This document shows positions 1-64,000 of a stretch of 64,000 bases of DNA, piece after piece. The stretch covers positions 22,094,266 through 22,158,265 of the forward strand of contig CP099852.1 in the NCBI GenBank assembly GCA_030062745.1. The letters are read 5' to 3'. The notes beneath the pieces are model-generated. The model was not told where the DNA came from, ran no database searches, and worked only from the letters and a program-made list of their open reading frames with translations. The DNA comes from Capitulum mitella. Taxonomy: Eukaryota; Arthropoda; Thecostraca; Pollicipedomorpha; Pollicipedidae. A program made the position numbers and the translations under genes. Position 1 is the stretch's first letter; every line of letters begins with the position of its first letter.

Positions 1-69
1 GGACAGGGAGAAGGTGCGGGGAGGAACCCGGCCGCCCTTTGCCAGCTGACGTTCCGTAATATCACGCAG

Positions 70-1943
70 AGTGGCAGATGGAGTACAACGATTCCGTTCT
101 GGACGAGGAGGCGTTGAAGAAGGAGGTGGACGAGTACATGGCTGCCCACGACGCCCGCGTTGCGGAGGTAGGTGTTGCAGGGTACTCGCGAGGCAGAGGC
201 GCGTGTTTAAGACACTAGCGTGGCGTGTGTTACTGGGGACCCGTTTGGCTGAGATGCGAGTTGTAGGACGGCCACTTGTCAGGGTGATGGCAGATTTTGC
301 GATGTCTGTTAATGTCTGTTAATGTGGCAAGGGCTTTTGTTTTTGGCCATCGCTGTTTTCCGAAGTGCAAAACTGCTTTATTTTAGCGCAGAACTGTCTT
401 TTCCAAGGTGGAAAATTGGATAGTGTCCACGTGGTGCATATGAGAGCTGGCAAAGAGGTTGAAGGCATAAGTCTGGACACCATTTATTATTATTCCCATA
501 TTTTGGCCAGAAAACCTGTGGACTTGCCCTTGTAGTGAAATTCTGGCGTTTTTGAAAAAAACTAGGAAAAATATGCACCATTTTTGACATCTACTTTTTC
601 CCTGCTGTCTGGGCTTTTAGCTGGTCTTTGTGATTCAACCAGTTTTCGACCTCTGGCCTGTCTGAAGGCCTATGACCTGTGACTGCTCGGCCAGTCTGGC
701 AGTCAGTGACCTGCTGACCTCTGTGCAAGCTGGTGACCTGCGACTTGCTATCTGTATGGTTACGTTATTCTGTGTGCGATCTGTGACATGCCACCTGTCA
801 GTGACCAGTGGCCTATGACCCCTGATCTGTCTGACGGCCAGGTGCCTGTGATGTGTGACCTCCAGCCTGTTTGATGGCTTGTTACCTGTTACCTCTGACC
901 TGTGTGGCAGCTGATGACCTGTGACATGACCGTTGCGACAGCCGGTGACTTGTGACCCGTGTCCGGTGCGAGAGCTGGTGACCTGTGACCTCCGACCTTT
1001 GCGACAGCTGGTGGCTTGTGACCCGTGTCCGGCGCGAGAGCTGGTGACTCGTGATCTCTGACCTGTGCGACAGCTGGTGACTTGTGACCTGTGACCGCTG
1101 AGAGCGCTGTTTACCGGTGACCCCTGACCTGTGCCGCGGCCGTCTCGTCAGGAGGTGCGGCTGGCGCGGGAGAAGGAAGGCCAGCCGGACGAGGAGGGCT
1201 GGGTGCTGGTGACGCGCCACTCCAAACGGCCCGTGGCGCGCCGCACGGACGGCCTCGACCAGCGGCTCAAGGAGAAAATGCGCAAAAAACGCCAGAAGAA
1301 GCAGCTGGTCAACCTGTACAACTTCCAGCTGAAGGACTCCAAGATGGAGCGTGAGTGTGTGGGGCGGAGCGGGGGAGGGGTTTTGCTTCATTCCGCCTGG
1401 TCAGCGGCGACGTAGCTTGCCGTATCCGCAACTGGCGGAGCCCAGCTCGTGACATGCACGTGAAACTGAGCAGCGTTTATGTTCTCGCGATAAGTGGGAA
1501 TATTTTTACGTCATATGCGTGCTATTGTGGTTGATTTCTACAGGGCTCCTCGTTTAAAACAAGTTCTTGTTCGGTGTTGTTTATTTGCACTGTGGTGTGT
1601 TGGTTCCCTCAGACCACAAGCTCGAACCCAAAGTTAAAAATTATCTCAGCCGGCTGTCTTAGGAAGTGCTGTAATCCCAAGTTACAGCTGTCGTTGACGT
1701 GCGGAATAATGCCTGTCCTTGTGATATGGAATTATGGTGTAGCTTAAAACGTGTAGGGCAGTTACATGGTTTCGAAAACCGGGGCCGTATCATTTTGTTT
1801 ATGTTCTGTGTCCGTGGATGTGATGTCTGTCATCAACAGGACGTGACCTCGTTTCAGAACTGGCAAAACTACGAGAAAAATTCGAGGCAGACAAGCAGAA
1901 GATCGCGCAAATGCGTGTCCAGCGAAAGTTCAAGCCATACTAA
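70..1943 (+). CDS. RRP7A: RRP7A, ribosomal RNA-processing protein 7 homolog, 3' part (three exons)
   Basis: RRP7-family protein of the small-subunit processome, acting in nucleolar pre-rRNA processing. Coding exons are 70-167, 1152-1350 and 1858-1943 (stop TAA 1941-1943). Donors are GTAGGT (168) and GTGAGT (1351); acceptors are ...CGCAG (69), ...GTCAG (1151) and ...TTTCAG (1857). Phases agree: the last exon begins AA, completing CAA with the C at 1350. About 126 C-terminal residues are visible. They match the RRP7A C-terminus: an acidic helix around EEALKKEVDEYM, the block PDEEGWVLVTR, a lysine/arginine-rich helix, then the family tail ending QRKFKPY (human ends RKFRPY). The N-terminal RRM-like part lies left of the window. 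The first intron (168-1151) is half filled by a TGACC-type minisatellite. A possible polyadenylation signal AATAAA lies at 3252, rather far away. Confidence 0.92.
650..1135. repeat. TGACCT/GACAGCTGGTGAC degenerate minisatellite in RRP7A intron
   Basis: Loose tandem repetition of phrases such as GTGACCTGTGACC and GCGACAGCTGGTGAC through most of the intron, stopping about 15 bases before the 3' splice site at 1151. It codes for nothing; the ORFs across it are repeat artefacts. Confidence 0.75.
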
Positions 1944-4685
1944 CTTTTGCGACGTTGTTTTTTCGTGTCAAACACAATACATTTGTACCGTACGTTGTCC
2001 GCCTTGCCTCTCCACGGCTTACATGCGTCCCCCTGAAGCCTCCGTGTTCGTCCTGCCAAACTAGGAGGCGTCTTCTCCATGAAGATGCTGTGTTTCATGC
2101 CGGCTGCGGACGAAGTCAGCGTGCATACTGCACGCGGAACGATTGCTTGAATTTTCGCCCCGTGTCCCCGGTATGTTACAGGTAGCAGCGTGCGGTACGG
2201 GGCGTGTTTAGCCTGTCTGACACAGCTAATGGTTCGCTGTTTTCATTGGGAAGGTGGGGTTCAGTTGTGTGGGTGCAGGGGACGCAGTGTTCACTATACA
2301 GCTGAATTCATTGTTGAAGTCCATCTAAAGCTCGTTTTTCTCATAGGATTCACAAGTCTTTGGGGGCGCCCAGTCAGCAATGGAGTTGCCGAGGCACCAA
2401 CAAAATAGCACTCACGTACTCGAGCAAATATGGAGAGAGCTGATTAGCCGTTCACTGAATGACAGATGTATGAAGTCGGGTTAGCGACGGTCAACGTTTA
2501 GGACGTTGAACACGTTTTATCCTCGGCCTTATTACCCAACAGACAGTGCTTGTTACAGCGAAAGGTGTTGAGATGGAACTCACTCTGAGTTTCATCACTG
2601 AGATGGAATTGCAGCGAAATTAGGTATTCCTTCAATCTGTTGGTATATGGAAGCGCAAATTTACGTCGTTCACGACGCGTCAGTGACGTTCCTGCAAGGG
2701 TGACCGCCAAGGTGACCGCTGTAGTCGTCCCAGTAAAACACCCCTTCCGCTCGGTCCGCAGCGGCGCGGCGTGAACTGTCCTAGTGGCATTCTTCCTGTG
2801 GGCAAGTGTTTCATGTTCGTGCTGGTTACGGGCTGAGTTCACCCGTACTAAAAGTTGTGTGTGGAAGCAAAAAATCATTGGTAACAAATTTGGCGTTAAT
2901 TTTGCGTTGTGGGAGCCGTTGGGGAAATGCTGTCCATTTTCCAAGGGCAACCTTGCAGTGACCTCTGAGCCAAACTTTCCGAATAGGTGGGAAATAGGCT
3001 ACGATCATTTGCCCTCTTGCCATTTTCTTCTAGCTATGCCTCTGTTTCAGTGTGCAAGTTTTCTGGAATCACAGGAAATGTTCATTACAACAGCAAAGTT
3101 TTTCTTTCCATCCACCAACCACACCATGTGTTTGGGGCCTGATAGAATGCAGCTGCCTCAAAGGAATGTCTGCCTGGGGTAGCCACCTGTATTGCTAGTG
3201 CACCTGGAACAAGGTGTGTCATAAAGCTAACAAGTCCCATAACTAAATATAAATAAAGATGCAGGTGCCAATTGGAAGTGTTAGAATGACTGACATTCCT
3301 GGTGACTGTCATGTCCCTGATCAGATAGTGCAAGACTAGATCTGCCATGTTGAGTTGAAAGCAAAAGTTATTCCATGCCTGTTTTTTTTTTATTTCTTGG
3401 GGCAAGGCCTATGCTATACTGCAGACCATGTCTGTTGGCTGGATGCAGTGCACCTAGCCCTTGTAAATGTCTCCTGTGGGTGGCCATCTATGCCTCTAGG
3501 CATATTAATAGCATGCAGTGGATAGAGACAACAGGACTCAAGAACAGACAGAAAGTCAAATGCAGGAAAGTGTGTGAAGGATGTGCGTGTGACTGCCAAA
3601 GCGATGTTCACTAACTTAACCATCTCCTTCTCACCATCTAAATTTCCAGTCCTGTCATGTATTAATGAGCTTATTTCTTCCATCAGTAAACCCATTTTAT
3701 GTAGCAAACTGTGCAGCCATATGGTGATGTGATATGTAGTGGTATAGCTATGTGCTGCATCTGTTCAGCTTACTTCTCATTAGACTTCCTATCCTCCATA
3801 CTGGAAATGTTGAGAACTGGATAAGTTATTGATGTTGCAATTAATTGACATTTATCAGGACCATGAAAATAATTCAGTTGATGCAGGCAAGAATCAGTAT
3901 TTACTGGGTAGTAAAGACCTGATGCCTAATCTTGTGCTGTGCATATTACATGCATATTTCATTATTCAGACAAAGCTGAATGTGTCATCCAATATTATTT
4001 TACCATCTGCAATGTGTGTAATTGCCACCATTCAAAACTGGTTGGCTGAAAAATGATAAAGCTGAGCCAGTCTGCCTTTTGGGTTCTCATGTCTTTGTGA
4101 TCATAATCAGGCATTTATTGCATGGGAAGTTCTGTGATATTTGGTTGATAAAGTTGGTGGGGAAATTCCCTTTTGTATCTGTGACTGGGTAACAACAAAA
4201 ATCAGCTGTATTCAGGAGAAATGGCACAGCAGTACCATTATAACTATGCTGCATCGCTGAACAAACATCTCATGTTCTTGGCTGATACTGGAAAATGTAG
4301 CAGCAGGATGACGGTTTCTCACAAAATCTGACTTATAGACCAGGTTTTGTATGTGTTTTCCTGGACATAAGTTGGATTTTTGTGATTGCACTGGATGTTT
4401 TAAGTATGGAGTGCTTATCATGTAATTTCCCATTGATTCACATAACATTGTGCCCAGACATAGTTGTTAATTTATGTTGTAGCCATTTGCCTGTATCAGA
4501 TGTGTACTGGAAAACCTTGGTTTTCTTACTGTGGGACCTGCCACCCCCTCCCCCCACAGCTTCAGACATTAGGTGTGTTGTCATCCTCTGCACTGGTGTG
4601 CAGGGCATCCCATGTTTTGCTGTTTTTTTGTGTGTGAACCATTTGTACTATTTTTCCACCCACTCTGTTGTTTTCTGTGCTCCAG
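1944..4685. other. Intergenic interval between RRP7A and SLC25A10
   Basis: No convincing gene. The first kilobase is ordinary mixed sequence (RRP7A 3' flank). From about 3000 it becomes AT-rich and nearly CpG-free. The promoter and any non-coding 5' exon of SLC25A10 should lie here: the sequence just before its start codon is a strong 3' splice site (pyrimidine-rich run ending CTCCAG at 4685), which implies a 5'UTR intron whose upstream exon I cannot place. Confidence 0.6.
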
Positions 4686-4696
4686 GTACAAATAAA

Positions 4697-7600
4697 ATGG
4701 CTAATGAGGCACGTGTTTCCAAATGGTATTTTGGTGGTCTTGCATCTGCTGGTGCAGCCTGTTTTACACACCCACTGGACCTGCTTAAGGTAACCAATGA
4801 CTGAACCATTTCCTAACATGACCTGCACTGGACTGTAAGTCTGCTCCTTTTTCAGAAAAAACTTAACATTGATTTAACAACCTGCTTAGCAGAATTTTTC
4901 TGTATTGGAATCAGAACACAAATGAGGTTTGTTTTCCTCATGGACTGCAACTTTGTGCATTTCCAAATGTTAATGTGCGTAACGAAGCGGACGCTTTGAA
5001 ATCTGTCCATGCCGGACGTTGGCGCTCCGTCCTGGCACAGTCCGACTCTGAGCTGCTTTGTCTGCCTTGCATCTGTGGCCATCTATTGCCCACTCCTACA
5101 GGTTCACCTGCAGACCCAGCAGGAGGGCAAACTGAGCATCGGCCGCAACGTGGTCAACATCGTCCGGAACCAGGGCCTGCTGGCGCTCTACAATGGCCTG
5201 TCTGCATCTCTGCTCCGTCAGCTGTCCTACTCCACCACGCGGTTCGCAGTCTACGAGGTGCGCCAGTTTGGCCCTTTGTGACCTCTTTTGACCTGTGATG
5301 TCTCCCCCGCGGTCTTCTGTGATGTCCTGTGGACTGATTTTACCCTTGGATGTATGTGATGGTCTCCGGTGGCTTTCTGTGGTGTCCTGCAGTTTCCAGC
5401 AGTTTTGCATGGCTGCTGCTTTTATGCTCGCGTTTGGGACGTTGTCATGATACTGCGGTAAACGGCAGTTAAAGTGTTTCTTTGTGAGTGTTTGAAACAC
5501 ACCCTGGATGACATTTCGTGTTCCTAAACCCTGCGGGGACGGAGCTGCCATCTCTGAACTACCCGTTGCCACTTCCCTGGTCTGCGTGTGTCCTCGTGGC
5601 CGCCTCCTCTGACGATATGCGCGTGTTGACTGTGACAACGATCCATAGTATGCCTATTCCACCTTCACATGTTCTGTGGTTCTTGTCAGGCCTCAAGTCT
5701 CCCTTTGAAGCCTCCCATTTGTCGGCGTGAGTGTGACGTTTCGCTTCTTCCCCCGGCCGCCAGGTGGCCAAGCAGCAGCTGGCTCCTGCCGGGCAGCCGC
5801 TGCCGTTCTACAAGAAGGTGCTGATCGCGGCCAGCGGTGGCGCCTGCGGCGGCTTCATCGGTGAGCCGGCGGCTGGGCGGAGACCTTCTCAGGAGGTGAA
5901 CGGTTCCCATTGTACCTGGGCTGGCCTCGGGGGAGTCACTGTCAGCCATCCGCCGTCAGGCATCGGCGCATTGCCAGCATGCCAGAATCCACACACGTCA
6001 TGGTTTGCACTCAAACAGAGGTGGCTTGTGTCTTTCCCGGAACGGTGCCGGGGCTTCATCAGCTGTCCGCTGTCTCAGACAGCGCCTGTCGTGTCAGACA
6101 GCGCCTGTCTGCGGGGACTCAGGACGGCACCCGCCTGTGTCCCAGGACAGCACGCGCCCTCCTTGCCTCAGACGGTGTCTGTTGCCGCAGGCACGCCGGC
6201 CGACATGGTCAACGTTCGGATGCAGAACGACATCAAGCTGCCGGTCGACAAGCGGCGCAAGTAAGAGCCGTGCCGCGACGGCCCCCCGCGCTGCGCCATC
6301 CTCGTGACGGGCCTTCCGGGTTAGCCGTTTGTTTCCGCCGTTGGTGTAGTTTGTCCCGTCGTGTCCGCTGGTGGGTGTCGCGTTCTGTGGAGGCAGTGTG
6401 TGAACCGCGGTGGGCCGTCCACAGCTACAAGCACGCGGTGGACGGCCTGTACCGGGTGCTGAGGCAGTGTGTGAACCGCGGTGGGCCGTCCACAGCTACA
6501 AGCACGCGGTGGACGGCCTGTACCGGGTGCTGAGGCAGTGTGTGAACCGCGGTGGGCCGTCCACAGCTACAAGCACGCGGTGGACGGCCTGTACCGGGTG
6601 CTGCGGGAGGAGGGCGTGACTCGGCTCTTCTCCGGAGCCTCGTCGGCCACGCTGAGGGCCGTGCTGATGACCGTCGGCCAGCTGAGCTTCTACGACCAGG
6701 TGCGTCCGACGACCGGCCGACTTGCGAAATGCCAGCTGAGCGCAGAACAACAGAGTGACGGTCTGACGTTGAGCGCACCAGCTGGCGTACATTTGGGCAG
6801 AGTGGTCGTCATCTGGACGATTTACAGGCGTCTGCTGGGAGTACCCGTGTTGTGCGAATGTTCCCTGTTGCACGTATGTGCCAGTTTTGTTGCACTGTAA
6901 TGGTGTTGATTGACTGGCAGTGTGACTGGCGAGTTAGCTGGTATCTGTGCAGATTGCTGGGTTGAATCTTTTGACGAACCGTTGAACCAGAAATCCTGCG
7001 TAGCCCAGAACCTTGATTTTTCAGAGGAGTTCAACACAACTAGTTGACTCATCACGGTTCTGATACAGTGGGGATGAGGTAGATGCTTCCCTGTTGTGTG
7101 TTGTGTGAAATGTGTGATATAAAGTCGTGTGGTTTTCTCATTTGTTAGGTCCAGTCTCAGTCAATGTTCCGCAGTTCAGGCGCAGTCAGGTTTTCTGAAA
7201 AGGCTCGTTCGCATTTGCTTCACGCAGACAGCGGTCGTCTCGTCGTCGACGTGCTTCCCTGTCTGGGTGAGGCGTCCTTATCTGGGGCCCGTGCCAGACC
7301 GGGCGTCTGTGCCTGAGGTCCTTGTCTGACTGGTGGCCGGTGTTCCAGGTGAAGCAGACGCTGCTGTCCACCGGCCTGTTCCAGGATAACATCACCACCC
7401 ACTTCACGTCCAGCCTGATTGCGGTCAGTGGACGCCTCCCTCCCCGCTCCCGCTCTCGTTCCTGGCAGCCTCCGCTGTCCGTGGATAATTCTCGCTGGGG
7501 GAGGCGTTGCTTGTCTGTCACGTGTCCGTGGCCGACTCCCACGCTAGGATGCGCTATCTTTACCGTTTCCGTGGCGTCGACTGCTGCTGCTACTACTGTT

Positions 7601-10202
7601 GCACGGATGTCATCAGAAACATCGCTTATGATTTCCGTGAGCCGTGATTTCCGCCTGTGGTCAGTGTCCTTGAGACAGTACAGATATCGCCGGTGATGTC
7701 CATACGAGTACCAAAGAGAAATGACTGAAGAATATCATGAATGATTTTCGTATTAGATTGGCGTCGCGAGGCAGTCCTGCGCGTTGATGTCGGCGATTCC
7801 ACGTGTTGTTTTCAGACGGCGTCCTCAGAATTGGTGTGGACGGTTTTTCTGTCATTGGCACAGTCAGTCATCAGACATACATACAGACACGCACAGTCAC
7901 GCATCAGCCTGCGTTCCAGATCGCCATTGTAGTGACGGCAGCGAACACCGTGCTTGGTGGTCCCTGTAACGGTCGTAATAGTGACGTCTGATGTCCACGT
8001 GACGGCCTTTTGAGTGGGCCCGGTGGCGATGCTGCCGTCCGTATGCTCCTGGTGTCCTTATGATGACCGTCCTTGGTAAATCCTGTGACGATGCCGCCGA
8101 TGACGCCCTCGCGGTCGCTGCAGGGCGCCATCGCCACCACGATGACGCAGCCGATGGACGTGATCAAGACGCGCACCATGAACGCCAAGCCGGGCGAGTT
8201 TCGGGTCAGTGGCGGCGGCCGGAGACCGGCAGTCTCCGCCGCCGGAGACCGGCGATCTCCGCCGCCGGAGACCGGCGATCTCCGCCGCCGGAGACCGGCA
8301 ATCTCCGCCGCCGGAGACCGGCGATCTCCGCCGCCGGAGACCGGTGATCTCCGCACGGCCGGGTCTCGTGAGCCGCCGTGCGGTCCGAGACGCCGGCAGA
8401 GATTACCGCAGCTTGGCCTTAGAATTTCTTTACTTGGTTGCCGCCCACGCCCCCTGAGTGTAGTAATGTTGGTTTCTGAACTGTTTTGGAAGGGAGAAAA
8501 TTCTCCGGCAGAACGCACCGAACGTCTTTTTGTCTTGGCCTAACAGAATCTGCCATGTATCGGCGTATTCTACGCTACGGCTGTGACGATGGTCTGTTTG
8601 AATATGATACCAAGAAAAGATGACTTAGTCTCAGAATATTGAATTGGCCATAACAATGTAAGTTACCAATCTTAACAATATACTTCGGCAACCAGGCCCA
8701 CGTCAGGTACTAAACACACAACGCTAGACGTGTGTGTTTTTGTACCTGACATGGGCCTGGTCGCCGAAATATAAGACTGATCATTAAGGCTGATCATTTA
8801 GATGATTGATCATTACGATTGTTCATGACATCCTGGCTAGTTCATTATTTTGAGACTAAACCATCTTTTCTTGATATTATGTCGCCCAGTCTCTGAATAT
8901 GCGTGGTGCGAGTTGACATGTGATGGCGATCTTGCTCCTGCGCGTGCTGCCTTGTTTCCTTGTATTTTGTATTGCGACGAAGATGTTGCCCGTATTTGGA
9001 CTGTATTTCCGGTGGGTATTCTCGGGCCGGTATGTCCATGCCGTCCCGTACCTGTATGTCCGTCATTATCGCCGTAAAGTCGCCCGACGAGCGTCCGTTC
9101 TGCTGCTGCGGCGCGACCTGTGTTTCACGTGGCGCTCACCCCCAGGGCATGTGGCACATCATCACGCACACGGCCAAGTTGGGACCGCTGGGCTTCTTCA
9201 AGGTACGTTGTGGCCGGAGCAGGCGGCCCGCCGCCGGGGGCTGGTGTTGGCGGCGGGACGCTCGGTAGGCCGCTGTGATACGGTCTCATTGGTGAGCGAC
9301 CGTGCGGCTGCACTGACTGAGAGTCGTCGTCGTTCGTTTTCGCCGGTCTCGACGCCAAGGGGAAACGACGTGTCGATCAGGGGAAGTTCGATTGGACAGG
9401 AGAAAGTATTTCCTCGTTACGTGGTGAAGTACGGGGCTCTTTAGTCACGTGAGATCGCCTCCTTGTCATTGTAGTTCGATTGATGTTGAAGGTGAACGGG
9501 CTTTGGGCGAACGTGGAACATCTCGGGGGGTGTGACACAAAATGGATTGTGCCGACAGCTGTGTCCCCTGGTCCAGTAAACGAACTGTTTCTGGTACCTC
9601 TTGTCTTCGGAACACGAGCTGACGCCGAGCTGAGCGGATGTTGCAAACGGGGAGGGGGCATTGCATCAGGCATCAGGCAAATAGTTATATTTACATCACG
9701 TTTCGTGGTGATTGATGCATCGGCGTGTGATTGAGCCGACTTGGCCGTCTTGCAGGGCTTCGCGCAACGATTGACCCGGCTTGGACGTGTCGCATGGGTA
9801 CTCGCAATGGTTGACCGACCTGGACGCCTCGCTGAGCGACGATTGACCCGATTTGGGCATCTTATTGGGCTGTGTGCAGTGATCGACTCGACTCTGACAC
9901 CTCGCAAGGCTGCGTGCTCCAAGCGACTGGTCTTGGAACCTCGTCGGGACACGTGCAGTGATTGACCCCGCCTGGACATCTCACTAAGACAAGTGAAATG
10001 ATGCACTCGACTTGGACACCTCCCAGGCCCAAGTGACCCAGTTTGGACAGTGCGAGGGGTTATTTGCATTGCTTGATCCAACTTCTACGGTTCGCAGGGC
10101 TACGTTCCGGCCTTTGTTCGGCTGGGACCGCAAACCATCCTGACGTTCATCTTTCTGGAGCAGCTACGGCTGAACTTCGGCACTCTGCCCGCCCCCAAAT
10201 AG
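4697..10202 (+). CDS. SLC25A10: Mitochondrial dicarboxylate carrier (SLC25A10), complete, nine coding exons
   Basis: Inner-membrane carrier exchanging malate, succinate and other dicarboxylates for phosphate and sulfur oxyanions. Coding exons: 4697-4789, 5102-5257, 5764-5860, 6191-6260, 6567-6699, 7349-7423, 8124-8204, 9146-9202, 10098-10202 (TAG). All introns are GT-AG and all phases join, giving 288 residues (human 287). It opens MANEARVSKWYFGGLASAGA, nearly identical to human. The three carrier repeats each show the signature: HPLDLLK (residues 25-31), TPADMVNVR (117-125, where the family also replaces the last basic residue by N) and QPMDVIKTR (217-225). RMQND and FLEQLR are family-specific. 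Exon 1 is AT-rich at third positions (10 of 31 codons end in G/C), while exon 2 has 44 of 52. A 71-bp triplication surrounds the exon 5 acceptor. Possible polyadenylation signal AATAAA at 11012-11017. Confidence 0.97.
6390..6602. repeat. Perfect 71-bp tandem triplication covering the SLC25A10 exon 5 acceptor
   Basis: Copies at 6390-6460, 6461-6531 and 6532-6602 are identical by eye. Each holds the end of intron 4, the acceptor CCACAG and the first 36 bases of exon 5 (CTACAAGCACGC...). Only the third acceptor (exon start 6567) keeps the frame. Starting at 6425 or 6496 adds 142 or 71 bases and runs into a stop. Confidence 0.95.
8208..8358. repeat. 23-bp minisatellite beside the SLC25A10 exon 7 donor
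   Basis: Six copies of a 23-bp unit with the core GCCGCCGGAGACCGGCGAT (GGAGACCGG at 8221, 8244, 8267, 8290, 8313, 8336). It begins within a few bases of the donor at 8205. The unit is nearly self-complementary, so it can fold into repeated stems. Confidence 0.9.
8600..8883. mobile_element. Foldback (nested inverted-repeat) element in SLC25A10 intron 7
   Basis: Inner arms 8684-8720 and 8731-8768 are complementary over about 37 bp with few mismatches, around the 10-base loop ACGCTAGACG. Outer arms near 8603-8637 and 8849-8880 are also complementary (CAAGAAAAGATG against CATCTTTTCTTG). No ORF is present. A MITE-like or foldback element fits best; a hairpin RNA gene is an alternative. Confidence 0.7.
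9660..9668 (+). promoter_or_regulatory. ATTGCATCA, amino-acid response element-like motif in SLC25A10 intron 8
   Basis: Exact match to the C/EBP-ATF composite core bound by ATF4 in vertebrate stress genes. A single intronic match can be chance, and only the motif is directly seen. Confidence 0.25.
9745..10100. repeat. Degenerate repeat array running into the SLC25A10 exon 9 acceptor
   Basis: Loosely repeated phrases of the type TTGCAGGGCTTCGCG, CTCGCAAGGCTGCGTG and GATTGACCCG...TTGGAC, about 40 bases apart. The last one is the real splice site, TTCGCAGGGCTACG at 10091-10104. The array looks like old, decayed copies of the acceptor region. Confidence 0.55.
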
Positions 10203-13200
10203 TGCTGCCGCCTGCCGCCAGCCGGGAGCACTCGCGAGTGCCAGGGTGTTGTAAGATGTCGGACGGAATCACGGTGCAATAATGTCGAAATCCGTTTCGG
10301 GGTGGGTTTCCATGTATACGTGTCGGTACGACGAAGTTTTGTACGGGAAATTAGGAGGGATTATTTCGGCGAAATGTCGAAGGGATATTGCACTTGGGAA
10401 CTCTGCCGCTCATCGAGCTTTGCAGCTGCGTGCTGGGCAGTACCTGCCTACAGCGCGTTTGAGATTGTGCCAGTGTCATTGCGAGTTGAATGTATCGGCC
10501 GGATGTCTGGCCCCATTAGCCGCCCGCGCCGTCTCTCAGGTCTTTTTTATCAATCCCCTTTAGCTAATTTCGCTCGGACGTCAGTTTTATATCACGTCTT
10601 GTACACAGACTGTTGTTACAGTATGAATAGTATATGTGGATCCGTTGTTTGCCTGTTTCCTTGCGGTGTTTGCTCACATATACAGACAGGAAGCGTGTTT
10701 CCATTACCACCACACACACGCATAATTTCGATTTCGGTCGTCTGGCATGCTTACAAGTGACTCACACTTCACACGTTACTGGCTAATTTTAATCGAATGA
10801 AAGTGTACGCCAGTGCGTAGCTGGAAATGGAAAACTAATATGCACGTCACCTCGTGAAATGAGTGTTTTGGCGTTTAATCAAGTGCTCGTCGATGAGAAT
10901 CAGCGTCCAGTGACTGTTGATCCACTGTCGTGAGCTTTTCTGAAGATCAAGGGGAGCGATGAAACCTGCAGTCTGTAACGGGTTTTTAGGCCAGATGCGT
11001 GTGTTCGCCGGAATAAAAGCACGCCCGAGTTTTGACATTAAAGAGCGATGTCGAAGAACCAGGTTCATGGACTTAAAGGCACCTTGTCGATGAGCGGCCC
11101 CTGGAGTCCACGTGACACGCGGAAGGCCCCGGCGCTGTCAACTGCCACCCGTATGAGCAAAGCCCTCGATTAGTGCTCAGAGCCTCGTTGCCTGGAAGCC
11201 TGAACACACCAACCCGCAACCGGTGAGGGTACCTCGGACCTCCACTGCAACCGTGGAATGGCTGCTGTACTGCTGGAAAGGCCTGGTAGTCCTCGTGAGG
11301 CAGTCGTCATAACGGTGTCTCAACAATCGTTCATAAAACGCTAGCTCCTACTTAGTCAAACAGCTGGAGTCTATGGTCAAGTTAAGCCGCTGACCAGGCC
11401 TCGCAGCGGTAGCAGCAGCGCAGCAGACCGTTCCTCGTCGCCGTCGTAACGTGCATCGAGAACCAGGACAATGTGGTCTAATGCATGAGGCGTTTGTCGG
11501 GGGCGCGCGAGACTGTCAGTGCGTGCAACGCGCTGGCGCGTCAGGTTAGTAATTTTGTTTTCGTGTCCCGACATTGGTGAAAACAAAACGACAAAATGGA
11601 CACAGCAATTGTCACGCGTACTTTTACGTGTAGTCAGTGCGGACAGTGCACGTCTTCAGAACAATGCTTATAGGGTGCACACTGAAATCTATTTGTACGT
11701 TAGAACCTAAGCTGAGGGAAATGTGCTGCCGTTCCATAATCGGCGGTAAACTCATGATTCTGCGTGATAAATGGTGGACAATAATAAGCATTTAATAATA
11801 AGCAATACAAGCATTACAATGGGCGGTTGAATGAATACGTATAGGTTAACCACGACTCCTTTGTTGAAAGAACAAAATCTGGGCGTCGAATGACCTTGTA
11901 GTCGGTGCGCCCCTAAGCCCCAATAACCAGCCCAAGAACAAAATCACCGATTTCGCAGGGTAGTCATCGCGTGGAAAAAATTGGAGAACGAAATGCCGTA
12001 AGGTCTGAAAATTGAAAAGTACCCAACATTCTAACGTAGAGGTGTTACCTTCCTTTCCCCACGGCGAATTTCTGCGCATGACCGTGCCAGCTTAATCGCC
12101 ATCTTCAGGAACATGACGTTAACGTGCGGCAAATTTCGCCGACTTTCGGCGAAGGCCCGCACGGTTTACGACGGACCGCAGCATTGCCGCACCTCGCAGG
12201 GGACCAGAGGCAAGTCGCGTCTGCTCACGGAGAGAAGTTGGCGTAACCAGACGCGGCAGGAACGTCGCGCGCGTCACTCCTCGCGACTTCTCGGACTTGC
12301 CGCCGGGTGAATGCGCAGAACTGCCGGAACTGGCGCCCCCTGATCGCGCATCCCCAGTCGTACGACCCGAAAGAACAGCACCGCTTCACGAGGTGAACGT
12401 CACGGGGACCATGCCGCCCTGGTTTCTAGGGCTCTCCCAGCAGGGGAGGCGGGCCCGGGTCACGCACGCGGCCGGACCCGGGGAGCTCGGCCGCGACACG
12501 GGACGGACGCCGGCAGCGGCTCCCCGTTCCCGGCCCCGCCGCCAGTCGCCTCTCCGCCGAGCTCGCAGGCAGCTTCGACCCGATCATCCACCTCCCTCTC
12601 CGCCTCCGCAAACACGCCAGCAGCCGCCACCAGGTGGTTTACTGTCGGTCGGCGCGACGGCCGGACGCGTCCGCCCCGCCGGCCGGCCGGCGGAGCTGCG
12701 GCCGGCCGCACGCGCCACACGTCACCAGACTAAAACCCGAAACAGGCGGACACACAGCTACGTAAAGACGGCTCCCTAACTAAAGTAGCGGCGGCCAGCC
12801 GAAAAAAAGACGGCACAGATGTGTGTACTACGAGTCGCCGGTACGTAAAACGCCATACGCACGGTGCGTGGTGACGCTGGCATCCACCTCCGGGCACGTA
12901 TATTGTACAAACACACCACGGCACGTAGCACACACATCTGTACAAAATCCAGGCTACTAAATCCGCTGCGTGCTCCTCGCATGCGGCACGCGCCGCGGTA
13001 AGACGCACCGCGACTTAAACAGCGCTAAACTTACGACAGCAGCGGTGCGGCCGGCCGGGCGGCGGCCGCGGCGCCGCCGGCTGCCTCCGGCGGCGCCTTC
13101 ATTCGGCCGGTCGGCGCCGCGGCCGCCGTCCGGCCGGCCGGCCCGCCCCCCGCTCGCGACGGCCCGCACTGGCGGCGCCGGCGCCGTTTGTACTGGGTCC

Positions 13201-13219
13201 CTCGGCCGCGGCCGGCCCG
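10203..13219. other. Convergent 3' flanks of SLC25A10 and ATF4
   Basis: No coding gene recognised. Both genes point into this interval, so it should hold both 3'UTRs. On the plus strand AATAAA at 11012-11017 and ATTAAA at 11037-11042 could end SLC25A10. On the minus strand ATTAAA is present near 11790 and 10787 for ATF4. A short retroposon copy sits at 11880-11933. The 12.3-13.2 kb part is very GC-rich and has no repeat I can define. Confidence 0.5.
11880..11933 (+). mobile_element. Ultrashort SINE-like element, copy A
   Basis: A 54-bp body reading TGGGCGTCGAATGACC...GTGCGCCCCTAAGCCCC and ending in a short AACC-type tail. It is flanked by 12-bp direct repeats AAGAACAAAATC at 11868-11879 and 11934-11945, the signature of retroposition. 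This is the most diverged of three copies and its tail has decayed. Confidence 0.85.
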
Positions 13220-16200
13220 TCACACGGCGCGCTTGTGGCGCAACACCTCGCGCATCAGCTCCTTCAGGTAGGTCAGCTCCTTGGTGAGCGAGCCGACCCT
13301 GTCGCGCAGCTCCTTGTTGCGCGTCTCCAGCATGTCCTGGTCGCAGCTGATCAAGTCGTGCTCCTCCTTCTTCTTCTGGCGGTAGCTGCCGGCGGATGGA
13401 CGGGTCAGTGGTGCGAGGCAGGCTCGCGCCACGGGACGGGACATCGCAGCCAACAGGATCGTTCACGACGGCGCCACCGGTCACCGCTGGCACGAACGAG
13501 CGCTCGCCGTTCGTCAAGACTGCTAACACAGTTCTGCAGAGTCGAAACTTTCTGAAGCGCTCTCAACGTCAACACCACGACTCTACGTGTGTGAAATCCG
13601 CCACGTCGCCACGTCCGGAAAGGGTTGGAGTGACAGCGGTTTTCCGGGCTCTACGCCGATAACCGTGACGGTTTTCTCGTTTATCCTCCACACGGGCAGG
13701 GGAATTCCGTTATCCGGACATCACGTCCACGGCCCGAGGCGGTCCCAAATCCACGAATCAGATCGTCGTTCTCCGTCGGTGGCGTCACGCCCGCCCGAAC
13801 AGAACTGCGATAATCGGCACGCGTCCAGCACCAGGGTTGGAAGTATGTTTTTTTTTGGTGTTTAAGAACACCACAAAAAAGCGTGCTCCGAAAATATTTT
13901 ATGCTCCACAAGTTTAGTCTCGTGCCTCCATCAAACAGGCACATCATATCCATGTCGAGATTCTGTCCCCATTCAGTAAGAGGCAGGTGAGATGTCATAA
14001 CTGGCTTCTAACAAAAACGTCAACTTAAACCACTATTATTCCTCGCAAAGTTTTGTACTTCAAAACAACGATGATACTCCAATACCAAGAACAAAAACCA
14101 AACGTCCAACCCTGTCCAGCACGCCATCACTACAACCCGTAAACCTGTCCGAGCTTGTCGCGTCAGCGCCGGCCAGCGCCGTCTCCCCCCCCGCCGTACC
14201 GCGTGGCGGCGTTCTTGTTCTGCTCCTTCTTGCGCTGACGGCGCTCCTCCTCGGAGAGCTGCTGGCGGCGGACGGGCTTGTCGTAGGGCCGCGGCCGCGC
14301 CTGGCGGCGGCGCGTCGGCGGCGAGCCACAGGCGGGCGACCAGTCCGGCCCGGCGGCCGGCGCCGCGCCGCCGTCCGCAGCGCACGGCGGCGACGGCGGC
14401 TCGCCCGGCGCCCACGGCTCCAGCGACACCTGGCGGCCACACGGACACCCAGTGTCGTCATTCTGTTTGATACACGTGGCGCTGATGGATGACTGGCGAT
14501 TAAAGACCCGCCGGCTACGAGGTCGCATGGTACCAAATTTATTCTGGGTGTGCATCCGCGTGAAACCGGGACCATTACGTGTGCAAAAATAGCACTGTGG
14601 AAGAATCGCCAGCACCTACTCACGATGGAGGTGGTATCAGGAGTAGGACCGAGCACGGGAGAGGACGAGGACATGACAGCAGGTGACCAGCCGAGCAATG
14701 CTTTCGGCAAGGCGCCCCTGTCAGGCATGGAACATCTGCTGCAAGGGGAGAATAAGGGACACGACAAAAAAAAGAATCAGTGCGGTCGTTCCGGTGCTGC
14801 ACTTGATGCAAGGACTAGGGGAGGTGGAGGATTGAGAAGGTTTACAAATTTAGTACAAATGAATTCGCCAACCAAACTATTAACATACAAAACTCGATTC
14901 GATCGTTCGCAGTTGGAGCGTGGTGAAAACGCAACTTGCAGAAACATATGGAAGCCCTACAGACGCCTCCCCCTTCACTATTTCTCAATGACCGACAAGT
15001 ACGTGTGCAGAACAGTAACGAGCCTCGGCACTCGTGGCCAACGGACAAAGCCGCGGTGCAAGAAACCTCCGAAAGGTGGCGCGGAAAACTATCAGCCGCA
15101 CTGCGCACGGTCGGCGGCACACAACTCCGACCGCCGTACGATCTCCACCACGGCAACGGCAGCCCTTCGCGAGCACCGGCCGCCGCCGCCGCGGCGCGCA
15201 GATAGCCAGAACGGCGCCACGGCTGGCGCCCACGGCGGGTAAACATCAACACCGGAGGACGCCGCCGACGCTTCCGAGAACCGGCTCTGCCGGCGGCCGC
15301 GTCCGTCAGCCGGCCGGTTCCCGCTAATCGGTCGAATGCAGCGCCGCCGCAGCCTCCACCAGGCCGGCCGGCCGGCACGAGTTCAGACCCTCACCGACCC
15401 GGCGGACACCAGCCGGCGAGTTCAGACCCTCACCGACCCGGCGGACACCAGCCGGCGAGTTCAGACCCTCACCGACCCGGCGGATCAGACCCTCACCGCC
15501 CCGGCGGACACCAGCCGGCGAGTTCAGACCCTCACCGACCCGGCGGACACCAGCCGGCGAGTTCAGACCCTCACCGACCCGGCGGACACCAGCCGGCGAG
15601 TTCAGACCCTCACCGCCCCGGCGGACACCAGCCGGCGAGTTCAGACCCTCACCGACCCGGCGGACACCAGCCGGCGAGTTCAGACCCTCACCGACCCGGC
15701 GGACACCAGCCGGCCGGCCCGAGTTCAGACCCTCACCGACCCGGCACTCTTCAGACCGCCGTCACCCGGCCCGTTCTGGCCACCCAGCCGGTCCTCCCAG
15801 CCTGGGATCGATCCTCGCCGCCCGGGGTCGGTTCGGGCCGCGGCGGCGGCGCCGTCTCCCCGTCGGCGACGGTGTGGCTCGTCGCGCCAACAAACAAACC
15901 AACAGGCGAACCGAGCCAGGACGCGCCACCGATGTCGTCAGCCTGGCCGGCCGGTGTTCTCTCTCGCCACCTCGGCCTGGCCCGGGCCAGCGACGGCCAC
16001 CTGTTGCGTCAGACGGCGACCGCACCCCACGCCCACCCGTCACCCGCCTGACAGGGGTACCACTCACCCATCATCCGCCTGACGGGGTACCACCCACCCC
16101 GCCACCCGCCTGACGGGGTATCACCCGCCCGTCACCCACCTGACGGGGTATCACCCACCCGTCACCCATGCGACCGGGTAGCCCCGCCTACCACCTCGCC

Positions 16201-18155
16201 TTCGTCCGACTCATCCAGAGCGGCGTACCACCGTGGTATCCGTTCTCCGTCTGTGTCTGACCACCACCGCACTGGTCGGCGGTGAACACGCGGACCGCAG
16301 AGCGCTCCCTCGTGAAGGAGCATCCCACATCATCCACACACTGAGGCCGGCTGCGCAGAACGTGTGGCGCCCTGAGACCGCGCCCCGCGCCCCCCGGCCG
16401 GCCAGTGTTGCTGTCAGCGGCGGGACAGTTCCCGAGCTGCAGTACACAGGTCCCGCCGCCCCCGGTGACCCACGGCGCCAGGCGCGTTCGTCAGCGGTGG
16501 CGGCGGCGCCTCGCCCGACCCCGGTGCGTGGTTCGGCGCCGGCGGCCGCTGCCCGGTGTCGGGTACGGCCGTGTGTCGGAGACCGGAGGCGGGGGACCGG
16601 TGCTGGCGGCCGCTGCCCGGTGTCGGGTACGGCCGTGTGTCGGAGACCGGAGGCGGGGGACCGGTGCTGGCGGCCGCTGCCCGGTGTCGGGTACGGCCGT
16701 GTGTCGGGGACCGGAGGCGGGGGACCGGAGCCGGCCGCGGCCGAAACGAACGCCGTTCAGACACCTGAGGCCGACACCACAGCGACACTCATCTGCTGAG
16801 AATGAGGCTGAGAATGAAGCTGAGGCTGAACCGGCGTTGGGACTAGTGCTGGTACTGGTTTTGGTACTGGTACTGGTACTGGTAACGGGACTGGTGCTAG
16901 TGCTGGGGCTAGGGCTGGGACTGGAACTCGAGGTGGGGCTGGGGCTGGGACTGAGCTCGCAGTCCGGCCCTTTTCTCACCTGGTGATTCTGAAACCGGGA
17001 CTACGACTGAGACTGAGATCGCAGTGCGGTCTTCCTCTCGCCTGCCAAGACTGATACTGGACCAAGCCTGAGACTGAGACTGGGACCGAGACCATGGTCT
17101 TGGTCTAGACACTCGGTCCCGCGCTCACCTGCTGCTACTAATAATGAGACTGAGACTGAAACTGAGACCGAGACCAGTCACACACTCACCTGCTGCTAAC
17201 GATACCGAGACCAAGGCTGAGACTGAGACTACGACCTAGACTGAGACTGCGACTGGGCCTGAGCCTCAGACCAGGAGCGGCGCCCACCTGCCGCGGCGGG
17301 CCGGGGCTGACGCCGACGCCGAAGCCGGGCGGGGCCAGCAGCTCGGCGCCGGCGGCCAGCGCGGCTGGCGAGCACGCCTGCAGCTCGTCGCCGTCCAGCG
17401 GCGAGCCGCCGTCCGACGGCGACAGGCCGCCGTACAGCTCGGGGTTCTCGCGCACCGAGCCCGAGATCAGGTCCTCCAGCAGGGTGTTGGCGTCGTCGCC
17501 GGGCAGAGCCGGCACGTCCACGGCCGGGCTGTCCAGGAACAGGTCCTGGCGGGCACACGGCGGCGTTACACACGGCAGGCGTATCATCGCTCCGACAGGC
17601 AAATCACCGCCCGGCTGTCCAGGAACGGGTCCTGGCGGGTACACGGGCAGGCATGTCACCGCCCGGCTGTCCAGGAACAGGTCTTGACGGCGGCGTCACG
17701 CGCACAACACAGGCGGCCGTCTGTGGGACTCGGCCCGGAAGAGACGGCCTCCTGGACTCGGCTGTGATGGCAGTGGTGTGAGTCCACTGGCCGTGCCGAC
17801 ACCAGTGGCGGAGTCTTACGGTCTCCTGACCGTGCTGACACCAGGGGCGAGGTCTGAGGGTCTCCAGACTACGGTGACACCAGGGGTGGGGTCTGAGGGA
17901 GGGTCTCCTGACCATGATGACACCAGGGACGGGGTCTGACGGTCTCCTGACCATGATGACACCAGGGGGTGGGTCTGAACGTCTCCTGACCGTGCTGACA
18001 CCAGGGCCGCGCCCTCACCTGCAGGTCGTCAGGGATGCCGCTGTCGGCCTCGGCGGCCGGGCCCAGCGGCGGGAGATCGATCTCCGGCGGCGACGCCATC
18101 GGGTACTCCCAGGCCGCCGAGGGCAGCTTCTGCTCCATCCATCCCGCCAGCGGGT
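13220..18155 (-). CDS. ATF4: ATF4/ATF5-family bZIP transcription factor, shared 3' exons
   Basis: Stress-response bZIP activator; it acts in the nucleus as a dimer. Exons in transcript order: 18155-18019, 17545-17288, 14429-14200, 13385-13220 (stop TGA). All borders are GT-AG with matching phases, giving 263 residues from the split Asp codon at 18155. Residues near the start read PLAGWMEQKL, like the DWM.EK block of ATF4. Next comes ADSGIPDD, similar to the beta-TrCP degron. The third exon carries RPRPYDKP and the basic region; the join KNAATR|YRQKKK is the ATF4/ATF5 DNA-contact sequence. The zipper follows in the last exon with heptad residues I-L-L-L-L-V and ends EVLRHKRAV. The exon at 18155 begins in phase 1 (AC completing a codon), so at least one upstream coding exon exists; candidates are at 48214-48625 and 60481-61629. 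Confidence 0.93.
13845..14116. repeat. Dispersed repeat, copy 1, in the last ATF4 intron
   Basis: About 270 bp clearly related to 57245-57538. Shared stretches include a T-run followed by GTGTT...AACACCACAAAA, GCCTCCATCAAA, CATTCAGTAAGAGGCAGG and ATGTCATAACTG. On the minus strand both copies can be read as related peptides (FDGG...S.K.F.ST.F), possibly a remnant of a coding transposon or only conserved DNA. Confidence 0.8.
15379..15745. repeat. 39-bp minisatellite, about nine copies, ATF4 intron
   Basis: Unit GTTCAGACCCTCACCGACCC followed by 19 more bases. One copy is shortened (15482-15503 region). Because 39 is a multiple of three, all frames stay open and a spurious ORF crosses it. Confidence 0.92.
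16540..16740. repeat. 64-bp minisatellite, three copies, ATF4 intron
   Basis: GGGTACGGCCGTGTGTCGG recurs at 16561, 16625 and 16689, a 64-bp period with near-perfect copies. Confidence 0.9.
16830..17260. repeat. CTGGTA / CTGAGA hexamer-like repeat
   Basis: Simple sequence built from ACTGGT and ACTGAG words, decaying into mixed forms. It stops about 30 bases before the ATF4 donor at 17287. Confidence 0.85.
17521..17698 (-). repeat. Three tandem copies of the ATF4 exon start and its acceptor
   Basis: The true exon start (17545 downward, minus strand, CGCCAG|GACCTGTTCCTGGAC) is followed upstream by two related copies, centred near 17620 and 17675 and offset by 86 and 52 bases. The middle copy keeps the acceptor CGCCAG, but reading from it reaches TGA after 15 codons. 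The outer copy has AAG instead of CAG and would also reach a stop quickly. Confidence 0.85.
17800..18012. repeat. Minisatellite CTCCTGACC.TG.TGACACCAGGG, ending at an ATF4 donor
   Basis: Five degenerate copies of about 36-42 bp. The last copy touches the donor of the exon ending at 18019. Confidence 0.85.
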
Positions 18156-18169
18156 CTGTCGGAGACGCC

Positions 18170-18350
18170 ACACCGGTCAGCGGCCACCGGCCAGTGCGAG
18201 GTCACCGGCCACTGGCCACCGGGATATGCCACCGGTCACCGGTCAGCGGCCACCGGCCAGAAATTACTGGCCGGAGATAAGAGATCACTGGCCAGAAGGC
18301 GGAGGCCACCGGTCAGAGGTCGCCGGTCAGAGGTCATCGATCAGAGGTCG
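18170..18350. repeat. Degenerate CCACCGGTCAGCGGCCACCGGCCAG repeat
   Basis: Short irregular repetition of CCGGTCA and CCGGCCA words directly upstream (in gene sense) of the ATF4 exon at 18155. Confidence 0.6.
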
Positions 18351-20138
18351 CCGTCAGGTCACGGGCCGCCGTAGTCCCCGCGGCAGAGTACGCGGTCGGC
18401 CCGTCTGCGGCGGGAGTCCTAGAGTCGGGGAAGATCATTTCGAGGACGGCTGGCCAGAGGTCAAGAGAGCGGTCCTCACAAGACAAGACTGACCCTGTTC
18501 GCTGGCCAAACGCTGCACATGGCTGCGGTACAAATCTGATCACATCATGTAGACAATCCTGCCCACATCCTTGCAATTGACGTCCTGACAGAACCTGCTG
18601 ACATTAAAGCGTCCGACGGCCCAAGCCGGTTGTCTGCAATCTTTAATACCGATATGACGCATATCCGACGAATGACAAATCGCACCAAACGTGTTAAGTT
18701 TTGTGGCATCAAGAATCAACGACAGTTCGTGAAATTCAGCGCCTCAACAGACGGTATCATACAACTCCAGTTCGTCGTCTCCAATTAATCCAATGTAGCT
18801 GAAAAATGACCGATCGCACGAGCAAATCAAAAATCTTGGCGGGTTGCCATAGTTAGCCGCCATCGGAGGGCCGGGAAGATTAAACTTTCACAGCTTCTTA
18901 CGAGTGACGGGTCAAGAAACGACGAAAAAACATCTAGAGCATCGACCCAAAATGAGTTATGAATACAGTACACGTCCGAGTCTTCCACGCGAAGGTTCCA
19001 CTGTCTGCGTCACCCCCACCTACAGCGGCACAAAAACTGCCGTCCACATTGCGAATGCTCCGGGACCAAAGCCGCGCCAATCACAGACGCCCTGATCTCC
19101 TACCGTGGCATTCACCTAATCGTCCGGGCCTTCTGCATAGCGCGATCAGGTCTTCAGCCAGACGACCATGCCAGCCACGGCGGCGACCACCACGTGAGCC
19201 GCGCCATCCATACAGTGTCCTCCACATCTTTCCAGACTGCCCACGTCACTCGTTCCCAGTGTCCCTACCAAATTCGTTTCCTCTCGCTCTCCCCTTTCCT
19301 TCGTCCTTCTGACCTTTCCCCTTCGCCTCCACTTACGCTTCAAGTTGGAATCTCTCTCCTGCCCGTGCTCCCCCTCCGCCTCGGTCTCGGCGGTAGCCGT
19401 CCGCGGCTTCCCACGAGTCGGCCTTCCCGGGGCGACGGCGCCTGAGTCAGCGCCGAGCCCTCCCACACCTGGTCCGTTTACGTCACGGCCGACACGTAAC
19501 GGGGCGGCGGGCGCCGGCCGCCAACAGTGGCGCCGGCCCAGCGGCCGCCGCGCGGGCCCGGCCCCCGCCGGCCGCCCCTGAACCGGTCAGGTGGCCGGCA
19601 GCCGGTCCGGCCCGGCAGCTCAGCCACGCCGGCGCGGCCTTGGCTCGGCACGGCACTCCCCGCCGGCTGCCGGCCGCCGGGCCGGCGCGGCGCCGATTCG
19701 ACGCTTAGTTCGGAGCCGGGGGGGGGGGTAAAGAGGGGACACGGCAAGGACAGCAAAAGAGAATGGCGTAGTGGATGAAAAAGAAAACAGAGGAAAGAGG
19801 AAGGGGTTCGAAAAGAGCGAAGAGGACAGACACGGAAAAGAGGAAGAAAGCTAGAAGATGCGCAAGGGAAATGAAGAGAAGAAACAGAACGAGAGAACAC
19901 GGGAGGCCGGAAAAACGACAGAACAGAAAAAAAACAAATAACAGGAACAAAGTGACAACAGGGGACAGAGGAAAGAGAACAAAGGGAGAGGAGAGGGAAG
20001 AGAAAGGAAAGGGGTGAAACGAGGAAAGGCAGGACGAAGAAAGGGAGGAGAGGTGGAAGAAGTGGCGAGAGAAGACAGAGGAGCGGCGATGGACGAGAGG
20101 ACAGAAGGGAGAAGGCAGACGAGAAAAGAATACGGAAG

Positions 20139-20304
<166 letters not shown>

Positions 20305-21319
20305 GGAATCAGGTGCTGGGGACACCAAATATGGAGGGATAGAACAGAAATGCTAAGGAGCGGGAATCACAGGGGACACGTGGCTTGCCTTGCCGGGGAC
20401 CTCCACAAAGCATGCAAACGCCGCTTGCCATATTCGGACGCCGCCGCGCCGCAGAAGTCGGAAGGGATCTTCGATCAGACGCATCGGTCTGTAGCCAGCC
20501 ACCATCGCAGGAGAGCCTTGGGAATTCGGCCGACGGATGTCCACGCAGCACGTGTGCAGCGCCCCACCGTGCTGGGCCGGCGCAGCAGTCCCGCCCCGGT
20601 CTGGGTACCCTCAGCAGCGAACCCGATCACCGGCTTACTGCGACCGCGCCGCGACCCCACCGCCTTATCAAGGCGCGGCGTGTTCTCGAAAGTTCTGCTG
20701 CGCAGATGGCGAGTGTATCAACACTGTAGAAACTTCTCGAACTGTCTCGACCGTGTAAATCTATTTTTATAAACATGTGCCGGTGTGGTCGTTTGACATT
20801 TTATCCTCCCTTCTGTATCTACACGTAAAATGTCACTGTTCTCAGCAGCAATCTATTGACGCTACGCCTGTTGGTAACCTTGAGTTAACCCACCCTTCTG
20901 ACGTCAAGACTACTGGACGACGGAATATACGAATATACGTCATTCGTGTGCTTCGATGGCCGGACCCACCCAGAGCCGCTGACGTCAGACTAGCAAATAC
21001 CGCCACTGCTTGGTGCGACCACAAAATGTCGCCTAATGAGGCCCCATGAGTCGCGAGCGACAAGTCGTAGCACCGACTTCTGACGGACGGGTCTGCGTCC
21101 AACATCGGCACCTCGCGATCACCGGGAAAACTGCGCCCCCACACACAAACACGAAACGCCACACGGCCGGCGGGCCGTGATGAACACTATCGTAATAACG
21201 TCATAAACCAGGCACTTCAGGGCCAGAACTTCACGAAGAATAAACAAACCCATTGTGCATCAGCAACGGAACCAACGGAGCCTCCCACAGCTGGCCCCAC
21301 CGGCCAGGCTCCATCGCCG

Positions 21320-21645
21320 ACACCGACACCGGCCTGGCCTAGCCTGATGACACGTTGACACCGGCCAGGCCTAGGCCGCCGACACTGACACCGTCCAGGG
21401 ACGGCCCGCCGACACGCTGACATCGTCCAGGGACGGCCCGCCGGCACTCTGACACTGGCCGGGTCTAGCCAGCCGACACTCTGACACCGGCCAGGGACGG
21501 CCAGCCGACACCCTGACACCGGCCAGGGATAGCCCGCCGATACTCTGACACCGGCCAGGGATAGCCCGCCGATACTCTGACACCGGCCAGGGACGGCCAG
21601 CCGACACTCTGACACCGGCCAGGGACAGCCCGCCGACATTCTAGA
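21320..21645. repeat. 32-bp minisatellite (CTGACACCGGCCAGGGA...)
   Basis: About nine to ten copies; CTGACA recurs at 21545, 21577 and 21609, giving a 32-bp period. Confidence 0.9.
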
Positions 21646-22383
21646 CACCGTCCCGTCATCTGTCCCGTGTGCTCCCCGCCCCCGCTGGCCTCCGGACGCT
21701 CGCGGCGCCCGTTCCGGCGCTGACCCGGAGGCAGAGGACGCCCGGCGGCGGCGGTGGCGGGATGACCTGGCCGGGCCGCCGCGGCGTGCCGGGGCGGGGG
21801 CGGCCGCCGCCGATCGATCCGCCCGAGCGCGGCCGTACGCCGCCGGCCCGACGTACAGCCGGACAGCACGAGCCAGGCAGGGCCGGTCGATCGGCCACCC
21901 CGCCGCCGCCGCGGTCACGGCCGCCGCGCCGACCACGATCCGCCGCCAGGTACGGCGCGCACCTGCCGACCGAGGGCGCGGCACACGTACCGACAAGCGC
22001 CGCATTTCCAAATCGCGCTCCGGACGGATCGTCCGCGCTGCAGGCACGGCATCAGCTGCCCATTACCGGGGAGGGCGCTCGGCTCACATTCCCGCGCCGA
22101 TCAAAGGTCGAACTGAATACCGGCTACTTTCATATGGCATATCAAAGAGATCAGAAATAGCGGCCCCGAGCGCCGCCGCTGCGCAGCGCGGCGCTCGGCC
22201 GCCCAGCTGCCGCCTATCAGCCGTGCGTCACGTCCGTGACGTCACTACCAGACGACCGGCGGCCGGTGCGGCGGCTTGACGCGGCGGCGGCCGGGCAGCG
22301 GTCCCAGCTGTTCACCACCACGCACGGCCAGAGCCAGTCGCTCGACCACCACACGCGGCCGGCTGGGCGCTGGCAGGTTGTCG

Positions 22384-22413
22384 GGATCCACGGGCGCACG
22401 GACCCGTGGATCC
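22384..22413. repeat. Perfect 11-bp inverted repeat with 8-base loop
   Basis: GGATCCACGGG at 22384-22394 and its exact complement at 22403-22413, separated by CGCACGGA. It could form a short hairpin or bind a dimeric protein. Confidence 0.8.
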
Positions 22414-23794
22414 ATCCCACCCATCCACGTCCGTCCGTGCGAGCAGGCCTGGGCGCCCCTTCGCAGCGCCGCGGGACTCGGCAACTCAGCACCGCGGCAG
22501 TAGCTGCACATAACCGCCGCCGCCACGGCTGCCGACCGCCGCCCAGCTCACGCCAGCACTGCACGCCGGCCGCTTGTCAGGGACAACGCAAAAAGCGACA
22601 CTACCACACGCCGGCGGCTACTTACGGTAGAAAAAAGGACCATACTCTAGGATGGACGGTAAGGCGATCGCTGGACCGAGAAGCACGTTTTCGCTCGGGG
22701 TGGGGGTGCGGAGTGTGGCGGAGGAACCGTAGCCCCATCACGTCCGCAAACCTGCTGCTTCATCCCCGCGTTCCACCACGAACACGCAACTCAGCATCAT
22801 GCCCTGCACAGAGCTAGCACCGGGCCTCTCCCACACACCGAACCCACCACCACCCCGCAGCCGCTCAGCTTCCCGCCGACCTTCTCCCGCTCGGTGCCCC
22901 CCCCCCCTCCGGCCGGTCGGCGGCGGCGAATTCTGTCGCGGCTCTCAGCAGCCGCGGGAGGCCTCGGCTGCGCGGCCGTCAGCGCCGGCCGGGGTGCGGT
23001 GCTGGTCAGCCGTGGCCGGCGGCGGGCGGCCGACACGGGCCACCGCGGCCCGCCACGGCCCGCTGCAACAGGAAACGGTGCTCTGCCGAGCTCGGACGGA
23101 GGGTACGTCCGCCGTCACGTGCCGTACAACAGAATGATTTGAAATGTCCGTCTTCGCAGTATTCGTTAACCAACAGCCTGCCGTTGCCACGAGGGGCGAA
23201 ACACACGTCACTAGAACGGGTTGGTCCCGGCTGGTCTCGGCCTCTCTGCCGCGCATGGTGACGTCACAGCCTCTGCAGCCGCCACCCACAGGCAGCCTCA
23301 GAAGAGAGTCGAAGGTCGAGCCAGCCTCGGTTCGACCGCGCACCATTTCTCCCGACCGACCCGCTCCCTTCCGTTTTCTGTCCCCCCCCTATCCCCGCAC
23401 CCGGCCCCGGCTCCACCCACGGTGCCTCCGCGCCGCGTCCCTGTCTCGTCCCTGATCCGTCCGACCGTCCTAGCTGCTCAGTCGCACAACAAACACCGCG
23501 TCGGCGGCGCGGCCCGAGGGCAGAGCGCGCCCCACGCTCGGGCCAGAGGTCGGCCGCCGGCCGCCGGCGCCGTCCGTCCGGCCCGCGGGCCGCGCTGCAC
23601 CGTCACGTGACCTCGACCGCCCGCCTGTTTGCAGCGTGGCGAGCCCCGCCGGCCGCGCCGTTTAGTCTAGATAAAATGCTCCATCACCGGTGTAAATAAA
23701 TACGCCGATGCGGGCCGCTGGACGCGGTGACAGACGAGCCAATTAGGGTCGGCCCCACTGCCGCCGCCAACACCATCAAAACGCGGCGCCGCCC

Positions 23795-24225
23795 GGGTGC
23801 TCAGCAGGACTCTGGGATCGGACACCTCCCGAGGCGGCTCAGCAGGATCCCGAGACCGGGCACCTCCAGATGCGGCTCAGCAGGATCCTGAGCACCAGCA
23901 GGACCCCGAGACTGGACACCTCCAGAGACGGCTCAGCAGGACCCTGAGATCGGACACCTCCAGATGCGGCTCAGCAGGATTCTGAGCACCAGCAGGATCC
24001 CGAGACCGGACACCTCCAGATGCGGCTCAGCAGGATCCTGAGCACCAGCAGGACCCCGAGACTGGACACCTCCAGAGACGGCTCAGCAGGACCCTGAGAT
24101 CGGACACCTCCAGATGTGGCTCAGCAGGATCCTGAGCACCAGCAGGATCCCGAGACCGGACACCGCCAGAGACGGCTCAGTAGGACCCTGAGACCGGACA
24201 CCTCCAGAGGCAGCTCAGCGCCGAC
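23795..24225. repeat. Higher-order minisatellite (CTCAGCAGGAYCCTGAG)
   Basis: Alternating related units of about 24 and 32 bp (CACCTCCAGATGCGGCTCAG, CAGCAGGATCCTGAG) combine into longer repeated blocks. Confidence 0.85.
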
Positions 24226-24704
24226 AGAGCGGACAGCCTGATCCGACGGGGGGACGTCGCCGTCCGAGGCGAAGCCGGCGCGAAGCCAGGCAAGCTCTCC
24301 ACAAGCCCTTCGTCCTGTCTGAATGTCAGGCAGGAGACGGGGTGACTGGGGGCAAACGGGAACTGATAAGGAGCGGAACACATCACCACCGCAAACTGAA
24401 CAAAGGACATGCTCGTGCACGCCTCCCGAAACCGGCGAATGTACGCAGCAGCCGAGAGATTAACGCGACGGCCCTGGCCGGCGGCACACCCCGTCTACCA
24501 TCAAGTGGCAGGAGGTGGAATCCAAGGCGCTGCACGCAAGCCCGTTCTTGGAAGCGGGCGCTGCGTCCGGAGCAGTGCCGAGCGGCCGGCGATACACCCG
24601 GAGTCAGGTCTCCGCCCCGCGGGGCTCTCCGGCCGGCCGGCCGGCCGACACGGCGCCGACGGCTGACGACGAACAGCGGGCCGCGGGACGGCGACCGGCC
24701 ACAG

Positions 24705-24945
24705 GCCGACACGACCCGGCCATTACCGGCCTGACGTCAAACGACCCGGCCATTACCGGCCTGACGTCACACGACGCGGACCTTGCCGGCCTGACAGCCG
24801 AAGATCCGTCCATTAGCGGCCTGACGTCACGCGATCCGGCCATTACCCGCCTGACGTTAAACGATCCGGCTATTACCGACCTGCCGTCAGCCGACCCGGC
24901 TATTACCGGCCTGACCCGAACAAGACTCGGCCATTACACCAGCCT
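24705..24945. repeat. 30-bp minisatellite carrying CRE sites
   Basis: About eight copies of CCGGCCATTACCGGCCTGAC plus about 10 bases. Three copies contain the perfect CRE TGACGTCA (24732-24739, 24762-24769, 24822-24829) and a fourth has TGACGTTA (24852-24859). Confidence 0.92.
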
Positions 24946-25504
24946 GGTTCGCATGACCCGGACATTAAAGGTCGGCAAACACATCCATGCGCACGGTCTG
25001 ATCAAAGACCCCCACGTTAGCGATATGACATACAAACACACCGAACTGGCTGACGGTGCAAGTCCACACACACACACACACACCGGCTAATCCCGACGAC
25101 CTTCGCACACGTTCACAAACCTGACCGTTAAAAGAAAGCCCGACATAAATGCCAAAGAGCCATGAGCCCCACCCCGTCTGCTATTGCTCGCTTAAAAACA
25201 CGGCCCGACTCGGCCGCCTGGCTGGCCGATAACCACGGCTACGACGTCAGCAGGCGGCAGGCCAGACAGGCCACCTGCCGCACCGCTATCGGCGCCCGGA
25301 GCCGAGGGCGCGGCCTCCTGATCTGCATCTGATCGGCCGGCCGGCCGCCTGATCTGCACCCGGCCGGCCGGCCGACTGCCCGGCTCAGCGGACGGATCGG
25401 CCCGCCGACTGCCCGGCTCAGCCGGCCGGGGCTGAGGCAGGCGGCCCGGCCGGCCGGCCGGCGCCGGCGGGCCCCCCTCTTACTGTGACGGCCCGGTCAC
25501 AGCC

Positions 25505-25735
25505 TGCCCGACCTCCGACGGACCAAGGAGCTCAGCACGGACTGTCCACCGGGCCCAGGAGCTCAGCACGGACTGTCCACCGGACCACGACCTCGGCACG
25601 ACGGACTGTCCAGCGGACTACGGCCTCAGAACGGACTGTCCAGCGGACCACCTCAGGACGGACTGTCCAATGGACTACGACCTCAGCACGGACTGTCCAG
25701 CGGACCCACGACGGACTGTCCAGCAGTGGAGACCC
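25505..25735. repeat. Minisatellite CACGGACTGTCCA
   Basis: Seven or more irregular copies, about 28-36 bp apart, of ACGGACTGTCCA followed by RTGGACCACGACCTC-like sequence. Confidence 0.85.
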
Positions 25736-27544
25736 ATTCGTTAGAACGGACGGTCCACAGAATTCCGGCGCCAGAGCGGACTGTGCACATGACCCGGACC
25801 CCAGAACATGCCATCAGAGCAGCGCGAGGCTCAACCGGTGAGACCAGCCGGCAGCGCCTCGATGGACGGCATGGCGCTTCTCTCCCGGGGATATTCCGAG
25901 CAGTGCTAAACTGGCGGGGAGGGGCCCACGTGGAGGGCCCGTCCAGAGTGGGCGTCACGCCATCAGCTGCCGCGTGACCGCGTGACCGCGTGGCGGCGTG
26001 ACACCAGCTATTTTCGGCCCCGCCGACGGCTCAGGCAGGCGCTGAGTAGCGCAAGGACGCCAACCGCCTACAGTAAAACACCGCAATAAACCAAACGAGG
26101 GTTACAGAAAAACACTGACCGTAACTTCAGAAATGAAAATAACGGCGAAAAAGCGCCACGCCGAGCGTGATGCGGAAGACAGCCGGCCCCGCTAACTAAG
26201 CGCGCCATCAGACAGACCCTGAGCCGACCGTCTTCCCGCAAGGAAATCCCAGCTCCAGCCGAAATCCGTCACAGCCCAGTCCGGTACGGGGCCGGGCCGC
26301 CTCTCCCGGTCCGACCGGCGGCCGGCCGCCGGCGGGGGCCGCTCCGGGGCTCCGGGGACCGGAGTGACCAGTGCCGCGCCCGGCGCCGCTCCGCCCGCTG
26401 TCGGAGGCCCGGCGGCCGCTCCTCGTCCGCGTCCGGCCGCCAGCCTGGCCGCTAATCTATGGGCTCGCCGGGGACAGCGGGCACGGTCACCGGCATACCC
26501 AGGAGGCCCCGACTCGTTCCGGTCTGCGGTCCGACCGATAAACACCCCCCGGCCTAATTTACGACACAAACAGTACACTGTGAGTCATTCAATAATTACC
26601 ACTCATTACTGCAGACGTCTTATACAAACTTACGACTGGACGATTGAAGATTCTCACCAGCTTGACTACACCGGTCCACAACAAAGATACCGCCTTGTCC
26701 CTTGTATCCCCGAGCCTGCATGCGGATCCGGGCACGGCCGGCGCCAATTACTGCAGCTGCTTTCGGATCGATGTTTATTCATGGCGCGGCGCTATCGAAT
26801 GTCGGAATGAAGTGCCAGCACACTGTCCGGGACCGGTTCGGCCCCGTCGCGGCCGGCCGCCGCCGCCCGGGGTAGGCTGTACCGCAGCGCATCCCGGTGA
26901 GCTGGCGACCGCCAGCACGCCAGACGCCACCGCGCGACGCGCGGGAGCGGCCGCCGGTTACGCCCGTGCGGTGGAAATGACTTTAAGAGCAGGACGCGCT
27001 CCCGGCATGGGAAGGAGCGCCTCCCTTCGCAAGCACGCGCTTCGCTCGTCAGCAGGCAAGCTCAAACGCACACCGGCGTAACATTCCACCACTCGCACGC
27101 GGTGTCAAAAACCACGCGAATAGCAACCACAAAGGTTTCACGAACGTCAAAACGATTTTGCTGTTAACGGGAAAGAAAGCAATTGTGCAAATACGCTGCC
27201 AAGGCCGGACTGCCATTATCTCGCGCTTTTCCACAAAGGACCTGACTCATCAAAGGCGTCGCCGGGGGCGCTGGTGAGCCCGGTCGCCGGCGACAGGCCG
27301 CTCCGTCGGGTCGGCGCAGAGCCGCGGCCGGTCGTTTCCGTCACGAGCCGACACGCACCCAGTCGTTCCCAGGAATTCCAGGCCGATCCCCTCCCTGACC
27401 CCTGCCGGGCGCCTCGCACGCCACGACATCAAAGGCACTGGTGCGCGGGGCACGGCCTGCGAACACAGGGCGCCCGCCGGCCGGCCGAGTCTGACGAAAC
27501 CTGACACGGTCCGGCCGGCCGCGACCCGGGACAGCTGCGGCTCC

Positions 27545-27705
27545 GTTCATGACATGGCCTGACCTGACCTGACCTGGCCTGACCCGATCTGACCTGACCT
27601 GACCTAACCTGACCTGATCTAGCCTGACCTGATCCGATCCGACCTTGTCCCCTCTTGACCTGACCTGACCTGACCTGACCTGGCCTGGCACGATCTGGTC
27701 CGACC
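27545..27705. repeat. (TGACC)n array, AGGTCA on the minus strand
   Basis: Pentamer repeat of TGACC with scattered changes. Read on the minus strand it is a dense run of AGGTC/AGGTCA words, the nuclear-receptor half-site. It is simple sequence, so the resemblance may be incidental. Confidence 0.9.
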
Positions 27706-28677
27706 TGACCTGATCTGAGCGGGAGCTAATCTGAGACCAGAGGCACGAAAAGTGACGTCACGCAGGTCTGGCCTCTCGAGGCTGATGCGCCATGGACGGA
27801 GCTTGTGCTGCTGTCCTACCTAAGTTTACGCAGCACGCAGTTCGGTTTACAAGCTCGGAAAGCAGGGCTCATGTCGGTTCGAGAACGTTTTATACACGAA
27901 AGATTACTTTACGTACAACTTCGGCAACCAACTTCACGTCATTTTCTAAAAATCAATGTTGTGCAACCATCAGGGCATCTTCTTAAAAAGAACCCGTTTA
28001 CGCAAGGAAGACGACCCTAAATATCAGCATACGTCAGTTCACAAAAAACAGCCATTTTGCAATTCCACGTTCCAGCTAAACGTATTTCACATAACGCCTC
28101 TCTTTTTCGATAAGGGACTCTGCGACTCGACGCCACAGCAGCCGGTCCCGGTCGGCGGTCGGAGGCCAACTGCCGGTCGCGGCGCGCGTATCCCGTTCGG
28201 AGGCGAGGAGTCCGGTGGTTTGGATTACGTCAGTCGTACCACCGTCAGACTGGGACGGCAGCAGTCCACGGAAAGCTGCGTCCATGACCGAGGACACTGC
28301 GCAGAGGCCCGCTCCCAGCAGCCGGCACAGCAGGCAGGTGTGCGCCTCCCAGCGGCCAGCACAGCGACCCCGTCAGCTAGCACCATAGGACTTCTGGGTG
28401 TACCACGTGGGCCATGGTGTTCCACACCTCGAACAGGGCCCCAAAACACTTAGAGGTCAAGCTTTTTTTCAAAGTGATGGTGGGGCTGGGGTGATCTGTT
28501 CTAATCGGCGTCTTAAGACACCATGTTGCACCTTCCCAAATGATTCTGTAAGAATAGCCCCCCCCCCCAAATGTTCATGAACTTCCATCTCCGGCTTTTC
28601 TGCGTCACGCAAGCCTCAAACGGCAGCACGGGAGACTGCAAATCGGTATCAGTGCCATGGCGTGTACCAGCCAGAGG

Positions 28678-28740
28678 TTGGTTGGTTGGTTGGTTATTGG
28701 GGCTTAGGGGCGCACCGACTGCAGGGTCATTCGGCGCCCA
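28678..28740 (-). mobile_element. Ultrashort SINE-like element, copy B
   Basis: A 63-bp element. In its own sense it reads TGGGCGCCGAATGACCCTGC...GGTGCGCCCCTAAGCCCC, then a tail of four AACC units. It is flanked by direct repeats CCAGCCAGAGG at 28667-28677 and 28741-28751. The body can fold through GGGCG/CGCCC and CCGA/TCGG. Confidence 0.9.
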
Positions 28741-29029
28741 CCAGCCAGAGGTCATGGGATAGTAAGCCCCGTGGCGAGGCAATGGGACGCAGACACCCCG
28801 TAACGAGTGCCTTGGACTTCTGATAAGATTATCTTGGATAACGTATCACTGCAAGTCATACGGAGCTGCCAGGCGCTCCGCAATCATAAACAATCCGAAC
28901 ACTAACGAAGTGGTGTCATCACGAGAAAACCGGAAACTACGCGAAAAACAAACTTCAATAAACGTACTTGTCAAGCCACATGCGGGCCACATGGTCTAAA
29001 ACGGAAACAATGCTCGACATGGGAGATGA

Positions 29030-29335
29030 GACGAACACGTGTCATTCGCAACATTCTGTTTGAATGGTTGATCAGCTGGTTGAAGTAAAAACGGTAACTG
29101 CAATGTCAAGATTATTCCAAGTCAATCTTCCGTCAAAGAAAACTAACAACGGGGGCATGACAACCGCCAGAGAACTGGAAACAACGCTGGACTCGAGGAA
29201 GAACACGATCATTCGCAACATTTCGGTTCAAGTAAAAACGGCCACTTCATTGTCAAGATTATTACACGCCGATCCTCCGTCAAAGAAAACTAACGACGGG
29301 GACATAACAAACGCCAGAAATATCCAACAACGGGG
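29030..29335 (+). repeat. 147-bp tandem duplication with an open frame
   Basis: Two diverged copies, 147 bp apart (49 codons), share CATTCGCAACATT, GTAAAAACGG, TCAAGATTATT and CGTCAAAGAAAACTAAC. Plus-strand frame 29064-29441 stays open over both (copy peptides around SRLF...SKKTN and SRLL...SKKTN). I do not recognise the peptide and do not call it a gene. Confidence 0.75.
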
Positions 29336-32300
29336 AAACAGCGCCACGGGAAAGAAGCCCGGCACCGTCAGTGAGCGCACTTTAAATCAAACACGTCTGG
29401 TATCTCGTTCGTTTCCATCTCCAGAGGCTTTGGCGCCGTAATTCGATGACTGCCGTCTCACCAGACAGCTCAAACAATTTCGTAAGCATCCAGCATCACA
29501 GCTATCGGTGGCGCAGTCTCCACCGCTCGTGGGTGTTTCAGACCACCGTCGCGGTAATGCTATACAGGCTGCGGCCTACCGTCCCGCTGAAGAGAGACGC
29601 CCAAACCCGACGGAGGCGCGACAGGTACCCTTGATCTAACCTGTAAGTCACCTTGCCGCCGATCTGCCGGCCTGGCACGGGCCCAGGGGGCCGGCGGCAC
29701 GACAAACTGTGCCGGCACGTGATCCGCCTCCTGGCGCGCCCCCAGCCAGAGCCGGCCCCCGCCCCCGATCCGGCGACAGCGGCCCCGGGGTCACGGGGGG
29801 TCCGGGGCCACACCGCCCGGCATACCTGGCGATTCTCTTCCCCCCCCCCAACCCGGCGGCGGCACTTCATACCGCGACGTTCACCTCGGACAGTCGGAAA
29901 ACCAGGTGCCGCCGTTGCGATCAGCGGGAATGCCAATAATCCAAGGGCAGCGACCAGCTTGCACGGAAGGAGGCCGGTTTGTTCCCATATCCCAACACTC
30001 AACAATCCAAGCTTGAAGGGCGACCGGCTCGTCGCAGTGGATCCATCAAAGCGCAGTGCAAGCGGCAAGGCCAAAAATACTCCCCACGAACTTCCCGATA
30101 TTTGCGGGCCGTGACGTGATGTAAACATTCCTTCCAAGCAGCCTTAACGCCGTGGCAACGGGACAGCCGCGCCCGCCACCTGGGCTGCACGGACCGGCGA
30201 CCCGCCGCGCAATTCTGACGTCACGCGGGCGCGAGTGCTGGCGCTGCTGCCGCAACAGGGATTCTCCTTACGTCACGAGCCGAGTGGTGCCCGGCCGCCG
30301 CGCCCCTGCCCGATACCGGCACGCTGATTTACGGCGACGGACATACGCCGCGGACTGCTGCGCACCAAACCAAACAATTACGTTAAATATCTGCCTCTAT
30401 TGCTAGGGCGCTACCTTTCAAGGTCTGCAGGCACTGAGCAACACAGACATCGTCATCGAGAGGACGGGGCAGCGCCATGCTCATCCCCGTCGGCTCGAAC
30501 ACCTGCGCCGGTACGTTAGTTCACGTGAGCACATTTAAGGCACGTGAAATCCTCATATCCCGTCAATTAAGTATCTCCCACGAACGTAAGCGGAGGCCAA
30601 GCGAGAGCGCTGGTGTAGTTGGCGACCAGTATCAACTGCCACACAGATTACAACCACAAGGTGACTCCATATCCTACATCAAGGGCGGATCAAGGTTACG
30701 CGAGAGCGAGAATATCCTTGTAAGTGTCTAGAACCTTCTAAATCCCATGTTATCCTAATATGCTCCCTAATAAATGTACCTCTCGGATCTCTGCTGAACA
30801 CTTCGGACAAACGATGGAGGGGGGCACCCCTGAGCCACCTAGACTCGCACCTTTCTTCGACCAGGCTCATCAAAAACAGCTTGCTCCTAAGGCAAACGAG
30901 AAAAACTGTACCGCGCAGAATCCGGAAGCTAAAACCTATCCGATCGGCCCCAGGTATGCCGCCAGGACGAAAACCAGCCGGAACCGTCGATGTAGTGGCC
31001 CGGACATACCACCGCTGAATAATGCTACAAGTAACGATCGAAAACCGATCTCCTTTGTGCGTGGAGGTTATGTTTTGTGGTCTGCAGCTGTCACGGTGGT
31101 CACCTCCTGACCCGACCTGGCCCCTGGGCCGAGGTCCGGGTCTCCCCGGCCTCGAAGGGTGTTGTGACGGCCGACAAGGGTGTTGCCGCCCTTCCGTTCA
31201 ATCTGGCCCGCCAGTACTCCTCATCTCTCCTCGGACTTCGGTCATCACTTCGATCCCCGGGAGCAGCCAATAACTAAAGGTAACACTGTCCGCGACTCGA
31301 TGTATTTTCCGTGGCGGGTGGCAACATCAACCAAAAGCACGTTACCAGGGAATAACTGCGCCGTAATCCCAACTTTCTTCGCCGACTGTTAGCAACACGG
31401 GCGTCACCCCGAAGCTCTCGTAGATATTCACCGATGAGGCAGGACGCTCCGGGACCACCGAATTTCTCGCAGGTACGTTTGAGGCTTGTCTGGAGATCCG
31501 GGACTGCACGAGACGAGTTATTTCGTACCTAATTTCGAACATAAATATCTCATAAATATTTATATAAATTAATGGCACTGAGCAAATCCCAACAGGGCCT
31601 CAAGTTTGCTAAAAAGCGCACCGCTATGGCGTATGGCTCGGAGGCGAAAAACCGTACCCTCCAATCGTCACACACAAAACTGCATGCCCATCCGATACAG
31701 CGTCATCGCAGTTATGTCGTCCGGTCGACCTGCTGCAGCGTCATCATCACGCACTCAATCAACCAATCACTCGGTCAAACAGGGAACGGCACCGCGGCCG
31801 CCACAAGACCAGCCCCCCGTCGCCTGGTCACGACTCTCCCCCAAACTCGGTTGTCCTCTCCCCTCCCCCCTCCCACTCCAGCTTTCCGTGGCCAAGTCCT
31901 CCGGCGAGCATATGACCCGACCTCCAGCTGCGTAAAACCGCCCCGAACCTGACCCAGTTCTGCCTGCCAACGCCAGCGCACGCCCACCGCACTGGGCGCG
32001 GAGACAACTCACCGATGCTCGTGCTGATGGCATCCACAAGGTTAAACTTGCACATGGTGCCGCTCCGCGCGTGCCACCTCACAGACAGGGGGAGTTCTGC
32101 TCGCCGCCAGTTCCGCGTCTGCTGGCCGCCGCCGCCGCCGCTCTCAGCTCGCGTGACGTCACACCGTCAACATGGCCGCCGCCAGGGCCCTGTCCAGCGC
32201 CGCTTTGGCCGGCGACGGGCGCGGGTCACTCCCGGGCCGTGACGCTGCCGCGTGACGGCACGCGCCGGCCGCGGCAACGCCCGCCGTCAGCGTCGCAACA

Positions 32301-35300
32301 CGCCCCTCCCTCCGGCTTCACCGCCGCTCACGCACCGCTGATGACGCAGTGGCTGTTGTTGCCGGGCTGGCCGTCACGTGACGCCGCGCGACGTCACTGG
32401 CGCCCCGTGCCCCGCCACCCTGCCCCATCCCATCCGCCGCCACGGAACAGCGACAACCACCTGACCCACTTATGCCACGCGTGCGCGCGACCCTCACCGT
32501 GGCCTTGGCCTCGGCGCGATCAGCTGGCAGCCCACGTGCGTGCGGCCAATGACCCCAGTCGAACGCCCGCGAACGCGTCACCGCCCGGGGAGGCTCTGCC
32601 AGTGTTGCCATGCGATGAACGGGCCCTTTCGGAGGCGGCAGGTAAGCCGGGGGAGGAAGCAATCCCGAGATCAGACACCGCGCCGGCCTAGCGTCCGGAA
32701 AAACACAGCACGCGCTGAAAGGGAAACCAAAAGGCGGCACTCGCCGACCAGCCGCCAATTCGCGCGGAGCAAGGCCTCCGCCTCCGGCATTCGACCCGCC
32801 CGAGACGTTCTGGCCGTGGCGCTGGCAGACGGCGCGACGTCAGTGCCGTGTCCCACGTCCTGCTCCCTGCTTCCGACCCGTGACGCAGGCGGGCAGTCAC
32901 GGACGCCGTGCTGCTCCACGTGCTGCGAACTCGGCGCAGTTCTGCGCCCCGTGCGCATCCGACGCTGTATTTGAATCCACACTACGTTACAACAGAACAG
33001 ATGGTCGGATTATTATTTCTACTGCACAGAAATCCAGTCTTGGATGAACCGAAATATTCGGACCACAATACTGCATCCATGGATGTAGAATTAGATGGAA
33101 AATAAAATAAGGATGGTAGTATGGAATGGAATAATAAAATGGAAAAATGGGGTAATGAAGTATGGAAAATAAAATCACCGAGCCCAAATCCTTCAAAGCA
33201 AGAAAACACACGAACGGGTCAAGATACTGGCATGGAAATCCATACCAATGATTCCCTTTGGAATGCAAAGCTCCATATCATACGTATATAATGTTGCACT
33301 CCCGACTACGTTGTCACATGCTCGTACGCCTCGGCGCAACACAATGGCGGCGCCAAGGCAGTTGCTCCCTCGGCTCCTGGTCGTCACAGGGGGCAGAGGA
33401 GGCAAGCACGTGACGTCATGGCCTTTCCTACCCTCCTTGCAGACTTCCTCCCAGTCGCTTCTGATCCGTTCGCGCAAGGTCCAGGGAGCTGCGGGGACGC
33501 GCCGTTGAACACGGTCCAGGCGACTGTCAGGCGGCGGGGGGGGGGGGGGGGTGAGATCTCCTGCCGCCAGAACCTACAGGCGCACGCATGCCGACCCGTC
33601 CACGGCCGAGCTATCCACGAGGAGCAAGGCATCGACGGCACTCCGAATCGATCGAAGGCTGCTGCAGGCGGGGCGGAGCGGGGCAGGGCGGCACGGAACA
33701 CAAGGAACCTCGGCCGCGCCAGGGCATCCCGCAACGAGAAAACCATCCGACTGGAAATCGAGGAAATAGCGCGTGCAGGTCGCCCGAATCTGATGAAACA
33801 CTGCCGCGGAACCGATGACATCACCGGCCTGGCCGTCCAGGAATCCCGGGCCCCGTGATGTAACGGGTTGGGAAGCGTCCGCCAACTACCGCAAGGACAG
33901 CTGACTGACGACGGTAATGTCACTCGGACGATCCGCCGTTTTCCTTCCGCCCTGTATTTTCCCGCCCGTCCGCTGCGTCAGCCGTTCGAGTCGGCTGGCT
34001 CTGAGTGTGGAGCAGATTCCGCCTGCACGTGTACTGCGGAGTACCGCGCCGGTCTCGGCCAGTGAGCTCCAGCCGCGCCAGTGGCCGGGCAGAGCGCCAA
34101 GGTGCCGCAGAACACCCGGCCACTGCTGACGGCGGTGTTCCCGGCCTGGGTTACGACAGTCCGCAGCCGTGGCCTGGTCACATGAACAACGCCGGCATAA
34201 ACTGGGACGATGGCGCATCGCAGTCCCTGAAACGCGGCTCTCCATGCCCTCCCCGTGCATTATAGTACTTGCAAGTCACCACAAAATTAATGCTGACATT
34301 AGGTTTCCGCCCACAACACTAGCACAGTCTGCCTTCAACACCAAACCGGCCCGCCAACACACAAACGCCAGCCCGCCTATCAAATTACGTGTCCGCGCCT
34401 CGTTGTTTAGAGCTTGCTCTGTCTGAAGACGCCAACGCACACCAGAGCGCCTAGCAAACAAGACGACCATAGCTGGGAAAGCTCCACCAATGGACGGTTT
34501 GGTCGAGCTGAGAACGGCGACAGCCGTGCCCACACGGTTGACAGTGGCCGTGGCCGTGGCCGTGGCAGTGGTTGACAGCATGTCGGAATTCCCTCTCGCC
34601 TAGCCTTCAGCACACAGAAGCAACACGTCAGAATTTCCCCTCGTTCGGCCTTTGCAAACAAGAACAGCCCGACGACCAACAGAAAAATTACAGCGTCGCC
34701 AACGTTCGGCGCCGCCGCGCGGAAGTGTCCGTGTGCTACATCAAGTGGGGAGTGCGAATTTTTTGGCACCTGTGCAAGCCCCGCCAGTGTCTGGACTGGT
34801 TCAACACCACAAAACGAACGGTACTTGGCGACCACAACGCCAAAACGTCAGTCTCCGATGCCGTGCAAATTTAAACGGGGCTAACAAGAGGGTCTAGGGT
34901 ACTTCAGGCGGGGAAAACAGTGTACTGGTGGCGGCCAATTGCTTGCCATGTACCCTTTCGCTGTCCTTTTCCGCAACCACGTCAATGGCTGGGTGCGAAA
35001 ACCCAATCACCGTACGTACTTTTCGCTGAAAATAATTCATGGCTCTTCCAACATTCCCTTTAATTACTGTTTTAATGGATGTCTACGGGATCCCCTGCGC
35101 GCATACGAGCACACTACCTCAGACAACATCCAGAGTACAATAGTATATGGTAAATACCTCTCAAAATACATCGCGGCCAAGGCGAGGCACGCGAAAAAAT
35201 CCGGCAGGACTCTTGGATGTGTGCCATGGATGTAATGGATGGAAGCATTTTACGGATGCACTTTATGCTAGCTGGAGATGATATGTTCAAACACGAATTC

Positions 35301-36149
35301 CGATCAATACCAATACACACACACTATCGCGGTCTTTCCACGCTTGAGTCATAACCTTTCCATGTTCAACATTTACTTCGTGAATCCCAAAGGCCAATGC
35401 CGAACATGAAATGAGCTCCTAGAGGCCCTTGTCATGACTTTGTAATCATTACTGACGGGCCCAGAGATCCCAGACAGGCGGCGCCCGACCGAAAACGGAC
35501 GGTGCAGGCCTTTCCGAGGGGTGAGGTGGAGAACTTCGATACATACACGGGCATGGCCCTGGATTCCGCCATCAAATCCCCAACACGTGCCGGTGCACTG
35601 CGGCAGGCGGCTTGCAGGCAGCCATTTTGTACGAGGATTTCGTTCTGAATCACTGATTATTGCATCACTAATCTGGGCGGGACGGCAGCGCGCCGATCGG
35701 GCGCTGGACGTCGCGTGGCCACGAGAGTCCCGGCGAGCTCGCGCCGTGTCGGGAGCCACGTCTCAGCTCCGCCGTCCGGCAGCCTACCGCGACAAATGGT
35801 CGCCGCCGCGTCTCAACATGCCAATGTCCGCACACAAGACAGACAAGACAGCTCATTTAACCAAAATCAAATCCCATGGCAATTATCATTATCATTTCGC
35901 TTATACATAAGAGGCATTCCCTCAAGCTCAACGCCTAGGCAAGCACCAAATTTCTGTTGTTCGGTCGACGACCCTTCCGAAATCAGGGTGACTGCGCGCC
36001 TCATAAACAGCACTCCGCTCGGCCCGGCAGTTGCATCAACAAAAGGAACGGTCCGCTTCCGGCAACAGCCGCTGATACGGCCGTCACGTCGTCCAGCCGC
36101 CTGCCAACAGCCGGCCGCTGCCGACAGCTGGTCACCGAGGGCACCTGAC

Positions 36150-36365
36150 GCCGACGAGGACAGATCACCAGGGACATCCTGAGTCGCCAAGAACAGGTCA
36201 CCAGGGACGCCTGGGACTGAAGAGGACAGGTCACGACGGCCACCTGGGGCTGACGAGGCAGGGCGCATCCGGAGTCGCCAAGGACAGGTCACCAGGGACA
36301 CCCGGCAGCCGTCAAGGTCAGGTCGCCAGGGACACCCGGCAGCCGTCAAGGACAAGTCACGAGGG
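36150..36365. repeat. About 36-bp minisatellite (CACCAGGGACACCYGGCAGCC)
   Basis: Five to six diverged copies of AGGTCACCAGGGACRCC followed by TGAGTCGCC or CAGCCGTCA words. Confidence 0.8.
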
Positions 36366-37004
36366 ATCCCTGCCGGCCCGGAGGCGGTCGCAGGCGGCCC
36401 TCACGGCGTCCGGCACTCGGCCCGGGACTGGCAGCCTCGCAGCGTCCCCGAGAAGCGCTGCGGGTCGGCATTATTCAGCTGCGGTCACCAAACGGAGCCC
36501 AGTTTTCCCTGGACGAAGGCTGACACTGAATGTCCGGGCGGAGGCTACATGACGTCACTTCGGTCCTCTGACTACAAACGCCATAACCGGATGAAGGCTG
36601 CCCTTCTCCACCGCGGCGCTCGAGCGGCAACTGATCTTGACCTCGGTCGGCAGCGATATCACAGACATCAGTTGGTCGGTGGCCCGCGATGTGTCGCAGC
36701 AGCACCCGTCCGGCGGTGACACGCCGCCCCAGAGCCTCTCGCTGTCCGCCGCCGGCCGCCGGGGCCGGCTGGAAATCCGGCACCCCGTCCGACGCAGTAG
36801 CCAGCAGCCCGAGAGGCCCTCGGTCCGCAGACCCGGTCCTCCGTCCCAGCACAGGGCCCAGCACCCGGCCGCCCACAGCCTGCACTCGGCCCGGCCAGTC
36901 CAGACCGGCGGCGGGACTAAAAATAGCCGCCGGCGGGACGGTCGAACTGTCCGCGGCCGCACCGCCGGCCGTGATAAATGACCCGAGGTCGCCGGCCCGC
37001 CGCC

Positions 37005-37270
37005 TCCGCCCGGTAACCGAGGTCTGCCCGCCCGGTAACCGAGATCTGCCCGCCCGGTAGCCGAGATCTGCCCGCCCGGTAACCGAGATCTGCCAGCCTG
37101 GTAACCGAGATCTGCCCGCCCGGTAACCGAGGTCTGCCCGCCTGGTAACCGAGATCTGCAAGCCCGGTAACCGAGGTCTGCCCGCCCAGTAACCGAGGTC
37201 TGCCCGCCCGGTAACCGAGACTCTGCCAGCCCGGTAACCGAGATCTGCCAGCCAGGTAACAGAGACTCTG
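37005..37270. repeat. 22-bp minisatellite (GCCCGCCCGGTAACCGAGATCT)
   Basis: About twelve copies with few changes. Confidence 0.93.
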
Positions 37271-40090
37271 CGCCTCAGTACCCAGACGAAAACCGGCCTC
37301 AAACGGCGCTCGGCCGGTGCTGGCGATAAAACAGACAGCGCGCAGTCCGCGTGAGACAGACTCGGTGAGGATTCCGCGAACCTAAAGCGGCGCGGCGGCT
37401 GCGACTCAGTCAGACGCTGACACACGGAGGCGGAGGCGACACCGGCGGCGGCGTTTCCGGCACGGCAAACGGCTGCCGAACAGCCGGCAGGCCGCAGCCC
37501 GGCCCGTGCCCTGCTGGTCCGCTCATGTCCCGAGTGGACAAAATCCTGACCGGCTGTTTCGCGGCGATATCACAGTCTACAGCTTGATGCTCAGCATATA
37601 TCACAAAGCGTTAATAATGCAGACGTCCGGGCCCGCAAACTAGCACGAGACGGCGGCAATAAAACAATCCACGTCAACACGGAACGATGGATGCTGCACT
37701 GCCAGCAAAATGTGGGACTAATCTGAAAATGACGAGGTCGCAGCTAAGAACATCGAACCCTACGAAATGCGCCCGAATAAAGAAGAGATCGTAACTAAGA
37801 ACATCACCGTAGAAAATGCGCCCATTTCACGAATAACAGTTTTCATTCTCAAAACGGTTTAAAACGGTTTGGAAGAGTTTAGGTCGGCGCAATTCTTCAG
37901 TCCTTAAACAGATGGAATGTACTCGGTCTTGTTTGGAGAATAGAATCTCGAAAAGAATGGGTCCAAATCCAAATCAGAGCGGCACACATCTGCACTGTCT
38001 CAGACTTAAGCGCAGCATTAAGACTCGCCCTGTCGCCAAACCTTCCGCAATATCCAGCCGGCAGGCTGTTTCTAATTTCGGACCGAGCTCGCTGCTGGAG
38101 AGACCGCTGCAGGGGGGCGCACCTCCGGGTCTGTATAGTAAATACGTCAGCCGCGGCCCGACGACCTCGGCTGAAGCGCTGCCCGGCGGCGCCCCACCCG
38201 GGCCCGTCCAGGCGGCGCCGGCCGACCGCTGAGCCACCGCTCCGCCGGGACGGGCTGGCCGGCGCCGCCGGAGCGGGGCCGTTACCGTCCCCCGGGATCA
38301 AGACCGCCCGACGCCGACATCGACACCGCCACCAACACCCACTCACCCACCCAGACTCCCTCCAGCCTGCCCTGTCCGGGGTCAGTGACTACTCCCAGCT
38401 CCCTCCAGCTGCCCTGCCCGGCGTCTCGCCGGCCACTCCCGTCAACCTTTCCTCGGCGTGGTACAACTGCGCGGTACAATCGCCGGAACGCCACTCTCGG
38501 TCCGACCAACACTCCACACCTGCCTCTCTCTGCCGTACATTTCCCCGTACAGTTTCAACCAAGCCACCCAACAGAGCTGGTCTCTACGCCATCCCCTCCT
38601 TTCCCCCTCCAAGCGTGCCAGGGGCCACGTGATTTTCCACGGAGCAGCACCGCCCCTCTCGAGCGAGCACGCCGAGGCCGCGCTGCGTCAGCAACGGCCC
38701 GGCCGCCGGCCGCCGGCCGACCGAGCCCGACAGGTTCCGAGAACATCCGAACCCCCCCCGGCGGCCGGCCGTAGCCGCGGCCGACGTACGCCGGCGCCGC
38801 TCGTCACGCGACGCGTGGCCGCGCCGCCGTGTTTGCCCGGTCCGGCAGGTGTACTACCGGCGTAATCCGGGCCGCGGCGCCACTCGGACCGGACCGCATT
38901 CCGGCGAGCGAGGCCGTCCGCCCGCCGGGATTAGCGGCCGGCCGGCCAGGGCGCCGCGCCCGGTAACAGAGCCGGCCGCACGCGGCGCTGCAGGGCGCCG
39001 GCGGCCGGGGAAAACGGCCGCCGCCCCACACGAGTCTGGCGGGGCCGCCGCTCCGACCGTCCGGCGCGAGGAGCCGCGCCGACAGCCGACATTACCGGAC
39101 TGCCGTGCCCCGCCCGACCCTCGCCCTCTGCCGACGGCGGCGGCCGCCACGGGCGCGTCTCACGCGCGGCGGCGGGCGGCCGACGGCAGGCGCCCTGAGG
39201 AGCCCCCTGGACCGGGCCGCCGCCTCGGACAGGTCCGGCGGCCGCGCCGTCAGCCAGCGCCGGGCGGCGGCGCGGGCGCCAGTCGTCGCCTCGGCCGCTG
39301 CCGGCGGCTCCGAGCCTCATAAACATACGCCCCGGCCCGGCCGCGAAATGCAGGGGCGGGGGACACGGTCCGCGACCTGCATTCGGGGCTGCAACAGGGC
39401 TGAGCAGCGCTCGTCAGGACTGTCCGAGGTCGGACCCCGCACGCCACCTATTGACAGATACAAACACTACAGATGGCATGGTTCCCCGTCAGACGGCGCA
39501 GCACGCAAGGAGCTTCGGAGCTCGTTCGCCACGACTTTCACTCGCATCGGGTCCTATTCCGCGCGCGACCTAGTCATATCCTGCGGCCCGGACATCGCAG
39601 AACGCAGCGCGGCCGGCGCCGGCCCCGACCGTCTATCGCCGCTACCTTCTCCTGCTCAGCGCCGGTTCGACCTAGGCTTCAGGCCCTGGGCGAGCCCGGC
39701 GTCACCGCTGCCTGGACCGGCACCAAGTCCCGTCCCGACCGCGCAGCTCCCTCCCGACTCCCGGCTCCGTCGCCGCCGCGCCGGCTTCACGCGACAGCCG
39801 CCAGCGCCCCGCTCTGTCCGCGCGGCAGGGGCGGCGGCCAGCCTGCAGACCGCGCCAAGGACACCAGGCGGGCGCCTGCAGGTGCAGTGACGCACGAAAT
39901 TTCTCAGATGCAAACTGACGGCCGGCTTTCACCACAATGCTCCCTTCCTAGAGCCGGAGATTCGTGGGAAACTCTGAGCTTACCTGCAGCGATAACTGCC
40001 TCAACGTCGGTCTCACTGTTCAATTTTCCGGGCCATAGCATCAACGTTTCGGCAGTCAAGTGGAACCATGCAACTCAACCTCACCTGCCG

Positions 40091-40123
<33 letters not shown>
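40091..40123. repeat. (TCA)11 microsatellite
   Basis: 33 bases of uninterrupted TCA. Confidence 0.98.
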
Positions 40124-40283
40124 ACGCTCCGTCCGGAAAAGTCGCACTCACCTGCGGACAGAGAAAAACCGTAGTCAGGGCGTGCCATTAGTTTTAACAG
40201 TAACCGCTGCTTAATATCAAGGAAAAGGGCTGTATCGCCCACGAGTTAACGGGAACTGTCTTCGGTGTGACGGAAGAGAAATG

Positions 40284-40470
40284 AGCACTGCAACGTACAA
40301 ACCACGCCCGCAACGTACACATACAAGGCTGTATTTGGTGTAAACCACGCCCATAATTCGTGAAAACCACATCCGTGGTTTGCATAAGCCGTGAGAGAAA
40401 TATGCTCAATCATATCCTATACAAACCACGCGCGTATTTCGTACGAAACCAGCCCGTCACTTTTATACAA
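40284..40470. repeat. Cluster of AAACCACGCCC-like motifs
   Basis: AAACCACG or a close variant occurs about seven times in both orientations at uneven spacing of about 20-55 bases. It could be a decayed tandem repeat or a block of binding sites. Confidence 0.6.
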
Positions 40471-43400
40471 ACCCCGTCGGCTCATAAAATGACGTAAACC
40501 ATATACACAATCTTAAGTCCAGAGAACGTCGCGATGCTAAGTCAGACAACTGAGTCCAACAGACAGTCATGTCATACATTAAATGGGAACGGCATACATG
40601 CACGATGTCGTTCCATGGCAATCACAGTAAGACCGGGTAACATAAAATTGTGCGCCGTTTTCCCAAGTCATCTTCACAACTCATTATTACTGTGCGTATT
40701 GCCAAAAAAATACCGAGCTCAACACAGCAATGACATGTGGCCGTATTGAACAGGAAAACCAGCAACTAAGTAGCATTTGAAGAAACAAGAAGCATCCTCG
40801 AGAAGCCACGCATCGGGCTCAAAAGAAGATGACCATTTACGAGCTTAACACTAAACAATTTTTTTATTCGAACGAAAAACTGGGACGCCTTCTGGCTCCC
40901 ACTGGCTCAAACACACGGGCAAAGTAGCAGACGTCGAATTCTGTCACGCCAAGGTGAAGCCGTGGACGTCAGTTTCGACGACACACGTCAGACCACGGGC
41001 CCTTCCCGCCCACCGCCACCGCGACTGACGCAAGGACCAGTTTCTAAAGAGAGCTTCACCTTCGGCACAAAGCCGGAACAGATGATGAAAGCTCTTTTCG
41101 GCTATATCGACCTTCATATGATTTCCACGTATGTTGCTAGGGACGTTACAAGTCTACGTTAAGTGTTCTCTCTCTTTTTGTCTCGACTTTCCTAATTTTT
41201 TTTGCGGATTTCTTTGTACGTCATCCCCACAACTCTGCATCCTTCCATTTAACATGATCGCCATTCATATCCCCAGAATCGCAAAAATCGACAGGAATTT
41301 AATAACAATGCATACGCCGTGCCGAAAAGCATGGCACTATCGATATCATATCCGGAAAGTACCCCAATCCGTCGCCGATAAACATGTCTCGACGCACCAT
41401 CAATCAACGTCGGTTACGCAATCGGCGTGTCACGTCGGTGTCGTCCGGCCGCCCGGCTCAGCCGGCGCTCCGCACGGACGGCGCTCAGTCGGCGGTCCAC
41501 GGCCTCCGCACGGACGGCGCCGACCGCATCCGAAACCAAGAACGCTCCAGGGTTCTGCCATGAACACCACGGACCTTCCGTAGACCTGCGTCCTCGGGAG
41601 AGCCGGCTGGGCCGCCGGGGCCGCGCCAGTGCGTCCCGCTGCAGCCGGTCCACTGCACAATGCACAAGCACTCAGGTCCGGTTCACGGCCCGCCGGCCGG
41701 TGCCGCCGCCCCTGTCCGCGCCGCCTCCGGGAAGCCGCAACAGCACGGCGGCCGCCCTTGAGAAGCTGCCGTCGCGAGGCGGCCGGCTCCGGTTGCGGTC
41801 GCGGTCGCCCTCCCGTCTCGGAGCGCCGCCCCGCCTCACAGCCTCGGAAGCGCCAGCGACGGCAGGCCCTCCCGGCGGCCAGCGGCCAGCTAGAGCGGGC
41901 GTTACGTCAGCTGCCGCCCGGCGGCTCCGAGCGCCACGTGCCACCGGAGCGCGCCCGACTACCGGACCACGGCCGGTCACCGCCGGTCACCGTCCGTCTC
42001 CGCACGGCCCGTCCCGCGGCGCAAAACACCGCCTTCGCGACGGCAGCGGCCGTGCGATCCAGGCGCCATCTGGGGCTATGTTTGGGAGCGGGCATCGTGT
42101 CGGGTCCTCCGTGTGGCGCAGTGCAGCGAGCAATGAGCTGCGGGCAGAACACGAGGCGACGGCCGCTGCGTCACAGGTCTCCCTCGAGTGCATCGGCCCG
42201 ACGTCCTGTTAGGCTATCCCACTCCTGCGGATTAACTGATCCAAGTGTACTCCTCCGGATTAACTGATCCAAGTGTCGCATCAATCGAATGGCGCATCAC
42301 TCCAAAACCCGAAACGGAACTGAAAGCCTTAATGTCAGGAACTAGAGTTGCTGTTACTTGCTGATGCCAGTACATAACTATACAGACATTACTGCGACAT
42401 ACAAAACATTTCACGTATTCTCTTCAATTTCGAGCATTACTCCGTGGAATAATGACGCGGTCCCTTTCGGAGTCGCATGGTCCCGACGCAAAGTTTTGCT
42501 AGACGGCCAGCTGAAACGTCACGGCATCTATGCAACCTAATTTACTGGTCTAACGTATCGGGGTAATTTGAGCCCACAAAGCTGAAAAGAGATGAATATG
42601 ATCACATCTACACGGTCAAAACCTTCCACATCACTCAAGTTCAGCCAGCCAGCCAGCCATCGAGAATACCGGAAGCGGCCAGGATGGACCCTGTCGCTCT
42701 CCTCGTTCTCTGCGCACACGACTGGACAGCCAATCAGAGCCCGGAAAACTAGGACACCGCGGTCTGCCCGCGCCGCCGCCGTGACGAGCATAGCGGCACG
42801 CGCCACTCCGCACGTGGTATCGGGTGAGCGCTGAGTGGGCGCCTTGTGGTGCAGAAGCTCACAGGCAGTCTCTGTGAAATAATGTAATCTAAAACATCCG
42901 CTCTACCACTTCTTAGACATTCCCTTTACGATTTCGCTGACTTCATTTCGTTTCAAGCAAACATACCGATTTTGAGTGGAAAGATTTTATGAAGCAGTGA
43001 GTCTGCTTTCAATGAGGTGAGTGCAGACGGCACCTTGAAATTTGGCATACGGGCCATTCCAGCCCTACAAACGGTGTTATAAAACGTTCTGTTTGTTTGT
43101 GAAAACCTTGGAATTGTAAAAAAAAACAACACAACGATCGGCTACAATCATGCTAATTTATTCCGTCACCATGCGGGTGCAGGCATTTTTTGTTAGATAA
43201 ACTCAAGGGTGCCGCCGTCCACGCGGCATAAAGGCCGTGTGTCACAATTTGGCCGCCTCAAAGCCTACACCCGCCGGCCAGTAGTTCGTATCAGCACGGG
43301 AAACTCTGACTGTCACGAACTGAAAAGCCTGAGAACGCCCGGCCGCCGCTATAACCAACACCCGGAAAACCTCACAACATATCAACACGTTCCGCCTTCG

Positions 43401-44274
43401 GCTCAAGGTTTCCAGATATACGACGCCAGGCATGCTGGCCAGCCACGCCGCGAGCACGTGACACATGGCCCCATGCCTCATGTCGCCTCCTGCCTGGTCC
43501 ACGGCCAAACGCAGGAGCTGCTGCTTTCATCCAGCAGCGGCCTGATGAGGCCCGTCCCATCCAGCGTCGCTGAACGAACCAGACCGACCGCACTGATACT
43601 CGTAGTAACGAAGGAGCTCGCCGTCATCGAAAGATAACCACGTGTCCAGTAATGTCCCATTCGTTTCCTTCATCAACCGACAACCACTGTCATCTCACAT
43701 TTGTCTGTACGACAATCGGCCGATCACCACGCCTCGCGGCGATCACAACCCGCGTGCGAGGACGTCCCGCAGCCACGCCGCCCGGCCGAGGCAGGGCAGC
43801 GCCGGCACCGCGTAAACAGCCGGCGCCCGCACACGGCGAGCGGCCCGGGACGGCCGGGCCGGGGCTCGTCACCAGGCAGGCGCGGGAGGACGCGCCGGCC
43901 GAGAGCGCCAGGACCGCCGGGAAACGCTGTGACGGCGCGCGGCGGCCGCTCAGGGTTTAACCGGCCGGTTTTACTGGCCTCAGCGATGTACGGACAGAAG
44001 CCGCTGCAGTGGGAGGTCGTGCGTGGCCCGACGGCGGATCAGAGGATCACAACTGACCCGGCTGGACCAACCGGTCCGAACGGTGTCAGATCGCTTCGCG
44101 AGACAGCCGTGGCAGGCATTCGCGTCCACCTGCGTTACTCTGAAGAACGGGACGTTGAACCGAAAGGCGAGTGCGTGCACGGAGAGCAACTGTTGTTGGA
44201 CCGACACTAACCGATAGCCGAACGGTCTGAGCAAGTATGGCTTGGCAACTGGGCATTCCGAGCATATACGACCG

Positions 44275-44400
44275 ACAGTCCAGGCAGATGTCACCAGACA
44301 GCCGGACATTCCGGGCAGATGCAACCTGACAGCCGGACATTCCGGGCAGATGTGACCTGACAGCCGGACATCCCGGGCAGATGTGGCCTGACAGACATAA
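44275..44400. repeat. 31-bp minisatellite (CAGCCGGACATTCCGGGCAG...)
   Basis: Four copies of a unit with the core GACAGCCGGACATTCCGGGC. Confidence 0.9.
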
Positions 44401-44689
44401 TCTGACAGCAAGGTAGGTCCGGTGCGGCCGGTCTTTCGGCTCTATTCCACGGACCCCAGGACAGTTTTGACAGCGGGCGGGGCGGGCGGCGCGGGCCAGG
44501 CACGGCCGGGCGCCGGCCAGCAGGTGCCGGTCTGACACCCTCCGAGCGAGCCATGGGTCAGCCAAAGGTCGCCGACCGGCCGCCGGTCCAGTTCAGCCGG
44601 ACTCGGGCAGCGCGGCGACACCGACGGCGACCGGCGAGCGCGCCAGACCCGAGCGGCGAGCACCGAGCTCACCGCCGCCGAACTGTGAC

Positions 44690-45075
44690 CGAGCTACGGA
44701 CACCGCCTGGCTAAACGGCAGCTACACGGCAACGCTACGGATACCGCCTGGCTAAACGGCAGCTACACGGCAACGCTACGGATACCGCCTGGATACACGG
44801 CAGCTACACGGCAGCGCTACGGATACCGCCTGGACACACGGCAGCACTACATATGTACAGCATACAACGTTACACTGGCCACACGGCAGAGCTGCAGATA
44901 CTGCCTGGTTACATGACTAAGCAGAAGATACTGTCTGACAACAAAGGAGTGCACATCGCCTACCGATACGGTAGGAGCATAAACAACGCCTGAATACACG
45001 GCAAAGCTACATGTAAAGCCTGTCTACATCGCTCGGCTACGTATCAACCACGGCTACACGGCAGAACTACATACA
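44690..45075. repeat. 41-bp and derived minisatellite (CTACGGATACCGCCTGG...)
   Basis: Three good 41-bp copies from 44690, then increasingly diverged relatives (GCAGCTACACGG, CTACAT...GCCTG) to about 45075. Confidence 0.85.
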
Positions 45076-46734
45076 AAGCCTGTTTGTCAGTGGCGCTGCA
45101 GTTACAACCTAACCGAACTACATGGCTACCGACGCGGCCTGGCTACAGGGTGGGGCTACTTCACAACTGCCAACAGCTGAGCAACGCGACCTTCGCCCTT
45201 CCCAAGCCCCGTTATAAAACAGCACCTAATCTCAGCGCTTGCCCACCTTGAGACGTTGGACGCGAGTCAGCCTCTGCAGGTGGCAAATGAATGCGTCTCG
45301 GTGGGACTCCTCAGACCGCGCGGTAAAGGTCACGTGCTTGGTTCGCGCCGAGCTTCACGGGCCGCCAAACCGCTTTCACTACGAGCTGGCTGGGAAAGCC
45401 GGCCATCCGCCTAAAAACCTGCCGGCGCCGGGTGTTCCGCGTGACCGGGCTGCCGCCGCCAAACTTCCTTCCAGTTCCAGTTCGCGCCACTGCAGCGGGA
45501 TTTCCGACCAGTGCATTGGCCGAAAACTGGATTCCCGGTTTCATGCACCGTCTAGAGGGTTGGAACTCCCCCGCAACACGGGCCCAGTGCCAAACAAACG
45601 CTGGCCGGCCGCCTACACCAGGTCGGCCGGGACTGGCGGTTGGTTTGAGGACCACCAGGCCGGCCGGGACTGGCGGTTGGTTTGAGGACCCCAGAGCCGC
45701 CGGCGGTGAAGACCGAGTCCGAGTGGCGGGGCGTCCCTCGCTCGGCTGATGGGGACGCCGATAGGGCGTGCTCGGCCGCAGTCCGACGGACCGCGGCCGG
45801 AGAAAGGTCAGGCCCGCTCGCGGTGACGTCTCGTCCCGAGGCTGAGCTCGCACGCTCCGGGTCAGCGGCGAACACCTGTCTTAGCGCGCATCCTGACTGC
45901 AGGCAGTGTCGAAACGGACAGATCGTACATTATTTTATCATCCTGACCGTCGCAAAAAGTGGCCCTGGGTTAAACTTCGCCAAAAAGGCTAATCTATCCA
46001 CCAAATGACCTTTCACCTTTCTCAGGACATCACATGACCTTTGGACTTTCTTAGGCCATCACATAGCCACTTAAGTTTTCTACTCATGATGCAAAATCTA
46101 ACCAGCAACTTAATATAAACTCTGGTTCAGCCACCTGCCAAGCTTTATTTGCTACAAGCACATTTGTACCCGAAAAGATACGAGTGAGCAGGAACGGAAG
46201 CTAAAAATTAACCGTTCATTTGAATGGGGTTAAGCAAAGCATGACCTACATATCATTACATCGATGGAGTTCTCTTGTCAGCTTCTTGGAAGTCATGTCC
46301 CGAAAAATTTAAATATGAGCCTAAAAACAGTGCCTGTTAACCACCTCTACGAACCACTTCATGGCGTCACAATACCAGACCAATGACGGACTTTTTCTTC
46401 AGTCGCCTTCTTTGTCGCATGGCAATCGCTGTGCCGTTTAGGCTGGCTCACCGGAAATCTGAAGCCAACTACTTTTGTTCGTTTGAAAATTCGGTGAAAA
46501 AGCCAAAGACGCCAACAAAACGCCCCAGCCACCAGCGGGACAAAACGCCGCCACGCCCCGGTAAACAAGCCACATCTATTTCTTACGCGCGAAATACGGC
46601 TCTCTATTTGTTGACACTCACAAAAAGGGCACGACGAAGATCTCCACTTTGCAATTCAAACATACCACCCACTGGTAATCATAACAGACCAGTTTTGTAT
46701 CAAAACACTACTGTTGTTTTCGGCGCGGTGCCAG

Positions 46735-47025
46735 CAGTCAGTCGACTGTCGCGTCAGCAGAGATCGCCGTCAGTCGACTGTCGCGTCAGCAGGGATCGCC
46801 GTCAGTCGACTGTCGCGTCAGGAGGGATCGCCGTCAGTCGACTGTCGCGTCAGCAGGGATCGCCTTCAGTCCACTGTCGCGTCAGCAGAGATCGCCGTCA
46901 GTCGTCTGTCGCGTCAGCAGGGATCGCCGTCAGTCGACTATCGCGTCAGCAGGGATCGCCGTCAGTCGACTGTCGTGTCAGCAGGGATCGCCGTCAGTCG
47001 ACTGTCGCGTCAGCAGAGATCGCAC
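46735..47025. repeat. 32-bp minisatellite (GTCAGTCGACTGTCGCGTCA...)
   Basis: About nine copies of a 32-bp unit with the GTCGAC palindrome in nearly every copy. The copies are very alike, which suggests recent expansion. Confidence 0.95.
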
Positions 47026-47481
47026 AGCGCCCGCCCACCAGCCCAGACCGACCACAAGGAGGCAGCAGAACCGTGAAGCAGGTCGGCACAGCCTTGGCAC
47101 GGACCCGTGAGATATTTCCGCGCCGGATCCCGACCCGGGCCACAACCACCGGAAACATGGCCACTGACAGCAGCCTCCAGTCAGCACGCCCCACACGGTC
47201 AGCTCGCCAGAGCTCCCACAGGCCGAGCACTGTGACAGTGGCCGTGTTCCCCGCGTTTCCCGCGCGGCGCACGTGCGGCGGTCGCCCAGCTGACCGCGTC
47301 TCGTGCGACATGACACCTGGATGTGGTCGCCTGACACCAGCACGGTGACCACAGTTGCCATTTCTTGGACACAGACGTCCTGTCACCGCTGCAGGTAGCT
47401 CTCATGACTCAGGATCTACACCTGGTTTGAACGTGGGGCAGCGCACGAAGATTAAATGTGAATCACATTGGTCCCTTATGG

Positions 47482-47540
47482 TTGGTTGGTTGGTTATTGG
47501 GGCTTAGGGGCGCACCGACTGCAGGGTCATTCGGCGCCCA
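47482..47540 (-). mobile_element. Ultrashort SINE-like element, copy C
   Basis: A 59-bp element almost identical to the copy at 28678-28740, with a tail of three AACC units. The target duplication GGTCCCTTATGG is present at 47470-47481 and 47541-47552. Confidence 0.92.
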
Positions 47541-48213
47541 GGTCCCTTATGGGCAAAAACGGTATGGAACCAAGGGTCTTCAAAACGTTTCGGGCCACAA
47601 AACGCCACCACCACACATCGGATCTAGGGCCTTCCAACTAGAACATGCCGCAAAACGTCATCAAGCCCACGTATTTCCCGCGCATTACCATGTGGCAACC
47701 CAATGGTCGGGTTACAGGTGAGTATAATGCAGCAGCAAAATCGCGCGGCCGAACGTGGCTCTGCCGCTCGAACGGCCACGTCTGTCTCGCGATTGGCCAG
47801 CGGTGACGATTGATGACGTTTTATGACGTATGCATGACATTTACGCCAATCAGCGATCGTTTGGAATACGAAGCCCAAACAGCGACAGATCCAACCAACC
47901 CATGCCTTCTACACTGAACGAAAACGCCAGATTTAAATTTTCTCTGGTCGGATTACAGATTCTGAACTACCGCATTCGACCAATGTTGGCGGGACTATGG
48001 TTATGAAAAGTATGACGTACATATGACGCACGCGAACACGTGACGTCGTCTTTCAGCTGTCGCAAGACGCGGTCGCCCTGCCGCCGCAGCGGACAAAGTC
48101 GCTCGTGTAAGCTGGCATGATCACTGCCTGGCTGTTCACATCCGCGGCCTGCGCCGCCGGCCGCCGACTCTGATGATCTCAGCGGCCGCCGGCGCCCCGC
48201 TCTGAGCACTCAC

Positions 48214-48625
48214 CGGTCGGGGCGGCGGGCGGCGACGGCGGCAGGCCGCAGCCGCAGCCGCCCTGGCCGGCCGGAGCCCCGCCGCCGGAGACGGCCGCCG
48301 CCGCCGGCGCCGCGGCGGCGGCGAGCGGCAGCGGCGCGGCCGTCGGCAAGATCAGCTGCGGCAGGCCGGCGGCCGCCACCACGGCCAGCGGCGGCGCGTC
48401 GCACTTCGCCGCCGGCGCGACGAGCAGCGGAGGCAGCGCGGCGAGCAGCGGCGCGGCGCCGCCGGCCGCCGCCGGCGGCGACAGGCCCCGGTTGCGGCGC
48501 GCGTCGGTGCCGACGAGCCGCGGCGCGCTCGGCTGGCAGGGCGACAGGCCGCCGGGCCGGCCGCCCAGCCACGGCAGGCCCGGCACGCTCGGCGCCATCG
48601 GGATGATGAGGAAGGCCACCGCCAT
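48214..48625 (-). CDS. ATF4: Candidate first coding exon, short ATF4 isoform
   Basis: ATG at 48625-48623 in an excellent context (GCCATGG), with an in-frame TGA nine bases upstream. The frame stays open for 137 codons to a good donor (ACCG|GTGAGT, GT at 48213). The peptide begins MAVAFLIIPMAPSVPGLPWL and continues as a Pro/Ala/Gly/Leu-rich disordered segment, fitting an activation domain. The exon ends in phase 1 with a G. The ATF4 exon at 18155 starts with AC in the matching phase, so the join gives Asp followed by PLAGWMEQ. The product would be 400 residues (human ATF4 has 351). The assignment to ATF4 is inference: the intron would be 30 kb, and another partner is possible. Confidence 0.6.
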
Positions 48626-48704
48626 GGCGAGTCACGCCGGCGGAGGAAGACGGGTTTCGACACGAATTGGAGGGCTCGCCGGAAGCGCGACGCTATCACA
48701 GCGC

Positions 48705-48713
48705 TTATTGCAT
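48705..48713 (-). promoter_or_regulatory. Two-codon upstream ORF (ATG CAA TAA)
   Basis: Lies about 80 bases before the candidate ATF4 start and is the only ATG in roughly 240 bases upstream. Vertebrate ATF4 mRNA has a similarly tiny first uORF that controls reinitiation under eIF2 phosphorylation. If transcription starts much further upstream, the same frame is open to about 49178 and this would not be a separate uORF. Confidence 0.4.
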
Positions 48714-50069
48714 TGATCGGGTGCGCCGGCGGCTTTCTCGGCGCGGTTCGGCCGGGCTGGACGCCCGACGGTGCGGCGCAGTTCCGTTCGAACTCGGGTC
48801 GCGGTCTGGCCGGCCGGATCTCGAATCGGGTCGGATCGGTTGGGACACCGGCCGGATGGCGGAACCGAGTCGGAGCGCCGCCTCTACCTTCTTTTGGTCA
48901 GTTTCTCGCTGTTCACGACAATCTCGCGTCTCCACAGGAAGCGATACTCGGCACTCATCGCACGTGCATAGCGGAGAGCCACTGTCACAGAAGAGTCCGC
49001 TTTCGCGGAGCGCTGCGCCGCACAACACACCTCCCGCCGCGGCACGGCCAACTGCAGAGTCCGACCGCAGGCGGCCGCTCCGGCGCCCACCCGCCAGGGG
49101 TTCCCAAACCGGTCGCCCGATGCAGCCGCGGCCGGTGGCCGCCGCTCCAGTTTGAGTCCCGCCCGCCACCAATCGCAAGCGGGATGACGTCGCTCCCAGG
49201 GCCGGCCGCCACCGCCTGTGACCAGGCAGGCAGCTCGGAATAATCTACCCGCCGGGGATCCAGCTGGCTGTGTGCAGCTGAGCTCAAACAGCTCCAGTTT
49301 ACATCACACTGCAGCGGCCTCTCGTGCAACGCCTAGACGAGACCACCCGGCCGAATTCCGCAAACAAGGTGATCCTGTGCACATCATCAGGTGTACTGAC
49401 CCGAATGACACGTGGTTAACACGATTATTAAACGAAACAACCGTGTGCCTATGTGGCGTGGCCCGTGGTAGGATATCTCGGACCCGAATTCAGTTACTGT
49501 AATAAGACACGCTTCCATCCCTGACATCGAGGTTGGTGTCAATGACGTCCCTGCTGCTGGTAAAACCACGGACATTACGTCTTAAGATAGCCCATATAAC
49601 CGGTCAATTACAACAGAGCATCCAACAATACTGATTTCTGTCTTAATGCACCAGTCTGCTGACCAAAACGCCGTCCAAAACCAAAGAAAAAGGACAGCAG
49701 GACCGACCTAGATGCAACACAGGCGGGAAGGCCGGTCTTCAAAAAAGCAACGTTTAAAAGTCGAGCGGCAGAAAATTCCACCAGTCCTTCCGCGTTTGAC
49801 AGCAACGTTTTGATCAAACGCCATAACTAGACACTCGAAAGTCAGAGGCCTCCGCCCCTGTGGCCAGGCGTTGCATCCGTACCCCTCCCCCCACGCCTTT
49901 CCAGTTTGTTATCTCCGCAGGCGACCAACATCAATCTAAACGTTTGCCCTTGACTGCCGCCACAAACAACAGCGGAAACTGGATTCCCCAAAAAAAAAAC
50001 GCGAATTAGTTGCGCAAGACACAAGACCGCCAGTGACGATTCTGCGTTTCTGGGCGCCCTCTGCTGCGC

Positions 50070-50115
50070 TCGGGTCTCGGGTATCGGGTATCGGGTATCG
50101 GGTATCGGGTCGGAC
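50070..50115. repeat. (TCGGGTA)n short array
   Basis: Five to six copies of a 7-bp unit. A separate (GGT)7-8 run follows at 50224-50246. Confidence 0.93.
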
Positions 50116-52689
50116 ATGACAAGCGGCGACAGCCAGACGGACGGCGCGCCCAGCAGGCGCTCGCCTCCGAACAGGCCTGGCCAAAGAGGTCCGTGCTGCG
50201 TCGGTGTGCCATCGCTGCGCTCAGGTGGTGGTGGTGGTGGTGGTGGGCCGCCACTCTCCCGGACGTCCGACAGACCGCGTACGCCGCCCCGCTCCAGCCC
50301 CGGCCGCCAGCCGCCAACGAGCACGCCGGCAGCTCGCGCCGTGCCCGGCCGGCGCCCGTCCTGTTCACGCCGCTGCCGCCTGACGACCTGCACCGGGCAA
50401 CGCTGCGGCTACGAGCGTCCCAACGACACTCCACCGCCCCGGGCCGCGTCACGGCCAGACGGCCGGCCCGCGGCAGGGGGGGGGGGGCACCTCGCGACGG
50501 CTGACGGCCGGCGCGGGCGCATCGCCAGCCTGTCCAGCCACAGACTGTCCGCGGCGGTCTCAACACAGACTCCCCGTCGTCCGCACGTGGTCGGGCAGAC
50601 CTTGACAGCGGCGACCGCCGGCGCCTCTACAGCTCTGGCGGTGCTGCCCTCCCCCCCCCCCAGAAAACCGGCCTCCGATCGGCCCGGGCAACGCCGACGC
50701 CATCCCAGACCGGCTGAGCAGCGGCGCCTGGTGCGCACAGAGCCGGCATTTGACAGCACAACTAAGAAACCACCGCAGCGAGATGACCTTTAATTGACGT
50801 CACGGCCGACTAGTGTGGCTGAGGTTTATACAGAGCAGCAAACAGCTGCACTCTGCGTTCAGTGATAACAGCGACAGTCGCGTCATATCCATCTTCAAAG
50901 TGACGACGATAACTAGGGTGTGTTCTCTTTATTCGCAGCTGCTTTTCACACCTCATAATGCGGGTGAACAAGCTGTTATCAATTTCGCATACGGGGAGGG
51001 GGCCATTTACACCATGAAAATGTGCACCAGTAAAAGAACTGCAGAATAAGCGATGTATGATAGATGTGCATATACATAATAAGAACAAATCCGCCCTACG
51101 AATATATAATCAGAAAAACTTCACCCTACGACAACGGCTTCGATGTTCATTTCCCCTAAGTCGGCAATAAAGGAATCACGGGGCACCACAGGAGCACCTC
51201 CCCACTAACCTTCATATGTGTCATATAAAAAAACACAACATATGTCCGATAGCGCTGCACGGAAGGCAACGGCCAGTTATGGTTTCTCCAAACACCACGA
51301 TAACGCCGCACTGCTCCCGGTCATCGCCCTGACCGGACGTCAACACAGAGCGACAACAAAACAGCGGGCCCGCGATCGGCCAAACGACGCTCCCCACCCG
51401 CCCTCGGCCGTCGGCCGACCGCGCCCACCGACCTTCCCACGGCGGCCGGCCGCCGCTGCAGCCGTCCGGCGCTTGCATAACGCCCCGGCCGGCCGCCGCC
51501 GAACATGGCAGCCGGGCAGGCGGGCAGCCGGCCGAGAGGCGGCGGGCACGACCGGCCGAGAGGCATGCCAACTTCGACTGTATTCTCACGCCACGACATG
51601 TCCTGCTCCAAGCAAGTTGCAGGGCACCGATCGATTCCTGCGCCGGTGGGCTTTGAAGAACGAAGTTCCATCCAGCGATACAAGAGCCAATTAATCACAC
51701 ACGCAATCAACACCACGGTCTCAACGCATTAACAGGGAACAGGTTCAATCTCCAACAGTTGCAAATCAGATCGCTACTCCGGCGCAGCCCTGGTCAGATA
51801 ACTCCGGGCTACCACCCCACGGCCCTCAGAGCAGTGTCACACGACGCCACAGCTATTCTGTGACTTCACAAACAGCGACGGCTGCATTACATAGCTCGGC
51901 CGCCGTCGAGGCGGCCAGCAGAGCGTGACATCTGTTCCGCTCGGCTGCAGGCCGCCGGCGCCATCAGCGGCCGGCCGACTCGCCGCGCACGTGACGGCAG
52001 CGTGATAGGTCACGTCTCCCGGCCAGGGTTTGCCGGCAGCGGGCGCCGCGACGGCATTCCCCTGCGGTGCGCAGCGCGCTCTCCGCTCCCACCGCGCCCG
52101 TGCAGAGCCGAAGACGGCGGCCCGGTACCGTCCAGGGGCGGACCAGGGTAACGACAGACACCCAGACGGCCCAGAGAGCCGGGTCCGTGGAGGTAGCGCT
52201 GGCCCCGTACTGTCAGAGGCACGGAGCTGGGCATCTACAGACCCTCCGGGAGAGTCCGGAGACCAGGGTCAGGGGTGAAGGCAGCGCTCGCTCGGTCTTG
52301 TCAGCGCTGTGTGACACAAAAGGCTCAAAATGTGCGGAATCACACCTTGACGCCCTGGAAACAAGACTTTGGACGGGAGCCCTCCACTTGCCCAGAGCAC
52401 CCATTAAGTGTATATGTTATCGCGCAGGAACCGCTACCAGCTGTTAAACTTGCAACCTTTTTCTCGCTATCGGTACCAAAGGCCGCCGCAAACAGAGCCA
52501 ACATACCCGCCAGCGTCGCTAGATTTATGGTCTGACCCTGTTAACTTGCTGATTCTCGTCCGCGTGCTAACAAAGAGAGGCGTCCTTCTGAAACCTGTGT
52601 TTGGCAAAAAGTGGCAACATTCGACAGCTGTCCAGTCTGATAAATCGCTATCGGCCGGCGTCTGCCAGCGCGCTGGCCGGCGGACGGGC

Positions 52690-52925
52690 GCCGCAAAAAG
52701 TCGCCGCCCGTGCCGTCCGCCTGGCGACACCTCCCAGTCTGCGCGCCCGAGAAGGTCGCCGCTTGTTTGGCTCTGGTGTCGTCTGCCTGGCGGGCACCTC
52801 CCCGTCCGCGCGCCCGAGGTCGTCGCCTGTCTGCCGTTTGCCTGGCGGCCACCTCCCATCTGACGGTGCACAGAAGGTCGCGGTACGCCTGGCGGCCACC
52901 TCCCCGTCTGCAGCATCCAGTCCGG
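52690..52925. repeat. Minisatellite (CCTGGCGGCCACCTCCC...)
   Basis: Five irregular copies of about 35-60 bp, with GTCTGCCTGGCGGGCACCTC and GCGCGCCCGAGGTCG as recurring phrases. Confidence 0.8.
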
Positions 52926-54334
52926 TTCCCCTCCCCATCCCCAGGGCCGCCGATCCGCCGGCCGTCTCTGACACGAGAAAACGGACATGGAAGAGCCGGT
53001 GAATGGAGGGAAGAAAACGGCGCGGGCGGGGGATCCGGCCAGACGCTGTGAGTCCGGCGTGACTCACTCCGTCGGCCAAAGTGACGCGGCGAGACGGCAA
53101 GAGTGAGTGTGAGACGGCTGTCGGTGAATGGTCACGGACTCGACCTCCGATCGGCACATCGCCGCTCGCCCCACGTCACCACGAACGCACGGGCCATGGC
53201 GCCGGCCAGCGTTTTCCTCAATGTTACCAATCCCAGCCACCTTCCCATCACAAGAGCGGCCACCGACCGGTGCGCCAGAGACATCTAGCGGCCGCGGTAC
53301 GAGACTCGGCCGCTGCGCAGGCATTCGGCGAAGGCGCCGGCCGCCACCGTGAGAGCGACTTCCGCGTGGGCGGCACCGTCCCTCGCCCCCCCCGGTTACC
53401 GGGCGAAGCACCGAGCTCACGGCCGACACCAGAACCCTGCGCGGCAGCCGCACACCCTTTAACAGGGTCGCGTCAGTCTCCGGCCCACCCAGCCGCGGAC
53501 CGCTCGCGTAGCCGCCGGCCGAGCGGCCCCGTGCCCGCCACGCGGCGGCCGCGTGGCGCGCGCCGCGACCCACGCAAGTGGGTCACCGCGCAGAAACTGC
53601 GACCCTGGCCCCGCCCGGGACAGGACGGCCGGGCAGCCGGTGCCGGTGCTGACGCCGGCGGCGGGGCTGGAGCTCGGCCACCATGGAGGCCAGCTGCCGG
53701 GCGCTCGCGGGCAGCGACCAGAACAGCTGGTGAGACATGGACTGGTCGCGGGGAAGCTGGCAGGCCACATCGCTAAACCATTTCCAGGAAGATTCAAACG
53801 AAAGTCCGCGCCCGACAGCTGTCTCCCGCCAACTCTCACCTATTGTCGCCAAACGACAAAGTGACATCTCCGGGAGCTACAATGCACCACACAGTATATC
53901 CCAAGATGGTGAAGAGGGCTCCCTCCTTATATTCAGTCCGTATATTTCGGCCAAGCATTTCAAGAAAACGATGATGGTCACACGAAGCCTAAATGTGCGC
54001 TGTAACCAGAAATGGCGCACGTATTATTTGTCACTGCACAGTTCTTTGTCTCCTGAGCATTACTCTGTCAGTTACCGGGGGAGGGGGGCGTTCAACGACC
54101 CCACTTTTCTGCGCCAAATTTTCAGTGTTAGTTGGTACACCAATTCCACACATTTTGACAAATGTGCTAGGCGAAGTCATCCTACGTCATGTCAACATGC
54201 CGCCATAAAGGCAACCATGCTTCACGGTCTTGCCGTTTCTTGGGCGTAATTTGATCTTCGCAGATACTCTTGGACAAAGATGTTGGCAATCTGAAGCGCA
54301 GGTAACTCTGCCATGAAAAGTCCATCTAGACTAC

Positions 54335-54775
54335 CCTTGACCTCACCCAGTCATCACGGGTCAAACTTTACAAACATGATTTCTTCAAATACGCTGTCAA
54401 TGTGCGCGTTGTGACAGCCATTGGAAGACCTGCTTGTGCACATTTATTTACTTGTTTTGCACATTTATTTATTTATTTATTATGAAAATTTATTAGCACG
54501 TTAGCGCGATCATAATGTCATGACAGGTCCATGTTGACTACGAATAACCTTACCAAAGGCCACAAACGGCTGAATTTTACAGTAATCATTTTTCGAACAC
54601 GGTGACAATATACGACGTGCGACAGTCATTTGAAGGCTTTCTCGTCATGAGGGGTCGATCAAGACTTCCTACGACCTCACCGAACTCCATCATAAATCGA
54701 ATTTTACAATCACGATTTACTTCAAATACGGTGTCTATGTACGCGGTGTGACGGTCATCTGAAGGCTTTTAGGAG
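54335..54775. repeat. Diverged repeat, three copies, AT-rich
   Basis: Related blocks at about 54337-54437, 54565-54640 and 54675-54770 share TTTACAATCACGATTTACTTC-like sequence followed by ATACGGTGTC and GTGACGGTCATCTGAAGGCTT variants. No coding content. Confidence 0.65.
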
Positions 54776-56263
54776 CTGATATGGATGTTTAAACCCGTTT
54801 GATGGAACGTTCAGTGCCCAAAATGGCCCGGAAAACATGTCCGGTAGAACTTCATGTCTACAAAAGCAATCCGATCCTCACTAGGCCCTTGACCCTGGAT
54901 GACCATCGATATGATTTTGTCCAAAGAGGAACTACAGACTACCTACAGCATGCCAATCGGTGTACTATGCACTCCGGTCGCTTTGCAGTCACAATTAAGC
55001 GAGGCTGAAAATTTTGTGGCGAAACTTTGGGAACTGATCTCCGTTATCCAAATTTAAGTTTTTACATGTACTGGGGCCACACGATCGCAATCTATCGACC
55101 GCTGTTTAGACCGGCGTAATCGGTCTACCGGTTCGGAAGTTACGGGGTGGGGCATTTAGGCCCCCCCCCCGGCAGCAAGTCGAAGGTGGCGCCACAGCGC
55201 AGCAACTGAAGGGTTGACGAGCTCCAGCATGAAGCAAATACGGCTCCATATGTAGCACATCTTTCCAGAGTACAATCTATACATCGGGAGTGTTTATCAT
55301 AACAGGTCGGAGGCACCAGTCGCAGGGCAGCATCGGATGGCATTTCGAATTGCGATGCAGCCTGCCGGCGTGCCAGTCCCCAGACGAGGCCGACGTCCGG
55401 ACGGCCGACCCCGCCGGGACGCGGGCCGCCTCAGCCAAGGTCGGCCGCTCGTACCGTCCCACCCGCCGCCCCTCTCCCGTCCCAGGCTCCGGACTTCGCC
55501 CGCGGGTCCGCCCGTTTCCGAGTAGCCCGGGCTGCGGCTCGCTCATCGAGACGCCTCCTCCCTTTCCAACAGAGACGCCTGTACTCCGCTCCAGTCCACG
55601 CTGCGTCGCGGGCCGCAGGCTACCGCAGCGGGACAGGCGGCCAGCTGCTGTGGGCCTGCATTGACCACCTCCGTTGACCTTCACTGGCCATCTCCGGGGG
55701 ATTTCACCGACGTCCCCAGGGCCCTTCAGCGGCCAGAACCGGTGCCCATCGGCGGCGAGCTCCGGCATCATTTACTCGCCCGTCTCCCGGAGCCCCCACT
55801 GCTCGGCCCGGGCCGTTCGCCGGCCGGCCGCAGCCCTCCGACAGCCGCCGTCCCGGCAGTTGCGACAGTCGGCCGCCGGCTGCCGCCGCAGACCTCCGCC
55901 GCCGGAGCGGCGGGGAGCGGCACAGATCGAGGCCGCCGCGCCGCCACGCCCGGCGCCGGCGGCGGACGGCGGCGGCTGCCGGCTGTTCGGACTGTGCGAA
56001 GCGCCGCGCCGATCACAGCGTCGGCCGCCCGAGGCCTTATTAGGTGACGCGCGCCCGCAGCGCCATCTGCCCCAGCCCCAAATTACAGCTTCGCGTATCC
56101 GCCACCGCATGGCGCCGACAGGCCACAACGCACCAGCAGCCATGAATATTGTCTCTGCCGTAATCGCCGCAATGCCGCCGGCGCCCGTCGCAATGACGTC
56201 AGCGCCCAGACGATGAGGTCAGCTGCTGCGCAACAGCGCGTAGCGCCGCGATTTCCCAACCTC

Positions 56264-56294
<31 letters not shown>

Positions 56295-57244
56295 TCGCCC
56301 GGCAGCCGGCGGCGGCGGGCCGAGAAACTGCGCAGTAGAGCCGGCCGCCGCACGACCGCCGGGCCGCCCAGTTCTCTGAAGGCCCCGTCACCGCGGCCGG
56401 CGGGAATCACGTGAGCCCGCGTCCGGTTCCCGACATCGGAGACGGCAGGCAGGCGCCGTTACTCCGCGACTTCGCGGGGTCACGAGTCGCAGTTTCTTGA
56501 AAAAAACAGCCTTCAGGCGCAGTTCGGACGCTAGCGAAGACGTCCAATTCTGATAGGACTGCAGTACCGTTAGTGATGTGTATCAAGAGCGCGTTCAAAG
56601 TACAGGAATCTGCGCGTCTGATGCAGGGCTGTCTGGAACTCATCGTGTCAGGAACACGACAGTTTGCGACGAATGACCGACGGAGAGAAAACACTAAACT
56701 TAACCATTCAAGCTTAATCATGCGCGAGTCAAGTCAATGTTGTGGCGATGCCATGCGCCGGAGAATGGAAACAAGTCCCTAGCCGTGACCTGTGTAATAA
56801 TAATGGGCTAAAAAATCGATCGGATCACTTTCGGAACCGGAACCACAAAAAAACGCCGACCGCACGGCCGCAGCTGACAGCCGGTCCCCGGCTGGGTGAC
56901 GTCATAGCTCCAACACCGTCGACTAAAACGTCACGGCACGCCTCCACGTCATCCGTGTGCCGCACGTCGTCCCCGGTGGAACGCTATTCGCCCCGGCCAG
57001 CCCTCGGCGACGCCGCCCGGACGGACGGCCCGGTGCCGGCCGGGGTTTCCCCGCCGCGGCCCGGGCCGCCGACGGCCTGACTCACCGCCCGGTCCGCACG
57101 TGGCCCGCGGTGCACGTCAGGACCTGCCGTCCGCCCGGCGGAGAAGCTGGCCACCAGCGAACCCCCGCGCCCCGACGCCACCGGGCGCCGCTGACGCCGC
57201 ACTGTCGCAGTCGGCGTCAGTCGGATCCGAGACGGGAAAACGTG

Positions 57245-57538
57245 CTGGGTTTTTTTAGTGTTAAACAACACCACAAAATGTGTGCTCCAAAAACGTTTTA
57301 CGCTCCTAAAGTCTACTATAGCGCCTCCATCAAAACGCTGCATTACAACCATGTCGACAAATTTCTAACTCTGCACGCAAATCACTACCTCCATTCAGTA
57401 AGAGGCAGGCACCATGTCATAACTGACTTAGACCAAGAACGCCAACTTAGACTAGTATTGCGTTTTGCAAAATTTTGTACCCCAGAAACAAAAATTATAC
57501 TCCGGCACCAAGACTAAAGCAACAAATTTCCAACCCCT
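57245..57538. repeat. Dispersed repeat, copy 2
   Basis: Related to 13845-14116. Here the plus strand contains the open stretch starting MCAPKTFYAPKVYY, and the minus strand carries the FDGG...ST.F phrase. Copies are diverged, so insertion was not recent. Confidence 0.8.
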
Positions 57539-60480
57539 GATCACATCTCCACCCGCGGCGAACACATGCCCGGCGAGACCTCGGCTGCGGGTATCTGACA
57601 CGTAGCTGGGCGTTCGCTGCTTGTCATGCAACCTCTAACCTGAACAGACTAAGGCCGAAACTGACACGTTTACCCTATCAATCAAGGAAGATGTTTAGGG
57701 GCGCGCCACCACCAGCGCCACACGGCCTTTACCATCCGGTCCAGGGACAAAGGAAGCCGCGTACCGGAAAGACAAATAAGCTGCTCCCATTGAGAAACAG
57801 CTTTCCAACATGGCGCTGGCAGGATCGCCATTTCGACCGAAGCCCTCGCGAGTGGCGTGCCGACCACATTCCCCCGCAAGAGGCCGCCAACGCCAAACAG
57901 CACCCGGCCTCGTCAGGCAGGCGGCCGACCTCCGACCAGCAGATGCGGCCGGCGCGAGGCCGGCGACAATCCTGCACGGTGTCGTCACGGTCCCCAGCGA
58001 CGGTCCCGCACCGGTCGCCGAACAGAGAAATCCGGGTCAGACCGGGCCGCTCTCACGCGCGGCACCGCCGCCGAACTGGGCGTAGCGGACCGCAGCGGAC
58101 CGCAGCGCCGGCTTCGAAACCGAGGCGGCCTGCAGGTCGGCGTCGGCTCAGGCTCAGCTCAGCTACACAGCTTCAGCGCGCATTTTCCATGGTTTCTTAG
58201 GGTGAGTGTCGTCGATGTCACGGTATGTCTTTAGAATCCTGACTACAGTTTGTTGTGTGTCAGTAATTCGTCTACAGAATCCACCGTAACTGATGACACT
58301 ACCCTGTACGTTCTGTAACGGTAGCAGAATCACGTCGCCGTTCCCGTCGTGGCTCTGTGGCATCACGCGCGGCTGAAACCGCGGCTCTTCACTCCGTATA
58401 TCCGGATCACGCTTACAGAGTGAGGTCTCGATCGTCATACTGGTGCCAAAGCAATGTCCCGAGACAGTTCCCCAGCAACGTCTCGACAGCATGACGTGCA
58501 TCCACCATCGCCTTCCCATATCGGTCAGGCCGCCTCTGTCAGTCCCGACTGCAGATTCCAGCTCGGTGACTCACGGAATGATTCAGCACCTTGCTGCCTG
58601 CGCTGTACCCTCCGGGCTCCGTCCACATTCGTCGCCATTTCGAACAGGGTCATCGGGGCAGAGAAGCCATTTCGAACCGGGCCATCGGGTTTTGAAAAAC
58701 AGTCATCCAAATGATTCAAGTTTTTGCGGGAATGTCGCAGGGACAAGCACTCAACATTAAGACAACGACATCGCTGCCTCCATTCATCACGCATTCTTCT
58801 GAGGCCGAATTACCACAGTATAGTGTGTTTGTGCGTTTTCAATGTACGTGACCAGTAAAAACAAAGTCTCTTCACGTACATTTCGCCGGGCCAGGAATAC
58901 AATACCGGCCACACAAAGGCTTCCTCCACGGCAATGCACATCATCACCTAAAGACATCAGCAACACAAGATGTCAACCACTCGTGACATAATGACTGTTC
59001 ACAGGAGCATGCAGTAGTCGAGCCCACTATTTAACCTCATGATCTTTGGTTCCCTGGTTTCAAGAAGATTCCCAGCTTAGCGCTATCGAATGGGCAAATC
59101 TCTGACGTCACACAACTGTGTCCAACCGCGATTGATTAGCTGTGCGGTCGCCACGCCAGGTGTTTACGGACGCCACACAATGGCGTACACGCCATTCCGC
59201 GCCAGGCCTGTACCGTGGCACTAAAGCGCCGCCAGCTGGCCCCACCGCACGCCAGAGGTCACGAAAGGGCGCGAGGAGGCCTGCGTGGCGGCAGGACAGC
59301 CATACAGCCCGACCGTGCGTCAGAGGTTACAACGGCGGAGGGTCGGCGAAGGGTGTCAAACGCCGCGGGCCGGCCCGACCGACCGCCAGGCTCCGCAGAC
59401 GGACGGCGCGGCCCGATAACGAGCGACAGGCGGGCCGGCGCCGGCCGCGGGGACGAGCCGCGAACGGCCCCGCGCTGCGACCTGGCCGCCGGTCTCAGTG
59501 GGCGGCCAATGCCCGTCGTCGACACCGCCAATCAAAGTCAATCAAAGTGAAATCGAATCGATACGCCATCGTCGAAGTTCGCCGATATCGGCCTCAGCCT
59601 GCCGACCAAGGCGCAGCCCGAACCGTCAACCGGCTTTCCTCCCACGCTCAAAGGCTCCCATCAAGGGCTTTTGGGTTCTCAGGCGGGGAAATACGAAAGA
59701 ACCTAACTTACTCCCGCACTGAGATTTCTCACGAACGTAACCTTACCCACTCTCAATTGCACACTTATAATTGGACTTATATCCCTGTATATTACGACTT
59801 TGTCTGAAGGTTAAATATGAACAAAAAGCCGAACTGTGTGATTGAAATTTGTCTCATTCCAGTCTGTAGTACTCTGCCACTCTCTGCATCTCTCTCCAGG
59901 AATCGCAATCCTCAATCCTTGTTCATTTGAGAAAAAGCGCATGAACAAATTATCACGTGATTAGTTCAAGGTTATTTTGACCACAAAATTGGTCAGTTGT
60001 TGTTTTACACTCGACTGATCACTGGCCGATATAAATCCCAAATGTCGCGAAAGTAAGATTATGCCCAAAACGTCCTGTATAAAATGACTACACATCTCAT
60101 CTTCTTGGTGATGGCTATGTCAAAACCTTGCTCATCACCATGGCCAAAAATTGCCAAAAATTATTGCAGGGGTCCACAAAGGATTCCAGACAGTTTTGTT
60201 CCAGTCAATGCCACAAGCCTCATGTTAAAATCCCTGAATACTGGAGGTCTGGACAACCCTCACCCCTCCCCCCGATCGTGAGCCGTGCTCATGACAAGTA
60301 CTGCCATAACACAGTGACCTGATTTCACAAATTTCCTTTCTTGTCCGGAAAAAATGTTATTGTCACCAAGGCAACATTCCTCAGACCGCTGAAATCCGGA
60401 CATGCTGGGTTCGATACCCGACTGCTTCCCTGCAGCCAACCTTAGCCAGCACGCCATGCCCCACATCAGTCGGGACTCAC

Positions 60481-60611
60481 CTTTGCTGGTGTTTGGCACC
60501 TGCTTCTTGACAGCCGACGGCTGTCCCCTGCTGGTCTTCGCCTGTTTCCTGCAGCTGGTCTGGGACTGGCGTTTGGCGGAGCCCGCCTGCCTGCTGCTGC
60601 TGGTGGCACTG

Positions 60612-60650
<39 letters not shown>

Positions 60651-61629
60651 ATTACGCTGGTGTTGCTGCTACTGATGCTGGCGGTGTGCGCCCGTTTGGC
60701 GGCCGGCGGCTGCCTGCTACCGACTCGCGGCCGTTTGGCGGCAGCCGCGCCGCTGCTGGCACCTGCCGCCGCCGCCGCCGCCTGCAGGGTGGCGGCGTTC
60801 AGCACCAGCTGGCCGGACTGCTGGATGTCGGCCAGCACCTCCTTCGTCAGAACGATGACGAGCTGGGTGGGCGCGGCCGGGGTGACGGCCACGCGCGGCG
60901 GGCGGCGCCGGCGGCGGCTGGGCTGAGGCGCCGGCCGCTCGGCCACGATCTCCACCTCCTGCTCGGGCTCGTCGGCCGGCTCCTGCTTGACGGCGGCCGC
61001 CGGCGGCGGCGGAGAGGGGGCGCTCGCCGCGGTGAGGCCGCACATGCTCTCCAGGGTCTTGAGGTCCTCCAGCGCCTGGTCGATCATGCGCGTGTGATCC
61101 TCAGCCTCCTCGGCGGCCGTCTCGGCGGTCGGCGAGCACGCGCCGCCGGCGTCGGCCGCGTCAGCAGCTCGACGGCCGGCGAGAGGCCCGGGTTCAGGTC
61201 CGGCGGCGACGCGGCGTCAAACGCCGGCGACCAGGCGAGCTGCTCGGCGGGGGGCGGGGCCAGCTCGGGAGACGGGGATGGGGAGGACTGGACGAACTGC
61301 GCCACGGCGATGTCGACGGCCGACGCGAGCGAGAGCTTGCCGGGCGGGGAGCCGACGGGCGGGCTGCCGGGCGACGCGGCGAGGCTCGGCTCCGGCGACA
61401 GCGTCAGCGCGTCGGGCGGCGACAGCAGGCACTGGTCGGCGGGCGCGCCCGGCAGCGCGCCGCCGCCCAGGGCCGGCCCGCCGGCGCCGTCCAGGTGCTG
61501 GAAGAGCCGCGACACGGACTCGACTTCGGCGGCGAACTCGCCGCCGGCCAGGTGGTCGGCCGGCGGCGAGCCGGCGCCGTCCCAGCGGAACAGCGACGGC
61601 ACCGGCGAGCCCCATCCCGGCCCGTCAGC
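60481..61629 (-). CDS. Large exon of a putative transcription factor; candidate long N-terminus of ATF4, frame break inside
   Basis: Acceptor GGCCGGCAG (61630-61632) and donor AAAG|GTGAGT (GT at 60480). Upper part (61629 to about 61190): ADGPGWGSPVPSLFRWDG, then Ser/Pro-rich sequence with repeated SP dipeptides. Lower part: acidic helix EEAEDHTRMIDQALEDLKTL, the SUMO-type site VKQEP, an Arg-rich segment, a hydrophobic stretch TQLVIVLTKEVLADIQ and a poly-Ser tract from CTG repeats. The two parts lie in different frames. Exon length is 1149, and the flanking phases (0 in, 1 out) need 1150, so one missing base near 61165-61190 would explain it. It ends in phase 1 with G, compatible with the ATF4 exon at 18155. 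The protein family is not recognised; the features suit a nuclear regulator. Confidence 0.55.
60615..60650. repeat. (CTG)12 run encoding poly-Ser on the minus strand
   Basis: The triplet run lies in the putative exon 60481-61629 and encodes about 14 serines as AGC/AGT. Such runs are prone to length change. Confidence 0.95.
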
Positions 61630-62093
61630 CTGCCGGCCAGGCGACAGCAGTCAATACCCACCACACACATTGCCCACTGCACAGAACTTCATTTCAAAGG
61701 GACAGAGTGTCACAACACATGTTTCTGATGACATGGCATATTACACATCTACATTTAACACAACACATGAGGTTGATGCTGTTCCACAGTCCATACAACA
61801 TATCTGGATTTGTATCCTCTGATCTACAACATCTGGTATTCTTCAACATCTGCTCAAGAACAAACAGACTTCCTACCCTGTCACAAGGAGCAAATAAGGA
61901 TGACTAAAACCATCAACTGGAGCCATTCCCTTGCTTGTACTACAGTATGCTTGTGGAATAGATACCAATAACTCACACATTTTATATAACCAGCAATTTA
62001 TGCACATTACTGACCACAAATACACAATGAGCTGCTTTGACTGACCAGCAAAAACTGATGGCAGATCACATAAATATCACATGCCAAACTCAC

Positions 62094-62171
62094 CTGGAGA
62101 GTGGTCTTATTGAGCCAGGCTGAGCTGAGGGCCAGTGGCCCCAAGCTTGTGTATGAGTGGGCAGCACTCAT
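62094..62171 (-). CDS. Candidate first coding exon of the long isoform or upstream gene
   Basis: ATG at 62171-62169 opens 26 codons (MSAAHSYTSLGPLALSSAWL then NKTTLQ) ending at a strong donor CTCCAG|GTGAGT. The phase is 0 and fits the acceptor at 61629. An in-frame TAA lies about 30 codons upstream with no earlier ATG between. The exon contains no CpG at all and sits inside the CpG-depleted block 61644-62940. I do not recognise the peptide. Confidence 0.55.
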
Positions 62172-64000
62172 CTTGTGTTTTTGATGTTTGTTGTCTGTGT
62201 GCCAAGAGGCTACGTTTGAAGTGTTTCGACCTGTTGGATGACCACAGAATTATGTCTGACACAGATCTGACATCATGATGCCTCGTCACAAGATATCCAA
62301 TCATTATCTTCACAATGGCCTGACAGACACATGCCTGACTGTTCCCAGCCCTGGTACACACAGTGCTGTGACCAATGTCATGGCCATGAAAGGGGCACAA
62401 AATGAGAAATTTTTTTCCAATAGTTCTCTAGTAAGTGTGAAGAACATGAGATTTAGCACTGCAGTGCAGGATTAAACTTATGTTCCACAGTGCTTGCTTT
62501 TATGCACAGAATGCAAACACTCTCTGAAGTTGTTTGCAGTATAAATGGTACTGGAATAACCAATGTCCCCAGGTACAGCCTTATGATGTCATTTGAGAAG
62601 TGTGAATTCTTCACATTCCACACACTGCATTCTGCTGCTGGTGGTAATCAGAACTTCTCTCCTCAGGTGCCACATCTGAGCAGCTCCATACATCACTGCA
62701 CATCACACTTAAATCTAAATGGAAATGGAAATGGACAAGTGTCAAGAATGAAATTCAAAACCCACTTTTGTCACTTGAACTAACCAGCATTTGTACAAGT
62801 TTTGTTCAACTTACATGCCAAGTGGTCTAGTGGTCTCATTACAAGATGCAGGACATTTTTCATCCGAAGTTTCCCATATGCTTTAAGTATAAGCTTATGG
62901 TTTATACATTCCATACCAGTTTCATTTTGGAGTCCCAAATGTTGCAGTGCAATCGTGCAACAAATGGTGGCCGGTAGGCCAGTCACCATGTCCTTCGTTC
63001 TTTAGTCCGGGACCGGAAACATCGACCACAAACTAAGATCAGCAGAACAATGGATTACAAGTACTTACATCATTGCTGTTGTACTATGCGCACAAGGCGC
63101 GGCTGGTTTCTTAAAAACCACTATTGATCCATCGTCAATCTGGCAGCCCGCCGTTATACTCTATACGTCCTTCTGATTCTGTCATTGGATCAACAGTGCC
63201 GTCGCTGCTGCAAGCTCGGTCCCTGGAACGAACGTGGTAAGCATACGCTGTGTTCCAGCATGGCATATAAACATTGTTAGGCTATTCTGGTAATAAAGGC
63301 ACCACAGACGAGTGTGGTATTACTTCAGTAATATTCTTCAGCCATCTTGAACTAATATAATCGTGACAGGTTCAAAAACATATGCATTTTTGAAGAACTA
63401 TTTCAATACTGGATAATCGATTCTGACGTTACAGTTGCATCATCCCGTAGCAAGATGCCGTGATGGCTTCCCTGCTTTTGTTTCTCTTGCTAGTTGAGCA
63501 TGATCCTCAAAGTCATACATTTTGACATAAGAATTACGCATTATTTATTTTTAAAATGATCATACTTATGAAAGGCAGGAAATGTTCACATTATTTTTTG
63601 GCTCAGTTGATGAGGAATCATGGCGCATATGAGACATTTGTGGTGATCCCCGGTGGCCAATGGGCGGCTTATTTTCTGCATGATATTGAGTCGATATGTG
63701 GAATGCTGATATCCTATTTCTGGACACTTTACTGCATGCTTCTGAGCGTTGGTCCTGAAACTGACGTTGGGAACGTAATAGGCAGGCACTATCCGAGCCT
63801 ACCTATATATCTGGACTGAGGTGAGTAAAAATAAGTGCGCCGGTGGTGCCAAACCAACATCTGGTGTCGACTGGCTCAGAAGCTGAATAATATCATGGGC
63901 TGTCTTTTGCGTCTGAATTGCGTTTTCCAGCAAGTTTTTACGTTCGCTGTCGCCAAAAACGACCTTGCTGCCTAGTGATGTAGACTAGTAAAGTATAACA
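62172..64000. other. AT-rich upstream sequence, no gene recognised
   Basis: The part to 62.95 kb is CpG-poor and would hold the promoter or 5'UTR of the exon at 62171. The remainder is ordinary AT-rich DNA. A plus-strand frame at 63556-63819 (87 codons, hydrophobic middle) has no recognisable similarity and no supporting signals. Confidence 0.5.

Follow-up and report, generated by a model that had tools for sequence, protein, structure and literature searches.

Dispersed short retroposons corresponding to the 3' end of a LINE in Capitulum mitella

The 64,000-nt stretch of Capitulum mitella DNA analyzed here (the window) contains three copies of an element of about 60 bp, and these raise the question of how so short a unit comes to be inserted and what it derives from. 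The three copies lie where the preliminary description placed them, and each consists of a body of ~47 bp and an (AACC)n tail, which differs in length between copies as had been noted; we refer to this unit as a stub. A different direct repeat of 11-13 bp had been reported for each copy, and we find a 12-bp target duplication at each of the three. The features, read directly from the sequence except where another source is given, are as follows.

11868..11879, + strand: left target duplication of element 1, AAGAACAAAATC
11880..11933, + strand: element 1, a 3'-hairpin stub with loop type CTTGTAG and tail AACCAGCCC (sequence reading; motif search)
11934..11945, + strand: right target duplication of element 1, AAGAACAAAATC
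28667..28678, + strand: target duplication of element 2, CCAGCCAGAGGT, with GGT common to the tail
about 28679..28740, - strand: element 2, a stub with loop type CCTGCAG and an (AACC)n tail (sequence reading; motif searches)
28741..28752, + strand: other copy of the element 2 target duplication, CCAGCCAGAGGT
47470..47481, + strand: target duplication of element 3, GGTCCCTTATGG
47482..47540, - strand: element 3, a stub with loop type CCTGCAG and an (AACC)n tail (sequence reading; motif searches; folding)
47541..47552, + strand: other copy of the element 3 target duplication, GGTCCCTTATGG

The inner edge of element 2 is ambiguous, as the GGT of its target duplication overlaps the tail. Element 1 matches elements 2 and 3 in reverse complement, with 87% and 89% identity, respectively, over 61-63 nt. 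Within the window, a 16-mer allowing up to three mismatches has six matches compared with a shuffle mean of 1.29 (six being reached in 2 of 100 shuffles), and a second motif has six compared with 3.46 (reached in 18 of 100 shuffles). These window-only statistics are weak, and it is the genome-wide counts that decide.

Abundance and discreteness of the unit

The genome search with the body that the preliminary description proposed was run with the 16 bases at its 5' end, TGGGCGCCGAATGACC, which have 1,472 exact matches (754 forward and 718 reverse) in the 477,042,490 bases searched, contained in 16 contigs. The 3' motif AAGCCCCAATAACCAACC has 1,400 exact matches (721 forward and 679 reverse); the backwards control gave none in either search, and the match counts may be lower bounds. 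We read, with their flanks, the first 90 of 100 places listed among the 1,400 matches to the 3' motif, all of which are on contig C1, as are all of the short copies that were fetched other than the three in the window. A target duplication is present at the expected 5' boundary in 74 of these 90 copies, all of them full-length units, with 67 flush with the duplication and 7 having one or two bases between; in three of the non-flush units (L022, L029, and L034) there is an extra A at the junction, and A is also the next base of the LINE described below. The other copies are four LINE ends (L023, L035, L056, and L063), six that are full-length by alignment with no duplication found at the boundary (L013, L015, L024, L031, L036, and L100), and six that are incomplete or diverged (L059, L072, L081, L093, L098, and L099), some being truncated inside the body. 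For L013, a 9-base duplication appears if the start is set 5 nt inside the body.

The duplications in the 3'-anchored copies are 8-17 bp long, with a mode of 13. In a 5'-anchored and deduplicated set of 81 short copies, which includes those in the window and overlaps in part with the 3'-anchored sample, target duplications are present in 73, compared with 2 of 399 mispaired left and right flanks; most copies thus have flanking repeats, whose absence from most copies was what the preliminary description had named as fatal to its proposal. Among 70 copies, the bases preceding the left duplication tend to be TT and its first bases CC or A, which looks like pairing between primer and tail. A repeat tail of variable length lies beside the target duplication, as expected of a retroposon, and dispersed copies with target duplications are also a property of SINEs. 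With more than 1,000 dispersed copies, target duplications, and a variable tail, the initial proposal of insertion by reverse transcription is well supported.

Three of the loci have individual features. Stubs L045 and L046 (C1, about 9.054-9.058 Mb) are ~4 kb apart in opposite orientation and have an identical target duplication, indicating that an inverted duplication of the locus followed the insertion. At L081 (C1, about 21.967 Mb), there is a possible insertion of little beyond the last bases and the tail, lying between CCAACCAATCA repeats by eye. An older and diverged inverted stub seems to adjoin the stub in L024 (about 1387-1450), whose left flank contains GTCATT and TCGGCGCCCA.

The parent LINE

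Two of the longer copies, L023 and L035, have 1.27 kb in common at 87% identity, running into the body. A third, L056, is also a LINE copy, with 99.4% identity over 1,270 bp to L040 (which holds L035), and its LINE sequence, as judged by eye, starts directly behind one member of a 15-bp duplication. LINE sequence is present upstream of the body in eight further LINE-junction loci (L102-L109), so that a 3' end common with a partner LINE, as SINEs have, is found at all of these places. Pfam searches of translated pieces identified RNase_H in L035 (E 3e-10), and Exo_endo_phos_2 (E 3e-20) and RVT_1 (E 7e-29) in L112. The ORF1 piece of L112 has a zinc-knuckle-like stretch by eye and matched no Pfam family. 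A full-length LINE was also sought in L110, which is a truncated copy, and in L111, which lacks LINE reading frames. The domains found, an apurinic-type endonuclease, reverse transcriptase, and RNase H, are those that define a LINE with RNase H, which, from its domain order, we take to be in the I-like group.

As judged from these alignments, the unit is exactly the last ~47 nt of an EN/RT/RNase H LINE, plus the tail. The comparison of the tail with LINE 3' ends, as originally proposed, shows body and tail to be continuous with the LINE 3' end. The earlier suggestion of a 3'-end parasite of a LINE is close to this picture, the body being the extreme 3' end of the LINE itself. The contrary prospect, that the copies would prove to be pieces of a longer element, holds to the extent that the stub is the terminus of a LINE; the stub is nonetheless a discrete unit with a nearly fixed 5' end of its own.

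The LINE junction GAAGTTATGGGCGCC has 130 exact matches in the genome and the LINE-type junction AAGTTATGGGCGCCGAATGACCNNNNAGTC has 142; with 1,472 body 5' ends, short units outnumber LINE-type junctions by about ten to one, counting exact matches only. There is also a rarer second 5' end, 7 nt upstream (-7), at which CAAGTTA or GAAGTTA precedes the body and no further LINE sequence is present. The target duplication ends exactly at -7 in L024, L136, L154, and L157; a gap of 2 nt is needed for L164 to fit this end, and L155, L161, L162, and L165 are ambiguous. Among CCTGTAG copies with AAGTTA, of which 9 of the 12 listed were fetched, LINE sequence is present in four (L158, L159, L160, and L163) and absent from five. 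We note that, among those listed, LINE-type junctions are clustered in C4 at 3.02-3.08 Mb (six), C5 at 12.76-12.86 Mb (seven), C8 at 9.39-9.44 Mb (eight), C10 at 9.58-9.63 Mb (seven), and C14 at 6.05-6.16 Mb (six), resembling what a centromere-associated LINE might show.

No source RNA for the stubs emerged from tRNA and Rfam scans. A tRNA scan of the window found none and Rfam at gathering scores found no family in it. At relaxed thresholds, Rfam gave two chance-level matches for copy 3 (E 4.5 and 5.7) and none for the LINE 3' end. The further suggestion of a retroposed small structured RNA thus gains no support from the tRNA scan or from Rfam, whether for the window, copy 3, or the LINE 3' end. 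No known Rfam ribozyme, the mark of an R2-type SIDE, was found at the stub or at the LINE 3' end, and the 3' motif has no match in viral contigs. At the 90 3'-anchored places, we read the flanks for a SINE combining a tRNA head with this tail and saw none. The copies begin directly at the hairpin, with no tRNA, 5S, or 7SL head carrying a polymerase III promoter, and because neither head nor promoter is seen in the flanks that were read, the unit is not a conventional SINE.

Origin of the stubs

We favor the explanation, to which we assign a probability of roughly 0.7, that the stubs arise from LINE machinery that repeatedly retroposes its own 3' hairpin, with no promoter in the copied unit. 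It is supported by the observations that stub and LINE have their 3' end in common, that the stubs carry target duplications and have a fixed 5' end, that LINE copies themselves are truncated at scattered points, and that most stub variants match variants of the LINE. Against it stand the loop type TTGT (discussed below), the existence of the second 5' end at -7, and a body hairpin no stronger than its shuffles.

The main rival is that the stubs are an independent short SINE-like family, in which one or a few source loci use neighboring promoters to make an RNA of ~60 nt starting at TGGGCGCC or at -7, and borrow the LINE machinery through the common 3' end. We consider this improbable, although it would account readily for the fixed 5' end, the clean junctions, and the tenfold excess of stubs over LINE junctions. 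The loop variants bear on it in both directions. Among the 84 stubs fetched, the loop types are CTGC (58), TTGT (8), CTGT (5), TTGA (4), TCGA (3), and others (6), and among the 100 LINE-type junctions listed, which include some of the -7 form rather than of LINE, they are CTGC (76), CTGT (12), TCGA (4), TTGT (2), TTGA (2), and other (4). The CTGC, TTGA, and CTGT loops are also found in copies with upstream LINE sequence, and the TCGA loop occurs with an AATC-type tail both in all three of the stubs and, with small changes, in all four of the LINE copies listed (L104 and L151-L153). By sequence comparison, the stub variants CTGC, CTGT, TTGA, and TCGA thus have LINE counterparts, with a linked tail change in TCGA, and the dominant stub body is identical to the body of recent LINE copies. 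Both are at odds with an independent family, as is the lack of any tRNA or known small-RNA head. The TTGT type, to which window copy 1 belongs, is what keeps this explanation alive; no LINE parent is confirmed for it, and both of the listed TTGT copies with AAGTTA upstream (L154 and L155) have at most a few bases of LINE, so that the TTGT type may be its own lineage.

Far less probable is ordinary 5' truncation, which would make the stubs simply the extreme short end of randomly truncated LINE copies. Stubs and truncated LINE copies do have the same 3' end and the same kind of target duplication, and some copies are cut within the body (the six incomplete ones among the 90). However, the two differ in where they start. 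At 20 LINE-junction places on C2-C5, 11 copies extend at least 325 nt upstream, judged by BLAST edges, and the other nine stop at about 7, 57, 79, 88, 118, 119, 194, 227, and 250 nt. Scaled to the 130 LINE junctions, this scattered truncation corresponds to ~0.18 starts per nt, compared with on the order of 1,300 copies starting at one dominant base, and the stub end is therefore not the tail of random truncation. As a class for the stubs, random 5'-truncated LINE copies were likewise rejected, because in place of scattered 5' ends there is one boundary, with a duplication in 74 of the 90 copies. Least probable of all is a DNA-mediated hairpin element (MITE-like) rather than a retroposon, which would suit a short body with a hairpin but not the variable length of the target duplications, the directional tail of variable length, or the continuity of the body with the LINE 3' end.

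The 5' end, the proposed mechanism, and known systems

How retroposition of its own 3' hairpin by the LINE machinery might give one dominant 5' end is suggested in part by the junctions. At the 67 flush junctions of deduplicated short copies, microhomology of at least 1 nt is present at 16 (24%, with ~25% expected by chance) and there is none at 51. As junctions without excess microhomology would be expected if the RNA end had been cut or trimmed, we favor this as the source of the 5' end over a reverse transcriptase stop at an upstream hairpin.

The predicted RNA structures are less telling. The small hairpin described initially for the body is predicted for all three copies (-15.3 kcal/mol for copies 2 and 3, and -13.7 for copy 1), and the proportion of shuffles folding at least as well is 22/200 for copy 3, 9/200 for copy 2, and 40/200 for copy 1; the predicted hairpin is thus not exceptional, being not significantly stronger than shuffles of the same base composition. 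In 20 of the 21 deduplicated LINE 3' ends, folding predicts an upstream stem formed by a CGUGAC-like arm and AGUUAUG, with its 3' arm fixed by the search pattern (L120 lacks the prediction and L104 is outside the pattern). It ends at about the first base of the stub, although the piece folded was short and allowed the start of the body to pair with upstream bases. Among the 21 LINE 3' ends, no compensatory changes in the stem were seen. The upstream stem serves as a hint only, according to which the dominant stub end would fall between two predicted adjacent hairpins.

The simplest scheme is that the last ~47 nt of the LINE, namely a GC-rich hairpin and a short linker, are reverse-transcribed with the (AACC)n tail and inserted, with the 3' hairpin most likely recognized by the LINE's own protein. 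Synthesis would be by target-primed reverse transcription, starting from a nicked target at the tail, copying 47 nt, and terminating at one dominant base where the template, or the progress of the enzyme, ends at the meeting of the hairpin with the upstream hairpin. Stubs would be copied repeatedly, with LINE transcripts or 3' pieces of these as templates, and would need neither a promoter nor coding sequence of their own. A more specific version is that the LINE gives rise to a minimal retroposon complete in itself, a 3' RNA fragment of ~47 nt plus tail whose 5' end is set by RNA structure (the part of LINE mRNA that a protein shields or that resists nucleases), and which the LINE enzyme inserts at about ten times the frequency of any longer piece; we offer this tentatively, as something that may well not hold. 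If it were true, then the genome would record the smallest natural substrate of a LINE, and promoterless tails would be amplified without ever being transcribed alone. The stub would provide a natural readout of the part of the LINE RNA needed by the protein, and of where the template ends, and would explain one source of very short and precise insertions that repeat annotation could miss. We found no description of such a 47-nt unit in open-licence PubMed Central texts using narrow search terms.

SINEs are usually composed of a head and a tail, and the tail alone seems to be sufficient here. The tails of tick and mollusc SINEs have a hairpin, a C-rich linker, and short tetranucleotide-like repeats, a layout seemingly similar to that of the stub; these SINEs carry a tRNA-related head, unlike the stub. 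In zebrafish LINEs, the enzyme has been shown to recognize its own 3' hairpin (PMC4176376). The stringent-type SINE-LINE pairs of, for example, zebrafish (ZfL2) and eel (UnaL2), described in the same source, resemble the stub in that a 3' hairpin and a short repeat tail are common to the LINE and the short element, and in mobilization in trans by target-primed reverse transcription, a process that we infer for the stub. The stub differs from those SINEs in being headless: its body of ~47 nt is the tail alone, and no polymerase III promoter is seen. The Drosophila R2 SIDEs (PMC3414825) are similarly short non-autonomous LINE derivatives that retain the 3' end. In that account, the 5' end of a SIDE is set by a 5' ribozyme, whereas the stub has no known ribozyme match, and SIDEs occupy a fixed rDNA site, whereas stub sites are dispersed.

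The window contains other repeats in addition to the stubs. Many minisatellite arrays with periods of ~22-39 bp are located in GC-rich sequence, at 46702-47087, 36962-37286, 21350-21701, 15329-15742, and 8192-8375. At 6390-6609 there are three tandem copies of a 71-bp stretch (identities of 100% and 97%), which from its translation seems to belong to a mitochondrial-carrier-like exon.
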